Assembly (NCBI RefSeq): GCF_029892965.1 | Contig: NZ_JARXWN010000002.1 | Span: 124,001 to 188,000 of the forward strand | DNA from: Dysgonomonas sp. PF1-14 | Lineage (GTDB): Bacteria; Bacteroidota; Bacteroidia; Bacteroidales; Dysgonomonadaceae | Direction: 5' to 3' | Length of the DNA: 64,000 bases | Part shown: piece after piece, positions 1 to 64,000 of the stretch | Position numbering within the stretch: position 1 is the stretch's first letter | How the letters are laid out: every line of letters starts with the position of its first letter | Notes under the pieces: model-generated | The model's input: only the letters and a program-made list of their open reading frames with translations | Database searches by the model: none | Told to the model about the DNA's origin: nothing | Translations under genes and position numbers: made by a program

Positions 1-197
1 TTCCTTGATTACATTTTTCGACAGTACAGTCTTGTCTAGGTCATATTCCTGTGAAAAAATGCCTGTAGAGCTGATCTATAAAAGAAAGTAAATTAATATA
101 TTCTTCATGTGCATAGCTTTTTTTGAGTTAAGATGTGTAATTATTTACATTGTGCTAATGTACTGAAATGTATTTAGAGTATGTATTATTTCCCAAT

Positions 198-245
198 AAC
201 TTTATCTATACCTGAAAAGTATAAACCAATAAAAAAGATAAAGTT
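198..245 (+). promoter_or_regulatory. Nested inverted repeat abutting the start codon of the HTH gene
   Basis: A perfect 9-bp inverted repeat, AACTTTATC at 198-206 and GATAAAGTT at 237-245, ends exactly at the ATG at 246. A smaller TATAC/GTATA pair lies inside it. In RNA it would fold into a hairpin that hides the ribosome-binding region. In DNA it could be an operator for the downstream HTH protein. Both roles are inference; only the symmetry is seen. Confidence 0.4.
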
Positions 246-818
246 ATGAAATACTCAGACCGTTTAGTTGAAAAAATGATCCGCCTGATAGAAGAAGACA
301 CCTACACCATCACCGAAATATGCGAAGCCCTGAAGATCAGCCGACACACCTACTATGAATGGCGGAACACCAAGCCCGACTTTCGCCGTAAGATAGACGA
401 AGCCATAGACCGCCGCGACGATGCACTGGTAGTCATTGCCCGCAAATCGCTAAAACAAAAACTCGAAGGCTGTGTACTCACCGAAGAGCGCTGCGTGTAT
501 GAACTCGCCAGAAGCAACTCGGAAGTACAAATACTAAAAACCCGTACCGTCCGTAAGAAACAATGTCCGCCCGATCTGCGCGCCATCAAATACGTGCTCG
601 ACCGCAACGACAAACGCCGCGAAGCCGACAACAGCCCCTCGCGCCGTCCGATGATCATCAATGTACCCGACCAGCATACAGCCGACATGCTGCGTGCGAT
701 GGATGAGCCCGACTACTGGGACAAGCGTCAGAAGATGATAGACGAGAAATATGCTCCCGGCGGCATTTGGTCTGATAAAGAAAGGGTTGACGAGACCGCG
801 TTTAAGAAGGATGAATAA
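246..818 (+). CDS. Helix-turn-helix protein, phage terminase small-subunit-like
   Basis: A 190-residue soluble basic protein. Residues 1-60 form a predicted HTH (ITEICEALKISRHTYYEW), followed by a helical, highly charged middle. This layout is that of the phage packaging HTH proteins (phBC6A51/terminase small-subunit-like) that are common in Bacteroidales prophages. The C-terminal 40 residues are acidic and unstructured-looking. The coding DNA is visibly more GC-rich (many GCC, CGC and CCG codons) than its AT-rich flanks, which suggests foreign origin. No other phage gene lies nearby, so it is an orphan or the edge of an element beyond the window. An IS-type HTH or a free-standing regulator are alternatives. 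Confidence 0.6.
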   Translation: MKYSDRLVEKMIRLIEEDTYTITEICEALKISRHTYYEWRNTKPDFRRKIDEAIDRRDDALVVIARKSLKQKLEGCVLTEERCVYELARSNSEVQILKTRTVRKKQCPPDLRAIKYVLDRNDKRREADNSPSRRPMIINVPDQHTADMLRAMDEPDYWDKRQKMIDEKYAPGGIWSDKERVDETAFKKDE

Positions 819-873
819 CAGCCCCTACCGACCTCTCCAAAGGGCATGCTTGTTATGTTCTAATTTCTTTTTA

Positions 874-1044
874 GTAACTGTTTAAATTTGATTGGCAATT
901 TTATTTTGCATTAAGTAATACATAATATTTATTGTCGTTTTCAATTCTGTAGGGGCGAAATATCTTTCGCCCGATATAGTTGCGGGCAAAAGAATAATCA
1001 GAAGCAGTTATATGAAATGTTTTCGGTCAAATTTAAACAATTAC
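874..1044. mobile_element. Miniature inverted-repeat element 1 (MITE-like, 171 bp)
   Basis: The ends are 18-bp inverted repeats with one mismatch: GTAACTGTTTAAATTTGA at 874-891, and the complement of GTAATTGTTTAAATTTGA at 1027-1044. A 3-bp direct repeat TTA flanks both ends (871-873 and 1045-1047), as expected for a TNA target duplication. There is no coding capacity. The interior contains a GTAGGGGCGAA hairpin unit. The right third (986-1046) recurs at 9485-9547. A second element with related ends lies at 39642-39823. IS5-type (IS1031-like) mobilisation is an inference from the 3-bp TNA flanks. Confidence 0.6.
949..972 (+). repeat. Dispersed GTAGGRGCGAA/TTCGCCC palindromic repeat, copy 1
   Basis: A short hairpin in which GGGGCGAAA is answered by TTTCGCCC within 24 bases. 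Related copies are at 32807-32851 (minus orientation) and 61861-61909. It sits inside the miniature element at 874-1044. Confidence 0.5.
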
Positions 1045-1098
1045 TTAATCAGTTGGCCCCACTTTTAAGTGGAGGAATAAGGTAGATCATTACGAAAT

Positions 1099-1130
1099 GG
1101 CTTTAGCCAAAACAGATTTTGACTAAAGTC
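1099..1130. repeat. REP-like imperfect palindrome (GGCTTTAGCC...GACTAAAGTC), copy 1
   Basis: The left arm GGCTTTAGCCAAAA and the right arm TTTTGACTAAAGTC are imperfect inverted repeats around a 3-4 nt loop. A diverged copy occurs at 2426-2457. The 522-bp gap between the HTH gene and the deiminase-fold gene holds this unit, the miniature element and an AT-rich repeat at 1251-1285. No gene is visible in it. Confidence 0.5.
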
Positions 1131-1250
1131 GTTTTAGGTATTACTTCTAACCTACGCCTTAAAAGGCGTGGCAACAGGTAGAACTAAATAATCCTGCTTC
1201 TTTGAAGAGGCTTAAAAAGAGAGTAAAAAAAAATGGTAAAAAGAGTAAGT

Positions 1251-1285
1251 TTTGTCAGGTTTTAGTTAAAAAGGCCTCACGCAAA
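1251..1285 (+). repeat. TTTGTCAGGTTTTAGTTAAAA repeat, copy 1
   Basis: The string TTTGTCAGGTTTTAGTTAAA followed by a TCACGCAAAG motif recurs at 44300-44330 (AGGTTTTAGTTAAAA...TCACGCAAAG) and at 44460-44480 (TGTCAGGTTTTAGTTAAAA). All copies are intergenic. Origin unknown. Confidence 0.4.
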
Positions 1286-1339
1286 GATAAATACTTGTAA
1301 CTTGTAACTGCCCGATAGGACGAAGTAACTCAGCACTAA

Positions 1340-2254
1340 CTATTCCCTCACCAGTGGTAAAGTGGAGCAGCGCAGTAGCCCACCCATTTTCGATATTTCG
1401 TAGTAGGGTACAACTTCTACAGTTAGCTCCCATTGGTCGCGCATATATTGATTGAGGCGAGTAAAGCGTTCTTCGCTGACAACAACAGTGGGTGATATGG
1501 AGAACACATTGGTATTCATGTAGTACATTTCTTCGCGTGTAATGTCGAATACATTCTCTTTGCCGAAAAAGTCTACAAGGAACTGGTAATCGTTTATGTC
1601 TTTGAATCCGCCCTTGTATATAATGGCCTTGTCGTTACCGACAGGCATAAATGTGCAATCGAGGTGCAGGATTCCTTTGCGCGGATCGGTGTCATCCTTT
1701 TCCAGTTCGAGCGGGATGAAAGTCTTTTCGGAGAATAGCTCTCTCAGAAATGCAATGGCATAGGCATTAGTACGTGCGGTCTTATACTCGGGGTAGTCGC
1801 GCTCCGTATATGTACCTACGAATATGGTGTCGTTGTACAATACTACATCTCCGCCTTCCACATGGGCTTTTTCGGGCAGGTTGTATATCTTGTTGAATGC
1901 TATTTCGCTGTATATAGGGGCGTAGGCCTCCTGTTCATCGGCACGATCGGGAATGATGTTCGATGTAATGATTTTGTCGTCTATCACAAATGCCACATCG
2001 CGGGCATATACCTGATTGCAGTTAGGAAGAATGAGCGGGCGGAGGACTTCCACCCCATATTTGAGGAATACCTTTTCGAAGGCAGTCATTTCCGTTGCTA
2101 TATCTTCTTCTACGGGGTACATTCCTTTCTGAACCGATTCGTAGGACTTGGCATCATAGGTTTCTTCCAACGATGGGGCTTTTCCCAACGAGTAAGGCTG
2201 TCCCAATACGACGGTTTTTAGTTGTGAAGTTTCGTTCTGTATATTTAATATCAT
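1340..2254 (-). CDS. Arginine deiminase/amidinotransferase-fold hydrolase
   Basis: A 304-residue protein of the guanidino-group-modifying superfamily (DDAH, arginine deiminase and amidinotransferase), which acts through a Cys thiouronium intermediate. Expected motifs are present in order: ARDVAFV at 84-90 (Asp86), HVEGGDVV at 131-138, HLDCTF with His197, and the nucleophile Cys296 in GLLRCSTLPL near the C-terminus. It is cytoplasmic, with no signal peptide. The length fits dimethylarginine dimethylaminohydrolase-like proteins better than the roughly 410-residue ArcA. The substrate cannot be read from sequence; arginine, a methylated arginine or citrulline-related compounds are possible. It stands alone. 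A -7-type box (TATCTTTG on the minus strand) lies at 2280-2287, just upstream of the ATG. Confidence 0.8.
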   Translation of the reverse strand: MILNIQNETSQLKTVVLGQPYSLGKAPSLEETYDAKSYESVQKGMYPVEEDIATEMTAFEKVFLKYGVEVLRPLILPNCNQVYARDVAFVIDDKIITSNIIPDRADEQEAYAPIYSEIAFNKIYNLPEKAHVEGGDVVLYNDTIFVGTYTERDYPEYKTARTNAYAIAFLRELFSEKTFIPLELEKDDTDPRKGILHLDCTFMPVGNDKAIIYKGGFKDINDYQFLVDFFGKENVFDITREEMYYMNTNVFSISPTVVVSEERFTRLNQYMRDQWELTVEVVPYYEISKMGGLLRCSTLPLVRE

Positions 2255-2279
2255 ATCTAATTAGAATTTCATCTATATA

Positions 2280-2287
2280 CAAAGATA
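2280..2287 (-). promoter_or_regulatory. Bacteroidota -7 promoter box for the deiminase-fold gene
   Basis: TATCTTTG reads on the minus strand 26 bases upstream of the start codon at 2254. It fits the TAnnTTTG consensus of the Bacteroidota primary sigma factor. No convincing -33 TTG was found. Confidence 0.4.
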
Positions 2288-2425
2288 AGATTTTCAGCCG
2301 TTTTCGGAAATGTATCTTCCTTTTTAAGGCAGAATCGATTCTTTGCGGTAGTTTATCTTACTCTATAAACAATCCTTATTTCGATATTGTTTCAACCTGA
2401 TGAGATTGAAGAAACGACAGGCGAA

Positions 2426-2457
2426 AGGCCTTAGCCAATACAGTTTTAGCTAAAGTT
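2426..2457. repeat. REP-like imperfect palindrome, copy 2
   Basis: AGGCCTTAGCCAATACAG followed by TTTTAGCTAAAGTT resembles the unit at 1099-1130 and keeps the CTTAGCC/GCTAAAG arms. It lies in the 370-bp intergenic gap before the SDR gene. Nothing else is recognised in that gap. Confidence 0.4.
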
Positions 2458-2624
2458 ATAGTAACTGATTGTATAAGCAGGGCACAGGTATCGCATCTGC
2501 GTTTTGCCATTCATTAGCGTATTATTGTTATGAAAGGCGGAGAATTTTATCTGTATGGAAAAAGTATTTGGAATTGATAAGATGATATTTATTCCTTATT
2601 TTAGCAATACAAAATATAAGAGAC

Positions 2625-3575
2625 ATGACAAGAATAGCTATAACAGGTGCTGCCGGAAATCTGGGCGGATTACTGGCACAAGGAATGAAGGATATGGATG
2701 TAAACCTTAATCTGCTTATCCACAACAACGATGTGCCGGATGACTTGAAGCAGAGAGAGAACGTGTCGGTATTCAGAACCGATCTGGCAAAAAAGGAAAC
2801 CTTGTCCGATGCCTTGAGGGGAGTGGACGTAATCGTGCATTTTGCAGGAATATTGTTTAAAGCCAATCCGGAGAAATTCTTGCCAATAACCAATACACAG
2901 TATTTCAAAAATCTGTTGACTGTAGCTGTTCGGCAAAAGGTTAAGCGCGTCATCCTTATCAGTTTTCCGCATGTAGAGGGTGAATGTACATCCGAAAATC
3001 CTGCAAAGGGTGTGCTTTCAGGTAATCCTGAATCGGCACATGCCCGTACGCGGCTGGAGGAAGAAAAACTTCTTTTTCAGTATGGGGACAAACATGGGTT
3101 CGAAGCCGTATCGTTGCGTGTAGGAATGGTATATGGCCAGGGAATACTGATGATAGATGCCGGACAATGGTTTGCCCGTCATTGGTTACTCGGTGTATGG
3201 AAGAAGCCTACAGAAATACATCTGATATCGAAACCCGATTTTGTGGATGCTACTATTGCCGCCGCTCTGAAACCGGATGTACGAGGAATATATCATGTGG
3301 GTGACGAAGGGGTGCAGACCTTACAGGAGTTTCTGGATGATATAACTGTATATAAAGGAAATCATAAGCCATGGCGGATGCCTGTGTGGATGATAATGAC
3401 TGCCGCCAGAGGATTCGAACTGTTTTCGGCCTTGTTTGGTACAAGAAGCCCTTTGACCAGAGACTTTGTAAAAATAGGAATGGTTTCGTATTACGGCGAT
3501 ACAAGTCGTATGCGTCAGGAACTTTTGCCTGAATTGAAGTATAAGACTTATAAGGAAGGGATAGATCTTTTCTAA
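2625..3575 (+). CDS. NAD(P)-dependent epimerase/dehydratase-like SDR protein
   Basis: A 316-residue extended-SDR protein. The N-terminal Rossmann motif GAAGNLG (8-14) binds the dinucleotide, and DVIVHFAG (about 68-75) matches the second conserved SDR segment. The C-terminal half is the variable substrate domain. The classical YxxxK active site is not evident, which is common in atypical SDRs that act as regulators or on unknown substrates. The start is an ATG after an A-rich leader (AAAATATAAGAGAC). It is followed directly by a strong hairpin terminator shared with the convergent gene. The substrate is unknown. Confidence 0.75.
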   Translation: MTRIAITGAAGNLGGLLAQGMKDMDVNLNLLIHNNDVPDDLKQRENVSVFRTDLAKKETLSDALRGVDVIVHFAGILFKANPEKFLPITNTQYFKNLLTVAVRQKVKRVILISFPHVEGECTSENPAKGVLSGNPESAHARTRLEEEKLLFQYGDKHGFEAVSLRVGMVYGQGILMIDAGQWFARHWLLGVWKKPTEIHLISKPDFVDATIAAALKPDVRGIYHVGDEGVQTLQEFLDDITVYKGNHKPWRMPVWMIMTAARGFELFSALFGTRSPLTRDFVKIGMVSYYGDTSRMRQELLPELKYKTYKEGIDLF

Positions 3576-3581
3576 AAAGAC

Positions 3582-3611
3582 AAAAGACGAATCGAGAGCG
3601 ATCCGTCTTTT
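3582..3611. terminator. Bidirectional hairpin terminator
   Basis: AAAAGACGAATCG (3582-3594) pairs with CGATCCGTCTTTT (3599-3611) with one mismatch. It lies between the convergent genes ending at 3575 (plus) and 3633 (minus) and gives U-rich tails on both strands. Confidence 0.75.
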
Positions 3612-3632
3612 ATCAAACAATACTTAAATGGT

Positions 3633-4004
3633 TTATTTATTGTCTACCATTGAGGTGAAATTTTCCTGTTGTTGGTGGTATGTTATATTCAGTATTTCAA
3701 GATATTTTTTGAACTGTTTTTGAGACAATACCGATTTAGCATTGGCAATGTTGTAATACAATGCTTTCCGAGCATCGTTCTTGCTGTTGTCTGTCAGAGC
3801 ATTTACAAGCAGTTGAGTTGAGTCGTAAAATATTTTTTGCAGTTGCTCCGATTGTTCCGGACTTGCTTTTACGTAGTCAGTAACTGTGTTCTGTGTAGTT
3901 TTTTGATTCAAGCTCCACAAAACGTTGTATTCATCACCATTTTGAGCGTAAGAGCTGATACTGAAAAGCAGTACAGCAGCGAATAAAATTGATAACCTTT
4001 TCAT
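3633..4004 (-). CDS. Small secreted helical protein of unknown function
   Basis: A 123-residue product with an N-terminal signal peptide (MKRLSILFAAVLLFSISSYAQ), cleaved after the Ala-Gln region typical of Bacteroidota exported proteins. The mature part is about 100 residues, mostly predicted amphipathic helix rich in Gln, Lys and Asn. It resembles periplasmic helical proteins of the LTXXQ/Spy kind in composition, but I see no diagnostic LTXXQ motif, so no function is assigned. The leader is about 130 nt long, with a possible -7 box (TACATTTG, minus strand) at 4137-4144 and an inverted repeat at 4063-4098. Confidence 0.7.
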   Translation of the reverse strand: MKRLSILFAAVLLFSISSYAQNGDEYNVLWSLNQKTTQNTVTDYVKASPEQSEQLQKIFYDSTQLLVNALTDNSKNDARKALYYNIANAKSVLSQKQFKKYLEILNITYHQQQENFTSMVDNK

Positions 4005-4062
4005 AACCTAATTTTTTTTTGATAAAACAATCTTTAGTAAATAACAAGACATAAAAAAAGCA

Positions 4063-4098
4063 AAGAATTCCCATTGATATATCATGGTATTCTTTGCG
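4063..4098. other. Inverted repeat in the leader of the secreted helical protein gene
   Basis: CAAAGAATTCCCAT and ATGGTATTCTTTG form an imperfect stem separated by TGATATATC. It lies between the putative promoter (4137-4144) and the start codon (4004), so it would be transcribed as a 5' leader hairpin. It could equally be a second terminator for the upstream lipoprotein gene. Confidence 0.35.
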
Positions 4099-4294
4099 TA
4101 TGTCTAAATAAAACTTTAATAACCTAAATCACGATACAAATGTAAGGGTAAATTTTTAATGGCGAATCAAAATGTCATAAAAAGTTATATATAATGTTTC
4201 TATGTGATATTGACACCCTTTATAAATAGCCAGTGTTCTTTGACATAATAATCGGCTAAGCCAAATATGAGATCGGTCTTAAATGGAATAAAAA

Positions 4295-4320
4295 AAGAGG
4301 CTTTTTGAAAAAGCCTCTTA
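4295..4320. terminator. Hairpin terminator of the 4342-4926 lipoprotein gene
   Basis: AAGAGGCTTTTT and AAAAAGCCTCTT form a perfect stem around a GA-containing loop, about 20 bases past the stop codon of the minus-strand gene. Confidence 0.75.
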
Positions 4321-4341
4321 AGTATGATGATTGGAAATAAA

Positions 4342-4926
4342 TTATTTCACTAATTCTTTAAATTTATATGTGATAGTATTATCTCCTACCTTTGATTCTT
4401 CACCTTCTGCATTTTTAGTATATATCTCTAAAGCACCTTTCAATGTGAAAGATATTGTTTTAGATGCCTTGTTATATTTAGCATCAGTTGAAGTCAGATT
4501 TTTAATAACAATTTTAGTCGGGTTTGAGGTTGAATACCAATCGGTGATGTATGCAGGTATTTCATTTCCTGATTTCTGCACTTCGGCTAATGTTGCAAAA
4601 TCGAAAGTGTAATATGTGCCATCAGTAGATTTCTTAAAATTTGAAGTTGTAATTGGTCCCCCAATCTCATTTGGTGGTCCTACAAACAAGTTGAGTTCAC
4701 CGCTGTTAGAAGTAGATGTCATAAATTGAGTTTTTGCAACTTCATCATTGTAGGGAGTGTAAGTTCCTAAAGAAAGACTGATATCAACTTTTCCATTTTG
4801 TATTCCGATGATTTCCGATTTATCATATAATGTGTAATCTACAGGAACCGGATCATCATCGCTACCGCAAGCTGTGAATGTAAATACTGTGCCTAATGTA
4901 AACAGGATAAAGAATAATTTTTTCAT
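4342..4926 (-). CDS. Secreted lipoprotein, DUF4840-like
   Basis: A 194-residue lipoprotein. The signal peptide ends in a lipobox TACG with Cys20, followed by SDDDPVP, an acidic stretch at +2 that in Bacteroidota often marks export to the cell surface. The mature domain is beta-rich with alternating hydrophobic strands and has a conserved-looking 'SFTLKGALEIYT' segment. It resembles the DUF4840 group of Bacteroidales lipoproteins from memory, but this is not certain. The gene stands alone between a promoter at 4983-5015 and a terminator at 4295-4320. Confidence 0.7.
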   Translation of the reverse strand: MKKLFFILFTLGTVFTFTACGSDDDPVPVDYTLYDKSEIIGIQNGKVDISLSLGTYTPYNDEVAKTQFMTSTSNSGELNLFVGPPNEIGGPITTSNFKKSTDGTYYTFDFATLAEVQKSGNEIPAYITDWYSTSNPTKIVIKNLTSTDAKYNKASKTISFTLKGALEIYTKNAEGEESKVGDNTITYKFKELVK

Positions 4927-4982
4927 AACTGATTAAAATTTTTAGTTTGTGTACCTAAATCTTTTTAGTTTTTAACTCTGGC

Positions 4983-5015
4983 GCAAAGGTAATTCTTTTT
5001 AAGATAAAATAGCAA
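4983..5015 (-). promoter_or_regulatory. Promoter of the 4342-4926 lipoprotein gene
   Basis: On the minus strand, TACCTTTG (4983-4990) is preceded 22 bases upstream by TTG (5013-5015). This matches the Bacteroidota TTTG-N19-21-TAnnTTTG pattern apart from slightly long spacing. Confidence 0.45.
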
Positions 5016-5108
5016 TTCTTTCCGAATTTAAAAGGTTGTTTCACATATATTTCTTTTTTATCCGGTATAAAATTCTTACCTTTAGTGACCTTATAATCCC
5101 CTGTAACT

Positions 5109-5642
5109 ATGGACGATGATAACTTGGTGATAGAAATAAGGCAGGAAGAGGTCAGAGACTTTCCGGCTGTTTATAACATCAACTCCAATGCATTCAACAG
5201 AAAAGACGAAGCCCGTCTGGTAGACCGCTTACGGTTGAGTGATGCATTTATCCCCGATCTTTCACTGGTAGCTATGCTCGATGCTAAAGTAGTGGGGCAT
5301 ATACTGTTTACGAAGATCAATATAGAGAATAACGATACTAAGGTAGAAAGCCTTGCTCTGGCTCCGGTGGCGGTAAGCCCCGATTTGCAGCGGAGAGGTA
5401 TAGGCAGCAGATTGATCCGTTACGGATTGGAGAAGGCAAAACAACTAGGCTATAGGTCGGTGATCGTACTCGGACATGCCGATTACTATCCGCGATATGG
5501 ATTTGAGCCGACTACCAAATGGCAGATAAAAGCACCGTTCAATGTTCCTGCAAATGCCTTTATGGGAGTAGAACTTGTAGATGGCGGCTTATCGGATGTA
5601 AAGGGCACAGTAAGGTATGCCAGAGAGTTCGAGGAGATTTGA
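5109..5642 (+). CDS. GNAT family N-acetyltransferase (YhbS-like)
   Basis: A 177-residue cytoplasmic acetyltransferase. The GNAT fold is shown by the beta4 strand 'SLALAPVAVSP' (81-91) followed by the acetyl-CoA pyrophosphate-binding loop QRRGIGS (94-100), then 'VIVLGHADYYPRYGFEP' (118-134), a signature of the YhbS/Eis-like subgroup. The acceptor is unknown. It is a single gene ending in a structured hairpin region (5672-5726). Confidence 0.85.
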   Translation: MDDDNLVIEIRQEEVRDFPAVYNINSNAFNRKDEARLVDRLRLSDAFIPDLSLVAMLDAKVVGHILFTKINIENNDTKVESLALAPVAVSPDLQRRGIGSRLIRYGLEKAKQLGYRSVIVLGHADYYPRYGFEPTTKWQIKAPFNVPANAFMGVELVDGGLSDVKGTVRYAREFEEI

Positions 5643-5671
5643 ACTGATTGATCCCTGACTAAATAAAAGAA

Positions 5672-5726
5672 ACCGACAAAACATTAACTGTGGCTAGTGT
5701 AGTCATGCAGTTATAGAGCTGTCGGT
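5672..5726. terminator. Two-tier hairpin between convergent genes
   Basis: The outer stem is ACCGACA (5672-5678) with TGTCGGT (5720-5726). The inner stem is TAACTG (5685-5690) with CAGTTA (5708-5713). It lies between the GNAT gene and the minus-strand zinc-ribbon gene, and most likely acts as a bidirectional terminator. Confidence 0.5.
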
Positions 5727-5756
5727 ATTATTTCTTCTATCGTTCTTAGTCGAGAA

Positions 5757-6029
5757 TTAGTTTGCCCAGCGTTTTAGTTTAGGGAAGTATAACTTCATTT
5801 GTGCAATAGCTTCTTCTTTTGTGAATTTTTGCTCCGAGTCTTTATTGAATTCTTCTACAAACTGAGCACAACGTTCTATCATTTCGTCCATTGTGAGGTC
5901 TTTGGTGAATTTTCCGTCTTTGAAGCAATAATGACAATATTCCTGATTTGGACTTTGGTCGGCATTTGTTCCAAAATCTTCGCTGGTTTTTAGCGGCATG
6001 CCACAGCTTTGGCAAAACTTTTGATCCAT
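5757..6029 (-). CDS. Putative zinc-ribbon protein
   Basis: A 90-residue protein with two CxxC knuckles, Cys6-Cys9 and Cys32-Cys35, which form a zinc ribbon of the type named 'putative zinc ribbon domain' (zf-ribbon PF12674). The motif QSCGMPL after the first knuckle and EYCHYCFKDG at the second are typical. The C-terminal half is an amphipathic helix ending in YFPKLKRW. Small proteins of this family are widespread in Firmicutes and Bacteroidales and have no established role; nucleic-acid or protein binding is likely. Confidence 0.8.
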   Translation of the reverse strand: MDQKFCQSCGMPLKTSEDFGTNADQSPNQEYCHYCFKDGKFTKDLTMDEMIERCAQFVEEFNKDSEQKFTKEEAIAQMKLYFPKLKRWAN

Positions 6030-6285
6030 GATGTTTAGTATTAGTATTATTAAATGTAGATAGTTATGCGAATATAAGTAAATCTCCCGAACCTTTATTT
6101 AACAGATTATGTTTATTTTATCTATATGGGAAAAATATCTTTCAGGGAATGATTAAAAAATAAGAACAAGCCTATCTGGTTAATTAAAGTTAAAGACGGG
6201 GGAGGTGATTAATCTTTTTGTCGCCGATAGCATCAAAGATACAAAGAGATGAAAATTGAGTATTCACCTTTTAATACTTACCATT

Positions 6286-7101
6286 ATGAAAAAGTTTATA
6301 TTAGCATTCGCATTATTACTTGGAGCTACTTCCTTTTACAATACAGTTGAAGCCCAAAGCATAAATATAAGTATCAATATAGGGCGTCAACCGGCATGGG
6401 GACCCGTCGGTTACGATTATGTAGGATATTACTATTTCCCTGATATAGATTGTTACTACGATGTGAATATGTCGATGTTCTATTACATGGATAGGGGGCG
6501 CTGGATTTCGGCACGCTATCTGCCATACGCATATCGCCACTACGACTTGTACGGGCTATACAAAGTAGTATTGAACGTAAATCAGCCTTGGAGATATCAT
6601 AGCACTCACTACAGAGATTATGCAAGATACAGAGGACATCACCACCACAATCAGATAGTGATACGCGACAGCCGCGACCACCGTTACCGTGATAGCCGCA
6701 ACAACAGGGTTAGCTGGTATGCGAACGACAGATCGAATAATCACAGAAGTGATAAATATTATAACAACGGCCGTACAGGTAATAATTATTCGAATAATTA
6801 TAAATCTAACAACAACCGTCGCGATAATAATACTTACAGATCGGATAATCAGAAGAACTATCGTCAGGATAATAATAAGAGCAATAACAATTATCGTTCG
6901 GACAAAAGCAATAGCAGAACTGATAATAACAAAAATAATAACGTTCGTCAGAGCAGAAGTAAAAACAATGGTAGCAGCAGTTACAGCTCTTCGGGAAGCT
7001 CTAGCAGAGAGAGAAGCGGAAACAGTAAATCCAACAGCCGTTCATCATCTGCAAAAAGCAGCAATTACCGTTTAGCTTCTAACTCGGGACGTATGAGGTA
7101 A
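6286..7101 (+). CDS. Secreted protein with low-complexity Asn/Arg/Ser/Asp-rich C-terminus
   Basis: The ATG at 6286 is chosen because it begins a proper signal peptide (MKKFILAFALLLGATSFYN); an upstream TTG in frame would add ten unlikely residues. The product is 271 residues. Residues about 28-110 are Tyr/Trp-rich with predicted beta strands (YVGYYYFPDIDCYYDV). After residue 110 there is a His cluster, then about 150 residues made almost only of N, S, R, K, D and Y with degenerate units such as NYRSDN. The tail ends in SNSGRMR. This resembles Bacteroidetes proteins with a conserved exported N-domain and a disordered cationic tail. Function unknown; binding to polyanions such as DNA or polysaccharide is only a guess. 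Confidence 0.75.
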   Translation: MKKFILAFALLLGATSFYNTVEAQSINISINIGRQPAWGPVGYDYVGYYYFPDIDCYYDVNMSMFYYMDRGRWISARYLPYAYRHYDLYGLYKVVLNVNQPWRYHSTHYRDYARYRGHHHHNQIVIRDSRDHRYRDSRNNRVSWYANDRSNNHRSDKYYNNGRTGNNYSNNYKSNNNRRDNNTYRSDNQKNYRQDNNKSNNNYRSDKSNSRTDNNKNNNVRQSRSKNNGSSSYSSSGSSSRERSGNSKSNSRSSSAKSSNYRLASNSGRMR

Positions 7102-7131
7102 GTGTTTTAAGGTTAGGGTATAAGGATGGAT

Positions 7132-7163
7132 AAGGTGTATATTTTATAAAAGATATGCACCTT
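7132..7163. terminator. Hairpin terminator after the Asn/Arg-rich protein gene
   Basis: AAGGTGTATAT and ATATGCACCTT form an 11-bp stem with one mismatch, 31 bases past the stop codon. Confidence 0.6.
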
Positions 7164-7166
7164 GTC

Positions 7167-7199
7167 TTTGAAGGATAATCTGTATTTATAATATCTTTA
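7167..7199 (+). promoter_or_regulatory. Promoter of the 7232-7645 gene
   Basis: TTTG (7167-7170) is followed 21 bases later by TATCTTTA (7192-7199), close to the Bacteroidota -33/-7 consensus, 33 bases before the ATG. Confidence 0.5.
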
Positions 7200-7231
7200 C
7201 CATAATAGTAATTTCAATAAACATAAACGAT

Positions 7232-7645
7232 ATGAAAAAGTGTCTCATCGCAATACTTGTCTTATTACTAGCCTTTCCGATGCTGATGAACTCCCAGAAT
7301 CAGCTTGCACTGGAAGATATTTCCGGACGATGGATAGAGTGGGCGCGCATAGAGGGTGATAGCGTGCGTTTATCGGGAGACTTTGCCGACACATATATCT
7401 TTAGAGACAATATGGTGTTCCATAAGGGAGAAGCTTCCGAGGGAGTTATCCTGTTCAATGTCACCGGAAAATATACGATAGAGGGCGATTCGGTAAAAGT
7501 GTTCTATCGCGACTATCTGAATAAAAGGGCAAGCCGACAACCTGCTAAACAGCTCATATTAAAAATCCTTTCCAAATCGAAAGATGAGTTGCGTGTCGCC
7601 GTTATAGACTACGATTACGAGTATAAGATGATATTGAAAAGATAA
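7232..7645 (+). CDS. Small secreted lipocalin-like protein
   Basis: A 137-residue exported protein with a signal peptide (residues 1-21, MKKCLIAILVLLLAFPMLMN). The mature part begins with 'ISGRWIEWARIEGDSV', followed by alternating beta strands ending in 'DYDYEYKMILKR'. The GxW motif near the start of a small beta-barrel is the hallmark of lipocalin-like families in Bacteroidales. The ligand is unknown. It could be periplasmic; no lipobox Cys is present after the signal peptide. Confidence 0.65.
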   Translation: MKKCLIAILVLLLAFPMLMNSQNQLALEDISGRWIEWARIEGDSVRLSGDFADTYIFRDNMVFHKGEASEGVILFNVTGKYTIEGDSVKVFYRDYLNKRASRQPAKQLILKILSKSKDELRVAVIDYDYEYKMILKR

Positions 7646-7786
7646 GTTCTGCCCTCGGTAGACAATATTTTATAGATACTTCCGTTTATTGTAACGAAAG
7701 CAATTATTGAAATAGTTAATCATATGAATTACTATTAATTATAATAAAAAACGAAAATTATCTATATTTATTGATACATAAATACG

Positions 7787-7794
7787 TATCTTTG
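7787..7794 (+). promoter_or_regulatory. -7 promoter box for the 7833 lipoprotein gene
   Basis: TATCTTTG lies 38 bases before the ATG at 7833, in a very AT-rich leader. A -33 element is not clear. Confidence 0.45.
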
Positions 7795-7832
7795 TCACCT
7801 TAATTATACACAATGGTTCATTCTACAAAACG

Positions 7833-8822
7833 ATGAAAAAAGTCTTTTACATTTTATTTATAGCCCTGCTTGCACTTGGCTTTGCGAGTTGTTCTAATAA
7901 TAGCGACGAACCTACTCCGCCTCCGCCACCGCCTACTACAGGACGCCCTGACACAATTCCTCCATTAGATCTGTTTGGTGAGTGGGAAGGTTATTATTCT
8001 TCAAAGGCTTTGATATCCAATCCGGGAACCAGTAGCCAAATGATATACCCGGGATTCCGTCTTATAGCACTCGATGGTTTCAGAACAGAGTTTTTTGATG
8101 ATGGAACTGTACATCCTCAAGATAGCCGTTATAAATACAGGTTTAGGACTAAAAATCCTATCGGTGAGCAGATCGAATTAGGTTATTTCTGTACCCGGAA
8201 GGATTCCGTTCTTTTCAAATGGAAAAGCCACTATACAGGAATTGATACTACTACATGGAGGCGGGCTTCTGAGGTAAATACTACTAAGGGTATTATAAAG
8301 TGGGATCGTACATATGATGGGCGTACAAAAGACGGAACAAAGTTTAAGGTGACAGATGCCTATGCTTACCGTAATGTGAAAACCGCACCTGCTGCGACCG
8401 ATGGCGTGAATCCGGCGAAGGTAGTGATCGATTTTCCTGATATGTCTACGGGGAGCTGGCAGATAGAGAACTGCCGCTACTATAATCCTGACCTCAATGT
8501 ATCAGAGTCGGTAAGCATGACAAGAATATTGCAAGGCACGAAGTATAAATTCTACAAAGAGGGTAATACGCCTCGCTGTATAATGACATCTAAAGATTCG
8601 GAAGGCAACGAGGTTCAGCGCGATCACAGGCTGGTCATCATAGATGATGTTATCAATTTCATTCCGATTTATGACGGAGTAGAGGTTGGAGATAAAAGCT
8701 TCTATATGTGGGTGACATCGTGGGGTGGAAATAAGTATATAGACCTTAAGCAAACCCGCTATGATCAGGATGTAACCATTTTTGTGAAATATGAATTCGA
8801 TGTACTACGTGTAGATGATTAA
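7833..8822 (+). CDS. Lipoprotein of unknown function with Pro-rich linker
   Basis: A 329-residue lipoprotein. The signal peptide ends in lipobox FASC (Cys20), followed by SNNSDE, the acidic pattern linked to surface export in Bacteroidota, and then a Pro/Thr linker with a run of six prolines. Two similar beta-rich halves are suggested: 'LFGEWEGYYSS' near residue 47 and 'DMSTGSWQIENCRYY' near 205, each starting a GxW-type strand. Function unknown; a two-lobed lipocalin-like binding protein is a possibility. It stands alone with its own -7 box, and a hairpin at 8847-8877 separates it from the convergent gene. Confidence 0.7.
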   Translation: MKKVFYILFIALLALGFASCSNNSDEPTPPPPPPTTGRPDTIPPLDLFGEWEGYYSSKALISNPGTSSQMIYPGFRLIALDGFRTEFFDDGTVHPQDSRYKYRFRTKNPIGEQIELGYFCTRKDSVLFKWKSHYTGIDTTTWRRASEVNTTKGIIKWDRTYDGRTKDGTKFKVTDAYAYRNVKTAPAATDGVNPAKVVIDFPDMSTGSWQIENCRYYNPDLNVSESVSMTRILQGTKYKFYKEGNTPRCIMTSKDSEGNEVQRDHRLVIIDDVINFIPIYDGVEVGDKSFYMWVTSWGGNKYIDLKQTRYDQDVTIFVKYEFDVLRVDD

Positions 8823-8846
8823 TAATATACAAGTCAGATAATATAA

Positions 8847-8877
8847 AGAGCAATGGTAACTGGTTTACTGTTGCTCT
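8847..8877. terminator. Bidirectional hairpin terminator
   Basis: AGAGCAA (8847-8853) pairs with TTGCTCT (8871-8877), with further GTAA/TTAC pairing inside, followed by seven T. It overlaps the 3' end of the minus-strand gene. Confidence 0.65.
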
Positions 8878-9269
8878 GTTTTTTTGTATTTGCGGATGCT
8901 GTTTTTATTTTTCAGAATGAGGGAATCGGCAGTCAGGCTGACAATACTGAAAGTATTGCTTCGCACACTGTCATTATTCAGGCTGAGCATGTATTCGTGT
9001 ATATTAAAGGTAAGGGTAACAGTATCGTTAAGATAGGGCATATACTGGGTAAAGGTATCTTTGTTGAAAACGATAAAGGTTTGCTGTTTGTTGTAGTCGA
9101 TATAAACGGTATCCAGCTTCTTTGTCGCATGGCGTGTATCTACCAACATCCATCGTCCTTGTATCATTTGCATATTCATCTTATCGCTACTGTATGGTGT
9201 ACAGAATGTAAAAACTGCGGTTAGCAGCATTATAGATATTGTGAGGTAAAGGTGTCTTTTCATGATCAT
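8865..9269 (-). CDS. Small lipocalin-like lipoprotein
   Basis: A 134-residue product (132 if the second ATG at 9263 is used, which gives the more usual MKRHLYL start). The hydrophobic signal sequence runs to about residue 21 and ends with TFCTP, a plausible lipobox Cys. The mature domain starts 'MIQGRWMLVDTR' (GxW motif) and continues as a small beta-barrel of short strands with Thr/Asp-rich turns. It looks like the Bacteroidales lipocalin-like/DUF4488-type lipoproteins. Ligand unknown. Confidence 0.65.
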   Translation of the reverse strand: MIMKRHLYLTISIMLLTAVFTFCTPYSSDKMNMQMIQGRWMLVDTRHATKKLDTVYIDYNKQQTFIVFNKDTFTQYMPYLNDTVTLTFNIHEYMLSLNNDSVRSNTFSIVSLTADSLILKNKNSIRKYKKTEQQ

Positions 9270-9484
9270 TAATAACTAAAAAGAGACAGTCTTATTGTGT
9301 CTCAATAATTACAGTATTGTATATTGTTTGTTTGTCATGTGAATTTACTTCATGCAAAATAACGAATAAATTTCTATTAAAAGAACTTGCTGTAATGAAA
9401 AATGAAAGAATTTATCTATAGGATATATTCGGTTAATATCCATCAGCCAACAGTTAACAACAGAAGCGATCTTTGAAAATAAGA

Positions 9485-9547
9485 GCAAAAAAATAATCAG
9501 AAACAGTTATATGAAATATTTTCGTTCAAATTTAATCAGTTACTAAA
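9485..9547 (+). repeat. Partial copy of the right end of miniature element 1
   Basis: About 62 bases match 986-1046 at roughly 85-90% by eye (AATAATCAGAAACAGTTATA and TTTTCGTTCAAATTTAA). It ends in GTTAC followed by TAA, as the intact element ends in TTAC plus TTA. No matching left end was found upstream. The 319-bp gap 9270-9588 holds nothing else recognisable except the -7 box of the next gene. Confidence 0.5.
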
Positions 9548-9566
9548 TCTCATTATATATTTTTAC

Positions 9567-9574
9567 TATATTTG
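9567..9574 (+). promoter_or_regulatory. -7 promoter box for the yccF gene
   Basis: TATATTTG lies 32 bases upstream of the preferred start codon at 9607. Confidence 0.45.
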
Positions 9575-9606
9575 CTTAATCAATTTTAATGATTAAAAAA
9601 GGATAT

Positions 9607-9975
9607 ATGAAAACATTAGGAAATATTATCTGGGTTGTTTTCGGGGGATTTATGGTTGCTCTCGAATACTTTATTTCGGGTTTCCTGATGATGCTTACTA
9701 TTATTGGTATCCCATTCGGCATACAGGCATTCAAGATGGGTATATTGGCTTTATGGCCTTTTGGCAGTAAGATAGTAGAGGATGAAAATTCTTCGGGGTG
9801 CCTTAGTCTCGTAATGAATATAATCTGGATTATTATAGGTGGATTCTGGATTGCCCTTACTCACTTGTTCTGGGGGCTCCTGTTCTGTATCACAATCATA
9901 GGTATTCCCTTTGGTAAACAACATTTTAAACTAATTCATTTGGCACTGGTACCTTTCGGAAAGAGGGTAGAGTGA
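9607..9975 (+). CDS. yccF: YccF domain inner-membrane protein
   Basis: The ATG at 9607 gives the usual YccF N-terminus (MKTLGNIIWVVFGG); an ATG 18 bases upstream is also in frame. The product is 122 residues with two repeated YccF units. Each has two hydrophobic segments and the motif TIIGIPFG followed by F-K and an LAL-PFG box (first unit about 35-58, second about 94-120). YccF proteins are small inner-membrane proteins of unknown biochemical role. The next gene starts 23 bases downstream, so the two are probably co-transcribed. Confidence 0.85.
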   Translation: MKTLGNIIWVVFGGFMVALEYFISGFLMMLTIIGIPFGIQAFKMGILALWPFGSKIVEDENSSGCLSLVMNIIWIIIGGFWIALTHLFWGLLFCITIIGIPFGKQHFKLIHLALVPFGKRVE

Positions 9976-9998
9976 GATTTAAAACACAGACTAACATT

Positions 9999-11606
9999 AT
10001 GAAACACATCAATTTTCTTTTGCTGATAGCTTTAGCTACATGCTTTGTATATCAGGCATCTGCTCAAAGTCGGTCTGCGGCAACAGGTAATCTGAAGATA
10101 GAAAAGCAATCAGAAAAACTTCGGATTGCTACAGGTTGGAAACAGGATATATCCGGTAATTGGATATCTAATGTAAACGCTATATCAGACACCAAACTGG
10201 ATGAACAAAGTCTGAGCACTGCTCCTCAGAATTTTAAGTGGCTTCAATTCGTTTTGCTGAAAAATGGCAATCAGAATATTTACACTCTTCTTTATGAGAA
10301 TACAGCGTATCTCTCAAGTTCGAAGAATGAGAGACGTGTCAATTTTTATCTGATGACCGATCAGTCATATCTGAAGATAGTAGATGCCGTAAAACAGAAA
10401 AATGGAGAGACTCTGACTATACATGCAACTTCGTACGGTTACATGTCAGATAGTGATGGTGATTTTTCTTCTACGAAGTTGATGAATCAAATAACTCAGT
10501 CAATAGCTGCAAATAATGGTGACCTGTATGATTTCTCGGTGAATGCGCAATATGTAGATAACGAAGATGTGGTACGCTTCCGTATTCCGGAGAAAACTTC
10601 TATTATGAGCGGAAGCTTGGTCAGTAGCTATTTTGAAGTTAAATTGTCAGATTTTGAGAATATCTTATTGCCTGCACCCGTTGTTAAAAATGCAGATGAA
10701 TTCAGTCTGGATGCTCCAACTCCTGATAAGGTGCGGGAAGCAGGTACCAATGCTGCTACTCCGGTTCCGGTAGTTATAGCAGCCCTGAATGATGACATTG
10801 TAGACCGTGTGTCTGCGGAAAAAGCAGAGACTAAGACCGATGATTTTTCGATAAGCAATGATGCACAACAAGTGGTAAATGTACAGTATGCCGATACTAT
10901 AAGTGCCGAAGAGCCTGTGGATGAACTGGCAGACCGACAAGTAAAGGAAAGAGCTGTGGTGTCGGAGCCTGTTGCCGTATTCTCCGGTATCGAAGGGTGG
11001 TATCATACATCCGAAGGTGAATGGGTTAATGATAAAAACCATCAGTACGATTTCGAGACAGTAGGCCGTTACGAACTTCGCAACTTTAGCTATCATCGGA
11101 AAAACTATCTGTTACTGGTAAGATATGAGAAGTATGCAGGAGAAAACTACTATCTGATCTCCAGAGATGATTATACACAAACCATGCAGGATATGGAAAA
11201 GTCGTCAATGCTGAAATTTCCTGTTATCGTTCAAGCCGGATTAGGCTATAGTTTTCAGGATATGATAGAACTGTGCGAGAAAACATTGGATACACCGGTG
11301 AAGAAAGACGCTGTTGTATTTAAGAGACAGTATCTGGTGATGCAATATAAACTGTCTAAGGCAAAAGACGTAGCCCGTTTCTTTATCTTTTTGCAGTCAT
11401 GCTCGAGATATGGTGCCGAATCGTCACCCGAAACATGTAATATTGTAGTGTCAAATAAGGTCAGATACGCAGACGAAAGCTTATTGATGACAGACGGGCT
11501 ATTTGGTAAAGCCTATTACGAATCATCATTCAGTAAATTCATGGACTTCTTTCGTAAACCACTTCCGGCAGGAGCACTTCCTGTGCAGAATCAAGAACAG
11601 TTCTAA
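9999..11606 (+). CDS. Large secreted protein of unknown function
   Basis: The ATG at 9999 is chosen over an upstream GTG because it opens a clean signal peptide (MKHINFLLLIALATCFVYQA, cut near ASA-QS). The product is 535 residues. Two similar blocks are visible: 'GWKQDISGNWISNVNAI' early on and 'GWYHTSEGEWVNDKNHQ' after an Ala/Asp/Glu-rich linker around residue 250-310. Each block begins with a GW...G-W element and then a beta-rich region, so it looks like an internal duplication. The protein is probably periplasmic. No known family is recognised. It lies just after yccF and ends at a strong terminator. Confidence 0.7.
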   Translation: MKHINFLLLIALATCFVYQASAQSRSAATGNLKIEKQSEKLRIATGWKQDISGNWISNVNAISDTKLDEQSLSTAPQNFKWLQFVLLKNGNQNIYTLLYENTAYLSSSKNERRVNFYLMTDQSYLKIVDAVKQKNGETLTIHATSYGYMSDSDGDFSSTKLMNQITQSIAANNGDLYDFSVNAQYVDNEDVVRFRIPEKTSIMSGSLVSSYFEVKLSDFENILLPAPVVKNADEFSLDAPTPDKVREAGTNAATPVPVVIAALNDDIVDRVSAEKAETKTDDFSISNDAQQVVNVQYADTISAEEPVDELADRQVKERAVVSEPVAVFSGIEGWYHTSEGEWVNDKNHQYDFETVGRYELRNFSYHRKNYLLLVRYEKYAGENYYLISRDDYTQTMQDMEKSSMLKFPVIVQAGLGYSFQDMIELCEKTLDTPVKKDAVVFKRQYLVMQYKLSKAKDVARFFIFLQSCSRYGAESSPETCNIVVSNKVRYADESLLMTDGLFGKAYYESSFSKFMDFFRKPLPAGALPVQNQEQF

Positions 11607-11626
11607 ACAAATTTTGTAAACATAAA

Positions 11627-11652
11627 AAAGGCTTTCGTAATCGAAAGCCTTT
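11627..11652. terminator. Strong bidirectional hairpin terminator
   Basis: AAAGGCTTTCG and CGAAAGCCTTT form a perfect 11-bp stem around TAAT, placed between convergent stop codons at 11606 and 11655. Confidence 0.85.
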
Positions 11653-11654
11653 CT

Positions 11655-13412
11655 TTATCTCTTAGGTCTGAATCCTTTCTGCAAAGAGGAACCTCTGGGC
11701 TCTATGTCTTTAATATCCTGATATTTCATCTGATCGTCTTCCTTTAGTACCGTACATGGAAATGGATCGTCGAAGTTCACAAATCTGCCATTTGGTACTT
11801 CCGGCGATTTGCTGACATATATAGAAATATCCTTGTTGAAATGATACAGATGGAATTCGTCCTTATATGCATGCTTCGATTTAAGCAATTCGCGGTAGGA
11901 GAAAGGTCTGTACAGAGCCGTATTAATATTGCGCACACCATCTTTTTCATCCTTCAATGCAAACATGTTGGCGAACCTTTCGGTGCGGGCTATCGGCCAG
12001 TATATAAGTATCAGTGCAAATATGGCAAGGACTGTAATTCCTGCTTTAGGAAGTAATATCTCCTTCTTTGCAGAGAGTACCATAAATATAATATAATACA
12101 TCAGGGCAAATAGTATTCCTCCTGCAAATCGGGGATCGGGGCCTCCCTTAAACCAAAGGGATAATATGGCGGCAAGTACCAGAAAGATGAAATAGGCAGC
12201 CTTGTTCAGGTATTTCTTTTTGATAAAGCAATATACGGTAACTACAGGAGCTATTATAAAAGAACTCATGTAGGCGGCATATGTCAGCCAATTGATAATC
12301 GACTGAGGCGCAAATTGCCAATGGGTAAGCACCCAATACATATCGCCGAAAGTGCGGATGCCACAGGTGTAGATGAAGTCAAGCTCTTCAACGACTACAT
12401 AATCGGGGATTTTCCATTCTACGGAAAAGAGGTCTATTGTATTGAAAGGGAAAATCAGATATCCGGTGATAATAACGTTTCTGACCATCCATAGTGCTAC
12501 AATAGTGAACGATATGGATGCGAGAAAAACAAGAGAGTGTATTTCCTTTCTTTTGAATCCGATGATAACTGCATATAGTGATATGAGGCATAACGGAGCG
12601 ATCGAAAGCTTAAATGTAACCAGTGATACCGGAACAAATATCAATAACAGAAGCTTATTTTTGAAGTCATCGGGATATAACAACAGGCGAGCTATAATGT
12701 AGAATGATACCACATTGGGGATAGCATCGGTTGATGTTGCTGTAAAGGAGTAGCCGAATATGAATATATAGCCGGTAAATACTATTAATAATACAACCCT
12801 TTTCAGCTCGTAGCCTGACTGAATGATGTCTTTAATAATCCAGCAGATAATGAATACAAGGACAAGGACATGCAGGCTATAGATAGATTCACCGAATATG
12901 AACCTGAAGCTGAACAATGCGGATAACAACATATAGTTGGAGTTGAATCCAAATCGGTGTTCTACATTACCCAGTCCCGGTACTACTGCATACTCTTCGT
13001 TCCAGCGTATGTTTTGCTGATGGTAAAAGAGAGAGTCAAATGTGCCTATTTGCCATAGTATAACAGCCATAAGGCTCAGCACAGGGACGGCAAATATAAA
13101 AAGTTGCCATACTGAAAATCGTTTTATCCTGTTCCTGATTTCATTAGTTGCTATCTTGAGGCGATTTCTCCTTATAACCCAATAAGTAATACTGAGTATG
13201 ATGGATGCCAAAAGTATATACTTATTTGTGGGTAGCCACAGCGACGATATACTCAGAGGTATGAGCGTAGCACACATCCCTAACAGAAACGTATCCGTTA
13301 GTCCGTATCGCTCATTTTGCTTGCAAATGTTATTATAGAATGAGACCAGAAAATCACCAAATGATAGAAATACTATCGTTATGACAATCCAGGAAATAGT
13401 TACAGCGAACAT
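11655..13412 (-). CDS. Polytopic membrane protein, GT-C-like
   Basis: A 585-residue integral membrane protein with about 12-13 hydrophobic segments. An N-terminal helix carries an Asp (SFGDFL) and there is a long loop 'HQQNIRWNEEYAVVPGLGNVEHRFG' between early helices. The C-terminal roughly 110 residues are soluble. An acidic or aromatic loop after the first helices followed by many helices is the architecture of GT-C glycosyltransferases and of the 'LIC_10190 family membrane proteins' seen in Bacteroidetes. A role in lipid-linked sugar transfer is inference. It is a single gene with a -7 box at 13435-13442. Confidence 0.65.
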   Translation of the reverse strand: MFAVTISWIVITIVFLSFGDFLVSFYNNICKQNERYGLTDTFLLGMCATLIPLSISSLWLPTNKYILLASIILSITYWVIRRNRLKIATNEIRNRIKRFSVWQLFIFAVPVLSLMAVILWQIGTFDSLFYHQQNIRWNEEYAVVPGLGNVEHRFGFNSNYMLLSALFSFRFIFGESIYSLHVLVLVFIICWIIKDIIQSGYELKRVVLLIVFTGYIFIFGYSFTATSTDAIPNVVSFYIIARLLLYPDDFKNKLLLLIFVPVSLVTFKLSIAPLCLISLYAVIIGFKRKEIHSLVFLASISFTIVALWMVRNVIITGYLIFPFNTIDLFSVEWKIPDYVVVEELDFIYTCGIRTFGDMYWVLTHWQFAPQSIINWLTYAAYMSSFIIAPVVTVYCFIKKKYLNKAAYFIFLVLAAILSLWFKGGPDPRFAGGILFALMYYIIFMVLSAKKEILLPKAGITVLAIFALILIYWPIARTERFANMFALKDEKDGVRNINTALYRPFSYRELLKSKHAYKDEFHLYHFNKDISIYVSKSPEVPNGRFVNFDDPFPCTVLKEDDQMKYQDIKDIEPRGSSLQKGFRPKR

Positions 13413-13434
13413 ATTTTTTAACCCAATTTGGGTG

Positions 13435-13442
13435 CAAAGATA
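13435..13442 (-). promoter_or_regulatory. -7 promoter box for the polytopic membrane protein gene
   Basis: TATCTTTG on the minus strand, 22 bases upstream of the start codon, implying a very short leader. Confidence 0.45.
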
Positions 13443-13467
13443 AGGAAAATTCTTCTAAGATACCTCA

Positions 13468-13956
13468 TTATTGGCCGTAGTCGCAGACGAAAAAGAAAGT
13501 ATAGTCACCTACTGTTTCATTATCTACATTCAGCCATCTTACCTGTTTCTTTGGAGATATTGTTTTGGCTATCCTTTTTCCGGTAGAATCGAAATCCTCT
13601 ACAGACAACACTCTGAAACGCTTGTTGACGCATTCGTACTCACATTCGTAAATGCAATAGCTGAAATCATTCCATTTTTCAGCTTTCTCGGGTTTACCCA
13701 TTTTTGCGTACTCTGCACGTATTTTATCCACATATAGCTTCTTGCTTTCGGGAGTGATATAGACCCGTTTCTCTCGTGCATACATCAGTGCCCCTTCGTG
13801 CCTTATGCTGGCTGTGTCTGTGTATATCTCGACATCCTCTGCTAAGGCTACATTGAACCAACTATCAGCTTTTTGAATGTTGTTACTTACTTGTGTAGTC
13901 TGGCATCCTGTAAGTAACAGAAGAGAGCAAGTAATAATAGTATAAAAGTATTTCAT
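13468..13956 (-). CDS. Lipoprotein resembling surface-adhesin E family
   Basis: A 162-residue lipoprotein, starting at the second of two adjacent ATGs (MKYFYTIITCSLLLLTGCQ); the lipobox is LTGC. The mature domain has 'DVEIYTDTASIRH', 'KRVYITPESKKLYVD', 'YCIYECEYECVNKRFRVLS', 'DSTGKRI' and a final 'VGDYTFFFVCDY'. This order (D-tSI strand, K-xY, two Cys, DSxG, W-V, VC) matches the surface-adhesin protein E-like family, named for a Haemophilus adhesin but mostly of unknown role. Cys residues in ECEYEC and FVC could form disulfides. A -7 box lies at 14012-14019. Confidence 0.6.
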   Translation of the reverse strand: MKYFYTIITCSLLLLTGCQTTQVSNNIQKADSWFNVALAEDVEIYTDTASIRHEGALMYAREKRVYITPESKKLYVDKIRAEYAKMGKPEKAEKWNDFSYCIYECEYECVNKRFRVLSVEDFDSTGKRIAKTISPKKQVRWLNVDNETVGDYTFFFVCDYGQ

Positions 13957-14011
13957 CATTTCGGGTTGTTTGTATTAAATGTGGTACAAAAAGGTCTTTG
14001 ACCCTGATAGA

Positions 14012-14019
14012 CAAAGATA
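14012..14019 (-). promoter_or_regulatory. -7 promoter box for the adhesin-E-like lipoprotein gene
   Basis: TATCTTTG on the minus strand, about 56 bases upstream of the start codon. The divergent recA-operon box lies at 14079-14086 on the other strand. Confidence 0.4.
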
Positions 14020-14078
14020 ACCTATCAAAAGTTTTCAACACTACTTTTTTTACTAAAATTTGTATATAATAATTTATT

Positions 14079-14086
14079 ATCTTTGT
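14079..14086 (+). promoter_or_regulatory. -7 promoter box of the LOG-bcp-recA run
   Basis: TATCTTTG lies 34 bases before the ATG of the LOG-family gene. No other promoter-like box is seen between this gene and recA, so it may serve all three genes. No LexA-type SOS box was recognised. Confidence 0.5.
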
Positions 14087-14120
14087 TAGATTAATGATTA
14101 TAATTATTGGATAAATATAA

Positions 14121-14696
14121 ATGAAATATATATCAGTTTTTTGCGGTTCATCATCAGGTAATGAGAAGGTTTTTGTAGAACAAGCCAAATTATTAGGGCA
14201 AACTATAGCCCGTAAAGGTTATGGTGTGGTATATGGTGGAGCCCGTATTGGTCTGATGGGGGCTGTAGCCAATGGTGCCCTTGAAGAAGGAGGAGAGGTA
14301 ATTGGTGTAATTCCTGATTTCCTGAAACAAAAGGAGCTCGAATATAAAGACCTCACACGTATGCATGTAGTGGAGACTATGCACGAGCGGAAAGCTTTAA
14401 TGAATGAACTCTGCGACGGTATTATTGCGCTTCCGGGTGGATACGGAACGATGGAAGAATTATTTGAGATGCTTACATGGGCACAGTTGTCTTTGCATAA
14501 GAAACCCATTGCCATTCTCAACACAGAAGGCTATTATGATCCGCTGATCGCTATGTCGGAAAAGATGATAGAAAAAGGGTTCCTAAAAGAAGAATACAGA
14601 GAATTGCTCATAGTAGAAGATAATATGGAAAACATGCTGGAGAGAATGGAATCGTTTGTACCCTTGAAGAATGACAAATGGTTTGTAGTTAAATAA
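14121..14696 (+). CDS. LOG family protein (cytokinin riboside phosphoribohydrolase-like)
   Basis: A 191-residue Rossmann-fold protein of the TIGR00730/LOG family, whose tested members cleave ribose 5-phosphate from N6-modified AMP and other nucleoside monophosphates. The family signature PGGYGTMEE is at 105-113, with the catalytic Glu in it and a partner Arg in 'ETMHERKALM' (85-94). The N-terminal 'VFCGSSSG' is the usual start of the fold. It is cytoplasmic and probably a dimer. It is followed 30 bases later by bcp and then recA, suggesting one transcript. Confidence 0.9.
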   Translation: MKYISVFCGSSSGNEKVFVEQAKLLGQTIARKGYGVVYGGARIGLMGAVANGALEEGGEVIGVIPDFLKQKELEYKDLTRMHVVETMHERKALMNELCDGIIALPGGYGTMEELFEMLTWAQLSLHKKPIAILNTEGYYDPLIAMSEKMIEKGFLKEEYRELLIVEDNMENMLERMESFVPLKNDKWFVVK

Positions 14697-14726
14697 TTGA
14701 GAGAGAATAATTAAAACAGAAAAATT

Positions 14727-15185
14727 ATGGCATTGAAAGAAGGAGATAAGATTCCCGAAATATTAGGTACCGATCAGGATGGAAAAGAAGTGAAAGCTTC
14801 TGATTATGCAGGTAGCAAACTTGTTCTGTATTTCTATCCGAAAGACAGTACACCCGGTTGCACAGCCGAAGCATGCAGCTTCAGAGACAACTTCTCAGCT
14901 TTGCGCAAAGCCGGTTATCAGATTCTGGGCGTAAGCGTAGACAATGAGAAGTCACATAAGAAGTTTATCGAGAAGCAACAGCTACCTTTTCCGCTTATAG
15001 CCGATACCGATAAAAAGCTGGTGGAAGCATTCGGTGTATGGGGCGAAAAGTCCTTTATGGGACGTAAGTTTATGGGAACAATACGCACAACCTTCCTTAT
15101 CGACGAATCGGGTACTATCGAAAAAGTGATAGGGCCAAAAGAGATCAAGACTAAGGAACACGCTACACAGATATTAAATAACTAA
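14727..15185 (+). CDS. bcp: Thioredoxin-dependent thiol peroxidase (peroxiredoxin Q/Bcp)
   Basis: A 152-residue peroxiredoxin that reduces hydrogen peroxide and organic peroxides. The active-site segment 'FYPKDSTPGCTAEACSFRD' contains peroxidatic Cys45 and resolving Cys50 five residues later, the arrangement of the alpha-type atypical 2-Cys PrxQ enzymes. The conserved Arg occurs in 'MGTIRTTFLID'. It is cytoplasmic and full length. It sits 27 bases upstream of recA, so peroxide defence and DNA repair may be co-expressed. Confidence 0.93.
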   Translation: MALKEGDKIPEILGTDQDGKEVKASDYAGSKLVLYFYPKDSTPGCTAEACSFRDNFSALRKAGYQILGVSVDNEKSHKKFIEKQQLPFPLIADTDKKLVEAFGVWGEKSFMGRKFMGTIRTTFLIDESGTIEKVIGPKEIKTKEHATQILNN

Positions 15186-15212
15186 ATATAAACAAACCGA
15201 AAAAGGATTATA

Positions 15213-16235
15213 ATGGCAGAAGAAAAAGAAAAGAAAGCAGCGCCTAATGCAGAGAAAATGAAAGCATTACAGGCTGCGATGGAGAAGATAGAGAAGAGTT
15301 ACGGTAAAGGCTCGATCATGAAGATGGGCGATGATAAAATTGATGAGATTGCCGTTATACCTACAGGTTCTATTGCTTTGAATGCAGCTCTGGGTGTAGG
15401 AGGATATCCACGCGGAAGAGTAATTGAAATATATGGCCCGGAATCTTCCGGTAAAACAACATTGGCTATACATGCAATAGCCGAAGCACAGAAAGCCGGA
15501 GGCATAGCAGCATTTATTGATGCCGAGCATGCATTCGACCGTTTCTACGCGGAAAAACTCGGAGTAGATATTGAAAACCTTTGGATATCGCAACCCGATA
15601 GCGGAGAGCAGGCATTGGAGATAACAGAACAACTGATCCGTTCATCAGCTATTGATATTATCGTTATCGACTCGGTAGCGGCACTGACTCCTAAAGCTGA
15701 ACTTGAAGGTGAAATGGGAGACTCCAAAATGGGGCTTCAGGCACGTCTGATGTCACAGGCTTTGCGTAAGCTGACTGCTGCTATCAATAAGACAAGTACC
15801 ACATGTATTTTTATCAATCAGTTGCGTGATAAGATCGGAGTAATGTTTGGTTCACCCGAAACTACTACCGGTGGTAATGCCCTTAAATACTATTCGTCTG
15901 TCCGCCTCGATATTCGCCGTATCGGACAACTCAAGGATGGAGACGAAGTAAAAGGTAGCCAAACGCGTGTGAAAGTGGCTAAGAATAAGGTGGCACCACC
16001 ATTCCGTAAGGCTGAATTCGACATCATGTATGGCGAAGGAATATCGCGTTCGGGTGAGATTATCGATCTGGGAGCAGAGCTTGGAATTATCAAGAAGAGT
16101 GGTTCATGGTATAGCTATAACGAAACCAAGCTGGCGCAGGGACGTGAGGCTGCTAAGGAAGTCGTAAAAGATAACCCTGAACTGGCTGATGAACTCGAAG
16201 GATTGATCTTTGCTGCATTACAAGATAAGAAATAA
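15213..16235 (+). CDS. recA: Recombinase RecA
   Basis: A 340-residue DNA-dependent ATPase that forms the homologous-recombination filament and triggers LexA-type autocleavage. Walker A is GPESSGKT (75-82), and '[13 protein letters not shown]' holds Walker B. The DNA-binding L2 region '[16 protein letters not shown]' follows '[22 protein letters not shown]'. The length is normal and no intein is present. It is the last gene of the LOG-bcp-recA run and ends at a hairpin at 16271-16306. Confidence 0.98.
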
Positions 16236-16270
16236 GCTAATCTTCTTTAATTAGAAGAGATTTACATACT

Positions 16271-16306
16271 ATAATGCCTTGAATGTTTGTTCATTCGGGG
16301 CATTAT
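16271..16306. terminator. Hairpin terminator after recA
   Basis: ATAATGCC (16271-16278) pairs with GGGCATTAT (16298-16306), with inner GAATG/CATTC pairing, 35 bases after the recA stop. Confidence 0.65.
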
Positions 16307-16344
16307 TGTTTATCTTTAATGTTAAAATATTATTGTAAGTTGAT

Positions 16345-17406
16345 ATGAAGCGATTACTCTCTATTCTAACCCTATTCTTCGTTATATTGTTGTCTGTATC
16401 GGCAAATATGGCTTCTCCGTATATTCGGATGAGCAATACTTCGGAAGCATATTCGAGTAAAGATATAGACATACTTAGCGAGCAGCTTACGATAAAGATA
16501 ATTGACGAGTACAATGCCCGATTTACTGTTGTCTACAATGTTAGGTCTGATAGGCAAGGGGTGCAGATTCCACTGGTATTTGATACAAGGATAGGTGTAA
16601 GCGAAGATCCCGAATGTTTTAAGGTTTGGGTAGATGGTGTACAAATACCCGTTTCGGCGATTCCTTCGACTTATGAAGATCCCAAAGCCCTGCAATGGCA
16701 GGATTCTCTGGATAACCATCTACGCTATTCACAGGAAAGAATTCCTAATCTTATAGGAATGAAATACTTTGAGGTAAGTTTGTCGGCAGGCGAGCATAAA
16801 ATACAAGTAGAATATACGCTGATAGCTAATGAATATTTAGGCAACCCTGTTAAGGAATATCGTTTCTATTACAATCTGGAACCTGCCCGTCACTGGCGCT
16901 CCTTTAGCGATCTGAGTGTCACTATCGACGCCTCAGAACTTAAATACCCCGTCTTTACGGATTTAGGCGAAAATAAAGAATTTACCGGAGTGAAGCAATG
17001 GCAATTTCCGCAGCTGCCGCAGGATGGATTTTCATTGTGGTATACTCCCGATGTAGGCTGGTTTGCATCGTTTATGACTGCTACTACACCCGGAAATGCC
17101 TTTATCATTTTTGTATTGCTGGCTGCTATTCATATCTATCTGATATTGCGTTACCGTACAGCAAATCCACATAAACGTATTTCGCCTGTTGTTGTATTTG
17201 GTAGCATATTGCTTCCGTTTATTTTCTGTCTTTTATTTATGCTTTTCTTTAATCTTACCGATTGGGTAATAGGTGAGCATGCATCGGGACAGCAAAGATA
17301 TACATATCTCATTTTTTTAGTATATCCTGTACTTCTCATTATTTACTGGCTGGTGATGTGGCTGATAGACAGGGCCAAGAAGCGCAAGTTGCTGAGAGTC
17401 CGTTAA
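16345..17406 (+). CDS. Membrane-anchored protein with extracytoplasmic beta domain
   Basis: A 353-residue protein. It has a signal peptide (1-20, MKRLLSILTLFFVILLSVSA), an extracytoplasmic domain of about 230 residues, then three membrane helices near 255-275, 288-310 and 325-345, and a basic cytoplasmic tail. The ectodomain has alternating strands and the sequence 'FEVSLSAGEHKIQVEYTLIAN', reminiscent of DUF-type ectodomains that resemble adhesin or protease-inhibitor folds. No enzyme motif is visible. It may anchor or sense envelope components. It is monocistronic between terminators. Confidence 0.65.
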   Translation: MKRLLSILTLFFVILLSVSANMASPYIRMSNTSEAYSSKDIDILSEQLTIKIIDEYNARFTVVYNVRSDRQGVQIPLVFDTRIGVSEDPECFKVWVDGVQIPVSAIPSTYEDPKALQWQDSLDNHLRYSQERIPNLIGMKYFEVSLSAGEHKIQVEYTLIANEYLGNPVKEYRFYYNLEPARHWRSFSDLSVTIDASELKYPVFTDLGENKEFTGVKQWQFPQLPQDGFSLWYTPDVGWFASFMTATTPGNAFIIFVLLAAIHIYLILRYRTANPHKRISPVVVFGSILLPFIFCLLFMLFFNLTDWVIGEHASGQQRYTYLIFLVYPVLLIIYWLVMWLIDRAKKRKLLRVR

Positions 17407-17414
17407 AAAATGAA

Positions 17415-17441
17415 GGCTCCGGATAATCACTACCCGAAGCC
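17415..17441. terminator. Hairpin terminator between convergent genes
   Basis: GGCTCCGG (17415-17422) pairs with CCGAAGCC (17434-17441) with one mismatch, between stops at 17406 and 17478. Confidence 0.55.
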
Positions 17442-17477
17442 CCCCATATTTACCATCTAAGTATAATAAATGAAAAA

Positions 17478-17960
17478 TTATTTCTTCTTTTCAGTTCCGC
17501 TTATCACTTTCTGAATATCTTCCGGTGTAAAATTACCCATGATACGAATCAAGGTAACTTTATTATTCGGTTTGTTGACAAACATTACCAAGTCCTTGAT
17601 TTTGTCACTGTCCTTATCTTTTTTTGCATAAAAAGTGATATTTTCACCCGGTTCTTTTACATTCATCAAGGTTTCATAAGCCTTCGATTTAGCCAACGAT
17701 TCCGTTTCTTTCCTTATCACCTTTGCAGCGTTTTTGTTGTCATCACTGCGATATATCTCTACTTGTTCCAGCTTTTCGGTAAGGCTTTTCAGGTCTACAC
17801 CTCCGGCATCGATATTAGGCATCAGGCTTAACAGTGATTTCGATACAAATACAGTAGTCACATCTTTGTGATTAGACAATTTTTCGAATATATTGTTCTG
17901 AGCCTGTACGCTAAGACCGCAGATCAATAGTATTATAATGAATGATGCTTTTATTTTCAT
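17478..17960 (-). CDS. DUF4252 domain secreted protein
   Basis: A 160-residue exported protein with signal peptide MKIKASFIIILLICGLSVQA. The mature part has the DUF4252 pattern 'VTTVFVSKSLLSLMPN' followed by 'LEIYRSDDNKNA...' and a final 'LIRIMGNFTPEDIQKVI'. DUF4252 proteins are regularly encoded with ECF sigma and anti-sigma genes in Bacteroidales. Here it is third in the operon, nine bases after the anti-sigma-like gene. It is probably periplasmic and could be a sensor partner or target of the system; the biochemical role is unknown. Confidence 0.8.
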   Translation of the reverse strand: MKIKASFIIILLICGLSVQAQNNIFEKLSNHKDVTTVFVSKSLLSLMPNIDAGGVDLKSLTEKLEQVEIYRSDDNKNAAKVIRKETESLAKSKAYETLMNVKEPGENITFYAKKDKDSDKIKDLVMFVNKPNNKVTLIRIMGNFTPEDIQKVISGTEKKK

Positions 17961-17969
17961 AACTTTTCC

Positions 17970-18485
17970 CTAGTTTATAGTTTTGTTAAGTATTTCGTGT
18001 GTTTTATCTATATTTTCCGATATAATTTCCAGCTGGCTGACTCCTTTATTAAAATTAGATGACAGCAGGATCAGTGCTTCACGGGCTTCTTCCATTTTCA
18101 ACCTATCTTCGGGTGCGGCCGCTGTTATATCAGTGTTTGTTACTTCTTCCGTTTTATTATTAATATACAGTCCGGCAGAAATCAGTAAGGCAACGCCCGC
18201 AGCTGCGCTTCCTGCCCATAACCACAGTTTTTGTTTATTCTGTGCAGGCTTTACTGATTCTTTCCGGGCCAAATCGTCTATAAGATTGTTTAATTTAAAT
18301 TCCAGTTCCTGTGGATAATTGATAGTATCAGGCTCATTTAACTTCAGGAATAGCTCTTTCTCCTGAAATAGTTCTTCTGCTACATTATCGCTGTTGAAAT
18401 AATCGAGCAGTTTTTGTTCCTCTGCCTGACTAGTTTCGCCATTGTAAAAAGCTTCCAGTAATATTTTAATTTCGTTAGTATCCAT
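17970..18485 (-). CDS. Anti-sigma-factor-like single-pass membrane protein
   Basis: A 171-residue protein. The N-terminal part (1-60) contains 'LLEAFYNGETSQAEEQKLLDYF', the helical segment common to Bacteroidetes anti-sigma proteins, which binds sigma in the cytoplasm. One membrane helix follows at about 88-107 (LWAGSAAAGVALLISAGLYI), then a short periplasmic tail rich in Glu and Asn. The lack of a zinc-binding HxxxCxxC motif sets it apart from ZAS-type anti-sigmas. It starts two bases after the sigma gene and is followed by the DUF4252 gene. Confidence 0.75.
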   Translation of the reverse strand: MDTNEIKILLEAFYNGETSQAEEQKLLDYFNSDNVAEELFQEKELFLKLNEPDTINYPQELEFKLNNLIDDLARKESVKPAQNKQKLWLWAGSAAAGVALLISAGLYINNKTEEVTNTDITAAAPEDRLKMEEAREALILLSSNFNKGVSQLEIISENIDKTHEILNKTIN

Positions 18486-18487
18486 TT

Positions 18488-18979
18488 TTATTCATATTTA
18501 ATGAATTGTTCCCTTATCGTTTTTCTTGCCCTCGACAGAATAACCCGTATGTTTCCCGGACTAAGACCCGTTATTTGTTCTATTTCCTCATCAGAGTATC
18601 CTTCCCAGTGTTTCATCATCAATATTTCTCTTTGTTGTTCGGGAAGCTTGTCTATTAGTTGCTTTACTATGTTTGCATCACTTTGTAACTCTATTTGTTT
18701 CGATAATAAAACTGTTTCGGGTATATCTGTATCATAATCGCTATGATTATCATTTTTTGTTTTTCTCAGATAATCCAGACATGTATTTCGTAATATGATA
18801 ATAGCGAACGCTTCGGTATTATCTACAGCCTGCATGTCGTTACGTTTACTCCAGAGTTTCATAAAAGTATCTTGTACTATATCTTCGGCTCCGGCTGCGT
18901 CTTTTACGATACGATAGGCTGTTCTGTATAATTTTTGATGATATGGAAGAAACGCTTTTTTAAAAGTTTCAGCATCCAT
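18488..18979 (-). CDS. ECF-type RNA polymerase sigma factor
   Basis: A 163-residue sigma-70 family protein with only regions 2 and 4. Region 2 includes 'AYRIVKDAAGAEDIVQDTFMKLW' (20-42). Region 4 includes 'LPEQQREILMMKHWEGYSDEEIEQITGLSPGNIRVILSRARKTIREQ' (115-160), the -35-binding HTH. It is first in an operon with the anti-sigma-like and DUF4252 genes. Such systems usually answer envelope or oxidative signals; the signal here is unknown. No typical -7 box was seen directly upstream, which would fit autoregulation from its own ECF promoter. Confidence 0.92.
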   Translation of the reverse strand: MDAETFKKAFLPYHQKLYRTAYRIVKDAAGAEDIVQDTFMKLWSKRNDMQAVDNTEAFAIIILRNTCLDYLRKTKNDNHSDYDTDIPETVLLSKQIELQSDANIVKQLIDKLPEQQREILMMKHWEGYSDEEIEQITGLSPGNIRVILSRARKTIREQFIKYE

Positions 18980-19124
18980 CTTACTCTTTTTTTGTTTGCT
19001 TCTTTATCAAAATAATTTGCAATGTTTTGGCTTATACTGCTTTTCAGTACTTCTCAAATACTAAGACGTAACAGCCCCCATTTTTGTTACAGCAAAAATA
19101 GATAAAAATAAGAATAAAATATAA

Positions 19125-19155
19125 AATGGCTGTAATCCAGTGGAATACAGCCATT
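19125..19155. terminator. Hairpin terminator of the META gene run
   Basis: AATGGCTGTA and TACAGCCATT form a perfect 10-bp stem around an 11-nt loop, 20 bases past the META-gene stop. Confidence 0.75.
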
Positions 19156-19175
19156 CTATATGAGTAGATAATATT

Positions 19176-20000
19176 TTATTTTGCTGCGGTATCCTTTACA
19201 AATTCAAGAACGATATCTCCGTTTTTGAAGAATGTTAGTTTATCTCCGTTCAGTCCGGCTTGCAGAGGTGTTGCTGTCAGTAATGACGTAAACATTCCCT
19301 CACCTTTGAGGCTTGGGCAAGCCATCATAGTAGCTGCCGCCGGTTTAAATGTGATGGTGTTTTCTTTCAGTTCGTAGGTTGTACGATATGTGTTACATCC
19401 TCCCTGACCAAATACTTTACCATCGGCAGCAATTTCCATAGTCGGCTGTTTGTCGGTAAACAGGGTAGCCATATCGCCGCCTGCTATGGTGACAAGATTC
19501 CATTTACCTGTCAGGCTCTCTGCATTTACAATACCTGCTGATGCCGATTTTTGAGCGGGTGCTTCTCCTTTTGCAAATTGCAGAACTACTACATCTCCCT
19601 GTGAGAAGATCAGATCGCCTGCATCACTCACCGAAACAGATAGGTTTGGAGTAGACAATGCAGTGAGGAACTGTGGTTCCTTGTTTTCCTGAAAACAGGC
19701 CTTCATTGTCGAAACCAGATTCGGCGCCGAAAACTCATTCTTTTCATTTAGTGTAAATCCTCCCGAGAAGTTGTTACAACCTCCGCTTCCTGATATTGTG
19801 TTGTTCTCGAAATCGAATTGCAGTCCCGGATTCACACCTTTAAATGCGTCTGCTGCATTTTCCCCTTTCAGAGATTTCAGAGTCCAGTAACCTGCAAGTT
19901 GCGCTTTATCTACCTGTTTTACTGAGTTGCAGCTTTGGTTCCCCAAAGCGATAGTGATTACAGCAATTGATAATATTGCTGATTTTAGCATTTTTTTCAT
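19176..20000 (-). CDS. META domain lipoprotein with two META repeats
   Basis: The start at 20000 is chosen because it yields a lipoprotein signal (MKKMLKSAILSIAVITIALG...NQSCNS); the frame runs further upstream over the previous gene. The product is 274 residues with two META/HslJ-like domains. The first, about 40-135, contains 'GYWTLKSLKG' and 'GSGGCNNFSGGF'. The second, about 160-270, contains 'GKWNLVTIAGG' and 'GQGGCNTYRTTYEL'. The GGCN motif is diagnostic. HslJ in E. coli is linked to novobiocin resistance and heat shock. Last gene of a four-gene minus-strand run. Confidence 0.88.
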   Translation of the reverse strand: MKKMLKSAILSIAVITIALGNQSCNSVKQVDKAQLAGYWTLKSLKGENAADAFKGVNPGLQFDFENNTISGSGGCNNFSGGFTLNEKNEFSAPNLVSTMKACFQENKEPQFLTALSTPNLSVSVSDAGDLIFSQGDVVVLQFAKGEAPAQKSASAGIVNAESLTGKWNLVTIAGGDMATLFTDKQPTMEIAADGKVFGQGGCNTYRTTYELKENTITFKPAAATMMACPSLKGEGMFTSLLTATPLQAGLNGDKLTFFKNGDIVLEFVKDTAAK

Positions 20001-20023
20001 AATCTGTTTTTTATATTTCTTAT

Positions 20024-20809
20024 TTAAATTATCTCGAATCGGTCGGCATCTTTCCATACCGGAAATTTTGCTCTGAAATGTTCCAGTTCGATTTTTGATA
20101 TACAAACAGTTTCTACCTGCTCTTGGTTTAATGGAATGGCAGAAATTTCATCACCTTTGGCGTTTATTAGCTTAGAACCACCTTCGTGATCGAGGTTATT
20201 GCCATCTGTTCCTATCCTGTTTACTCCGCATACATAACTCATATTCTCCAATGCGCGTGCAATGAGCAGTGTATTCCATACCTTAGCCCTCGATGCAGGC
20301 CAGTTGGCTACATAGATAAGCAGATCGTAAGCATTGTCTACATTGCGTGCCCATACGGGAAAGCGGAGATCGTAGCAGATAAGCAGACAAATATTGAATC
20401 CTTTGTAGGTGAAGATAATTTTTTCGCTTCCTGCCGAGAAATACTGAGGTTCGCCTCCCATCCTGAACAGGTGCCGCTTGTCATAATAATGTTCATCAGC
20501 AGGTGTAATAAAGAAGCCACGATTGTAGTAATTTCCGTTGTCTTCGGCAATATAACTACCGCAGATAGCTACATTGTATTGCTTGCTCCATTGTTTTAGC
20601 GAAGTGATTGTATTGCCGTTGTCAGGCTCAGCCAGATTGCGGCTGTTCATCGAAAATCCGGTAGTACACATTTCGGGCAGTACGATGATGTCTGTCTTAC
20701 CCGAAAGGGCGGATATGACTTTTTGTATATAATCGAGATTTTTTTGCTTGTTTTCCCAAGCAATGTCATATTGTACAAGACTGATTCTTAATTTTTCATC
20801 TTGTTCCAT
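20024..20809 (-). CDS. Omega-amidase, nitrilase family (YafV-like)
   Basis: A 261-residue carbon-nitrogen hydrolase. The nitrilase triad is visible: Glu46 (VLPEMCTTGF), Lys111 (YDKRHLFRMG) and Cys145 (LLICYDLRFP). Motifs around them match YafV-type omega-amidases (EC 3.5.1.3), which hydrolyse alpha-ketoglutaramate and alpha-ketosuccinamate as a metabolite-repair reaction. It is cytoplasmic. It starts 20 bases after the acyltransferase stop and ends 23 bases before the META gene, so the run is probably one transcript. Confidence 0.87.
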   Translation of the reverse strand: MEQDEKLRISLVQYDIAWENKQKNLDYIQKVISALSGKTDIIVLPEMCTTGFSMNSRNLAEPDNGNTITSLKQWSKQYNVAICGSYIAEDNGNYYNRGFFITPADEHYYDKRHLFRMGGEPQYFSAGSEKIIFTYKGFNICLLICYDLRFPVWARNVDNAYDLLIYVANWPASRAKVWNTLLIARALENMSYVCGVNRIGTDGNNLDHEGGSKLINAKGDEISAIPLNQEQVETVCISKIELEHFRAKFPVWKDADRFEII

Positions 20810-20829
20810 ATCCTCTAAGTTTTATTTTC

Positions 20830-21369
20830 TTATAAAGAAAAATACTGTGGGTGTCGGGCAACTACGCCTTTATAATACGATTTTATCTTTTCTATATCTC
20901 CGTCTGCATCACCTGTAGGATAGAATACATTCTTGAAATCGGCTTCCTTTTTACCATAGTCCAGTGCTGCTACCACAATGGGAACATTGGCTGCCTGTGC
21001 TATGAAGTAGAATCCTTTTTTCCATTCAGTATTCAGTTTACGGGTTGCTTCGGGAGTTATTGCCAGTTGGAAATTGTCTTTCGAAGCATATATTTCCGCC
21101 ATTTGTTCGGTGAGAGATGTCTTGCGTGAACGATCGACAGGGATGCCACCCAAAGCTTTGAATAACAGGTTCATCGGGAAGAAAAACCATTCTTTCTTTA
21201 TCAGGAAAGAAGCTTTCCGTCCCATTGCCTTATATACGACCAATCCCAGCGGCAGATCCCAGTTGCTTGTGTGTGGTGCCACGCATATGACGCATTTGTC
21301 GGGAAGGTTTGTCTCACCGGTTATTTTCCACCCGATAAGGTTGAGTATAAATTTGCTGAAACTTTTCAT
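20830..21369 (-). CDS. 1-acyl-glycerol-3-phosphate acyltransferase-like protein
   Basis: A 179-residue PlsC-family acyltransferase. The catalytic HX4D motif is HTSNWD (33-38). 'GGIPVDRSRKTSLTEQM' contains the glycerol-phosphate-binding segment and 'LAITPEATRK' is a variant of the EGTRS box. The protein is shorter than typical PlsC (about 240 residues) and lacks obvious membrane helices beyond the N-terminal hydrophobic segment, fitting the compact group often annotated as lysophospholipid acyltransferase. The natural acceptor may be different. Its start codon overlaps the previous gene by four bases (ATGA). Confidence 0.82.
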   Translation of the reverse strand: MKSFSKFILNLIGWKITGETNLPDKCVICVAPHTSNWDLPLGLVVYKAMGRKASFLIKKEWFFFPMNLLFKALGGIPVDRSRKTSLTEQMAEIYASKDNFQLAITPEATRKLNTEWKKGFYFIAQAANVPIVVAALDYGKKEADFKNVFYPTGDADGDIEKIKSYYKGVVARHPQYFSL

Positions 21370-21650
21370 TTGCCCAGAGATGCTATTTCTTTAGCTATAG
21401 CATTGGCCTGTTCCTTCAGGTCGGTTCTCAGTTTTTTATAGTAAGCCTTAACTCTGCCTTTTACATCTTTTCCTTCAGTAGCACTGACACGTTTTATCAG
21501 TTCGTCCTGCGTTTCCACTATACGTTCCATTACTTTGTCGGCTGCATTTTTATCTGCATCCACTACATATAATTTATAGAACAGGCAGTCGATATAAAGC
21601 AAGTCCATCAGCTCATTTATGTTTTTTTTCAATTTTCTTCTACTACTCAT
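21366..21650 (-). CDS. Small helical protein of unknown function
   Basis: A 94-residue charged, all-helical protein with no signal peptide, rich in Lys, Glu and Asp, with segments such as 'LYIDCLFYKLYVVDADKNAADKV' that suggest a four-helix or coiled-coil fold. It overlaps the following acyltransferase gene by four bases, so translation is probably coupled. Similar short proteins occur before PlsC-like genes in Bacteroidales from memory. Function unknown. Confidence 0.6.
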   Translation of the reverse strand: MSSRRKLKKNINELMDLLYIDCLFYKLYVVDADKNAADKVMERIVETQDELIKRVSATEGKDVKGRVKAYYKKLRTDLKEQANAIAKEIASLGK

Positions 21651-21683
21651 GTGGAAATATTTTTATTAAGTTCTTATCTTTAC

Positions 21684-21691
21684 TATCTTTG
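21684..21691 (+). promoter_or_regulatory. -7 promoter box for glgA; facing box at 21713-21720 on the minus strand
   Basis: TATCTTTG on the plus strand lies 118 bases before the glgA start, giving a leader of about 110 nt that begins with a small TCGTC/GACGA hairpin. TACCTTTG on the minus strand (21713-21720) could serve the divergent run starting at 21650. The two predicted transcripts would face each other and overlap by a few bases. No clear -33 elements. Confidence 0.35.
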
Positions 21692-21809
21692 TCGTCTTTT
21701 TGGACGATGAGGCAAAGGTACTAAAAAAGATACTGATAACCCTTAATAATTTTCTGTAATTAACAAGTCCTGATAAAGATTAGCCAGACGATAAAAGAGT
21801 TAAACGCTT

Positions 21810-23462
21810 ATGATAAAAGCAGATTACACACCGGATTATATTTTTGAAACTAGTTGGGAAGTATGCAATAAGGTAGGAGGTATTTATACCGTATTGTCAA
21901 CAAAAGCAAAGTCGATGCAGACGTTGTGCAAAGACCGGGCAATATTTATAGGACCCGATGTATGGACAGAATCTGAAAGCCCATGGTTTAAAGAAGATAA
22001 GAAGCTATTCGAAGACTGGCAAAAAGTAGCTATACTGAACGATAGACTCAATGTAAGAGTAGGGCGTTGGCTGGTTCCCGGTGAGCCTGTTGTCATATTG
22101 GTAAAGTTCGACCAGTTTTTTCCTGTAAAAGATGTGATATACGGCGATATGTGGCATAAGTTCGGAGTAGATTCTCTCAATGCCTACGGTGACTATGACG
22201 AATCGTGTATGTTTGCTTATGCTACAGGTGCAGTTATAGAAAGCTTTTATAAATACTATAAGCTGGATAACAAGAAAGTGGTAGCTCATTTCAACGAGTG
22301 GATGCTCGGAATGGGTGCTTTATATATAAAAGACCGCCTGCCTCGTGTAGGTACACTATTTACAACGCATGCCACTTCTATCGGGCGTTCTATAGCCGGA
22401 AACGGGAAGCCACTGTACAATTACCTCGCAGCTTACGATAGCGACCAGATGGCTCGCGAATTAAATATGGAAGCAAAGCATTCCGTAGAGAAGATAGCAG
22501 CTCAGCAGGTCGACTGCTTTACGACAGTAAGTGATATTACAGCCAGAGAATGTAGGCAATTGCTTCATCGTGACCCGTTGGTAACACCTAACGGTTTCGA
22601 GAAAGACTTTATACCCGTAGGGGAGGCGCATGAGAAAAAACGTCTGACAGCCCGTAAAAAGCTGATAAATGTAGCTGAAAAACTGTTGGGCTACGACATA
22701 CAACCCGATGCGTTACTGGTGGTAACCAGTGGACGATACGAGTACCGCAATAAGGGAATAGACGTATTTGTGGATGCGATGCACCGCCTTGAACAGATTA
22801 AACAACTGGAGAAAGATGTGATCGCCTTCATTATGGTTCCTGCATGGATAGACGGGCCGAGAGCAGATTTACAGGAACGGTTGAAATCAAAAAAGAATCC
22901 GGTAACACCACTGAGCCATCCTCATATAACTCATTGGCTCCGCAATATGAATCACGATTCGATATTGAATCAGATAGATTATCTGAATATGGAGAACAAA
23001 AAAGAGGATAAGGTAAAAATAATATTTGTACCATCGTATCTGAACGGCAGTGACGGTATTTTCGATATGCCGTATTACGATCTGCTGATAGGAATGGATG
23101 TGAGCGTGTTCCCATCGTACTACGAGCCATGGGGATATACCCCGCATGAAAGTATTGCTTTCTCTGTGCCTACTATAACAACCTCATTGGCCGGATTCGG
23201 CTTGTGGATGCGCAAAATGGGTGATGAGAGAGGAATGGATGATGGTGCAGAGGTGCTTACACGCGATGACTACAATTTTATTGAAGTGTCAGAAGATATT
23301 TGCAACCGCGTGTTTGAAATGGCTACCAAAAGTAATGAGCAGGAGAAGATTCTGCGCAAAGCGGCATTAGACAGGGCAGCATTGGCCGACTGGTCTCATT
23401 TTTATCAATATTACAAAGAGGCTTACACGATTGCATTGAAAAAGGCAGGAGCCAGAGGATAA
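21810..23462 (+). CDS. Glycogen synthase, GT3-like (eukaryotic-type)
   Basis: A 550-residue glycosyltransferase with the N-terminal signature 'ETSWEVCNKVGGIYTVL' (14-30), which is characteristic of GT3 glycogen synthases (animal/fungal type) rather than the bacterial GT5 GlgA. The C-terminal catalytic segment 'PSYYEPWGYTPHESIAFSVPTITT' contains the conserved E-x7-E nucleotide-sugar region. It is cytoplasmic and uses UDP-glucose in known homologues. The alpha-glucan phosphorylase gene follows 166 bases later, so synthesis and breakdown are encoded together. This GT3 type is standard in Bacteroidales. The start ATG follows an A/G-rich stretch (AAAAGAGTTAAACGCTT). Confidence 0.9.
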   Translation: MIKADYTPDYIFETSWEVCNKVGGIYTVLSTKAKSMQTLCKDRAIFIGPDVWTESESPWFKEDKKLFEDWQKVAILNDRLNVRVGRWLVPGEPVVILVKFDQFFPVKDVIYGDMWHKFGVDSLNAYGDYDESCMFAYATGAVIESFYKYYKLDNKKVVAHFNEWMLGMGALYIKDRLPRVGTLFTTHATSIGRSIAGNGKPLYNYLAAYDSDQMARELNMEAKHSVEKIAAQQVDCFTTVSDITARECRQLLHRDPLVTPNGFEKDFIPVGEAHEKKRLTARKKLINVAEKLLGYDIQPDALLVVTSGRYEYRNKGIDVFVDAMHRLEQIKQLEKDVIAFIMVPAWIDGPRADLQERLKSKKNPVTPLSHPHITHWLRNMNHDSILNQIDYLNMENKKEDKVKIIFVPSYLNGSDGIFDMPYYDLLIGMDVSVFPSYYEPWGYTPHESIAFSVPTITTSLAGFGLWMRKMGDERGMDDGAEVLTRDDYNFIEVSEDICNRVFEMATKSNEQEKILRKAALDRAALADWSHFYQYYKEAYTIALKKAGARG

Positions 23463-23538
23463 AAGTTCATGCAAACGATTGCAGTTTTTATAGTGTAAGT
23501 TGTATATATGCAATGAGAATCAAGTGCTTCTGATTCAT

Positions 23539-23546
23539 TATATTTG
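23539..23546 (+). promoter_or_regulatory. -7 promoter box for the glgP gene
   Basis: TATATTTG lies 82 bases upstream of the phosphorylase start, suggesting it can be transcribed independently of glgA with a moderate leader. Confidence 0.4.
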
Positions 23547-23627
23547 TAACTTAAGAAAAAACGTAAACAAACAACAAAACATTATCGTTATAAATAAGAT
23601 TAATCTATAGTTTAAACAAAAATATTT

Positions 23628-26213
23628 ATGAGAATTAAAGCTAGTTATTCAAACACTCCATCGTGGAGAAGTGCCTACACTCAGGTGAATTTGCCTAAAG
23701 AATTACTTCCTTTGGAGAAGATTTCGCGTAACTTGTGGTGGGTATGGAACAATGATGCAACTGATCTTTTTGCAGAATTTGACCCTCAAGGATGGAAAGA
23801 TTCGGGACACAATCCTGTAGTTTTTTTACAAAAACTCTCTTATGAAAGAATAGAAGAAATACTGAAAGATGCAGCCTTGATGAGCAAGGTGAAAAGCGTT
23901 ATTAAGAATTTCGAATCATATATGTCTGCAAAATATGATACGTCAAAGACATCTGTTGCCTACTTCAGTATGGAATACGGATTCACGCATGTATTGAAGA
24001 TCTATTCGGGTGGTCTTGGCGTTTTGGCCGGCGACTATCTGAAAGAAGCCAGCGACAGCCATGTAGACCTTACAGGTGTAGGATTCCTGTACCGTTACGG
24101 ATATTTTACACAGTCCATCTCTCCTGACGGACAACAGGTAGCTAACTACGAGCCTCAGAATTTCGGTGAGCTTCCTATCGAACCAGTACTGAACGAAGAC
24201 GGAAACCAGATGATATTGGCTGTACCATATCCTGACAGGGATGTGTATGCAAATATATGGAGAGTAAATGTTGGACGTATAAGTCTGTACTTACTCGATA
24301 CGGATATCGATCTGAACAGTGAGTGGGATCGCCCTATAACTCACCAATTATATGGCGGAGACTGGGAAAACCGCCTGAAACAAGAATATCTGCTAGGTAT
24401 CGGTGGTATTTTGTTGTTGAACAAACTTGGAATAAAGAAAGAAATATATCACTGTAACGAAGGACACGCTGCATTTATCAACGTACAACGTCTGGTTGAC
24501 CTTATCGAAGGTGAAGGACTTACATTCAATCAGGCATTGGAAGTGGTACGTGCTTCAGGACTTTATACAGTGCATACGCCGGTTCCTGCCGGACACGACT
24601 ACTTCGATGAAGGTCTGCTGGGTAAATATATGGGGAACTTCCCTGCGCGTCTGGGTATCTCATGGCAGGACTTTGTAGATATGGGACGCGAGCATCCGGG
24701 TAGCGGAGAGAAATTCAGTATGAGTGTATTTGCTCTGAATACCTGTCTCGAAGCCAATGGTGTAAGTTACCTGCACGGAATTGTTTCCCGTCACATGTTC
24801 CAACCGGTATGGCCGGGTTATTTCCCTGAGGAACTGCATGTAGGACATGTAACCAATGGTGTACATATGCCTACATGGACAGCAAAAGAGATGAAAGATT
24901 TGTACGAACGTACATTCGATAAGAATTTCTACGAAGATCAGTCAAATCATGAAATATGGGATAACATATACAGCGTGCCTGATGCAGAAATTTGGAAATT
25001 GCGTATGGCAATGAAGAAACGTCTGATCAGCTATGTGCAGGAACAAATGAAAGAAGGTTGGATCAAAAGCCAGAAAGCACCATCGGCAATTTTATCTGTT
25101 GTGGATAAAATTAATCCAGATGCTCTGCTTGTAGGTTTCGGTCGCCGTTTTGCTACATACAAACGCGCTCACCTGTTGTTCAAAGACCTTGATCGTTTGG
25201 CTAAACTGGTAAATAACGAAAAATATCCGATACAATTCCTGTACACAGGTAAGGCTCACCCTGCCGATGGAGCAGGTCAGGGACTGATCAAACAGATTGT
25301 TGAAATTTCGCGCCGTCCTGAGTTTTTAGGAAAAATCATATTCCTCGAAAATTATGACATGCGTTTGGCAAAACGTCTGATCTCAGGTGTCGATATTTGG
25401 CTGAATACACCGACTCGTCCGTTGGAAGCTTCCGGAACATCGGGTGAAAAAGCTGAGATGAACGGTGTCCTTAACTTCTCTGTACTAGACGGATGGTGGT
25501 ATGAAGGATATCGCAAAGATGCAGGCTGGTGTCTGACTGACAAGCGTACATATTCTAATCAGGCATATCAGGATGAACTGGATGCTAATGAAATATATGC
25601 TACGTTCGAGAACGAAATCCTGCCATCATATTATGCGCGTAACTCAAAAGGATATTCACCTGAATGGATACAATACATTAAAAACTCTATCGCTCATATT
25701 GCACCGGAATATACTACCAAGCGTATGATCGACGATTATATCAATAACTTCTACAAACCGGAACAATCCCGCGTGAAACTGGTAACGGCAAACAAATATG
25801 CTAAAGCCAAAGAACTTGCAGCATGGAAAGAAGATACCGCTGCTAACTGGGATAAGTTTACGGTAGAAGAACTGACATTCAATGGTCAGGATATCAACAA
25901 TGGAGCACAGCTGGCTTCATCTAATCTGACAGAAGGAGAAAAACTAAATGTGAAAGTTGTAATCGACAAAAAGGAGATGAAAGGCGATCTTGGTATCGAT
26001 TGTGTCCTTACGGTATATGATCAGGACAAGAAAGAAGAAAAGTTTATCAGAGCAATTGAATTTAAGGAAACTAAAAAAGAGGGAACTAAAGTTCATTTTG
26101 AACTGACTGCCGAAGCTAAGATACCGGGTATGTGCAACTTCTCATATCGTGTTTATCCTAAACATGCAGATATGGCACACCGTCAGGACTTTGCTTTTGT
26201 AAGATGGATTTAA
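23628..26213 (+). CDS. glgP: Alpha-glucan phosphorylase (GT35, DUF3417-containing type)
   Basis: An 861-residue PLP-dependent phosphorylase that releases glucose 1-phosphate from glycogen or maltodextrin. The N-terminal DUF3417 segment (about 10-115, 'LEKISRNLWWVWNNDATDLF') marks the subgroup found in Bacteroidales and thermophiles. 'VAYFSMEYGF' (about 108-117) and 'FGRRFATYKRAHLL' are conserved. The PLP-lysine segment near 600-612 reads EASGTSGEKAEMNG, the form known in this subgroup in place of EASGTGNMK. About 120 C-terminal residues form an extra beta domain. It is followed by a strong terminator. It pairs with the glycogen synthase upstream. Confidence 0.92.
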   Translation: MRIKASYSNTPSWRSAYTQVNLPKELLPLEKISRNLWWVWNNDATDLFAEFDPQGWKDSGHNPVVFLQKLSYERIEEILKDAALMSKVKSVIKNFESYMSAKYDTSKTSVAYFSMEYGFTHVLKIYSGGLGVLAGDYLKEASDSHVDLTGVGFLYRYGYFTQSISPDGQQVANYEPQNFGELPIEPVLNEDGNQMILAVPYPDRDVYANIWRVNVGRISLYLLDTDIDLNSEWDRPITHQLYGGDWENRLKQEYLLGIGGILLLNKLGIKKEIYHCNEGHAAFINVQRLVDLIEGEGLTFNQALEVVRASGLYTVHTPVPAGHDYFDEGLLGKYMGNFPARLGISWQDFVDMGREHPGSGEKFSMSVFALNTCLEANGVSYLHGIVSRHMFQPVWPGYFPEELHVGHVTNGVHMPTWTAKEMKDLYERTFDKNFYEDQSNHEIWDNIYSVPDAEIWKLRMAMKKRLISYVQEQMKEGWIKSQKAPSAILSVVDKINPDALLVGFGRRFATYKRAHLLFKDLDRLAKLVNNEKYPIQFLYTGKAHPADGAGQGLIKQIVEISRRPEFLGKIIFLENYDMRLAKRLISGVDIWLNTPTRPLEASGTSGEKAEMNGVLNFSVLDGWWYEGYRKDAGWCLTDKRTYSNQAYQDELDANEIYATFENEILPSYYARNSKGYSPEWIQYIKNSIAHIAPEYTTKRMIDDYINNFYKPEQSRVKLVTANKYAKAKELAAWKEDTAANWDKFTVEELTFNGQDINNGAQLASSNLTEGEKLNVKVVIDKKEMKGDLGIDCVLTVYDQDKKEEKFIRAIEFKETKKEGTKVHFELTAEAKIPGMCNFSYRVYPKHADMAHRQDFAFVRWI

Positions 26214-26234
26214 TAAAACAGATCATTCTATAGT

Positions 26235-26267
26235 AAATGAAGGTATCCGAATCGGGTACCTTCATTT
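26235..26267. terminator. Strong hairpin terminator after glgP
   Basis: AAATGAAGGTA and TACCTTCATTT form a perfect 11-bp stem with extra CCG/CGG pairing in the loop, followed by T-rich sequence. Confidence 0.8.
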
Positions 26268-26323
26268 TTTTGTATGAGAATATAAATCATACCAATCAGT
26301 ATTTGAACGTGTATGAATTTAAG

Positions 26324-26884
26324 GTTCAATTTGTATAATCTCAATCTTAGTCTGGAGTTAATAGATTTAGCTCATGACTAACGCGCACTCCTGTGCTTGT
26401 TTTTACTTTTGCATCGCCCAAAAGTAAACAAAAGTCTAGTGCTTCGCTCCTCAGCGACCTGTCAACGGTTTGACGGCTGAAGGGGACAAACGGGCTATCG
26501 CCCCATCCCCTTCTACGCCGCCTGCACCGGACAGGTGCCCACTTGCGGAGCTAATGCACAGAGTCGCACGCACCGACAAGGCAAGATAATCGCCAGCCCC
26601 GCGCCGTTAGCTTTATGGACGGGGCACCCGTAGGGTGAGAAAGGCGTAAAACAAAAAACGTGTTTGAGCTTAGCCGTTGGTTCGTATTATGTAAAAACCA
26701 TGAGCGAGTTTTTTTTGTTTAGCCTTTAAGCCCTATAACGGGTCGTCCTATGAAGCGGGGCGCTAAAGACTTTTTGATTCCTTTTGCGGCTTTGGGCAAA
26801 AGGAATACAAGCAATCTGTGATTGCGCGTAGAAAGAAATTGAACGTTTATTTGATATAACATCAAATACTGATTCGCATTATTA
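26324..26884 (+). repeat. Large GC-rich non-coding repeat, copy A (inverted partner at 43684-44258)
   Basis: About 561 bp that match the reverse complement of 43684-44258 at roughly 93-95% by eye, with the first 165 bp nearly identical. It starts at GTTCAATTTGTATAATC and ends at ATTCGCATTATTA; flanking sequence differs. The core (26400-26800) is far more GC-rich than the genome. It carries perfect hairpins near both ends: ACTTTTG/CAAAAGT (26405-26425) and ATTCCTTTTG/CAAAAGGAAT (26777-26806). No ORF is conserved between copies, since indels break every frame. It could be a structured RNA gene, a non-autonomous mobile element, or a chromosomal repeat. The rest of the 820-bp gap before the TonB-domain gene is AT-rich and empty. 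Confidence 0.8.
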
Positions 26885-26949
26885 GCTATAATTCATAATT
26901 CAATAGATAAACATTCTTAATAAGAATACAGCGATTTGAGGAATTTATT

Positions 26950-26957
26950 TATATTTG
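26950..26957 (+). promoter_or_regulatory. -7 promoter box for the TonB-domain gene
   Basis: TATATTTG lies about 75 bases upstream of the start at 27033 and immediately beyond repeat copy A. Confidence 0.4.
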
Positions 26958-27032
26958 CTTACAGAACGTCTATATTTTTCAAACTTAGGGGTTTTACATT
27001 TAGAGATATACGCCAGATTGAAACGACAAAAC

Positions 27033-27893
27033 ATGAGATATAAAACAATAATTCTTGCACTCACTTTACTCTTCTTCTGTACAGGGATTGCGGCAAAAGA
27101 TGGTATAACAGTCAGACCGATACAAACTGGCATAGCGACCGGGAATATTGTTGCTCCACAATTTCCCGGTGGGGAAGAAAGTTTATATGCATTTCTGAAA
27201 GAAAATATCATATATCCGCCTTTGCTGGTAAAAATAGAAATGGAAGGCGATATTAATATCCTGTTTACTATCAACAAGGAGGGTGTTGTTAAGAACGCTG
27301 AAATAGCGAAAGGATTTGATCCGCTGGCCGACAACGAAGTTCTCCGCGTAGTAAAAGCTATGCCCAGATGGACACCTGCATCCAAAAATGGAGAAACTAT
27401 AGACATACAGCAGGGACTGAATGTAACCTTTACTTTGAATGATGAACTGAAAGAATGGGTGAAGAAAAACGGTGTTAATACAGCTGCGACTCCTCCTATA
27501 AAATATCCTTCAGGTGTAGAAGTCGATAATATAACAAATGACTCTATAAACTCAAATACTTCTGTATCGGCCGTTGAATCCGACCCCTCACTCAATCGTT
27601 ATCCCGAATTTCCGGGTGGACAGGAGGCTTTAGATACTTATCTGCAAACAAACATGAAATATCCTAAAAGGGCTTTACAGTACGGTATAGAAGGACGTGC
27701 GATATACAATCTGCTGATAGAACCCGATGGCGAGATATCCAAAATCTGGGTGTTCAAGAGCTTGTTCCCCGACTGCGACCAAGAGGCATTTTACCTGATA
27801 AAGAAAATGCCGAAATGGACACCGGGGCTGAAAGACGGAAAACCTGTAGCCATGCAGGTAATGCTGCCCATACCATTTGTATTGCCTAAATAA
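27033..27893 (+). CDS. Exported protein with two TonB C-terminal domains
   Basis: The ATG at 27033 opens a signal peptide (MRYKTIILALTLLFFCTGIA); the reading frame continues upstream without need. The product is 286 residues. Two TonB_C repeats are visible. Residues about 45-140 contain 'PQFPGGEESLYAFLKENIIYP' and 'MPRWTPASKNG'. Residues about 190-286 contain 'PEFPGGQEALDTYLQTNMKYP' and 'MPKWTPGLKDGKPV'. Each has the PGG...YP...G.V..P..W.PA..NG pattern. It lacks the N-terminal membrane anchor and Pro-rich spacer of real TonB, so it is more likely a periplasmic accessory or signalling protein than an energy transducer. Confidence 0.8.
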   Translation: MRYKTIILALTLLFFCTGIAAKDGITVRPIQTGIATGNIVAPQFPGGEESLYAFLKENIIYPPLLVKIEMEGDINILFTINKEGVVKNAEIAKGFDPLADNEVLRVVKAMPRWTPASKNGETIDIQQGLNVTFTLNDELKEWVKKNGVNTAATPPIKYPSGVEVDNITNDSINSNTSVSAVESDPSLNRYPEFPGGQEALDTYLQTNMKYPKRALQYGIEGRAIYNLLIEPDGEISKIWVFKSLFPDCDQEAFYLIKKMPKWTPGLKDGKPVAMQVMLPIPFVLPK

Positions 27894-27896
27894 AAT

Positions 27897-27932
27897 AACA
27901 AAAGACTGAACCTTGAGATTCGGTCTTTTGTT
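27897..27932. terminator. Hairpin terminator after the TonB-domain gene
   Basis: AACAAAAGACTGAA and TTCGGTCTTTTGTT pair across a CCTTGAGA loop with one mismatch, a few bases past the stop. Confidence 0.8.
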
Positions 27933-27973
27933 TTAAATGCAACTATATTAAAACAGTATCGGAAATTTATTCA

Positions 27974-27981
27974 TAAATTTG
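27974..27981 (+). promoter_or_regulatory. -7 promoter box for the AI-2E family gene
   Basis: TAAATTTG lies 29 bases upstream of the start codon at 28011. Confidence 0.4.
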
Positions 27982-28010
27982 CATAAATTTAATTTTTCAA
28001 TCAGGAATAT

Positions 28011-29021
28011 ATGACGACAAAAGAACAGTACTGGAAATATACGCTCATCGCTCTTATCGTGTTTATGGCAATCCTACTGTTTCGCGAATATGCACCTTTC
28101 CTCAGCGGATTTCTCGGAGCCAGCACCGTATATATATTGGTCAGGAAGCAGATGTTCTACCTGATAGAAAAGAAAAAATGGGGGAGAAGCCTGTCTGCAT
28201 CGCTCATATTGGCCGAAGTGCTCCTTATCTTCCTCATTCCCTGCTCGTTTGCCGTATGGTTACTCATCCAAGAACTACATGGTATCAATCTAGACCCTTC
28301 CGCTACAATAAACGTCATACAAAAATTTGCCGATGCCATAAAAGAAAAAACAGGATACTATGTTCTTAGTACCGACAATATGGTGAAGGCCGCCGCGTAC
28401 CTGCCTAAAATAGGACAAATAATAATAAACAGTGTGAGTAGCTTTGTACTCAACTCGGTAATCCTGCTTTTTGTCCTCTACTTTTTGTTGATAGGCGGAC
28501 GAAAAATGGAAGAATACTTTTACGATCTCCTGCCATTCAACAATGCCAACAAGAAAGATGTACTACGCGAAGTAGATGTAATGGTAAAATCGAATGCTAT
28601 CGGGATTCCGCTACTTGCCATCATACAAGGATGCTTTGCATTTGCCGGTTATTGGATTTTCGATGTTCCCAACCCTGTTTTATTCGCATTTGTCACCTGC
28701 TTTGCTTCCATTATTCCGGTAGTAGGTACTATGGCCATCTGGTTCCCGATTGCTATATATATGGCAATCAGCGGCGATTGGATGAATGCACTTGGTCTGA
28801 CGGCTTATTCACTTATCGTAATCTCTAATGTCGACAATCTGTTACGCCTGTTTCTGCAAAAGAAACTGGCTAATATACATCCGCTAATCACCGTATTCGG
28901 GGTTGTGATCGGTTTGTCTGTATTCGGATTTTGGGGTGTGATATTCGGGCCACTGTACCTGTCGATGTTCGTATTACTTGTCAATATCTTCAAACAGGAA
29001 TATCTGGATAAGGATCGCTAG
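28011..29021 (+). CDS. AI-2E family transporter
   Basis: A 336-residue inner-membrane protein of the AI-2 exporter/PerM family with about eight membrane helices. The layout is typical: two or three N-terminal helices, a cytoplasmic or periplasmic loop with 'FADAIKEKTGYYVLSTDNMV', then 'FVLYFLLIGGRKMEEYFYDLLPF' followed by the 'AIIQGCFAFAGYWIFDVPNP' and 'PVVGTMAIWFPIAIYM' helices that define the family. Some members export autoinducer-2 and others are Na+/H+ antiporters, so substrate is open. It is monocistronic and convergent with the DMT exporter gene. Confidence 0.88.
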   Translation: MTTKEQYWKYTLIALIVFMAILLFREYAPFLSGFLGASTVYILVRKQMFYLIEKKKWGRSLSASLILAEVLLIFLIPCSFAVWLLIQELHGINLDPSATINVIQKFADAIKEKTGYYVLSTDNMVKAAAYLPKIGQIIINSVSSFVLNSVILLFVLYFLLIGGRKMEEYFYDLLPFNNANKKDVLREVDVMVKSNAIGIPLLAIIQGCFAFAGYWIFDVPNPVLFAFVTCFASIIPVVGTMAIWFPIAIYMAISGDWMNALGLTAYSLIVISNVDNLLRLFLQKKLANIHPLITVFGVVIGLSVFGFWGVIFGPLYLSMFVLLVNIFKQEYLDKDR

Positions 29022-29031
29022 AAAGGCGTAC

Positions 29032-29943
29032 CTACACAATATCGCTACGCTGTGCCGCCAGTCTGGCTCTCTTCTGTTCGTTCATTACAGACCACATTTG
29101 CAGCAATACTGATAATATGATCAGTAGTAGCCCGGCATAAAAGGAAACATTCAGCTCTCTGGCTTCACCGAATATTATCATAGCCAGAATGATACTGTAC
29201 ACCGGTTCGAGATTGTAACTGAGATTCATCGTAAAAGCCGAAACGCTCTTCAATGCCTGTATCTGCAACATATACAGCCCGATGGTACATACTGCCGCAA
29301 ACAGGAACAAATAGAGCAGATTGAGACTGTCCGGCACATACGATTCTACCGGAAAGAAGTATAGGTAAACAGGCATCATAAGGCTCAGGCAGGCAAAGCC
29401 ACCGATCATTTCGTAAAACAATGTTGTATCCCATGTATAGGAAGTGGTGCTCCCTACCCTCTTATTGGCAATGACAAAGCAGGCCGCCAATGCCGATGAT
29501 ATTGCACCCAGCAGTATTCCTGTACGGTAACGTGTATCGAAGTGGAAAATGAGGGCAACCCCACAAAGGGCAATTATGCTGAATAGCAATTCGCGTACCG
29601 AAATCTTCTTACGGCTAATCAACGGTTCGAAAATGGCGGTAAAGAATCCTGTCATAGAAAAGCAGACTACCCCGATAGATACATTCGAGGCTTTAATGCT
29701 AGCATAGAAAAACAGCCAGTGCAACATCAGCAGCAAACCCACAAAACCAATCTTCAACATATCGCGTAAAGGAATCACTTTCAGTTTTCGGGTAAACCAA
29801 AGCAGCAATAAGAGCATAATGGATGTAATCAGAATTCTGTACCACACCAGCATGCCTTCGTTCAATGTGATCAGCTTACCGAAGATTCCTGTAAATCCGG
29901 CAATAATGATAGATAGATGCAGTTTGATAAATGCCTGTTTCAT
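29032..29943 (-). CDS. EamA/DMT family exporter
   Basis: The ATG at 29943 starts just before the first membrane helix (MKQAFIKLHLSIIIAGFTGI) and is preferred over the open frame running upstream through a terminator. The product is 303 residues with ten hydrophobic helices in two EamA halves; the second half begins near 'TRYRTGILLGAISSALAACF'. The C-terminal tail is basic (NEQKRARLAAQR). Such proteins export amino acids, nucleosides or other metabolites; substrate unknown. Confidence 0.88.
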   Translation of the reverse strand: MKQAFIKLHLSIIIAGFTGIFGKLITLNEGMLVWYRILITSIMLLLLLWFTRKLKVIPLRDMLKIGFVGLLLMLHWLFFYASIKASNVSIGVVCFSMTGFFTAIFEPLISRKKISVRELLFSIIALCGVALIFHFDTRYRTGILLGAISSALAACFVIANKRVGSTTSYTWDTTLFYEMIGGFACLSLMMPVYLYFFPVESYVPDSLNLLYLFLFAAVCTIGLYMLQIQALKSVSAFTMNLSYNLEPVYSIILAMIIFGEARELNVSFYAGLLLIILSVLLQMWSVMNEQKRARLAAQRSDIV

Positions 29944-29988
29944 CAGTTGTAAGAATATCAGGCAAAGATAGGATTTTTCCATAAAGAA

Positions 29989-30018
29989 AAACCTCAAAGC
30001 TAAAAAGCTCTGAGGTTT
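29989..30018. terminator. Hairpin terminator of the interrupted receptor gene
   Basis: AAACCTCA and TGAGGTTT form the outer stem, with AGCT/AGCT pairing inside, 23 bases past the final stop of the receptor-like gene. Confidence 0.75.
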
Positions 30019-30040
30019 ACATATCATAAATTTTACGGGA

Positions 30041-32629
30041 TTATCCGCCCTGACCACCGCCTTGTCCTGTTGTCTGGCCACTACCTTGTCCACCACCCAT
30101 ATTGTCATCGTTGGTGATACCGCGCTGGGTTTTCTTTATCTGCGCTTTCATTTCACCTAAACGCAAAGAGAACGATATTCCGAAACGGCGCATACGATTA
30201 TTGAAAACAGTTTCAGAATAGAATATGTCTGTTGTATTTTTATTTCTGAACTCACGATCTTTAGTCAACGGATTGTCTACATAAGCTCTTACAGTCACTC
30301 CTTTCAGATGCTCATGCTTGATTTTAAATTCTTTGCTTAGAGAGAGCCCGTAAAAATAGAAAGATGGGCTTTTTCCCTGCAAGCTGATACGCGGGCTAAA
30401 GAAACCGCTATTCAGGTTGAACTGAAAATCTTTAGGCATCGAATATTATAATCCGGCAAATATATTACCGTTAAACCCATCGTTTGACAGATTACGGTCA
30501 TTATTGGTCTTGATACTTGTATAACGCCCCGACATATTGGTATACAGGCGAATCTTGGTAACATCGAATTTGATCTTTTTCATCAGCTCAGCAAAACCAC
30601 TGTTGCCACCCGGCGTCCAGTTCAGATAAACGGACAGTCCGGCGTTCCTCCGCTTCCCGATATTATCGTATGTGGTAAGGCTGATCCCTTCATCAGTTAT
30701 TGATGTAATCTCTTCGATGCCATTGTTTTCGAAATCGTAAGACAAGTTCAGATTCAGATTTAGTTTAGGACTGAAATATCCGTAATTGGAGCTTATCGAA
30801 TGAGTCTTTACTGCATCCAGTTCGGGGTTACCTACCTGTTGATAGTTGGCGTCAGAGGTATTATTATACGGATTGAGCTGCCAGATACCCGGACGCGATA
30901 TACGCATATTGTATCCCAGACGTATACTGTGCTGCATCTGTGGCTGATAGGTAAATGTAACGGAAGGGACAACATTGGAATAATCGACCTTGAAATTCTG
31001 CTCATCATTGATCGGGAACTTCGCATCGAGCCATGTAGACTCGTATCGTAGTCCGGCTTTCATTCCCCATTTATCGAGCTTTCCGCTATATCCTCCGTAT
31101 GCAGCTAGTATATCCTGACGATGCTTAAAGCGATCGTTATCCGATTCGTCAGGTGTCCAGTTCCCATCTGCGCCAAAGATATCTTTCCCACTATGACTCT
31201 GGTTGATACGGATTATGTATTTAGCTCCGGCTTCGAGCGTATGAGTGAAGAATTTCTTATCACTGACTTCTATCTTGCCAAGTGGCGTTACATAATCTAC
31301 CTGAAAAGTATGCTCTTTCATATCAGCATTGGTATATTGCGTATTGGTAACAGCGTCTTCGGGCAAAGTACCTGTGGCATTCAGTACATCTGTATTCGAT
31401 TTGGAATCGTCCGGATTGAGGCTTAAACGGTACGAAGCTGTCAGCAACCTGTCCTTCACGCTGAATGTACGTTGGTAGTCGGCATTCAGGTCTGTACCGC
31501 CATAGGTGCTTTTTGTATTTCCAAACTGATCGTAACTGTATCGGCTATTTCTGTCGGCATCAAGCATTTCATTGAATCGCTCTATTGTTGACTTTCCGGT
31601 GCCATAGTAGCGGTTGAAGCCTACATTAATCAGATTGAGTGTATCTATTTCATAACTCAACTCTCCCGAACCATACTGCCCGTTTCCGTTATTCTTATTA
31701 AATCCGTTTTGATACAGATATTTACTCTCTGAGGCAATAGGCATATCACTGATATTTTCCCTGTAAGAAGAGTATTCTCCCCTAGGGCGTTTCCATTCGT
31801 AATAGTTGTATCCTCCTGTAAAGCCGATTTTACCTTATTTCAGCGACAGGTACACACCTCCTCCCAGAGCGCCCATATTGTCGATCCGTCCGTTCACAGT
31901 AGCTGTGTATCCACCCATCGAAGAGTCTTTCAGAGTTATTATATTAATAATACCCGCCACACCTTCGGCATCGTACTTAGCTCCCGGATCGGTTATTACT
32001 TGTATGTCCTTTATCGTATTGGCAGGCATACTGCGCAGTACATCTTTCGGGTTGCTGCTTATCATGTTCGACGGTTTTCCATTCAGGTATATTTTGAAAC
32101 TGGAAGAACCTTTCAATTGTATATTTTCGTCTCCGTCGACAGTTATCAGCGGCACTTTTTTCAGCATATCCAGTACATTATTGGTCTTAGCTTCGGGATC
32201 ATCTTCCATGCTGTAGGTTATTTTATCCAGATCTACTTTTACCAATGGTTTTTGAGCCGTAACTTCAATCTCGCTCAGAGCTTGCGCATTGTCGCTCATT
32301 TCTATAATACCCAAGTCCAGTGTTCTGGCTTCCCCTATTTCTATTTCTCTTGTTGTGGTCTTCTTCCCGATATACTCAGACAAAAGAAGATAATTCCCTT
32401 TTTTATTCATCGTAAATTGAAACTTACCATTATCATCAGTCGCCAATGCTTTTACCATAGTGGCAGGATTGTCTTTTGACATAATCTTAAGAGTTGCATA
32501 AGGGATTGTTTCTTTTGTCAGCGAATCGGTTACCTGTCCTTTTACTGTTACATTTATAATGCTATGCTGGGCAAAGGCAAAAGAAAGGTTGATAGACAAA
32601 ATGAGTATCAACAAAATACGTTTTCTCAT
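30041..32629 (-). pseudogene. TonB-receptor-like outer-membrane beta-barrel gene with two in-frame TAA codons
   Basis: One continuous frame of 863 codons with a signal peptide (MRKRILLILILSINLSFAFA), a carboxypeptidase-regulatory-like domain (about 27-105), a TonB plug domain (about 115-245, 'MEDDPEAKTNNVLDMLKKVP', 'ITDPGAKYDAEGVAGIINI') and a large beta-barrel (outer membrane beta-barrel family, OMP_b-brl_3-like). It ends in a Gly/Gln-rich tail. Codon 265 (31835-31837) and codon 728 (30446-30448) are TAA; the frame is the same before and after each. Reading through gives LK-stop-GKIGFTGGYNYY and FAGL-stop-YSMPKDF, where family members would be expected to continue; both fit CAA (Gln) to TAA. 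No frameshift is seen. It is either a recent pseudogene or a read-through case. Confidence 0.85.
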
Positions 32630-32806
32630 ACGATAATACTGAATATATTGTTTTTAATATAAATAGCCGAAATTGGCGAACGCGAAGATATGAATAGAAT
32701 CATATCACAGATTATCTGCTTATTATTTTTTCGCAACAATTATAGGTTTTCTCACTTTTATTCTATCTTTTTTATCTATTTTAACATTGTAGCTATTGCC
32801 AAGTTT

Positions 32807-32851
32807 CGGGCGAAAGATATTTGACTTCGTCGATTTTCAATTCGTTCCCAC
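32807..32851 (-). repeat. Dispersed GTAGGRGCGAA palindromic repeat, copy 2
   Basis: On the minus strand it reads GTGGGAACGAATTGAAAATC then GACGAAGTCAAATATCTTTC and GCCCG. The unit at 61861 shares GAACGAATTGAAAATCGACG with one change and the following AGTCAAA. It lies between the receptor gene and the NhaC gene. Confidence 0.6.
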
Positions 32852-32888
32852 ATCTGTTAAAAACATCCATTCCGCTTGATTTTTGTTT

Positions 32889-32896
32889 TATCTTTG
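32889..32896 (+). promoter_or_regulatory. -7 promoter box for the NhaC-like antiporter gene
   Basis: TATCTTTG lies 31 bases upstream of the ATG at 32928. Confidence 0.45.
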
Positions 32897-32927
32897 CAGC
32901 CGGATTCAACAATAGTGTACACTCACA

Positions 32928-34232
32928 ATGGATAAATACAGAAAATGGTATCATTCTAAAGGCTGGGCATTAATACCACTGGCCGTATTCTTTTTATTAT
33001 ATGTACTCACATTTATATTCACAGGCGACCTGTATCAGATGCCTGTATCGGTAGCCTTCATGGCAGCATCTGTTGCTGCCGTACTCTATTCGAAAGGGGG
33101 AAAGTTGTCGAACCGCATAACGCAGTTTTGCAGAGGAGCAGCCAACGAAACCATTATGCTGATGGTGGTTATCTTCATTCTGGCTGGCGCATTTGCAGGC
33201 ACAGCCAAAGCAATGGGTGCGGTAGATGCCACAGTGAATATGATGTTGTACCTGTTACCACAGAAGACCATTCTCGCCAGTGTGTTTATTGCCGCCTGTT
33301 TTATATCCATGTCGATGGGAACATCCACAGGCACTATTGCTGCGCTGGCTCCTATAGCTGTGGGTGTTTCGGCACAGGCAGGCATCGACTTGCCACTGAT
33401 GCTGGGTGTGGTGGTCGGCGGAGCCATGTTTGGCGACAACCTGTCGTTTATATCCGACACTACGATTGTAGCCACACGCACGCAAGGCTGTAATATGCAG
33501 GACAAGTTTAAAGTGAATATAAGAATTGTACTTCCGGTAGTCCTCATCGTATTAGGTATATACATATATCAGGGGCTGGAACTGACGGGCGGTACTCCTG
33601 TATCGTTCGATCAGGTAGAATGGCTCAAGGTGCTTCCCTATCTGGCTGTACTGATAGCTGCCCTTGCCGGAGTCAACGTTATGGCAGTGCTGGCTCTGGG
33701 CATAATTCTGTCGGGAGCAATCGGGCTTTTTACAGGAGGTTTCGGCGTATGGGACTGGACTAAGGCTATGAGCAATGGTATTGTAGTAGACATGGGGGAA
33801 CTCATTATAGTATCGCTGATGGCAGGCGGAATGTTTGAACTGATACGCTTCAATGGCGGTATTGATTGGCTGATAGAGAAAATGACACGCAATATACGGT
33901 CGAAGCGCTCTGCCGAATTTTCGATAGCCGGACTGATCTCCTTTACCAACCTATGTACGGCAAACAATACCATAGCCCTGATAATAAGTGGGCCTATTGC
34001 AAAAAACATCAGTGATAAGTTCGATCTCGACAACCGGAAGATAGCTAGTCTGCTCGATACATTTTCCTGCTTTGTGCAGGGGCTTATCCCTTACGGAGCG
34101 CAACTACTGATTGCGGCCGGACTGGCAAAGGTCAGCCCGATGGAGATAGTACCTAATCTCTATTATCCGTTTCTGATAGGAATAGCGGCTGTTGCATCTA
34201 TCGTATTCCGCTACCCGAGAAAGTACGCGTAA
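32928..34232 (+). CDS. Na+/H+ antiporter, NhaC family
   Basis: A 434-residue inner-membrane transporter with about 11-12 helices. It contains the NhaC/ArsB-superfamily stretches 'SMGTSTGTIAALAPIAVG' (about 126-143) and 'GAMFGDNLSFISDTTIVATRTQG' (about 164-186), in which Asp and Ser residues line the ion path in this family, and the late 'NLCTANNTIALIISGPIA' segment. The function is likely sodium or pH homeostasis, or substrate/Na+ exchange as in NhaC relatives such as MleN. It is a single gene. Confidence 0.87.
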   Translation: MDKYRKWYHSKGWALIPLAVFFLLYVLTFIFTGDLYQMPVSVAFMAASVAAVLYSKGGKLSNRITQFCRGAANETIMLMVVIFILAGAFAGTAKAMGAVDATVNMMLYLLPQKTILASVFIAACFISMSMGTSTGTIAALAPIAVGVSAQAGIDLPLMLGVVVGGAMFGDNLSFISDTTIVATRTQGCNMQDKFKVNIRIVLPVVLIVLGIYIYQGLELTGGTPVSFDQVEWLKVLPYLAVLIAALAGVNVMAVLALGIILSGAIGLFTGGFGVWDWTKAMSNGIVVDMGELIIVSLMAGGMFELIRFNGGIDWLIEKMTRNIRSKRSAEFSIAGLISFTNLCTANNTIALIISGPIAKNISDKFDLDNRKIASLLDTFSCFVQGLIPYGAQLLIAAGLAKVSPMEIVPNLYYPFLIGIAAVASIVFRYPRKYA

Positions 34233-34372
34233 GTTCAAAATATTGAGGTATCACTATTCTTTCATATCCAATATAGTTAAATAAGGTTAACGAGTAGGCG
34301 TGATAAAACAGATAAGACACTGTAAATAAAGAGTATATCCGTTTCGCGAACTTGTGTGTATAGTACTGTGTA

Positions 34373-34404
34373 TTGCAAGGTACTAATATTAATTTATATA
34401 TTTG
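34373..34404 (+). promoter_or_regulatory. Promoter of the PspC-PadR-PspC operon
   Basis: TTG (34373-34375), a 21-base spacer and TATATTTG (34397-34404) match the Bacteroidota consensus closely. The start codon is 37 bases downstream. Confidence 0.6.
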
Positions 34405-34440
34405 CATTACAAACAACATTGTATAATATAATAGTAGGTT

Positions 34441-35025
34441 ATGAAAAAGGTTATAGAAGTCAGTATAGGAGGTATCAATTTCACAGTGGAAGACGATGCC
34501 TATTTCAGATTGAAAGAATATTTGAAACGATTTGAAGAAACGATCCCCGACAAACAGGAAGCTCGTGAAGTTATGGAAGATGTGGAAGCACGCGTTGCCG
34601 AAATATTCCAGAAAGAAATGAAGTTTCCCAATCAAGTGGTAGATATGGGACTAGTTCAGGTTGTAATAGACCATCTAGGTGAAATGGAGCCTGCATCGCA
34701 GGAACATACTACACAAGGTTCATCATCATTTTATAGTGGAGAAGAATCGGATTACACTAAAGGAGAAAGAAAATTCTACAGAGATGTAGACGAAAAAATG
34801 CTTGCCGGAGTATGTAGCGGTATTGCCGCCTATACAGATGTTGATGTTACCATCATACGCATCGTATTCGTGGCACTGGCTTTTGCCTATGGTACTGCCA
34901 TATTTGCTTACTTCCTGATATGGATTATCGCCCCGAGAGCGGAGAGTGTAGCTCAGAAACTACAGTTGAGAGGCTATGCTCCCACAGCCGAAAACATAAG
35001 AAGATACACATCGCAACACAAATAA
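34441..35025 (+). CDS. PspC domain protein (short paralogue)
   Basis: A 194-residue protein. The N-terminal domain (1-65, 'VSIGGINFTVEDDAYFRLKEYL') is shared with the second PspC protein downstream. A linker follows, then a PspC domain (about 108-165, 'KFYRDVDEKMLAGVCSGIAAYTDV') with one or two membrane helices ('FVALAFAYGTAIFAYFLIWII'). In Proteobacteria PspC senses membrane damage and controls the phage-shock response; in Bacteroidota the role is untested. It is first of three genes together with a PadR regulator, a pairing that suggests a self-regulated envelope-stress module. Confidence 0.88.
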   Translation: MKKVIEVSIGGINFTVEDDAYFRLKEYLKRFEETIPDKQEAREVMEDVEARVAEIFQKEMKFPNQVVDMGLVQVVIDHLGEMEPASQEHTTQGSSSFYSGEESDYTKGERKFYRDVDEKMLAGVCSGIAAYTDVDVTIIRIVFVALAFAYGTAIFAYFLIWIIAPRAESVAQKLQLRGYAPTAENIRRYTSQHK

Positions 35026-35128
35026 AAATTTAATGTCATATTTTTTATGCAGCAGATAACGCTTATATAAGCAACCTGATAACGAATCTGAAATTTTATA
35101 AAAAATATTACGACTAAAATTAAACAAA

Positions 35129-35464
35129 ATGGAAACAATAAACGTAGATAATATAAAAGCACAAATGCGTAAGGGAATACTCGAATATTGTATTCTCAGC
35201 ATTTTGTCGAAAGGTGATGCCTATGTGTCAGCCATAATAAACGAACTGAAAGAGTCGGAGATGATTGTTGTAGAGGGCACATTATATCCTTTACTCACCC
35301 GCCAGAAGAATCAGGGTGTGCTTAGTTACCGCTGGGAAGAATCCACGCAGGGGCCTCCGCGAAAGTATTATGCCATCACCGATAAAGGACGGGCTGTACT
35401 GGACGAACTCGATACTGCATGGCTCGATCTGGTAAGAGTGATTGACAACATTAGAAACAAATAA
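35129..35464 (+). CDS. PadR family transcriptional regulator
   Basis: A 111-residue winged-helix DNA-binding protein. The PadR fold is clear: 'MRKGILEYCILSILSKGDAYVSAIINELKE' (helices 1-2), 'IVVEGTLYPLLTRQKNQGVLSYRWEES' (recognition helix and wing) and 'PPRKYYAITDKGRAVLDEL' (the conserved RKYY-T-G motif). It belongs to the short subfamily 2 without a C-terminal dimer domain. It lies between two PspC genes, 11 bases upstream of the second, and very likely regulates this operon in response to a ligand or membrane signal. Confidence 0.93.
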   Translation: METINVDNIKAQMRKGILEYCILSILSKGDAYVSAIINELKESEMIVVEGTLYPLLTRQKNQGVLSYRWEESTQGPPRKYYAITDKGRAVLDELDTAWLDLVRVIDNIRNK

Positions 35465-35475
35465 TTTATACGGCG

Positions 35476-36981
35476 ATGAAACCAACAATAAGGGTTAGTA
35501 TAGGCGGCCTGGCATTCAATGTGGAAGAAGATGCATACCATGTTCTCGACAATTACCTGCAATCCCTCAAGCGGCACTTCTCGGGTAGCCCTGAAGCCGA
35601 TGAAATCACCGGAGATATAGAAACCCGCCTGAGTGAGTTATTACAGATCAGGATGAACAATAAAGACGGAGTTGTCAGCCTTACCGATGCGCAGGAAATC
35701 ATAAAGATAATGGGTAATCCGAAGGATTTTGACGATTCCGAACCGGGAACCGTTAACGATGAAAAAAACGGGAGTGATCACAAGCAGAAAGCATACAGTG
35801 AGTATACACAGGATCTTTTCAAAAAGAAACTGCTGCGCGATGTAGACAATAAAATTATCGGCGGGGTATGTAGTGGACTGAGCCACTATCTACGCATAGA
35901 CCCTACTGCCATCCGGCTGACCGTAGCAGGCATCTTCGTTTTTCTCTTCATAGTGGCAAACAGATGGCCTGCCTGCATGACTGTAATATTGATATACATT
36001 ATCTTATGGATAGTGATGCCGGCCGCAAGAACATTCAAGCAGAGACTGGAAATGACCGGCTCCGATCCCTCGATAGAAAACATAGAAGACCGTACCCAAC
36101 CCATCGCATCGCGAAAATACAGAGGTAGTGCCATAAGCACTATTCTGGATGTATTCATCAATATCATTGCCGGAATAGTAGCTGCCGTAGCTCTCATTTA
36201 CCTGATTGCTACTATCGTTATTCTGGTGTGGCTGTATATGGATACAGATATCTTAGCGTCTGCAAACTATCTGGTACTGATGGGGTATAATACATGGAAT
36301 TTCAAAATAGCTGTCATACTGGCTATCATATTACCGGCAGGAGCCTTGTTTGATCTTATGGTAAAAATTATACGTCGTTCGGCATTTACGACTCAAACCC
36401 TGATAAGTTTCATTATAGGTCTGGTAATCTGGATTGTATCTCTGTCTTATCTGGGGAATACAGGTGCACAGTTTGCATACTCTCATCAGAATTCTGGTGA
36501 AGCAACGGAACAACTTACTATAAGTATGCCATCGGACACACTATATGTAAAACTGGGAGAAGAATATCTGGATGCTACTCCGCAGCCGAACAATACAGCA
36601 ATGTTTTACAAGGGCAATAAGCTCCGCAACAGGCAGATATGCATATTACCGACTGTAATAGTGAAAGAAGATACTACATCAACTGATTATAAAGTGGAGA
36701 TACGGAAAAAGGACTTTGGCGAAAACGAAATAGCAGCCAAAAGAAAAGCAGAAGCCCTGCACATGGATTATGCCATAACCGATTCTGTATTGACAATCAA
36801 TCCTAAATGGTACGACAACCATACTAAATGGAATGCCGAAACATTCGAAGCAGTGATCACACGCCCTAAAAACAAAACAGTGGTTTTGGGCACACTATTA
36901 AAAGACTCTTATCATATAAACGCCATAAGAATAAACGGTTATGATTTCTATAGTTATCACAGTGATTTTGATTTTAATTGA
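35476..36981 (+). CDS. PspC domain protein (long, with extracytoplasmic C-terminus)
   Basis: A 501-residue paralogue of the first gene in this operon. The N-terminal domain (1-65, 'VSIGGLAFNVEEDAYHVLDNYL') and PspC domain (about 115-195, 'KKLLRDVDNKIIGGVCSGLSHYL') match it. The second half adds three or four membrane helices (about 220-345) and an extracytoplasmic C-terminal domain of about 150 residues, rich in beta strand ('TLYVKLGEEYLDATPQ'). This is the layout of Bacteroidetes PspC proteins in which the outer domain could sense the envelope. It starts 11 bases after padR. Confidence 0.88.
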   Translation: MKPTIRVSIGGLAFNVEEDAYHVLDNYLQSLKRHFSGSPEADEITGDIETRLSELLQIRMNNKDGVVSLTDAQEIIKIMGNPKDFDDSEPGTVNDEKNGSDHKQKAYSEYTQDLFKKKLLRDVDNKIIGGVCSGLSHYLRIDPTAIRLTVAGIFVFLFIVANRWPACMTVILIYIILWIVMPAARTFKQRLEMTGSDPSIENIEDRTQPIASRKYRGSAISTILDVFINIIAGIVAAVALIYLIATIVILVWLYMDTDILASANYLVLMGYNTWNFKIAVILAIILPAGALFDLMVKIIRRSAFTTQTLISFIIGLVIWIVSLSYLGNTGAQFAYSHQNSGEATEQLTISMPSDTLYVKLGEEYLDATPQPNNTAMFYKGNKLRNRQICILPTVIVKEDTTSTDYKVEIRKKDFGENEIAAKRKAEALHMDYAITDSVLTINPKWYDNHTKWNAETFEAVITRPKNKTVVLGTLLKDSYHINAIRINGYDFYSYHSDFDFN

Positions 36982-37139
36982 GTTGGTCTTGCTGTATTGT
37001 GCATAAATAAAGGTTTTTAGTATCGATAATGATAAAGTTATTACTGTAGTCAGAAATTCGGGTGGGGTATTTAACATATTTTCACTCGAATTTTTATAAA
37101 AAAATGCAATAATACACCGTATATCTCGTTATAATTATG

Positions 37140-37147
37140 TAATTTTG
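37140..37147 (+). promoter_or_regulatory. -7 promoter box for the 37178 lipoprotein gene
   Basis: TAATTTTG lies 30 bases upstream of the start codon. The gap 36982-37177 is AT-rich and otherwise empty. Confidence 0.35.
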
Positions 37148-37177
37148 TGAAATAACCTTAATTTGAAGGTTGTAAAT

Positions 37178-37648
37178 ATGAAATATCTGATATACATACT
37201 TTTACCACTTATGGTTTTTGCGTTGACTTTTACATCCTGTGATAAGGACGACAGTTCATATAGCAAAGGTGTAGAAGGGCATTGGGTGCACATTTCCACC
37301 AAAGCCGAAGTGTATGTCAACGATCCTGCCATAAGACAAAAAGTAGAAGACTACATTGTCAACAGAAATACCAAGTTTGTTGTCAGCTACGAATTCAAGA
37401 ACGATAAGACTTATTACTATTATCAGGATTATTCCGATCCGATAAAAGGCATATACAAGGTTATGGATAAGAATATGTTCTCGATGGACGATTCCAGAGG
37501 CATGAGAACAGTTGTAAAAGAAGATTCCATTATCTATATCGTTACCGACATGAAGAGTGAAATAGCAGAGGAACTGAATATCGACGAAAAGATACTTGTA
37601 AAAGTGAATGCAATAGATACATTCGAGCGGGGACTGTTCACAGAATAA
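37178..37648 (+). CDS. Small lipocalin-like lipoprotein
   Basis: The ATG at 37178 opens a lipoprotein signal (MKYLIYILLPLMVFALTFTS) with lipobox FTSC, followed by DKDDSS, the acidic pattern associated with surface export. The product is 156 residues. The mature domain begins 'GVEGHWVHIST' (GxW) and continues with short beta strands such as 'VVSYEFKNDKTYYYYQDY', ending in 'VNAIDTFERGLF'. It belongs to the broad lipocalin-like lipoprotein group of Bacteroidales. Ligand unknown. Confidence 0.65.
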   Translation: MKYLIYILLPLMVFALTFTSCDKDDSSYSKGVEGHWVHISTKAEVYVNDPAIRQKVEDYIVNRNTKFVVSYEFKNDKTYYYYQDYSDPIKGIYKVMDKNMFSMDDSRGMRTVVKEDSIIYIVTDMKSEIAEELNIDEKILVKVNAIDTFERGLFTE

Positions 37649-37677
37649 AAAAGCATAACATTTATTTAACTGAAATA

Positions 37678-37710
37678 AAAAACCGGAAAGTATTTTACTA
37701 TCCGGTTTTT
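37678..37710. terminator. Bidirectional hairpin terminator
   Basis: AAAAACCGGA and TCCGGTTTTT pair around AAGTATTTTACTA, between convergent stop codons at 37648 and 37731. Confidence 0.8.
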
Positions 37711-37730
37711 CTTTTCACTATCCGTTTGTT

Positions 37731-38453
37731 TTAGAACTCCATAGGCACATCTATCAGTAATATGCGGGCATTATCCGATTCGGCGGTTATTTTTACATCG
37801 CTTACATCCCAGATACCCAAAGCATCCCTGTGGTGCAATTTCTGGTCGCCGATGGAGAATTCACCTTCTACTACCATCGCAAATACGCCATTGCCGGCTT
37901 TCTTTACTTTGTAGTCTATCACTTTCCCTTTATCGAAAGTTCCCATACTGAACCATGCACTCTGATGTATCCACAATCCTGTGTTATCGGCATCGTTTTT
38001 CGGGCCTACAATCTGTATCAGCGCATTCTTATTATCTATAAAGTCGAATGCCCTTTGGTCATAACGGGGCGTCACGTTTTTTGTATCGGGAAACACCCAT
38101 ATCTGGAAAAAGCTGACAGGCTTGTATTCATTCGAGTTATACTCGCTGTGTGTAATACCTGTTCCGGCACTCATTACCTGTATCTCTCCTGCTTTTATGA
38201 CTTCGGTATGTCCCATACTGTCTTTATGTTCCAAATCGCCATATAACGGTATAGATACTATTTCTATATTGTCATGCGGATGGGTACCAAAACCTTCTCC
38301 TCCTGCTACTATGTCATCGTTCACTACACGAAGCGCACCGAAATTAATACGCTCAGGATTATAATAATTAGCAAAACTGAAAGTATGATGAGTATTTAAC
38401 CAGCCATGATTGGCATGTCCTCTTGAAGATGCACGGTACAATGTTGTTTTCAT
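37731..38453 (-). CDS. Pirin family protein (quercetinase-like bicupin)
   Basis: A 240-residue cupin protein. The metal ligands of pirins are all present: His58 and His60 in 'FGTHPHDN', and His102 and Glu104 in 'GTGITHSEYN'. The N-terminal 'RGHANHGWLNTHHTFSFANYY' is the family signature. Bacterial pirins bind Fe or another divalent metal; some cleave quercetin (EC 1.13.11.24), while others act as redox-sensitive regulators. The length (about 240) matches E. coli YhhW-type proteins. It has its own promoter at 38532-38562. Confidence 0.92.
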   Translation of the reverse strand: MKTTLYRASSRGHANHGWLNTHHTFSFANYYNPERINFGALRVVNDDIVAGGEGFGTHPHDNIEIVSIPLYGDLEHKDSMGHTEVIKAGEIQVMSAGTGITHSEYNSNEYKPVSFFQIWVFPDTKNVTPRYDQRAFDFIDNKNALIQIVGPKNDADNTGLWIHQSAWFSMGTFDKGKVIDYKVKKAGNGVFAMVVEGEFSIGDQKLHHRDALGIWDVSDVKITAESDNARILLIDVPMEF

Positions 38454-38531
38454 AATTATGTTCCTTTCTTTTTATTATAATTTTATTTATCTGAAAACTC
38501 TTATTTTGAATAGCATTCTATTATTATAGTA

Positions 38532-38562
38532 CAAAGGTAACGCCATTAAATGTATTTACAAA
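38532..38562 (-). promoter_or_regulatory. Promoter of the pirin gene
   Basis: On the minus strand TTTG (38559-38562), a 19-base spacer and TACCTTTG (38532-38539) fit the Bacteroidota consensus well. The leader is about 70 nt. The rest of the 320-bp gap to the next gene is AT-rich and empty. Confidence 0.6.
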
Positions 38563-38734
38563 ATAATAAAAATAATACATATGTATAAATATATTAATAC
38601 ATTGTAATGTGATAAAAATAGATCAAATATGGGTACCCGATAAGATTATAATAGATATATAACAACTATTGTAGAAATTTGATTCCCAGATCAAAACTTT
38701 TCGGATATTATTCTTCCATTTCATAATGATTTAG

Positions 38735-38742
38735 TAACTTTA
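38735..38742 (+). promoter_or_regulatory. -7-like box for the 38774 secreted protein gene
   Basis: TAACTTTA lies 31 bases upstream of the ATG, one base off the TAnnTTTG consensus. Confidence 0.3.
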
Positions 38743-38773
38743 CGAATGGAGTAATTAATTAATACGGGAAGTC

Positions 38774-39538
38774 ATGAAAAAACTACTCTTCATATCATTA
38801 CTGGCAATATCTGCTACAGTATATGGGCAGACAGAAACTCCCAGAGATACTTTTCCGCCCTTCAAGAAAGAGCCTTTACGGCTGAATGAGAAACTCGATA
38901 ATTATCTGGATTTCGGCACACAAAACAACAACGAGCGTCCGGCGTCCAATGCTGCTTTGTATGAGCCATTCCAGAAGGAAGTTCCCAAGTCTATCGAACT
39001 GAATATGCCGCCATTGGATATTTACACAGGCCCGCCACTGGAAAGCAATACATTTACACGTTATCCTTTTGCCAACGACTACTCGTTCTTTTCGGGGCAT
39101 GCCATATCTGACAATGCTTGGCTTAGCTCTGCTTCGATACAGAATACCTACCCTACACTGGGAGCTGTGAGGACGGTTAACATGAATTTCAATTATCAGC
39201 CGCTGGATTGGCTGGCTGTTTCGGCAGGCCCATACGGTTCGAAGTATAATCTGGGTATGCAATCCTTTAATGATGTAGGTGTGAATGGTGCGGTGAAATT
39301 TATCCTGCACGACCGAATCCGGCTAAACGCTTACGGACAATATTCTGTAAACCAAAAGAGTAACGGAGTACAAGGCCCGATGATGGGGATGTTTCCCCAG
39401 ACATATTACGGAGGGACGATCGAAGTAAAAATAACCGAGAAATTCGGAGTAGAGGGCGGAATAATCCGCGAACTAAACCCATTCAATGGTAAATGGGTGA
39501 ACAGGCCTTACTTTGCTCCGGTGTTTTATACCAAATGA
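38774..39538 (+). CDS. Secreted, probably outer-membrane-associated protein of unknown function
   Basis: A 254-residue exported protein with signal peptide MKKLLFISLLAISATVYGQ. The N-terminal quarter is Pro/Asn-rich and charged. From residue about 120 the sequence shows amphipathic strands ('RTVNMNFNYQPLDWLAVSAGPYGSKYN', 'LHDRIRLNAYGQYSVNQ', 'GGTIEVKITEKFGVEGGI') like a small outer-membrane barrel, but the C-terminus (PVFYTK) does not end in the usual aromatic residue. No known family is recognised. It stands alone. Confidence 0.65.
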   Translation: MKKLLFISLLAISATVYGQTETPRDTFPPFKKEPLRLNEKLDNYLDFGTQNNNERPASNAALYEPFQKEVPKSIELNMPPLDIYTGPPLESNTFTRYPFANDYSFFSGHAISDNAWLSSASIQNTYPTLGAVRTVNMNFNYQPLDWLAVSAGPYGSKYNLGMQSFNDVGVNGAVKFILHDRIRLNAYGQYSVNQKSNGVQGPMMGMFPQTYYGGTIEVKITEKFGVEGGIIRELNPFNGKWVNRPYFAPVFYTK

Positions 39539-39641
39539 TATAAATATTTTTTATCTGTAATAGCTATATTTATTTATGGAAATATGGCTATTATTGCATC
39601 TATATGCATAATACTGATTTTTCTTTGCGGTTTATTTATAA

Positions 39642-39823
39642 GAGCCTGTTTAAATTTTATTCGTTTAGGTTTTCAGCACTATTTTTGGAATGATTTTTTC
39701 TTATCTGAAGCGCGAATAGCGGGCTATTCAAGCTGAAGAAAGGGGAAAATCGGACAAAAAGAGACTGAAAATGAACGAAAAAAGAACGATAACAAAATGT
39801 TTTGGTAAAATTTAAACAGGCTC
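39642..39823. mobile_element. Miniature inverted-repeat element 2 (MITE-like, 182 bp)
   Basis: The ends are perfect 18-bp inverted repeats: GAGCCTGTTTAAATTTTA at 39642-39659 and its complement at 39806-39823. A 3-bp TAA direct repeat flanks the element (39639-39641 and 39824-39826), fitting a TNA target duplication. The interior has no ORF and contains a smaller palindrome (CGAATAGCGGGCTATTC). The terminal sequence shares TGTTTAAATTT with the element at 874-1044. It sits 32 bases before the next gene's ATG, so it probably forms part of that gene's leader or promoter. The parent transposase is not in the window. Confidence 0.7.
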
Positions 39824-39855
39824 TAAGAAAAAGAAAGAATAAAGAGAAGAACAAA

Positions 39856-40359
39856 ATGATAAAGAAACTTTCACTTATTACATTTATAACATTCATCCTT
39901 TCGGCTTGCGGAAGCCCGACACAACTATTGGTGAGAAACGATACTACATACAATGTAGATGTGTATCTTACTGCTTATACAAAACGTTTTGGAAGCAAAT
40001 ACACTGTGATGCCGACCAAAAGGCTTATAGTAGGAGAGTATAAGAATAATGCTAATGAGTTTGTGACAACGCCTTATATGTTTATCCGGCAACGCGAAAT
40101 AGTAAGTGACAGCACAATATATGCAGGCAGCGAAAGTCTGAGCAAACTATCTATATATGAGCAGGATACGCTTAGAGTAGACAATGCCTTTGTCGACAGT
40201 ATTTTTGACCATATCAAAACCATACACCCAAAGAAAAAACCGAAAGAAATAATCTGGGAGTTTCAGGATTCCCTGTTTCAATCCGGTATAGTAAAACATA
40301 CCCGAGGACTGCGCCTGACATCAGGACGTATTATACAGCAACAACCTTTTACGGATTAA
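39856..40359 (+). CDS. Small lipoprotein of unknown function
   Basis: The ATG at 39856 starts a lipoprotein signal (MIKKLSLITFITFILSACG, lipobox LSAC); an in-frame start 18 codons upstream lies inside the miniature element and is less likely. The product is 167 residues. The mature part is beta-rich ('DVYLTAYTKRFGSKYTVMP') with a charged helical C-terminus. It is followed 30 bases later by the DUF1287 gene and may be co-transcribed with it. The family is not recognised. Confidence 0.65.
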   Translation: MIKKLSLITFITFILSACGSPTQLLVRNDTTYNVDVYLTAYTKRFGSKYTVMPTKRLIVGEYKNNANEFVTTPYMFIRQREIVSDSTIYAGSESLSKLSIYEQDTLRVDNAFVDSIFDHIKTIHPKKKPKEIIWEFQDSLFQSGIVKHTRGLRLTSGRIIQQQPFTD

Positions 40360-40389
40360 CACACTCGGAAGAAATATAAAACTATAGAT

Positions 40390-40920
40390 ATGAAAAAGAT
40401 TTACATTTTCCTGCTGCTTTTCGTCATTTCGTTGGCAACCGTAGCACAGGAAATCAACTTTTATAAGCGGCTGTCGGATGCAGCACTGGAACTGACAAAA
40501 GACAAAGTGACATATGATCCTCGCTACTACTCCATACCATATCCTAACGGGGATGTAGCACCTAATATCGGGGTTTGTACAGATGTGATTATCAGAGCAT
40601 ATCGAAAACTGGGGATCGACCTGCAAAAGAAGATACACGAGGATATGAAATCTAATTTCAGTAAATATCCTAAACTATTCAATGCAAAGGGTACGGACAA
40701 AAATATAGATCACCGCAGAGTACCCAATCAGGCTACATTCTTTTCACGCTTCGGCACAGTAAAGAAAATATCTGACAAAGGTGAAGATTATCTGCCGGGT
40801 GATATTGTTACATGGGATCTCGGGAACGGTATCAGGCATGTAGGCATAGTGACAGACAGAATGTCAACAGATAAAAAACGACCACTTATAGTGCACAATA
40901 TAGGAAGTGGTCAGGTGTAA
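40390..40920 (+). CDS. DUF1287 protein, probably C-terminally truncated
   Basis: A 176-residue exported protein with signal peptide MKKIYIFLLLFVISLATVAQ. The NlpC/P60-like DUF1287 domain shows Cys63 in 'NIGVCTDVIIRAYRKLGIDL' and His in 'LGNGIRHVGIVTD'. The last segment 'LIVHNIGSGQV' is where homologues, as I recall them, continue for about 15-20 residues towards a GHYRY-type end; here a TAA follows, and a palindromic sequence begins about 50 bases later. So the gene may be slightly truncated. Catalytic residues are retained. Role: presumed amidase or peptidase acting on the envelope, unproven. Confidence 0.78.
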   Translation: MKKIYIFLLLFVISLATVAQEINFYKRLSDAALELTKDKVTYDPRYYSIPYPNGDVAPNIGVCTDVIIRAYRKLGIDLQKKIHEDMKSNFSKYPKLFNAKGTDKNIDHRRVPNQATFFSRFGTVKKISDKGEDYLPGDIVTWDLGNGIRHVGIVTDRMSTDKKRPLIVHNIGSGQV

Positions 40921-40973
40921 AAAATGGGACTCGATCTTACAGACACTCAAAATAAGTTTCAGCTAATCTGACA

Positions 40974-41043
40974 ACATTTTTCTCTTTCAAACGCCCTCTA
41001 AGGGCTTTTGGGGAGGGGATTTGAAAGAAAAAAATGTATTTTG
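40974..41043. repeat. Palindromic element downstream of the DUF1287 gene
   Basis: ACATTTTTCTCTTTCAAA and TTTGAAAGAAAAAAATGT are near-perfect inverted arms (17 of 18), enclosing GC-rich CCCTCTAAGGGC and GGGGAGGGGA stretches. A further CTCAAAATA/TATTTTGAG pair lies outside. It could be a terminator-like structure or an inserted REP-type unit. The 250-bp gap contains no other recognisable feature. Confidence 0.5.
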
Positions 41044-41169
41044 AGGTTGAATTTCATCTGACAGTAGAAATTGTATGATCGAGTATCAACTTTAGCAGGT
41101 CAGGTCTTGGAAGATTGCCTCTTCAGTTTTAAAATAACAGGGCACTACTGCTATAAATAAAGATATTTA

Positions 41170-42132
41170 TCAATCAGCTTTATTTTTCTTGATCAGAGGT
41201 TTTATTTTCTTTATGGCATCGCGGGCTATTTCATTCGCTTCGGCTTCGTTATGAGGGTCTAGAGCTATTACTTTTTTGTAATCTCCTACAGCTTTTTCGT
41301 ACTCCTTGTTCAGTTCGTGTATTCCTGCCCTTTTAAGGAAAGGGGTTATACTTGTAGAATCCAGTGATATAGCTTTACTGTAATCAGTTAATGCTTTGTC
41401 CAGCAAGTCTTGCTTGATATATGCCTCTGCCCTGTTACGATACGCATTAATGTTTGCCGTATCTTTACTGATCGCTTTACTGTAATCGTCTACCGCTTTA
41501 TCATAAGCTTCCTTTGCCAGATATATATTTCCCCGGTTGTTATATACATCGGCTATATATGCAGGATTACCTTTAATTGCCCGGTTATAATCGGCGAGGG
41601 CTTCATCATACTTCTTACTCTTTTCGTAGATTATCCCCCTGTTGTAATAAGCATCAGTATGATCGGGATTCAGCGATAAGGCTCTGTTATAGTCTTTCAC
41701 AGCCAGGCTGTCTCTTTTCAGTTTCTGATAAATGCATCCTCTGCTGTAATATCCGCGCGACGAAGAAGAGTCTATATTGATAATCATATTTGTATAAACT
41801 ATCGCTTTAGGATACTCTTTCATCTGAAGGTATTCGTTGCTGATATATGCATTGCCATCCATCAGTAACATATTCTTCTTTCGGGGGGTTATCAATGCTT
41901 TATCTTCATTTATATTTGCTATAATCGTTTCAAAAGCCTTAATCCGCTCTTTATGTGTATCGAGGCTGTCTTTAACACGTCCCAACTGATATCTGAAAAT
42001 AGCGATATGTTTATCCTGATTGATTTCTTTATCGAATAATCCGCATGATGACACAGAAATGGCCATCAACAGCATGGCTATATAGTATCTTTTTATATAC
42101 AGCACTCGCAATATAAGAGTAGTTTTTACCAT
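41170..42132 (-). CDS. TPR-repeat lipoprotein
   Basis: The ATG at 42132 is chosen because it puts the hydrophobic segment and lipobox (SVSSC, Cys near residue 30) at the right place; the open frame extends 28 codons upstream. The product is 320 residues. After a helical region there are about five or six TPRs between residues 120 and 300, e.g. 'AYYNRGIIYEKSKKYDEALADYNRAI' and three similar units with NRG/RA-EAY patterns and final Asp-Pro turns. The tail is Lys-rich. TPR lipoproteins usually scaffold envelope complexes; the partner is unknown. Confidence 0.82.
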   Translation of the reverse strand: MVKTTLILRVLYIKRYYIAMLLMAISVSSCGLFDKEINQDKHIAIFRYQLGRVKDSLDTHKERIKAFETIIANINEDKALITPRKKNMLLMDGNAYISNEYLQMKEYPKAIVYTNMIINIDSSSSRGYYSRGCIYQKLKRDSLAVKDYNRALSLNPDHTDAYYNRGIIYEKSKKYDEALADYNRAIKGNPAYIADVYNNRGNIYLAKEAYDKAVDDYSKAISKDTANINAYRNRAEAYIKQDLLDKALTDYSKAISLDSTSITPFLKRAGIHELNKEYEKAVGDYKKVIALDPHNEAEANEIARDAIKKIKPLIKKNKAD

Positions 42133-42260
42133 ACGTAGAGGATATGAGTTAAAAAACCTGTAATGGATGTTCCCCGCAAAGATACAAAAAAAACACAAAA
42201 ATGAGATGTTTATCATTTGTCTTGATCATAACGAAATATTGTGACAGCGATATTAATAAA

Positions 42261-42289
42261 AAAACGCCAGTCCTCGCGGATCAGCGTTT
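42261..42289. terminator. Second hairpin downstream of the MBL gene
   Basis: AAACGC and GCGTTT pair around a GC-rich loop (CAGTCCTCGCGGATCA). It lies between the MBL gene and the TPR gene, both on the minus strand. Confidence 0.45.
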
Positions 42290-42432
42290 CTTTGCGTCGT
42301 AGTGTATTGTTTAAATAAAAGTAGTGATAGAATCAATCAAAAGATGTAACCTCTATCTATTATAGAAAACGGAAGAAATGTATCTGTGTTACACCTTATT
42401 CCTGATTTTTTTCTAAAAAATCATTAAAAAGA

Positions 42433-42454
42433 AAACCTATCGGTTGATAGGTTT
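42433..42454. terminator. Hairpin terminator of the MBL gene
   Basis: AAACCTATC and GATAGGTTT form a perfect 9-bp stem around GGTT, 27 bases past the stop codon at 42481. Confidence 0.8.
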
Positions 42455-42480
42455 ATATCTGAATCAAAATGAATATTCTT

Positions 42481-43302
42481 TCAGTCGGATATCAATGCTT
42501 TATAGTTATCATTTAGTCTTTTCACTTTACTCTTTACTGTCACTGCATCGTGGCAATATATCAATGTATATCTGTTACTTACAGCTTCGGACAAGAAGCG
42601 TTCTTTCTCGTTAGCCGATGTCAGGGCAGCTATATCGTATGCCGATATCCACTCCAACGGGATGTGTGCCGATGTAGGAATAAGGTCTCCCGGAAAAGTG
42701 CAAATACCATCACCGGTATCTATATATGCAACTATCTGTCCTGCCGTATGTCCGTCGAAAAGCCGCATTTCAAAGCCATCGCATAATTTCATATCGGCAT
42801 CTATAAAAGATAGCTGTCCTGCATTATATACAGGGTAGATATTATCAGAGAAAACGGAATCGATCTCTAAAACATTCGGATTCAAAAGATTATCCCACTG
42901 ACGGCTACTAAGCCAATATCTGGCATTCGGGAATGAAGGTATCATTATACCTCCTTCATCCTTGCACGTAGCATATCCGCAATGGTCGAAATGCAAATGA
43001 GTGAGTACAACATCGGTTATATCCTCAGCGCTATATCCGAAATCACGTATAGCATCTCCTATATTTACCAGATCGTAAGGACGATAGTAAGAAACTCTAT
43101 CGAGGTGCTTATCGCCCATTCCGGTATCTATCAGTATTTTACGTTCGTCTGATATAGCCAGTACACAACGCATTACCAACGGACAAAGGTTTTCAGCATC
43201 GGATGGGTATTTCCGTTGCCATGCACGTTTTGGGATAGCGCCGAACATTGCGCCCCCGTCTGCCATTATATATCCGCTGTCGATAATCTTTATTTCAAAC
43301 AT
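42481..43302 (-). CDS. MBL-fold metallo-hydrolase
   Basis: A 273-residue metallo-beta-lactamase-fold hydrolase. The zinc-binding HxHxDH motif is THLHFDHCGY (His102, His104, Asp106, His107). A further His occurs in 'FDGHTAGQIVAYIDTG' and in the late 'LIYCHDAVTVK'. The N-terminal 'ILIDTGMGDK' is also conserved. It is cytoplasmic, and the length and motif spacing fit the general lactonase/hydrolase-like group (AiiA-type neighbours) rather than true beta-lactamases. Substrate unknown. It is a single gene with its own terminator. Confidence 0.88.
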   Translation of the reverse strand: MFEIKIIDSGYIMADGGAMFGAIPKRAWQRKYPSDAENLCPLVMRCVLAISDERKILIDTGMGDKHLDRVSYYRPYDLVNIGDAIRDFGYSAEDITDVVLTHLHFDHCGYATCKDEGGIMIPSFPNARYWLSSRQWDNLLNPNVLEIDSVFSDNIYPVYNAGQLSFIDADMKLCDGFEMRLFDGHTAGQIVAYIDTGDGICTFPGDLIPTSAHIPLEWISAYDIAALTSANEKERFLSEAVSNRYTLIYCHDAVTVKSKVKRLNDNYKALISD

Positions 43303-43321
43303 GATGCTAATATACTAAAAA

Positions 43322-43352
43322 AGAAGAGACGGTTGTCTCAACCATCTCTTCT
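43322..43352. other. Perfect-ended hairpin upstream of the MBL gene
   Basis: AGAAGAGA and TCTCTTCT flank GGTTG/CAACC with one mismatch on each side. It lies 20-50 bases upstream of the MBL start codon, so in that transcript it would be a leader hairpin. It could also terminate a minus-strand transcript entering from repeat copy B. Confidence 0.45.
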
Positions 43353-43434
43353 CGGACCTTAACACTAATATAAAACTAACATATACTATGATAAAACAGG
43401 TACAAAATCAACTAAACAATCTATCTAACACACT

Positions 43435-43530
43435 ATGAAAAAAGTAAGATATACCTGTTTATCTATAGAACATTGTTTACTCTGTCTTTGTTCAGTTGTA
43501 TGGTTATATATTTTATCTATTTTCGAATAA
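43435..43530 (+). CDS. Possible 31-residue small protein
   Basis: An ATG with an MKKVRYTCLS start, a Cys- and Leu-rich hydrophobic middle (HCLLCLCSVVWLYILSI) and a stop at 43528-43530. The composition resembles a small membrane peptide. There is no clear ribosome-binding site or conserved neighbour, and it lies in a 1.4-kb region without other genes. Low confidence; chance ORF is quite possible. Confidence 0.2.
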   Translation: MKKVRYTCLSIEHCLLCLCSVVWLYILSIFE

Positions 43531-43683
43531 ACATCATCAATATTTATGCGGAGTATAGCAAGTGCATAAAGAATGAAAAAATTATCAATAGAGAAAGCGT
43601 TTTTAGAGAAACTATAGATTTAACTAATTTGAGATTTAATAAAAGAAAGAGTGAAAAATAGCCAAATGTGTAAAGTTTTTTAT

Positions 43684-44258
43684 TAATAATGCGAATTTCA
43701 GTAGTTGATGTTATATTAAATAATCGTTCAATTTCTTTCTACGCGCAATCACAGATTGCTTGTATTCCTTTTGCCCAAAGCCGCAAAAGGAATCAAAAGT
43801 CTTTAGCGCCACGCTTCATAGGACGACCCGTTATAGGGCTCAAAGGCTAAACAAAAAAACTCGCTCATGGCTTTTGCATTATACGAACCGACAACTAAGC
43901 TCAAACACGTTTTTGTTTTACGCCTTTCTCTCCCTACGGGTGCCCCGTCCATAAAGCTAACGGCGCGGGCTGACGCTCGAATGAGTGACGATTACCCTGC
44001 CTTGTCGGCGCGTCGCGACTCTGTGCATTTGCTCCGCAAGCGGGTACCTGTCCGGTGCAGGCGGCGTAGAAGGGGATGGGGCGATAGCTAGTTTGTCCCC
44101 TTCAGCCGTCAAACCGTTGACAGGTCGCTGAGGAGCGAAGCACTAGACTTTTGTTTACTTTTGGGCGATGCAAAAGTAAAAAGAAGCACAGGAGTGCGCG
44201 TTAGTCATGAGCTAAATCTATTAACTCCAGACTAAGATTGAGATTATACAAATTGAAC
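43684..44258 (-). repeat. Large GC-rich non-coding repeat, copy B (inverted partner of 26324-26884)
   Basis: The reverse complement matches copy A throughout. It has a 15-20-bp insertion around 43970-43990 (GTCACTCATTCGAGCGTCAG) that copy A lacks, and scattered substitutions. Both terminal hairpins are conserved (CAAAAGT/ACTTTTG side and the ATTCCTTTTG side). The ORFs inside, e.g. one of 74 codons at 43867-44091, are not conserved in frame in copy A, so they are not counted as genes. The 1.4-kb region between the MBL gene and glmS contains this repeat, short TTTTAGTTAAAA repeats at 44300 and 44460, and otherwise AT-rich sequence. Confidence 0.8.
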
Positions 44259-44299
44259 AATTAATTCCGACTACAGATTCGTATTAATATATAATGTGT

Positions 44300-44330
44300 A
44301 AGGTTTTAGTTAAAATTATTTCACGCAAAG
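44300..44330 (+). repeat. AGGTTTTAGTTAAAA repeat, copy 2
   Basis: AAGGTTTTAGTTAAAA followed by TCACGCAAAG, as in the copy at 1251-1285. Confidence 0.4.
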
Positions 44331-44459
44331 ACGCGAAGACGCAAAAAAAAAATATTTGAAGAAGTGTTACCTTTACATACACTTCGCTCCTGTAATTGAT
44401 AATTGTCAAGTTTTTGATCACTATTGACTGATAACTGTTGACTGGCAGAAGTGTCACCT

Positions 44460-44480
44460 TTGTCAGGTTTTAGTTAAAAA
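44460..44480 (+). repeat. TGTCAGGTTTTAGTTAAAA repeat, copy 3
   Basis: TTGTCAGGTTTTAGTTAAAA matches the 1251 copy exactly for its first 19-20 bases, then diverges. Confidence 0.4.
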
Positions 44481-44741
44481 GTGAGAGGTATATAATCTAC
44501 ACCCGTTAATCTGAAAATGAGCTAATGATTGTTAGCCCCTACAGAAAGAATAATAACAGCAAACTTTGTCACCTTTTAATTGTTTATAGTTAAAATTGAT
44601 TTTTTTTGGAATGACAAAGAACGGATTTATGATAGTTATATCACAATTTTACTGTGATTTACAGAAAGTCAGAAAAAGATGTGTTTTGTGAAATAAATCT
44701 TGCTTTAATCTGTTTTTTATCGAAAAAAGAATCTTTTTGTA

Positions 44742-44749
44742 TATCTTTG
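44742..44749 (+). promoter_or_regulatory. -7 promoter box for glmS
   Basis: TATCTTTG lies 17 bases upstream of the glmS start at 44767, giving a very short leader. This argues against a glmS ribozyme or long riboswitch here, and none was seen. Confidence 0.5.
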
Positions 44750-44766
44750 ACCTCAAAAATAAATTT

Positions 44767-46611
44767 ATGTGTGGAATAGTCGGATACATTGGGTTTCGTG
44801 AAGCTTACCCCATTTTAATAAAAGGTTTACACAGATTGGAATACAGAGGGTACGACAGTGCCGGAGTAGCCATAATCAACGAAGAAGACAAACTCTCAGT
44901 TTACAAAGCAAAAGGACGGGTACAAGACCTCGAAGAATATGCCCGCGACAAAGACATCTCAGGAACAATAGGAATAGCGCATACACGCTGGGCTACACAT
45001 GGTGAGCCGAGCAATGCAAATGCACACCCTCACTATTCGCAATCGGAATCGCTGGCTCTGATACACAACGGTATCATCGAAAATTATTCGGTACTGAAAG
45101 CTCAACTGGAGAATAACGGATATAAATTTCAAAGTAGTACCGACACCGAAGTATTGGTACAACTGATAGAATATATAAAACAAATCAATGACTGTGATCT
45201 TTTTACCGCTGTGCAAATAGCCCTCAATCAGGTAGTAGGTGCTTATGCTATAGCCGTTATAGAAAAAGGCCATCCCGATCAGATTATAGCTGCCCGTAAG
45301 AGTAGTCCGTTGGTAATCGGTATCGGCGAAGGCGAATTCTTTATTGGTTCGGATGCGTCACCTATTATAGAATATACCAACAAGGTTATCTATCTGGACG
45401 ATGAAGAAATAGCTGTAATCAAGCGTGACGAAGAACCTAAGGTGGTTACCATATCCAATGTGGAGAAAACACCGGAAGTAAAAGAACTCGAGATGAATCT
45501 CAGCCAACTGGAGCGTGGTGGCTATCCACACTTTATGCTGAAAGAAATATTCGAGCAGCCCGAAACATTGCAAAGCTGTATGAGCGGGCGTATCAATGTG
45601 GAAGGAACGAATGTAACTCTGTCGGGCATCATCGACCATAAAGATAAATTTATAAAAGCACGCCGCATCATCATCATTGCCTGTGGTACATCGTGGCATG
45701 CCGGACTGATAGGAGAATACCTTTTCGAAGAATTTTGCCGCATACCGGTAGAGGTAGAATATGCATCGGAATTCCGGTACAGAAATCCGGTGATACAGTC
45801 CGACGATATTGTAATTGCCATATCTCAATCGGGCGAAACTGCCGATTCGCTAGCAGCCATAGAGCTGGCACGCAGAGCCGGAGCATTTGTCTATGGAGTA
45901 TGTAATGTGGTGGGTTCATCTATTCCGCGCAATACCGATTCGGGATCTTACACCCATTGTGGTCACGAAATAGGGGTTGCTTCTACCAAAGCATTTACGG
46001 CTCAGGTCACTGTCCTTACCATGATGGCTTTGGCTATCGGAAAAGAAAAAGGTACAATAGCAGAAGATCGTTATCTGCGAGTGATAAAGGAGCTTCAGGA
46101 GATACCTGCCAAAATAGAAAAAGCCCTGTTGCTGAACGATAAGGTCAAAGAGCTTTCGCTGATATTTACCTATGCCCAGAATTTTATCTATCTGGGACGC
46201 GGGTACAATTATCCGATAGCATTGGAAGGTGCGCTCAAGCTGAAAGAAATATCATACATCCACGCCGAAGGATATCCTGCCGCCGAAATGAAGCATGGCC
46301 CTATTGCCCTTATCGACAATGAAATGCCGGTAGTTACTATTGCTACACATAGTGCAATATACGAAAAGGTAGTGAGTAACATACAGGAGATAAAAGCGCG
46401 TAAGGGAAGAGTGATAGCCATTATAAACGAGGGTGATGAAACCATGAAAGCATTGGCAGACCACTATATCGAGATTCCGGCTACGGTAGAGTGCCTCGAT
46501 CCGTTGTTGACTTCGATACCGTTGCAGCTACTCGCTTATCATATTGCTGTGAACAAGAACAGAGACGTGGATATGCCGCGTAATCTGGCAAAATCGGTGA
46601 CTGTGGAATAA
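44767..46611 (+). CDS. glmS: Glutamine--fructose-6-phosphate aminotransferase (isomerising)
   Basis: A 614-residue enzyme that makes glucosamine 6-phosphate from fructose 6-phosphate and glutamine, the first step to UDP-GlcNAc. The start at 44767 is fixed because Met must be removed to leave the catalytic N-terminal Cys (M-CGIVGYIG). The glutaminase domain spans about 2-230 ('HTRWATHGEPS', 'HNGIIENY'). Two SIS domains follow, with 'ACGTSWHAG', 'SQSGETADS' and 'AEGYPAAEMKHGPIALI', ending in the conserved 'DVDMPRNLAKSVTVE'. It is full length and monocistronic. Confidence 0.97.
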   Translation: MCGIVGYIGFREAYPILIKGLHRLEYRGYDSAGVAIINEEDKLSVYKAKGRVQDLEEYARDKDISGTIGIAHTRWATHGEPSNANAHPHYSQSESLALIHNGIIENYSVLKAQLENNGYKFQSSTDTEVLVQLIEYIKQINDCDLFTAVQIALNQVVGAYAIAVIEKGHPDQIIAARKSSPLVIGIGEGEFFIGSDASPIIEYTNKVIYLDDEEIAVIKRDEEPKVVTISNVEKTPEVKELEMNLSQLERGGYPHFMLKEIFEQPETLQSCMSGRINVEGTNVTLSGIIDHKDKFIKARRIIIIACGTSWHAGLIGEYLFEEFCRIPVEVEYASEFRYRNPVIQSDDIVIAISQSGETADSLAAIELARRAGAFVYGVCNVVGSSIPRNTDSGSYTHCGHEIGVASTKAFTAQVTVLTMMALAIGKEKGTIAEDRYLRVIKELQEIPAKIEKALLLNDKVKELSLIFTYAQNFIYLGRGYNYPIALEGALKLKEISYIHAEGYPAAEMKHGPIALIDNEMPVVTIATHSAIYEKVVSNIQEIKARKGRVIAIINEGDETMKALADHYIEIPATVECLDPLLTSIPLQLLAYHIAVNKNRDVDMPRNLAKSVTVE

Positions 46612-46680
46612 TTGTCATAATAATTGAGTAAGAATATTATCTTAACAGGTTTAAGACCTTTTCTTTCTGTAAAATATTCT

Positions 46681-46688
46681 TATATTTG
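46681..46688 (+). promoter_or_regulatory. -7 promoter box for the Hint-like protein gene
   Basis: TATATTTG lies 28 bases before the ATG at 46717. Confidence 0.45.
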
Positions 46689-46716
46689 CAAAAACTTTAC
46701 AATTAAATGAATTATT

Positions 46717-47244
46717 ATGAAAATTAAGATCTTCCTTTTCACCCTTACCTGCTTATTTATGTTCGCACTGAACATGGATGCGCAAATATCTCTGGCAGCC
46801 GGAACTAAAATAACATTGGCTGACGATACGAAGAAAAATGTAGAAGAAATAAAGGCCGGAGATAAGATTCTGGTATTTAATGTTAAGGAAAAAGTATATG
46901 AAGAAAAGGCTGTAAAGGGAACAAGTAAAGTGATGCTGAGCCGTCTTGTACGTATTACATTAGAGACTGGTATGCAGGTGGTAATGTCGCTTGACAATCC
47001 GTTCTTTGCCGAAAAAGGATGGGTATCTATAAGCCCCGAGCAAACGATGGACGATAAGCAGTTCAAAAATATACAGCACATTAATATAGGTGAATTTACA
47101 CTGTTTTACAATGTAAGTAGTACCGACTATGTGGAGGTGACTACAATACAAGGTATTCTGGAGCCAACGATGACTTATACGCTTCAGTTGGACGGAGACG
47201 GCGGCGCAGTTGTCGCTAACGGCTTCCTTGTAGGGCATAAATGA
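46717..47244 (+). CDS. Secreted Hint-domain-like protein lacking the catalytic Cys
   Basis: A 175-residue exported protein with signal peptide MKIKIFLFTLTCLFMFALNM. The mature part reads like a Hint (hedgehog/intein) module: 'LAAGTKITLADDTKKNVEEI' then 'KAGDKILVFNVKEK' resembles the start of inteins and Hedgehog C-domains, except that the usual first Cys is Ala. The end 'YTLQLDGDGGAVVANGFLVGHK' resembles the HTFFANGVLVHN end. A His before the C-terminal junction is replaced. So autoprocessing is probably lost and the fold kept for binding. The thioesterase gene begins four bases downstream, so the pair is coupled. Confidence 0.65.
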   Translation: MKIKIFLFTLTCLFMFALNMDAQISLAAGTKITLADDTKKNVEEIKAGDKILVFNVKEKVYEEKAVKGTSKVMLSRLVRITLETGMQVVMSLDNPFFAEKGWVSISPEQTMDDKQFKNIQHINIGEFTLFYNVSSTDYVEVTTIQGILEPTMTYTLQLDGDGGAVVANGFLVGHK

Positions 47245-47248
47245 TAAA

Positions 47249-47683
47249 ATGAAGATAGACAAGAACGACATACAAGAACGTATAAAAGGAACTTTGATAG
47301 AGACGTTGAACATCACATTCATAGAATCGGATGATCAAACGTCTCTTGAAGCTACTATGCCTGTGGTAAAAGGTCTTTCGCAGACTATGGGCGTATTACA
47401 CGGGGGAGCTACTATTTCCCTAGCCGAATCTATTGCCGGAGTAGGATCTAACACTCTATGTTCGGGTGACGAGCAATGTTTCGGTATGCAAATCAGCGCA
47501 AGCCATATATCGCTGGCAAAAGTAGGCGATGTGGTAAGAGCAAAGGGTATCATTCAACATAAAGGACGTTCTACGCATGTGTGGAACATCGACGTCTTTT
47601 CAGAGTCGACAGGGCATCTTATATCAACTATCCGTATCACCAATGCTGTGGTAAAAAAGGTACTCTACATCAAAAAAGATTAA
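47249..47683 (+). CDS. Hotdog-fold PaaI-like thioesterase
   Basis: A 144-residue hotdog thioesterase of the PaaI/YdiI type. The family motif 'GVLHGGATISLAESIAGVGS' (47-66) carries the catalytic Glu and the turn of the hotdog helix. The sequence continues with the four-strand pattern 'SHISLAKVGDVVRAKG' and 'GHLISTIRITNAVVK'. It probably acts on acyl-CoA in the cytoplasm, with candidates such as menaquinone-precursor 1,4-dihydroxy-2-naphthoyl-CoA, but the substrate is not shown. It starts four bases after the Hint-like gene. Confidence 0.85.
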   Translation: MKIDKNDIQERIKGTLIETLNITFIESDDQTSLEATMPVVKGLSQTMGVLHGGATISLAESIAGVGSNTLCSGDEQCFGMQISASHISLAKVGDVVRAKGIIQHKGRSTHVWNIDVFSESTGHLISTIRITNAVVKKVLYIKKD

Positions 47684-47820
47684 GAACCTGTATTTTTTAC
47701 GATCATATTTATCTATATGTAAAGGCTGTTTAAATTAAAAACAGACTTACCGAATTAAACCTTTTAATACTATTGCTGTTCTAATATGGAAAGATATTAG
47801 TCAGTAAAAAAACAGTAGAG

Positions 47821-48402
47821 ATGAAAAAAATATTAGTTATCATATTCTTTACCACGTTGCTTTTCACAGCATGCGGTACCATGAGGGTAGCAGATGTATA
47901 TAACCTGTCGCCCGGAATGACACAAAATGATGTAAACCGTATAATGGGTACTCCGTTGCGTATCTTGTCATCCAGCTATACACAGGAAGGTCGTATAGAG
48001 GTCTATGAGTACCACACTTATCAGAACGATGCTTATGCTGTCGAGTTTCTGAACGGCAGAATGTCGCGTTACGATTTCATGTACGAAGATGTTCCGGTAA
48101 TCTCTCCTTCACCCGTATATCCTGTAAGGCCGACACATCCTGCACGTCCCAATCAACCTGTAAGACCTACACAGCCATCGAGACCGGGTAATAATACCCG
48201 TCCTGATAATTCGGGTAGCCGTCCGGACAATACGGGAACTACCCGTCCAAGTACAAGGCCTTCGAGTGAAACTCAGGGAAGCTCGTCACGACCAACTTAT
48301 AAAGAGCCAACTCGTCCGGTTAACTCTTCGGGTAGCAACACCCGCACAAGAACTACTACAGAATCAACAGAGGAGACAAAGAAAGAACCGGAAAGAAAAT
48401 AA
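47821..48402 (+). CDS. SmpA/BamE-like lipoprotein with Pro/Arg/Ser-rich tail
   Basis: A 193-residue lipoprotein with signal MKKILVIIFFTTLLFTAC (lipobox FTAC, Cys18). The N-terminal domain (about 20-95) contains 'VADVYNLSPGMTQNDVNRIMGTPL', the SmpA/OmlA (BamE-like) motif of small outer-membrane lipoproteins, followed by a strand pair. From residue 100 onward the sequence is a disordered repeat of Arg-Pro-x units (RPTHPARPNQPVRPTQPSRP) and a Ser/Thr/Arg tail ending in EPERK. The tail may interact with peptidoglycan or the cell surface. It is monocistronic. Confidence 0.75.
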   Translation: MKKILVIIFFTTLLFTACGTMRVADVYNLSPGMTQNDVNRIMGTPLRILSSSYTQEGRIEVYEYHTYQNDAYAVEFLNGRMSRYDFMYEDVPVISPSPVYPVRPTHPARPNQPVRPTQPSRPGNNTRPDNSGSRPDNTGTTRPSTRPSSETQGSSSRPTYKEPTRPVNSSGSNTRTRTTTESTEETKKEPERK

Positions 48403-48403
48403 A

Positions 48404-48442
48404 AAATCCAACGATCTCAGTATAACAGAGGTCGCTGGATTT
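48404..48442. terminator. Hairpin terminator of the BamE-like gene
   Basis: AAATCCAACGATCTC and GAGGTCGCTGGATTT form a 15-bp arm with two mismatches, starting just after the stop codon. Confidence 0.7.
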
Positions 48443-48515
48443 GCCAGCAGAGAGTAAGATAAAACGGATCGCCAAATTCAGATTATTTTACTCTCTTTTA
48501 ATATATAAGTTATAA

Positions 48516-48623
48516 TTACGACATAGTCATTAGTATATCCAGTACTTTATATATTATGGCAACAATACATATTAAAACAATTACTATCATGGCTGTAAAG
48601 ATTTTATTTGCATACTTTTTCAT
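48516..48623 (-). CDS. Putative 35-residue single-helix membrane peptide
   Basis: A short ORF with the sequence MKKYANKIFTAMIVIVLICI followed by VAIIYKVLDILMTMS. A Lys-rich N-terminus and one strong 18-residue hydrophobic helix are typical of small membrane proteins. It is on the same strand as, and 74 bases downstream of, the GntR gene, so it could be the last gene of the ABC operon. No clear ribosome-binding site. Real gene or chance ORF cannot be told without comparison. Confidence 0.4.
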   Translation of the reverse strand: MKKYANKIFTAMIVIVLICIVAIIYKVLDILMTMS

Positions 48624-48697
48624 ATTATATGATTTATTTGTTGGCTTTGTAAATTCGTCTTTATTTAAGTATTAGTAGAGGAAACGTTCGTTGTCCA

Positions 48698-49057
48698 TTA
48701 TTCGCCCGATTGTTTGTACCTCTCTACTACTTCGTCTATACTGATTCCAAGTAGCTTCATCGTATTGAACGTTTCCGGAAGTGTTTCTTCAAAGAAATCT
48801 TTCTTCTGCAGATTCAGAATGAGCTTTCTGGCCCCTTCGGCAACAAAATACCCCATACCTCTTTTCGAGTAGATAACATTCTCTGCTTGCATGTATTCAA
48901 AGGCACGCATAGCTGTATTGGGGTTGACCTGCAACATGGAGCCTAATTCTCTAACCGATGGTATCCGGTCTTCTTCGGGCCATTCCTGTATCAGCATCTT
49001 CTGAAAACAGAAGTCTACGATTTGCAGGTATATTGGTTTATTCGATTTAAAATCCAT
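48698..49057 (-). CDS. GntR family transcriptional regulator
   Basis: A 119-residue winged-helix regulator with the GntR DNA-binding domain (about 1-75: 'FKSNKPIYLQIVDFCFQKM', 'IPSVRELGSMLQVNPNTAMRAFEYM'). The effector part is a short C-terminal helix pair as in YtrA-type GntR proteins, which control ABC transporters. It is the last gene of the ABC transporter operon; its start codon lies right after the permease stop. It likely represses the operon in response to an unknown signal. Confidence 0.9.
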   Translation of the reverse strand: MDFKSNKPIYLQIVDFCFQKMLIQEWPEEDRIPSVRELGSMLQVNPNTAMRAFEYMQAENVIYSKRGMGYFVAEGARKLILNLQKKDFFEETLPETFNTMKLLGISIDEVVERYKQSGE

Positions 49058-49058
49058 A

Positions 49059-49835
49059 TTATATTTCAGTTTCTTTTAGTTTAAAATAGCATACAATCCA
49101 CATCCCGAATGGGAAAATGATGTCTATAATAGTATTGCATGCGGAAATAAAAGGACTCTCTGTTATTGCACTTGGTTTTGACGAGCCGAAACTATATCCT
49201 ATATGAAAAGCCTGATTGTTTCCCATGTTTGCATTGAAGGAGGCTTCTTCGCCTGAGAAGAAAAAAGTCCCGATAATTACAGCTATAATCATCATTACAA
49301 TACTTATCAGTATAAGTACAAGAGATGTTTTAACAAAGGCATATTTATTGAAGTAGAAATAGCCTATCATAAACATGGATTGCAATGCGAAAAGCTTGAG
49401 CCATGAAGTCGGTCTTAAGATATTGTCAGATAGTGACATAAATTCGGCATGCTTGTTGAGAGCCTCTACAGGGATTATACCGGTTATCAGGTTCAGTATA
49501 AGTATTGTCAGGACTATTAGTCCCGGAATAATTATGACATACTTCAACCAGAAGCTAAAGAAGTTCTCGAATGTAGATACCGGTATGGTGAAGTCGAAAA
49601 TACTCGTATTTTTGGCTATTGTTTTTTCAAAGAAGCATGGGCCTCCTATGATGATTATGCTGGCCACCACGTATATGAAGTCATGGAAACTACTGTCGAC
49701 CAATATATACATCAGCATGGAGATGAGATATAATCCGGCCAGTGATCCTGTAATGTATATGTATTGCATGCGCGAAAGGAAAATATTGCGCATTTCGAGC
49801 TTCTGAAAACGGTCTATATTGAATATTGCATTCAT
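49059..49835 (-). CDS. ABC transporter permease-like membrane protein
   Basis: A 258-residue membrane protein with six hydrophobic helices, two in the first 55 residues, two around 65-120 and two near 145-190, with a final helix at 235-255. It has the layout of ABC-2 type permeases that pair with YtrB/BcrA-like ATPases. The ATPase gene precedes it by five bases and GntR follows directly. An antimicrobial-peptide or lipid-related exporter is typical of YtrA-linked systems, but the substrate is unknown. Confidence 0.8.
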   Translation of the reverse strand: MNAIFNIDRFQKLEMRNIFLSRMQYIYITGSLAGLYLISMLMYILVDSSFHDFIYVVASIIIIGGPCFFEKTIAKNTSIFDFTIPVSTFENFFSFWLKYVIIIPGLIVLTILILNLITGIIPVEALNKHAEFMSLSDNILRPTSWLKLFALQSMFMIGYFYFNKYAFVKTSLVLILISIVMMIIAVIIGTFFFSGEEASFNANMGNNQAFHIGYSFGSSKPSAITESPFISACNTIIDIIFPFGMWIVCYFKLKETEI

Positions 49836-49840
49836 TGTTA

Positions 49841-50674
49841 TTACAAGTTAGAGTTGAATAATTCTTTTATCTTTTGCCTGTTGTTAACTACTGTATTGAA
49901 CAGAGCTTCTATATTCAGGATACTTTCTTCTCCATACTCGTTCGGAGAAACGGAAAAATATCCCTGCATTGTCTGTTCACAATACAGCGTATCCTCCGGT
50001 TGATGCGAAGTGTAAGAGAACAGTAGCTTTTTCGTAATTTCTTCTACCGAGTTGTTCAACAATACCTGATTGCGGTCGAGAATAATAATAGGGTCGATAA
50101 GATTTTCCAGATCGCGCACCTGATGCGTCGATATGATTATACACCTTTCATCGTCGAAAACCGAAGCTATTATCTTTCTGAACTGTGATTTAGAAGGGAT
50201 ATCCAATCCATTAGTAGGTTCGTCAAGCAATGTGATAGGCGTATTCAGAGCCAGAGCATAAGCTATCATCACTTTCTTCTTTTGTCCATACGACAGTTCG
50301 TTCATCTTACGATCCTTATCTACCTGAAAATCGCTCATGTAAGAATTGAATTGCTCTTCGCTGAAGTTGGAGTAGAAAGCCGTATTGTACTTTACAAAAT
50401 CCTTTATATACAGAGCCGGAGCCGCAAATTCTTCGGGTAGGAAGAAAAGCTGTTTGAGCATATCCGGATTTCTTAATGACGATTCGTATCCAAGTACATT
50501 GCAGCTACCAGTCTTCGGAAAGGTCAATCCGCTTATAATATGTAATAAAGTAGTTTTCCCTACGCCATTTTCGCCCAGCAGGCCATATATGCCATTCTGC
50601 ATCTCGAAAGAAACTTTTTCGAAAACAGGCCTCTTTTTGTAATAGTAAAAACCGAGATCATTTATTTTTATCAT
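49841..50674 (-). CDS. ABC transporter ATP-binding protein
   Basis: A 277-residue ATPase, starting at the ATG at 50674 (an upstream TTG in frame is less likely). Walker A is GENGVGKT (34-41), the ABC signature is LSYGQKKKV, Walker B is ITLLDEPTNGLD, and the H-loop is in 'CIIISTHQVRD'. The C-terminal part is longer than usual and ends in a helical tail. It is first in the operon with the permease and GntR, driven by the promoter at 50713-50745. BcrA/YtrB-type exporter subunit. Confidence 0.93.
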   Translation of the reverse strand: MIKINDLGFYYYKKRPVFEKVSFEMQNGIYGLLGENGVGKTTLLHIISGLTFPKTGSCNVLGYESSLRNPDMLKQLFFLPEEFAAPALYIKDFVKYNTAFYSNFSEEQFNSYMSDFQVDKDRKMNELSYGQKKKVMIAYALALNTPITLLDEPTNGLDIPSKSQFRKIIASVFDDERCIIISTHQVRDLENLIDPIIILDRNQVLLNNSVEEITKKLLFSYTSHQPEDTLYCEQTMQGYFSVSPNEYGEESILNIEALFNTVVNNRQKIKELFNSNL

Positions 50675-50712
50675 AATCAATATCTTTAGTGTATTAGTTT
50701 AATAGTACACTG

Positions 50713-50745
50713 CAAATATAGGTATTTATTTTAATATCCAACAAA
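50713..50745 (-). promoter_or_regulatory. Promoter of the ABC-permease-GntR operon
   Basis: On the minus strand TTTG (50742-50745), a 21-base spacer and TATATTTG (50713-50720) match the Bacteroidota consensus. The start codon follows about 38 bases later. The adjacent AT-rich tract could hold a GntR operator. Confidence 0.6.
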
Positions 50746-50885
50746 AAAGTGAAAAAAATATCGTTTTTTTATTGCTATGTTTTTTCAAGACAGGGAAGTG
50801 GTGTTCTTTGTTTCTTCTTTTGTCAGGGTTAGGTCTGAATAACAGTATTTTATCCATGAATATTTAGTTAAAAATATTTGTGAGT

Positions 50886-50915
50886 TTTGTATGTTAACTA
50901 TTTTTTTTATATTCG
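50886..50915 (+). promoter_or_regulatory. Promoter-like pair for the DUF805 gene
   Basis: TTTG (50886-50889), an 18-base spacer and TATATTCG (50908-50915) resemble the consensus with one mismatch. The leader to 51015 is about 95 nt. Confidence 0.4.
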
Positions 50916-51014
50916 CAATATAACACAAAAGATGGAGATCAGACACCATACACAAACGAGGCGGAACCGAAAAGCCATACGAGTAGGGGACTAACATAAA
51001 ACTAAATTAAACTT

Positions 51015-51392
51015 ATGGAGTGGTTTATAAAAGTAGTGAAAGAACACTACGCAGATTTTAACGGAAGAGCAAGACGCAAAGAGTTTTGGATGTTTATATT
51101 ATGTATGTATGCTGCCATCATTGCAATTTATGTTGTAGGTATTATTTTAGGATTTATAGCTGACTTTCTTGGCTTTATTTTTATGGGAATTGCCGGATTG
51201 GCTATGTTGGCTTTAATTGTGCCGTTTTTAGCTGTTGGGGTCAGAAGATTGCATGATACGGGTAAACCTACTTGGATGATCGTTCTGAATTTTCTTCCTA
51301 TTGTAAACTTCTATTTCTTATACCTGATGATTATTGAAGGTGATAAGGGACCAAACGAATTTGGTCCGGATCCTAAAGCCGGAGAGCATTAA
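51015..51392 (+). CDS. DUF805 family inner-membrane protein
   Basis: A 125-residue membrane protein with the DUF805 start 'ADFNGRARRKEFWMFILCMY' (the conserved GRxxRxxFW motif), three or four membrane helices, and 'VGVRRLHDTGKPTWMIVLNF' (the RRLHD-G-S/T-W motif), ending in a 'GPNEFGPDPKA' tail. DUF805 proteins (YhaH-like) are common single-gene membrane proteins of unknown function. The C-terminal Gly/Pro/Asn motif is typical. Monocistronic. Confidence 0.92.
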   Translation: MEWFIKVVKEHYADFNGRARRKEFWMFILCMYAAIIAIYVVGIILGFIADFLGFIFMGIAGLAMLALIVPFLAVGVRRLHDTGKPTWMIVLNFLPIVNFYFLYLMIIEGDKGPNEFGPDPKAGEH

Positions 51393-51484
51393 TTATTAGC
51401 AATAAGAATTAATTATAAGGAGCATGGGTCAGTCAGGCCTGTGCTTTTTTCATTTTACTTCAATATTATAAAAGTTAAATACAC

Positions 51485-51513
51485 TTGCATTCCTAATTTT
51501 TTGGCTACATTTG
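51485..51513 (+). promoter_or_regulatory. Promoter of the AraC-family gene
   Basis: TTG (51485-51487), an 18-base spacer and TACATTTG (51506-51513) fit the Bacteroidota consensus. The leader is about 70 nt. Confidence 0.5.
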
Positions 51514-51588
51514 TATTGTTGCGGTACATGAGTACAAAGCTGGTAATACAGTGACCGAATATAGACTAATATAAATAGTAATATCCAA

Positions 51589-52452
51589 ATGGAATTATTA
51601 TATCCACAAGAGCATCTTTCCTGTTACAACTACGAAAAAGGGAAAAGGCCTACAATCGAGAAGTTTGTTTTTCGGAAAGATCAGGAATGGGAAATCTTCC
51701 CGATAGACAACAAAGCCATCTTTATGCTTAAAGGTTCTTTGCGGTTCTCTTTCGGTGATATTATCGATGAAGTCATACCATCCGGAAAGATGATGATGCT
51801 CCCTGCCGGAAGCCGTTGTTGCGGGAAAGCGGAAGAAGATTGCGACTTCATTATAATCAGATTACATAATACGAAGCAGCTTTGCGACTGCTTCTCGCTG
51901 GATGTGCTGCTCCGCGAAGAAAAGGATGACTTTAAGCCCGGATTGTATTATCTGGATATAAACGAGAAAGTCGAACAATATTTGTCGTTCCTCGATTCGT
52001 GTATGACGGACGGGCTCAAGTGTACATATTACTTTGAACTGAAAGCCAAAGAATACTATTTCCTACTCAGGGCATATTATACAAAAAGAGACTTGCTGGG
52101 CTTCTTCTACCCTCTCCTCAGCAATGATATATCCTTCTCCGATCTTGTACTGAAAAATCATTACAAAGCACGTACAGTGCAGGAGTTAGCCGAACTTACC
52201 CATTATAGTCTTTCCGGTTTTCAGAAACGGTTTAAAAAAGTATTTGGAATGTCGGCTTACCACTGGATGCGCGATGAGCGTTCTAAATCGATATATCATC
52301 AGATAAATAGTACAGAAAAGTCATTTAAGGAGATTAGCGATGAATATGGTTTTTCTTCACCCTCACATTTCAACGACTTTTGTAAGACCAATTTTGGCTC
52401 TACTCCCGGGCGTATCCGCCGCAAGAAAGCTCTAAAAAATCAGAATCTGTAA
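51589..52452 (+). CDS. AraC family transcriptional regulator
   Basis: A 287-residue regulator. The N-terminal half (about 1-150) is a cupin-like sensor ('IFMLKGSLRFSFGDIIDEVIPSGKMMMLPAG'). The C-terminal AraC/XylS domain has two HTHs: 'ARTVQELAELTHYSLSGFQKRFKKVFGMSAYHW' and 'KSFKEISDEYGFSSPSHFNDFCKTNFGSTPGRIR' (about 195-280), with the family FGxSPxRIR-type ending. No metabolic neighbour explains its ligand. The next gene, catalase, is convergent and separated by a 300-bp gap with no other gene. Confidence 0.9.
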   Translation: MELLYPQEHLSCYNYEKGKRPTIEKFVFRKDQEWEIFPIDNKAIFMLKGSLRFSFGDIIDEVIPSGKMMMLPAGSRCCGKAEEDCDFIIIRLHNTKQLCDCFSLDVLLREEKDDFKPGLYYLDINEKVEQYLSFLDSCMTDGLKCTYYFELKAKEYYFLLRAYYTKRDLLGFFYPLLSNDISFSDLVLKNHYKARTVQELAELTHYSLSGFQKRFKKVFGMSAYHWMRDERSKSIYHQINSTEKSFKEISDEYGFSSPSHFNDFCKTNFGSTPGRIRRKKALKNQNL

Positions 52453-52692
52453 AAAGGGTATAAATTTGTAAAAAGCGGGCATATATCTGTAATTCCAACC
52501 ACTATTAATTCCCGTATCTTTGTGATGTAAATATATGAGGAATGTATTTATGCTAAATGAAGACCTGACTAGGTTGTAGTTTAACTCTATTATTGTGTAG
52601 TTTTGTAAAGTTTGTGTTAAGGTTGGAAAGTCTGCGAAGGGAGTTTGCGGGCTTTTTGCACTTTTGAAAAGAACTTAGCACAGACTTACATT

Positions 52693-52728
52693 AAAAAAGC
52701 CTTTACTTCAGAGAGTATAGGCTTTTTT
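52693..52728. terminator. Hairpin terminator of the catalase gene
   Basis: AAAAAAGCCT (52693-52702) pairs with AGGCTTTTTT (52719-52728), 20 bases past the catalase stop codon; inner ACT/AGT pairing. Confidence 0.75.
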
Positions 52729-52748
52729 GAGTGTTATGCAGAAAGATA

Positions 52749-54251
52749 TTATCCGGCTGTTGCTTTCACACGGTCTTCGTGTGTCATTGCTGCCAGTCTT
52801 TTCACTTCGTTTATATCTAGTCCCAGCCCTTCGGCTACCTTTGTGCCGTAATCGGTATGAGACTTATAGAATATTGCTGTCTGGCGCAGTTGTATTCGTT
52901 TGTCGGCATTCTTTATATGCGCAACTATATTGCCCACCAGATTCTTTTTGTCGTAGTCAGACAATACCCTGCCATACAAATCGCCTGCCTGAACATAATC
53001 TATGTCTGACAACTCATATTCGTGGCGTGCAGCCAGTCCTTTTACATCGACAGGAGGGGTGGCATATTTCTTATCGGGTGTTGCACCATCAAAGCTGTTA
53101 GGGTAATAGTTCGGCCCTGTATAGCTATGCATATTCATCGCACCATCGCGCTGATATGTATTAATCTGAGCTTTCGGACGATTGACCGGTATCATTTCGA
53201 AATTCGTACCCAAACGATGACGGTGTGTATCAGGATAACTGAATACACGTCCCTGAAGCATTTTATCCGGCGATATGGCAATACCCGGAACCAGATTTCC
53301 CGGTGAAAAGGCAGCTTGTTCTACTTCCGAGAAGTAATTTTCAGGATTTTTATTCAACACCATCTTACCTACAGGAATCAGCGGGTAGTCCTTCTGAGGC
53401 CATACTTTAGTCACATCAAAGGCATCGAAGTCGTACCTTTCCGCTTCTTCGGGGCGCATAATCTGTACACATACGCTCCACGAAGGATAATTCTTCTTAT
53501 CAATATTCTCGAACAGGTCGCGGGTTGCATGATCGGGATCGGTGCCTGCCAGCATTGTAGCCTCTTCCTTTGTCAGGTTTTTGATACCCTGATCGGTTTT
53601 GAAATGTAGTTTTATCCAGAAATACTCACCTTTTTCGTTATACCACATATAGGCATGGCTTGTAAATCCGTGCATCTGACGGTACGAGGCAGGAGTTCCC
53701 CTGTCGGAGAAGAGAATAGTTGCCTGATGTACACTTTCGGGTGTCAATGACATAAAGTCCCAAAAGGCATTGGCATCATCCAGATTAGATGTCGGATTCT
53801 TCTTCTGCGTATGTATGAAGTCTGGGAATTTGATAGCATCCCGTATAAAAAATACAGGCGTATTGTTGCCCACCATGTCATAATTGCCGTCTTCGGTATA
53901 GAATTTAACAGCAAATCCGCGAGGGTCTCTGGCACTGTCGGCCGATCCGCGCCCACCACCGACAGTAGAGAAACGCACGAATACATCGGTCTTTTTGCCC
54001 ACAGTCGATAAGAATGAGGCACAAGTGTATTTGTTAAGGTCGTTAGTTACTTCAAAATAACCATAAGCACCTGCACCTTTGGCATGCACTACACGCTCCG
54101 GGATCCGTTCCCTATCGAAATGAGCCAGCTTTTCGACAAGATGCGTATCGGAAAGTAATGTCATGTGTTGATTTTGAGTAGTGATAGAGGCCTGATCGTT
54201 GTCAACGGGGATGCCCTGGTTTGTCGTCATCCTTTTGTTTTTTTGTTCCAT
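52749..54251 (-). CDS. katA: Haem catalase, clade 3 (KatA)
   Basis: A 500-residue monofunctional catalase that decomposes hydrogen peroxide. The active-site His56 is in '[18 protein letters not shown]', Asn129 in '[14 protein letters not shown]', and the proximal haem ligand Tyr339 in '[14 protein letters not shown]'. The length and sequence match small-subunit catalases (KatA of Bacteroides). The start may be at residue 1 or Met8; the region before His56 is variable. It has no signal peptide. Together with bcp it gives peroxide defence, which fits an aerotolerant or facultative lifestyle. OxyR was not found nearby. Confidence 0.96.
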
Positions 54252-54354
54252 AAGTCTAAGATTTTTTAGTTATAGTTAAGTGTTAATACAAGTGTGATAC
54301 TTTTCTAACAAGAAAGTCCATCGGATTGTTCTCGCTAAATTCCAAAAAGGAAAA

Positions 54355-54396
54355 AAACAAGGTCGGACTTTTAAACTTAAAGTCCGACCTTGTTTT
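54355..54396. terminator. Long hairpin terminator
   Basis: AAAACAAGGTCGGACTTT and AAAGTCCGACCTTGTTTT form a perfect 18-bp stem with a six-base loop. It lies just past the YtxH gene stop (54411), on the 3' side of that minus-strand gene. Confidence 0.85.
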
Positions 54397-54410
54397 ATCT
54401 TGTCTTATTA

Positions 54411-54713
54411 TCAGGCTTTTGCTTTAGCCTTAGCTTCTATTTCAGATAATTCTTCTGCTAGTTTTCCGGCAGCATTGGCTGTTACTTCATTGATCTTTTT
54501 TTTGCCTTTTCTTACTTCCTGCCTTGCTATAACACCGGCACGCAATGCCCTGTTTTTACCAACGAGAAGCCCGTGATCAAGATCAGACTTTGCTTTATCG
54601 GTAGCATTATTTACTCTTGAGCGTATTTCTTCTCTTGTTTCCTCGTCCGATAATTTTATTGCTGCATACGCACCTAGTGCGCCAACAGCGAGTCCTAAAA
54701 TAAATCCTTTCAT
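54411..54713 (-). CDS. YtxH-like single-pass membrane protein
   Basis: A 100-residue protein. The N-terminus 'MKGFILGLAVGALGAYAAIKLSD' is a glycine-zipper-like membrane segment followed by 'EETREEIRSRVNNATDKAKSD', an amphipathic helix typical of YtxH-like stress proteins. The C-terminal half is Ala/Glu/Lys-rich and probably coiled coil, ending AKAKAKA. YtxH-like proteins are general-stress proteins of unclear mechanism. It is a single gene with a -7 box at 54758-54765. Confidence 0.8.
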   Translation of the reverse strand: MKGFILGLAVGALGAYAAIKLSDEETREEIRSRVNNATDKAKSDLDHGLLVGKNRALRAGVIARQEVRKGKKKINEVTANAAGKLAEELSEIEAKAKAKA

Positions 54714-54757
54714 ATGTGTTATGTTTTTATTAGAGATATTTTTCGTTTCTCGTTTAA

Positions 54758-54765
54758 CAAATATA
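54758..54765 (-). promoter_or_regulatory. -7 promoter box for the YtxH-like gene
   Basis: TATATTTG on the minus strand, about 45 bases upstream of the start codon. Confidence 0.4.
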
Positions 54766-54898
54766 AGATATTTATTAGAATAACAATCAAAAGAAGATTA
54801 TTGTTTATCCTTAAATAACTAAAGTGTTAAAAATATGATATGTAAAAATGGGTTGAAATGTTATTTTTTTCGATGAAATGATGATTTTTGGCTTAATA

Positions 54899-54931
54899 TT
54901 GCTTCATTGATACAATATTTTACTATATTTG
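54899..54931 (+). promoter_or_regulatory. Promoter of the S24-type regulator gene
   Basis: TTG (54899-54901), a 22-base spacer and TATATTTG (54924-54931) roughly match the consensus. The leader is about 50 nt. Confidence 0.45.
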
Positions 54932-54988
54932 CCTATAAGATCATCTTTTGACTGATTTTAAACTATTTATGAACTAAAAAAGCGGACT

Positions 54989-55726
54989 ATGGAATTTAAA
55001 GACAGGTTGAAGTATTTATTGGAGAAGGATGGAGTAACCGCTTATCGTATATGGAAAGATACGGCTATAACAAAAGGTACTATAGCAAACTACATCGAAG
55101 GTAAGACCAACCCTAACAAATCGAATATCTCCATACTGGCAACATATTTCGGAGTAAACGAAGACTGGTTGCTGAAGGGTGAAGGCAAAATGAGCCGTTC
55201 GAATAAGGTGAAAGGTGAAGATCCTTATCTGATAACCAAATCGGGTACAAAATATTACGAGATGGCAAACGGTAAGTACCGTATGCGTGTACCCTTCATT
55301 CCGGTGAAAGCCTATGCGAAGTATATAGATGAGTACAGGGATGCCGAAATGCTGGATGAGGACTTCGAAGAGTTCGATTTCATCGTAGATAAGATAGGAC
55401 ACGGTCGTTATTTTGCCTTCGAAATAAAGGGTGATAGTATGGACAATGATACAAAGCGCAGTCTGAGTAATGGTGATATAGTACTGGCACGCGAATTAGG
55501 AAAGGAACATTGGCGCAACAAACTGCATACGGAAGATTTTCCGAACTGGATAATTGTATTGGACAATACAATACTTTGCAAGCAAATTATAGATCAGAAT
55601 ATAGAGAAGGGGACCATAACGTGCCATTCGCTGAATCCATCGCCGGAATATGCCGATTTTGAACTGAAAATGGATAGCATCTGCCAGTTGATGAATATTG
55701 TGCAGCGCGTATCCAGCACATTCTGA
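54989..55726 (+). CDS. XRE-type HTH / peptidase S24 (LexA-like) regulator
   Basis: A 245-residue protein. An N-terminal XRE HTH (about 1-62, 'TAYRIWKDTAITKGTIANYIEGKTNPNKSNISILATYFGV') is joined to a C-terminal S24 peptidase domain. The catalytic dyad is probably Ser150 (IKGDSMDND) and Lys198 (TILCKQI). At the usual Ala-Gly cleavage site the sequence is AYAKY (108-112), so self-cleavage may be impaired. Such proteins repress prophages or regulate SOS-like responses. No phage genes lie nearby. LexA orthology cannot be claimed because the HTH is XRE-type, not winged. Confidence 0.87.
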   Translation: MEFKDRLKYLLEKDGVTAYRIWKDTAITKGTIANYIEGKTNPNKSNISILATYFGVNEDWLLKGEGKMSRSNKVKGEDPYLITKSGTKYYEMANGKYRMRVPFIPVKAYAKYIDEYRDAEMLDEDFEEFDFIVDKIGHGRYFAFEIKGDSMDNDTKRSLSNGDIVLARELGKEHWRNKLHTEDFPNWIIVLDNTILCKQIIDQNIEKGTITCHSLNPSPEYADFELKMDSICQLMNIVQRVSSTF

Positions 55727-55737
55727 GAACGTGGAAT

Positions 55738-56322
55738 TTATCTAGTTTGCGATATTTCCCTGATATGGGCTTTTAGTTCGGGGAAAAAGACGTTATAGCC
55801 CGATTCTATCGTTTTATAATGCTGTTCGAATTCTTCAAAAACGGGAGCGTCGTCGTCCAGATAACTGGCACGATTCTTTAGCCTTTCGAAACTGCGTTCT
55901 ATCATCCAGCCGTAACGGTAATTGTAGAACCAGTCTTCGCTTCTCATATACATAAACATCGAGAGAAATTTTTCGGGAAAGATGTCTCCGTATTGTTCGA
56001 TCTGATTGTATGACCTTTCTGAGAAAGCATGCCATCCGCCTTTGGGGATATTCAACTCATCGAGAGCCAGAAAATGATCGTAAGCCACATCGAGGAACGC
56101 TCCTGCATACTTTCCTGCCGAAGTACGGAATACTTCGGCCGTCTCATGTGTAACAGGATGATTGTCGGTGAAAGCGTCTATTTGCCGGTGTATGTGTATT
56201 CCCCGCTGTACGGCTTCGGGGTATAGTTCGATTTGCTTGCCTTTGACAAGGTCGGCAATCATGTTTCCCATCAATACATCGGGGTCGCCAAAAGATAAGT
56301 ATGCATGTGCAAGAAAGTTCAT
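55738..56322 (-). CDS. Acyl carrier protein phosphodiesterase-like (AcpH, DUF479)
   Basis: The ATG at 56322 gives the correct family start 'MNFLAHAYLSFGDPDVLMGNMIADLVKGKQ'; the longer upstream frame is not needed. The product is 194 residues. AcpH-type proteins remove phosphopantetheine from acyl carrier protein. The conserved His in 'GIHIHRQIDAFTDNHP' and the Asp in 'LDVAYDHFLA' likely bind the metal. It is cytoplasmic, with a -7 box (TATCTTTG, minus strand) at 56348-56355. It ends 12 bases from the convergent S24 gene stop. Confidence 0.87.
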   Translation of the reverse strand: MNFLAHAYLSFGDPDVLMGNMIADLVKGKQIELYPEAVQRGIHIHRQIDAFTDNHPVTHETAEVFRTSAGKYAGAFLDVAYDHFLALDELNIPKGGWHAFSERSYNQIEQYGDIFPEKFLSMFMYMRSEDWFYNYRYGWMIERSFERLKNRASYLDDDAPVFEEFEQHYKTIESGYNVFFPELKAHIREISQTR

Positions 56323-56433
56323 TCTAGTTCTCTTTTCAGTAAAGAAACAAAGATACGTTTTATAAATTGCAATCGCTACAAAAAACAGCCATACCCGAAG
56401 ATATGGCTGCATACACACGTCACTTATCAGAAA

Positions 56434-57690
56434 CTATTGCTTAACAATAGGGAACTTGCTTATTTGTTTGATGTTTTGCAGATCGGAATAGTCGTACTGA
56501 TACAATCCGTCATCAGCTATCATCATCAGTATATTGTTGTACGGAATAACGTCGTAGCCGTCCATGCCTTCATAGTGTGCCAGCTTATTGGCCATCAGTG
56601 TTTGCGGGTCTTCCGAATTGTATATCTTCAACCCTTCATCACACAAGAATAGAGTATTGTTGTCTATGCCGAGACCTTTAGGGTTTTTCATAGCATAGGA
56701 TGCAATATTTTTTGGTTTCTTCACATCGGTCACATCTATAGCGAGTAATTCATTCGCATTCTGTCCGCAGAAATTACCTGTGCGTATGGTTACATATGCA
56801 ATGTTGTTGTCGACTACCACCGGGTCGCATCCGAAAATATGAGATATGGCAGACTGGTATTCGGGTTTTACCGGATCGGCTACGGAGTATATGATCAGTC
56901 CACGCGGAGTTCCCATAAACATATTGTCACCATAGTTGAAGATTGTTTCCACATCCCAGCCTATATGTATATTCTCATTTACCATTTCGGGCTTGTCGTT
57001 TGTCAGTTTGAAGATGTTCATCTGATTATTTATTACTGTGTACAGGTAATCTTTATACAGGCTGAAACGCGACATAGAACCGTTAACTCCATTGCTTTTA
57101 CCACCTCCACTTTCGGACGATGCATAATCATCATATTTGCCGGGCTTATTTTTAGCTATCTGCACACTACGTTCTACAAGATTCCATCCTACAACCACTC
57201 CTTTCTCAGCCCTTTGGCTATGATACATCTCGTAGTCATAGCCTGCGCCATTCTCTATAGTAGGCAGAGCAAGGATAAATACATCATTAAGCCTTCCTTT
57301 CAGTTCAGGTTTAGCCGGATTGGTCATGTCGAACCAAACGAGGTCTACATAGGCATCTGCATAAAGTATATTCTCGCGCACCGATAGGTCGGCGTTTCCT
57401 AGAATCTCGATAAAACCGATGTTTTTCGGATTTTCGGGCATACGGTTATCTATAATGTGTATTCCTTTTTCAGGTTCGGAGATGTACAGATATCCATTGT
57501 AGAAACATATCTTGCCCTGATTGGTTATTTCCTGTGGTGTAGTCGATACTTTTACAGAGTTGCGGAACTCTTTAGCATCCATAAATACCGGTTCGTTTAT
57601 CTGATAGGTATATGTTTCGTAATTATCGTCGCTACAACCGTACGAAAGATATAGTAGAGGGATAAAAATTGCAAATAGAATTTTCTTCAT
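56434..57690 (-). CDS. LVIVD-repeat surface lipoprotein
   Basis: A 418-residue lipoprotein with signal MKKILFAIFIPLLYLSYGCSDD (lipobox SYGC, followed by acidic residues). LVIVD-type beta-propeller repeats are seen, e.g. 'GIHIIDNRMPENPKNIGFIEI', 'LVWFDMTNPAKPELKGRLND', 'LIIYSVADPVKPEYQSAI' and 'LLAIDVTDVKKPKNIASY', each with the D-(x)NP-x-P pattern. The fold is a propeller for protein or glycan binding at the cell surface. It lies next to the barrel/anti-sigma gene and may be under the same sigma factor, though a 90-bp gap separates them. Confidence 0.82.
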   Translation of the reverse strand: MKKILFAIFIPLLYLSYGCSDDNYETYTYQINEPVFMDAKEFRNSVKVSTTPQEITNQGKICFYNGYLYISEPEKGIHIIDNRMPENPKNIGFIEILGNADLSVRENILYADAYVDLVWFDMTNPAKPELKGRLNDVFILALPTIENGAGYDYEMYHSQRAEKGVVVGWNLVERSVQIAKNKPGKYDDYASSESGGGKSNGVNGSMSRFSLYKDYLYTVINNQMNIFKLTNDKPEMVNENIHIGWDVETIFNYGDNMFMGTPRGLIIYSVADPVKPEYQSAISHIFGCDPVVVDNNIAYVTIRTGNFCGQNANELLAIDVTDVKKPKNIASYAMKNPKGLGIDNNTLFLCDEGLKIYNSEDPQTLMANKLAHYEGMDGYDVIPYNNILMMIADDGLYQYDYSDLQNIKQISKFPIVKQ

Positions 57691-57780
57691 AGTTGTAATT
57701 TTTTTTAAGTGTTAGAATAATTGGGCTTACCATTTTATATAATATTGTATAATAAAATCGGAAATGAAATTATAGCTGCA

Positions 57781-59106
57781 TCAGAACTGGAATCTGAGTC
57801 CTGCTCCGAGTCCGAATACGGTGTTTTTATCGGTGCGGATACTCATTGGCTGATTGTTGTCGAAGTAGTACGAAAGACGAGGCTCAACGTACAGTCCCCA
57901 ACCGTTGTAGAAGTTGTATGATGCTCCCACTGAGGCGTTAAGTGACCATTGCATGCCATTTACACTGCCTTTGTCTCGTATGTTTGACGTTTTTTCTTTG
58001 TTGACGAACATATCCTGCGAGTAGATTCCTTTAAGTCCTTTTTCGGCCATTCCACCGCCCGATATATATACGTTCCACTTCGGATTGTTCCACAGATAGA
58101 CTACCAGATTGAGCGGAACTCCCAGATAATGAATTTCCTGTTTTGCCTGATAGTATGGCGTACCGGTTTTCTTCATGGTGGTAGACAGGTATGTGTAAAC
58201 TAACCCTGTCTCTACACCTATACGTTCGTTTATATCCTTTCTCACGGTGATGCCGAAAGAGAGTGGTACTGCATGGTCAATTTCAGAGAATTCTTCTGAT
58301 TCCAGCATATTGTTAGCAAATAACAGAGATGCGCCATCGGGAGAAGATGCATCGGCACTCATATTACTGAACATAAGGTTATTTGATCCCTCTGTAGATA
58401 TCCCATTACTCGAAGATACCGAAGCGGCAAGAAGCCAGTTATTATCTGATCTTTCTTTTTCGGGTAGCAGCAGTCTTTCCGTTTTGCGGCTCTGTGCAGC
58501 ATTGCTTTTTTTGCTTTCGGATGGGGTAGACGCTTGCTTGTCAGATGTTTGCTCGTTATCCGGCAACTGTTTGTCCGGCAGAGTATTACCAACCGGAGTA
58601 TTGTCGGTAGCATTCCCCGTTATATTGTCAGCCAGATTTACAGTGTCTATAGCTGTTATAATCTGATCTATGATTGTATTGGTATCCTGCTGATCGCCGC
58701 TATTGAGTGCTATGTTATTACGGGCTGTCTGCCTGCTTATTAATGGCACCATACTCTGGTAGACAGGGGCAGCCGGAGTGATGGTTTCTATATTTTGAGT
58801 ACTTTCTTCTGTTTTCCTTTCATGTTTCGGCGGCATCACTATTTCTCCTGCTGTAATCATTTTCAGTGGGGATACATCATTGCCCTGCGAGTTGAATAGT
58901 AACGCTGATATTATAACGACTATGGAAGCTGCTGCACCCCCGATCCACCACATGAACCGCCTGTTGCCTTTCGGCTGGAGGCGTTGTTCTATTTCGTCCC
59001 AACACGCTTCATCGACAGGCATACGATAGTCTTCCAGTTTCTGCTGTATCAGCTTACTGAAATCGTCCGAAGGTTCATTATAATTTTTCAAGTCTGGCAT
59101 CTTCAT
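57781..59106 (-). CDS. Outer-membrane beta-barrel protein with anti-sigma-like N-terminus
   Basis: A 441-residue protein. The first 50 residues ('DDFSKLIQQKLEDYRMPVDEACWDEIEQRL') resemble the cytoplasmic sigma-binding segment of Bacteroidetes anti-sigma proteins. One membrane helix follows at 52-71 (MWWIGGAAASIVVIISALLF). Then comes a roughly 180-residue Pro/Thr/Asn/Ser-rich linker and a C-terminal beta-barrel (about 255-441, OMP_b-brl_2-like, ending with aromatic 'GAGLRFQF'). Its start overlaps the sigma gene by 29 bases, so translation is coupled. The design would allow a sigma-binding domain inside, a linker across the periplasm and a barrel in the outer membrane. Type known by recurrence; the mechanism is unproven. 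Confidence 0.82.
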   Translation of the reverse strand: MKMPDLKNYNEPSDDFSKLIQQKLEDYRMPVDEACWDEIEQRLQPKGNRRFMWWIGGAAASIVVIISALLFNSQGNDVSPLKMITAGEIVMPPKHERKTEESTQNIETITPAAPVYQSMVPLISRQTARNNIALNSGDQQDTNTIIDQIITAIDTVNLADNITGNATDNTPVGNTLPDKQLPDNEQTSDKQASTPSESKKSNAAQSRKTERLLLPEKERSDNNWLLAASVSSSNGISTEGSNNLMFSNMSADASSPDGASLLFANNMLESEEFSEIDHAVPLSFGITVRKDINERIGVETGLVYTYLSTTMKKTGTPYYQAKQEIHYLGVPLNLVVYLWNNPKWNVYISGGGMAEKGLKGIYSQDMFVNKEKTSNIRDKGSVNGMQWSLNASVGASYNFYNGWGLYVEPRLSYYFDNNQPMSIRTDKNTVFGLGAGLRFQF

Positions 59107-59638
59107 GCGTTATTAATGATTGCACATTTTTTTGCAGGGCTTTTCGTGCCCTGATAAATTGTGAACGAGAGGTGCTTTCTTTTATATTCAGCATTTCAGC
59201 TATTTCGGCATGTGAATAACCTTCTATGGCAAAAAGGTTGAACACAGTACGAAACCCGCTGGGAAGCCTGGCTATACAAGCCATCAGTTCTTCGGCAGAA
59301 AGCTGTTCTAAAACGGAATAATCTTTATTATCCGCCGCATCGTAGTATTCGTCGATGCTTACACTTTGCTTGAGCGTATCATTCTTGCGGAGGTGTTCGA
59401 GAGCCGTAGTTACAAAAACACGCCGTATCCATCCACCCAGCGAGCCTGTTCCGGAATACATATCTATTTTAGTAAATACTCTGATAAATCCGTCCTGAAG
59501 CAAGTCGCGAGCTGTTTCCCGGTTGTTCACATAGCGCATACATACACCCATCATGACAGGTGCGTATTGCTCGTAAATTTGTTTACGAGCCCATGATTCG
59601 CCACGTTTACATCCCGCGATTAGTAACTCTTCCTCCAT
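59078..59638 (-). CDS. ECF-type RNA polymerase sigma factor
   Basis: A 186-residue sigma factor with region 2 ('YEQYAPVMMGVCMRYVNNRETARDLLQDGFIRVF', about 23-56) and region 4 ('LPSGFRTVFNLFAIEGYSHAEIAEMLNIKESTSRSQFIRARKALQK', about 120-175). It is the upstream gene of a two-gene unit with the barrel/anti-sigma-like gene, overlapping it by 29 bases. It belongs to the RNA polymerase sigma-70 family common in Bacteroidales and likely controls envelope genes; the signal is not known. Confidence 0.93.
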   Translation of the reverse strand: MEEELLIAGCKRGESWARKQIYEQYAPVMMGVCMRYVNNRETARDLLQDGFIRVFTKIDMYSGTGSLGGWIRRVFVTTALEHLRKNDTLKQSVSIDEYYDAADNKDYSVLEQLSAEELMACIARLPSGFRTVFNLFAIEGYSHAEIAEMLNIKESTSRSQFIRARKALQKNVQSLITHEDARLEKL

Positions 59639-59792
59639 CAGCTGATACTCTCTACTTTACTTGATGCAAAATGACTGAAATAAGTTGCATCAGGGTACAA
59701 ATATTTTGATGTTAATTTAAATAAACTCTTATACAAACAAAGCCTCCTTAACGGGAAGCTTTATTTGTGAAATAAAATAAGGAGTAAAACTG

Positions 59793-60176
59793 TTATCCGT
59801 TCTCATTGATTCTTCTCAGGCGCATAACTATCTTATCAGGTTGGCTTATGTCTGTAACAGTCATTATGCTGTCTTCTATTCTGAATCTGCATATCCGTTC
59901 TTTTCCCAGTTGGTCTACCACCCTTATCTGGTCGTCTTTGATACTGTATATGCCCATAAAAGTGCTGCTCGATGTCTTTCCGTCGTTTTTTATATCCATG
60001 TAGATAGTATCTCTTTCAAACCTTAGTTCGGGCGAGCATATAGAATCGTTTGCTATAAGGAAAGACGTATCGCCCGAATCGTCGAGTTCCATCGCCCAAC
60101 GACCTGCAATAGCATGGCGTTCGCCGCATGCCATCAGTATGAATATACATAAACAACAAAAGATAAGCTTTTTCAT
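59793..60176 (-). CDS. Small lipocalin-like lipoprotein
   Basis: The ATG at 60176 begins a lipoprotein signal (MKKLIFCCLCIFILMACGE, lipobox LMAC). The product is 127 residues. The mature part starts 'IAGRWAMELDDSG' (GxW), then 'ELRFERDTIYMDIKNDG' and 'TFMGIYSIKDDQIRVVD', with a final strand 'KIVMRLRRI'. This is the lipocalin-like pattern also seen in the lipoproteins at 7232, 8865 and 37178. Ligand unknown. Confidence 0.7.
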   Translation of the reverse strand: MKKLIFCCLCIFILMACGERHAIAGRWAMELDDSGDTSFLIANDSICSPELRFERDTIYMDIKNDGKTSSSTFMGIYSIKDDQIRVVDQLGKERICRFRIEDSIMTVTDISQPDKIVMRLRRINENG

Positions 60177-60328
60177 CGTTATTTTATCAAATAAGGTGCA
60201 ATATATAAAATTATCAGACACCTTATATCATTTTTTTCTTTAGATTTGTATTCCATGAGTTTGTTTGTCCTATAGCCATTGCTTGATTTGCCCGGTTTGA
60301 AGAAGAAAGATCAAAAAACAATAAGATT

Positions 60329-60979
60329 ATGAAAACACGGATATTATTTCTACTGACTGTGATAATTTCTATGCCTGTTGTTGCTCAGGAAGGGCATAAG
60401 TTGAATACCGGAATAGATCTGTCTTTCGGAGCGCATTATTTCGATAGTAATAGAGGTAATCCGCTGGCTGCCGGAGTAAGTGTAGGCTATGAATACGATT
60501 TTATTTTCTTTTTCGGAGTCGAGGCCGGATTCAGGTTCGGAGGATTCAATCAGAAGATCAATTTTACCGATCTTAATTGGGGACTTGATCCGCTTGGAAA
60601 TAATAGTTTGGGAGGAGAGGATATATACAGGGGAACATATCTGGCACCCTATATAGCGCCTAAAATATACTTACCCATCGGCTATGATGAAAAGAAGGAC
60701 AGACCGCGCTTTATCTATCTTGAGAACAGGTTTTCATATACCCGTATGAATCTCGATCTGGATAAAATAACCGATATGCAGGGTTCTGCCCATAAGTGGC
60801 ATTTCCAGTACGAGATCAGAGCAGGATACCAGTTTCCGGTGAATGACCGATGGGCTATAAACTGCTGGCTGGGATATAATACATTCGATTTCTCAAAAGT
60901 AAAACCGGAATCTATAAAGTTTAAGAACACCACTCCGATACAACTGGGAATAGGCTTTAATTATATTTTGAAACAGTAG
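60329..60979 (+). CDS. Outer-membrane beta-barrel protein
   Basis: A 216-residue exported protein with signal peptide MKTRILFLLTVIISMPVVA. The mature sequence has eight or so amphipathic strands, e.g. 'GVSVGYEYDFIFFFGVEAGFRFGGFN', 'YLAPYIAPKIYLPIGYD' and 'KWHFQYEIRAGYQFPVNDRWAINCWLGYN', and ends in a strand with aromatic residues ('IQLGIGFNYILKQ'). This is the OMP_b-brl-like fold of small Bacteroidota barrels. Function unknown. It is followed 71 bases later by a second barrel gene, so the two are probably co-expressed. Confidence 0.8.
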   Translation: MKTRILFLLTVIISMPVVAQEGHKLNTGIDLSFGAHYFDSNRGNPLAAGVSVGYEYDFIFFFGVEAGFRFGGFNQKINFTDLNWGLDPLGNNSLGGEDIYRGTYLAPYIAPKIYLPIGYDEKKDRPRFIYLENRFSYTRMNLDLDKITDMQGSAHKWHFQYEIRAGYQFPVNDRWAINCWLGYNTFDFSKVKPESIKFKNTTPIQLGIGFNYILKQ

Positions 60980-61050
60980 ATTATCAGGCATGACCCATGT
61001 TAGTTTGCCCGTTTTCGGATCACCACTAAATTAACTAAACATCAATATCT

Positions 61051-61812
61051 ATGCTTATTAAAAAGACTTTAATTCTGTTAGCTGCTATCGTGATAGCGGG
61101 AAGCACTGTGTTTGCTCAGAAATCACTTTATTCGATGACGGTGAATGGAGCGCTTAACCTTTCGGATATGGATATAAGTAATCTGAAAACAAAGCTGAAG
61201 GCCGGATATAATTTCAATGCAACTTTCGAGTATAATCTGCCTAAGAATTTCTTTTTACAGACGGGGATCGGATTCTCTAATAAAGGAGCTAAAGTGAAAG
61301 ACCATGAATCGGGGATGATGAGGGGGAGTGAGCTTGCAACTATTATTCAGGATGAAAGAATAGATCTTAATGATACATATTATTATGCCAGTGCCGCAGA
61401 TGGAAAGTATAATACCCAATATATTACAATTCCGCTTATGGGCGGTTACAGGCTTTCAGTATCTGAGAAAATAAGGATGAATCTATCCTTAGGCCCATAT
61501 TTTGGTTATGGTATCGGGGGAAAATCAAAAACATCACAAGTGATAGCAGCAAGATCTTCATTTACAATACCCGGGAACGGGATGAATGAATCGAATGACT
61601 TTACCATAGCAGTAGGTCGGGGATATGATGTAAAATCGTTCGATATACTGAAACGCTTTGATATGGGACTGCGGGGTAATGTGGGAATAGAGTATCATCG
61701 TTTTCTGCTGAATGTAGGCTATGAATATGGCTTTATAAATCAGATAAAAGAAGGAGATGGATCGTCTTATAATATGAATTTATTTGTAGGGTTAGGGTTT
61801 CGTGTATTTTAA
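61051..61812 (+). CDS. Porin-like outer-membrane beta-barrel protein (OMP_b-brl_2 type)
   Basis: A 253-residue protein with signal peptide MLIKKTLILLAAIVIAGSTV (cut near FA-QK). The sequence has about eight to ten amphipathic strands: 'YNFNATFEYNLPKNFFLQTGIGFSNKGAKV', 'YITIPLMGGYRLSVSEKIRMNLSLGPYFGYGIGG' and a final 'NMNLFVGLGFRVF' with a C-terminal Phe, the outer-membrane targeting residue. The 'IPLM-GGY' strand is typical of the PorT-like family in Bacteroidota. Role unknown; nutrient or receptor function is possible. Confidence 0.85.
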   Translation: MLIKKTLILLAAIVIAGSTVFAQKSLYSMTVNGALNLSDMDISNLKTKLKAGYNFNATFEYNLPKNFFLQTGIGFSNKGAKVKDHESGMMRGSELATIIQDERIDLNDTYYYASAADGKYNTQYITIPLMGGYRLSVSEKIRMNLSLGPYFGYGIGGKSKTSQVIAARSSFTIPGNGMNESNDFTIAVGRGYDVKSFDILKRFDMGLRGNVGIEYHRFLLNVGYEYGFINQIKEGDGSSYNMNLFVGLGFRVF

Positions 61813-61860
61813 ATCTACATAAGATAAAGACTTCGAAATTTATAGCTTTTTTTTAATACT

Positions 61861-61909
61861 TGTAGGAGCGAATTGAAAATCGACGGAGTCAAAGATATTC
61901 GCCCCTACG
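61861..61909 (+). repeat. Dispersed GTAGGAGCGAA palindromic repeat, copy 3
   Basis: GTAGGAGCGAAT (61862-61873) and ATTCGCCCCTAC (61897-61908) are inverted arms with one mismatch around GAAAATCGACGGAGTCAAAG. The central 20-odd bases match the copy at 32807-32851. It lies after the barrel gene and could also act as a transcription terminator. Confidence 0.65.
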
Positions 61910-61969
61910 AATAATCTGAATCATTCTTTGAATTTTGGTGTGTACGACAGATTTTACCTTAAAAATAAA

Positions 61970-61998
61970 AACAGGGAGCATATCGCATGTTCCCTGTT
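61970..61998. terminator. Hairpin terminator of the threonine-degradation operon
   Basis: AACAGGGA (61970-61977) pairs with TCCCTGTT (61991-61998), with inner CAT/ATG pairing, 25 bases past the stop at 62024. Confidence 0.75.
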
Positions 61999-62023
61999 TC
62001 TGTGAAAATAGTGGTATAAAATA

Positions 62024-62983
62024 TTATTGAAGATGTATATTTCTTTCTTTCAGAACCTTTATCATGTCGGCAGTCATCTTTTCCAGATCGTACTCCGGGC
62101 TCCAGCCCCATTCCTGACGGGCACAGGTATCGTCCAATGAATTAGGCCACGAATCGGCTATCGCCTGTTTCAGCGGGTCTACATCATATTCCATAACAAA
62201 GTCAGGATAGTGCTTTTTGATAGCACTATACAGCATTTCGGGATCGAAGCTCATAGCTGCTATGTTGAACGAATTGCGGTGTATAAGTTTGTCTGGATTA
62301 GCTTCCATAATGTTGATGGCCGCATTCAGTGCATCGGGCATATACATCATGTCCATGAAAGTGCCGGCCTTTAGCGGGCAGACGAATTTTTCTTCCTTCA
62401 CAGCATTGTAATATATTTCCACAGCATAGTCGGTCGTACCGCCACCGGGATGTGTCAGATTGGATATAATTCCCGGAAAACGTACCGAGCGTGTATCAAC
62501 CTTCCAGCGGGTGTAATAGTAGTCACTGAGAAGTTCGCCCATTACTTTCGTAATACCATAGACTGTATTCGGTCGTTGTACGGTATCCTGAGGGGTCTTG
62601 TCTTTTGGCGTATCAGGCCCGAAGGCACCTATCGAACTTGGTGTGAATACAGCACAATTGAAATCGCGGGCTACATCCAGGCAGTTCATCAGGCTGCCTA
62701 CACCTACTTCCCAACCCAATTTTGGGTTTTTCTCTGCCGTTGCCGATAATATAGCAGCCAGATTGTAAATCGTATCTATATTGTATTTCTTTACCGCATC
62801 TGCTATCTGCTGTGCATCGGTAGCATCTATTTCTACAGTAGGCCCCCAATCGAAAAATCCTTCAGGATAGGGAGGTTTGTAATATCCGCAGATTACATTG
62901 CTGTCGCCGTATATTGAGCGCAGCCTGATACTTAATTCCGAGCCTATCTGGCCGGTACTACCTACAATAAGAATGTTTTTCAT
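62024..62983 (-). CDS. L-threonine 3-dehydrogenase, SDR type
   Basis: A 319-residue extended-SDR enzyme. The Rossmann motif is GSTGQIG (8-14), and the active-site pair Tyr142/Lys146 is in 'NTVYGITKVMGE'. 'FTPSSIGAFGPDTP' (113-126) and 'VDTRSVRFPGIIS' are signatures of the SDR-type threonine dehydrogenases of Bacteroidota and animals. It oxidises L-threonine to 2-amino-3-oxobutyrate with NAD+. The gene starts 15 bases after the kbl gene, which makes the next enzyme in the pathway, so the assignment is strong. Confidence 0.88.
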   Translation of the reverse strand: MKNILIVGSTGQIGSELSIRLRSIYGDSNVICGYYKPPYPEGFFDWGPTVEIDATDAQQIADAVKKYNIDTIYNLAAILSATAEKNPKLGWEVGVGSLMNCLDVARDFNCAVFTPSSIGAFGPDTPKDKTPQDTVQRPNTVYGITKVMGELLSDYYYTRWKVDTRSVRFPGIISNLTHPGGGTTDYAVEIYYNAVKEEKFVCPLKAGTFMDMMYMPDALNAAINIMEANPDKLIHRNSFNIAAMSFDPEMLYSAIKKHYPDFVMEYDVDPLKQAIADSWPNSLDDTCARQEWGWSPEYDLEKMTADMIKVLKERNIHLQ

Positions 62984-62998
62984 ACGATGACTATATTG

Positions 62999-64000
62999 TT
63001 ATTTTATTACGCCTAATTCTTTTCCTATTTTTATAAAGGCAGCGATACATTTATCCAGATGTGCTTTTTCATGTCCTGCCGATATCTGAACACGTATGCG
63101 GGCAAGTTCTTTAGGTACTACCGGATAATAGAATCCTGTAACGTAAATACCTTCATCTAATAGCTTAGAAGCCATATCCTGCGACAGCTTCGCATCGTAG
63201 AGCATAACGGCACATATAGACGACTGCGTAGGCTTGATGTCGAATCCGGCAGCTTTCATTTTTTCCACGAAGTAGTCGGTATTGCTATGCAGCTTGTCTT
63301 GCAACTCGTTGCTGCGTTCCATCATTTCAAACATCTTTATGCCTGCGCCGGCTATAGACGGTGGTATAGAGTTCGAAAACAGGTAAGGGCGCGAGCGCTG
63401 GCGCAACATATCTATTATTTCTTTCTTTCCGGTAGTGAATCCTCCGATAGCTCCACCGAACGATTTGCCCAGTGTGCCGGTAATGATCTCAACTTGTCCT
63501 TTCAAGTTGAATAGTTCGGTAGTTCCGCGTCCTGTTTTGCCAACTACTCCGGCAGAGTGCGATTCGTCTACCATTATCATGGCATCGTATTTCTGAGCCA
63601 GTTCGTATATCTTATCCAGCGGCGCTACATTGCCATCCATAGAGAATACTCCGTCGGTAACGATTATGCGGAAGCGTTGTTCCTGAGCTGCTTGCAGTTG
63701 CTTTTCCAAATCGGCCATATCTGCATTTGCATAACGGTAACGCACTGCTTTGCAGAGACGTACGCCGTCTATAATAGAGGCATGGTTAAGCGAATCGGAG
63801 ATAATAGCATCCTGATCGGTCAGCAGGGGCTCGAACACACCACCGTTAGCATCGAAGCAGGCAGCATACAGTATAGTATCTTCTGTGCCGAAGAACTTTG
63901 CGATAGCAGCCTCCAGTTGCTTGTGCAGGTCTTGTGTCCCACAGATGAAACGTACCGACGACATACCGAATCCGCGCGAATCCATCGCCTGTTTCGCAGC
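62999..64000 (-). CDS. kbl: 2-amino-3-ketobutyrate CoA ligase (glycine C-acetyltransferase), 5' part cut by window edge
   Basis: The reading frame is open to the right edge, and about 60 residues of the N-terminus are missing compared with the usual 395. The visible part (about 333 residues) begins in 'AAKQAMDSRGFGMSSVRFICGTQ', the family signature. The PLP-binding Lys is in 'ITGTLGKSFGGAIGGF'; Asp and His of the PLP site occur in 'IMVDESHSAGVVG'. The enzyme splits 2-amino-3-oxobutyrate with CoA into glycine and acetyl-CoA. It precedes threonine dehydrogenase on the minus strand, forming a threonine-to-glycine operon. Confidence 0.95.
   Translation of the reverse strand, partial: AAKQAMDSRGFGMSSVRFICGTQDLHKQLEAAIAKFFGTEDTILYAACFDANGGVFEPLLTDQDAIISDSLNHASIIDGVRLCKAVRYRYANADMADLEKQLQAAQEQRFRIIVTDGVFSMDGNVAPLDKIYELAQKYDAMIMVDESHSAGVVGKTGRGTTELFNLKGQVEIITGTLGKSFGGAIGGFTTGKKEIIDMLRQRSRPYLFSNSIPPSIAGAGIKMFEMMERSNELQDKLHSNTDYFVEKMKAAGFDIKPTQSSICAVMLYDAKLSQDMASKLLDEGIYVTGFYYPVVPKELARIRVQISAGHEKAHLDKCIAAFIKIGKELGVIK

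Follow-up and report, generated by a model that had tools for sequence, protein, structure and literature searches.

Within a 64,000-nucleotide stretch of the Dysgonomonas sp. PF1-14 genome (the window, numbered from its first base), two long, GC-rich repeats in opposite orientation flank a 17-kb segment. This arrangement raises the question of what these repeats are, and whether they turned the DNA between them. A local alignment of copy A (26315-26884) with copy B in reverse orientation (44267-43684) had 542 of 587 columns identical (92.3%), confirming the two long inverted repeats of a preliminary description. Their high identity was upheld, but the 93-95% estimated by eye becomes 92-93% when measured. 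Self-BLASTN of the window returned no further repeat of similar length. As also described earlier, the repeats have a GC-rich core (0.625 in the 200-base core of A vs 0.40 for the window) and are non-coding, with no ORF of at least 80 aa within A or within B. The limits first drawn for them (26324-26884 and 43684-44258) had to be revised, as the element is longer and ends in terminal inverted repeats (TIRs). The full copy A spans 26289-26879 on the forward strand (591 bp), with its left TIR region (ATACCAATCAGTATTTGA..., +) at 26289-26333 and its right TIR (...TACTGATTCGCAT, +) at 26835-26879, and the full copy B spans 43689-44284 on the reverse strand (596 bp). Copy B is adjoined by a TATTA target-site duplication on the reverse strand, read directly at the element's right end (43684-43688) and present again at its left end (44285-44289); the earlier start at 43684 had taken in one copy of it.

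The A/B family occupies at least 43 places in its own genome. None of the 25 own copies checked shares more than 100 nt with an ATG-initiated ORF longer than 150 aa, placing the family in intergenic DNA. We observed an exact 5-bp target duplication in 11 of 22 two-ended copies and a single mismatch in 5 more, while a control with mispaired flanks gave 13 exact 5-bp matches in 462 (2.8%); the duplicated bases are mostly A/T-rich. Together, the TIRs, the non-coding length of ~590 bp and the excess of exact duplications over the control indicate a MITE-like non-autonomous transposon, in support of the mobile-element option raised in the preliminary description. Several observations count against a transposon: in 6 of the 22 two-ended copies at least two of the five target bases differ, copy A has no target duplication (flanks AAATC vs TATTA), and the minimal TIR-TIR palindromes L047 and L045 have no exact 5-bp duplications. 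When the flanks of A, B and the copy at C2:75786 were compared with relatives in search of an empty site, base-level placement was impossible because the intergenic DNA is too diverged. Low-stringency BLASTN of A against plasmid and phage collections gave no match.

The element is like MITEs in being short and non-coding, with TIRs, target duplications (by eye present at B and absent at A) and many intergenic copies; it differs in that no parent insertion sequence was found and in its core, which is GC-rich and carries two conserved structured modules. As MITEs are typically AT-rich according to a review (PMC10969869), this core is untypical and counts against a MITE. Another Bacteroidales species, Porphyromonas gingivalis, has the MITE BrickBuilt, which differs in being described with a minisatellite (PMC4596501); the sequences were not compared.

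We infer that the element would be inserted, through a 5-bp staggered cut, by a DDE-type transposase that works on its TIRs in trans. We found no transposase or longer element with the same TIRs in a TIR scan of the own genome or in viral contigs (other genomes were not covered), so this genome may have lost the enzyme, or the enzyme may have escaped recognition. Isolated TIRs in ten regions of the own genome outside known copies had no recognised partner alongside; two of these regions were checked for ORFs, among which no transposase was recognised by eye, and the rest were scanned for partner TIRs only. Among viral contigs, the TIRs had four exact matches, none an evident element (three are the same sequence, and one is located at a prophage contig's edge). 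Our preferred reading, to which we assign a probability of about 0.7, is that A and B each arose by insertion of a ~590-bp, TIR-bounded non-autonomous transposon of the MITE class with conserved folded modules, and that these copies then recombined, inverting 17 kb.

The interior of the element consists of two head-to-head structured modules, each ended by a hairpin. In copy A, the left module (26402-26548, -) has a covarying structure with a GATA apex and the 3' hairpin hp1 (ACTTTTG-CATCGCC-CAAAAGT, 26405-26425, -), and the right module (26600-26829, +), also covarying, carries hp2 (ATTCCTTTTG-CGGCTTTGGG-CAAAAGGAAT, 26777-26806, +) and a CAATC/GATTG hairpin. The perfect hairpins previously noticed towards both ends are both exact in A. 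Copy B has its right module at 43741-43967 (-; model match, C2:167741-167967) and its left module with hp1 at 44034-44180 (+). The genome has 33 occurrences of hp2 as the pattern CCTTTTG...CAAAAGG and none of the backwards pattern.

Both modules have compensatory changes. In the right module, 27 of 58 pairs change on both sides, 97.7% of cells are paired, and there are 127 double-change cells, compared to 35.6 in shuffles (0 of 500 shuffles reach 127) and at most 20 in slid-version controls. The left module shows two-sided change in 16 of 42 pairs and has 58 double-change cells, compared to 18.7 in shuffles (0 of 500 reach 58). The consensus from all 37 extracted left-module sequences was weak (-22.5 kcal/mol) because one subgroup carries a long insert, and this subgroup was left out of a 20-sequence set. 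The right module had fold z-scores of -5.0 (RNA) and -4.9 (DNA), equalled by none of 200 shuffles, and the left module had -4.1 (RNA), equalled by 1 of 200. G-U cells outnumber A-C cells 112 to 12 in the right module (50 to 12 when pairs that are G-U in every row are excluded) and 57 to 10 in the left. As both modules covary and G-U exceeds A-C, we conclude that selection acts on one folded single strand; RNA and single-stranded DNA (ssDNA) are not distinguished. The earlier inference of selection on DNA or RNA structure is therefore borne out.

It is possible, though we doubt it, that the element encodes a structured non-coding RNA acting in trans or in cis (an sRNA, a ribozyme, or an element that protects or terminates transcripts), with the TIRs merely its vehicle. 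Such an RNA would fit the strong covariation, in which one strand tolerates G-U, and the conserved internal-loop sequences. However, Rfam 15 offers no family: copy A had no match at E up to 1, 14 wider-group loci had none at gathering score, and 11 loci of relatives matched only 6S-type RNA and tRNA, both outside the module. There are also no transcription data. Furthermore, apices on good stems in the wider group of look-alike hairpins described below are mostly GNA triloops, and left-module loops are GNNA and mostly not GNRA, like stable DNA mini-hairpins. One study reports GNA and GNNA loops on at least two G-C pairs to be very stable in DNA (PMC4686876). The wider-group apices, GCGNAGC, resemble these, whereas the window's left module has a GNNA loop (GATA) and its right module an extra variable hairpin.

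The segment between the copies (26880-43683) holds ordinary chromosomal genes, encoding TonB, an AI-2E transporter, EamA, a TonB-dependent receptor, a Na/H antiporter, PspC, PadR, pirin, DUF1287, TPR and metallo-beta-lactamase-fold proteins, and runs in the opposite direction to its counterpart in four related species. Ten relatives were looked at; in each of the four that were informative, the neighbouring genes have the arrangement that flipping the A-B segment back would produce. The genes AI-2E(-) TonB(-) adjoin glmS(+) in relatives G019, G003 and G006, and the glmS-g38774-DUF1287-TPR block of G001 is also in the un-flipped orientation. Six of the ten relatives were uninformative, gene order is poorly conserved in the genus, and the TonB homologues used are only 50-54% identical. 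This gene order indicates that the segment was inverted, through A-B recombination or else with insertion of the copies at the breakpoints; that the repeats could flip the DNA between them, as first suggested, is thus supported, but ongoing flipping is not shown. Most likely, A and B, inverted and 92% identical, recombined and turned the segment, the inserted copies serving as putative substrates for homologous recombination. We consider it unlikely that other events caused the inversion and that A and B inserted afterwards at both breakpoints. Gene order in the genus is fluid and several element copies lie at breakpoints, as that sequence of events would have it; yet a single clean flip has an inverted copy at each of its ends, the two copies being 92% identical, and this flip restores the order seen in four relatives.

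There is little to recommend the view that the modules are REP/BIME-like and owe their mobility to a Y1 (HUH) RAYT transposase. Paired, oppositely oriented hairpins, high copy number and single-strand folding recall BIMEs, and the own genome has one Y1_Tnp match. However, REP/BIME palindromes measure 20-40 bp and the modules ~150-230 nt; the present element has TIRs and 5-bp duplications, which to our knowledge are not expected of RAYTs; and no Y1 transposase was observed beside the modules in the genomes surveyed. In a survey of 30 chosen genomes, 13 had PF01797 matches, and neither the model nor the apical motif revealed a module within up to 1.5 kb on either side of any of the 22 Y1_Tnp loci (some of them pieces of one gene), so a RAYT/REP partner was rejected. 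Genomes G003, G006 and G036 have 18, 33 and 33 model matches, yet no Y1_Tnp match. GTAG follows the last hairpin in some copies and GCAG in others, and a 20-40 bp palindrome with a GTAG-type tag was not found. A paper on RAYTs describes the Bacteroidetes subclass 2.6 of these enzymes as having atypical flanking secondary structures with copies elsewhere in the genome (PMC6006769). Weaker still is a double-stranded structure or protein-binding site (nucleoid, gyrase or replication element) working as a cruciform, which would fit the near-palindromic plan with hairpins at both ends but should fold on both strands and give about equal G-U and A-C cells, contrary to the 112 to 12 and 57 to 10 found, and which sits poorly with the patchy presence of the element (by BLASTN in 13 of 25 genomes of the genus, own genome included).

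When 61 genomes of the host's taxonomic family were sampled, the structure model detected relatives in 30 of them, and many phyla have a look-alike capped hairpin, TGTTTGAGC-GNA-GCGAGTT, whose complementary stems vary. Its apices carry GCGNAGC with all four bases at N (GNA is fixed by the pattern; the same was seen with the loop left free). Kinship outside Bacteroidales would rest on motif and plan, without a significant score. The motif matched 7 of 296 genomes and its backwards control 6; as the control pattern overlaps the motif, this tally is no evidence of enrichment, and stem complementarity was used instead. No clear partner emerged when ORFs of at least 80 aa within 2.5 kb of the motif at 196 loci were clustered, a search limited to the 40 largest clusters. 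Related prophages account for most of these. Two clusters derive from genome loci: the first (12 of 116) overlaps the motif, and the second (8 of 116) is unidentified. Literature searches by motif string or term returned no description of the element, with subscription journals mostly outside their coverage. The Haemophilus loci found here have a hairpin-module(-)-module(+)-hairpin plan, and, with no IDS sequence compared, they may tentatively correspond to the intergenic dyad sequences (IDS) of that genus. IDS are likewise dyad repeats, which one paper regards as relevant to gene-locus mobility (PMC4144887).

The modules resemble this wider group, whose members may be propagated in folded single-stranded form, either ssDNA or RNA, that a host or mobile-element protein would recognise, the TIRs of this lineage packaging two capped-hairpin modules. 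Very tentatively, and with the odds against it, the window element could represent, in one lineage, a bacterial class of selfish folded-strand elements that largely lacks a name, organised as hairpin, module, inverted module and hairpin and having ultra-stable DNA mini-hairpin apices (GNA or GNNA). Such a class would have spread over many phyla without its own transposase, through a common host or phage enzyme recognising folded ssDNA, and would be a recurrent source of chromosomal inversions. We thus describe a strongly covarying folded element, in tens of copies per genome, for which neither an Rfam 15 match nor a protein partner was found; naming its recognition factor would explain a common intergenic repeat class in the host's family, perhaps in many phyla. 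The element offers a simple test of ssDNA vs RNA selection, and the locus a concrete example of a chromosomal inversion bounded on both sides by copies of such an element.

Strand counts of copies in the closed genome G019 were not used, because the element itself consists of two inverted modules. In that genome the AT skew changes sign near 2.6 Mb and the GC skew is weak; the 22 copies listed for it, scored by eye, comprise 12 plus and 2 minus below 2.6 Mb and 4 plus and 4 minus above.

In inverted orientation, the two copies of the element that bracket the 17-kb segment, A and B, are identical at 542 of 587 aligned columns (92.3%). The GC content of a 200-base core of A is 0.625 vs 0.40 for the window, both terminal hairpins (hp1 and hp2) are exact in A, and neither copy contains an ORF of 80 aa or more. 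These results bear out the preliminary description of a real pair of GC-rich, non-coding inverted repeats with perfect hairpins near both ends, the limits of which, drawn by eye, were too short. Terminal inverted repeats (TIRs), with the sequence ATGCGAATCAGTA(G/T)TTGA... and its inverse, extend A to 26289-26879 and B to 43689-44284, so that each element reads TIR, hp1, a structured module on the minus strand, a second module on the plus strand, hp2 and TIR. No second repeat of this size was found in the window, and the element had no match in Rfam 15 at E up to 1. Two pairs of short dispersed repeats were also seen in the window, at 986-1050 and 9485-9549 (89% identical) and at 32808-32863 and 61850-61904 (84% identical).

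The element belongs to a family that occupies at least 43 places in the Dysgonomonas sp. PF1-14 genome (4.58 Mb, 49 contigs), part of them fragments. BLASTN with A, in which 40 of 75 first-look candidates were scored, matched 57 pieces that we merged by eye into 40 places, and further searches added two and one. Members come in two principal sizes, ~590 bp and ~400 bp, the latter being the right half only with a left end of its own. Within the genus, BLASTN matches were present in 13 of 25 genomes, including this one. None of 25 copies checked in this genome shared over 100 nt with an ATG-initiated ORF of >150 aa.

To assess mobility, we collected 73 oriented copies, from this genome and from congeneric species, and used the 22 with both ends within three mismatches, excluding the other 51. 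An exact 5-bp target duplication flanked 11 of these 22; five had one mismatch and six had two to four. When left and right flanks of different copies were compared, only 13 of 462 combinations matched exactly (2.8%). Copy B, which was outside the 22 owing to a small insert in its right end, has TATTA at both sides by direct reading, and no duplication was found at A (AAATC vs TATTA). Family size, TIRs and duplications together uphold the proposal of a non-autonomous mobile element. At two loci of this genome, L047 993-1049 on contig C7 (57 bp) and L045 2545-2587 on contig C10 (43 bp), two TIRs face away from the same point and practically no sequence separates them; their flanks contain no exact 5-bp duplication.

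By the tests applied, a RAYT-type REP identity was rejected: none of the 22 loci matching a Y1 transposase, from 13 of 30 chosen genomes, had a module in the fetched flanks of up to 1.5 kb. No recurrent neighbor protein was identified among the largest clusters at the genome loci, and a TIR search of this genome and of viral contigs recovered no parent transposon. A mobilizing enzyme is inferred, and none was found. The element works like a MITE: of four features that define this class, it shows three, and for the fourth, a parent insertion sequence, no candidate was recognized in that search. We could find no name for this repeat. On a viral contig (L536, near base 95), a TIR-like end resembling the right end of the family lies at the edge of the prophage contig, with the rest of the element absent. 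In a relative, a short distance after copy L065 (G019 C1:994300-995500), there is an ORF with a by-eye likeness to the small subunit of a phage terminase, which hints at a possible insertion in a prophage. Among 22 listed copies in the same genome, G019, the orientation read by eye was plus for 12 and minus for 2 of those located below 2.6 Mb and plus for 4 and minus for 4 of those above it; AT skew changes sign near 2.6 Mb.

The fold is under selection, as had been proposed. RNAalifold analysis of 31 right modules, selected for diversity from 67 aligned, gave 58 pairs, 27 of which changed on both sides, with 97.7% of cells pairing. Double-change cells numbered 127, compared with 35.6 in shuffles (reached by 0 of 500) and at most 20 when the partner was slid by 1-3 columns. 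Read on the opposite strand, the left half forms another module that shares the plan of the right one. For this we used 20 of 37 extracted sequences, omitting near-duplicates, a long-insert subgroup and ragged ones, and obtained 42 pairs, of which 16 show double changes. Double-change cells numbered 58, compared with 18.7 in shuffles (reached by 0 of 500); of the five measures, one, the number of further pair types, was reached by 10 of 500 shuffles, and all 37 sequences gave a weak consensus. Related sequences, and a structure derived from the same alignment, inflate such counts; the shuffled and slid controls lie far off.

G-U cells exceeded A-C cells in both the right (112 to 12) and left (57 to 10) modules. 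For the right module, the ratio was 50 to 12 once pairs with G-U in all rows were excluded, and by pairs G-U ever occurred in 21 of 58 and A-C in 11 of 58. The excess indicates selection on one strand, for which RNA or single-stranded DNA fits better than a cruciform. RNA favors GNRA loops, a pattern from which the left-module apex departs (GNNA in 19 of 20 sequences, GATA in 17). GNA and GNNA loops on closing G-C pairs are described as extraordinarily stable DNA mini-hairpins (PMC4686876). We conclude that the element is a real, mobile, strongly structured repeat, with its movement mechanism and the role of its fold left open.

Of 61 genomes sampled from the taxonomic family, a covariance model built from the right module matched 30, this genome included, with matches in 10 of 15 genera (at most 37 candidates scored per genome). 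In a 148-genome sample of the phylum, scanned with stricter filters and 15 candidates scored per genome, it matched only this genome and one other. Most low-copy genomes matched only over a ~90-190-nt core, capped by TGTTTGAGC-GNA-GCGAGTT or a close variant. With GNA fixed, this cap occurs in at least 116 stretches of public genomes; among the matches listed (80 titles) are Bacteroidota, beta- and gammaproteobacteria, Lachnospiraceae, Clostridia, Desulfuromonadales, Desulfobacula, Nitrospirales, Nitrospinota, Gastranaerophilales, Patescibacteria and Aminicenantes. The arms beside it share a mean of 11.15 of 20 complementary bases vs 7.36 between different loci (112 distinct, with enough flank), showing that the stems which carry the cap keep their pairing as their sequences vary. 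Leaving the loop free in viral contigs gave 120 stretches, 78 of them distinct with flanks (a set inferred from locus numbers; 40 rows are not listed), with GNA in 14 of 18 stems of ≥10 vs 13 of 48 stems of ≤8 (Fisher p 0.0005). Stems are poor in most of these viral matches, which are probably due to chance. In Bacteroidota genomes, GNA was present in 23 of 25 listed places, 13 from one genome.

Among other Bacteroidales, the covariance model matched G310 (E 3e-5) and G140 (E 8e-15); Haemophilus (E 0.41 at L262, no match at L235) and Variovorax (no match at L202) were out of its reach. All five close inverted pairs seen (≤300 bp; L202, L235, L262, G058 and G140) are head-to-head, minus left and plus right, the same arrangement as in the window copies, and in the Haemophilus and Variovorax pairs printed, hairpins flank both sides. 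Putative kinship with these two genera rests on cap and plan, leaving common descent and convergence both open. In G310, of another Bacteroidales family, an 80-kb stretch (C2:303157-382488, L468-L470) contains twelve modules of a single kind, the module stopping right behind its 3' hairpin with no TIR seen.

It had also been suggested that A and B could recombine and flip the intervening segment, which holds ordinary chromosomal genes. To its left lies a glgA-glgP pair that is conserved in every one of the 22 relatives found; no element or TonB gene was found in its fetched 3' flank in these relatives (1.5 kb in 20, shorter or absent in two at contig ends). We examined larger stretches from ten relatives, assigning TonB orthology by neighborhood (50-54% identity). 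In G019, G003 and G006, the TonB and AI-2E genes adjoin glmS and diverge from it. The window instead has these two genes to the right of A and glmS to the right of B, and flipping the A-B segment produces the order of these relatives. In G019 and G006, moreover, glgP is found on the side expected, at a distance of about 13-15 kb. G001 has the g38774-DUF1287-TPR block beside glmS in the un-flipped orientation; TonB was not found in its fetched stretch. Six relatives (G002, G004, G005, G010, G017 and G020) were uninformative, with glmS absent from the fetched stretch. All four informative gene orders thus support an inversion that, judged from sequence comparison, would have occurred in this lineage with its ends at A and B; whether the segment flips at present cannot be told. 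The gene directly after glgP in G001, G009 and G010, and second after it in G011, adjoins another element copy in this genome, ~30 kb upstream of glgP, a further sign of rearrangement.

The TonB-like protein right of A (26955-27893, plus strand) has two TonB_C stretches that are about one-third identical to each other. A TonB-dependent receptor family gene (30446-32629, minus strand) is apparently split into two ORFs, encoding the barrel (30446-31744) and the plug with the N-terminal part (31835-32629). The sole Rfam match in the window, a DUF805 RNA (RF03081; 50927-50993, plus strand; 67.5 bits), lies directly upstream of an ORF at 51015.
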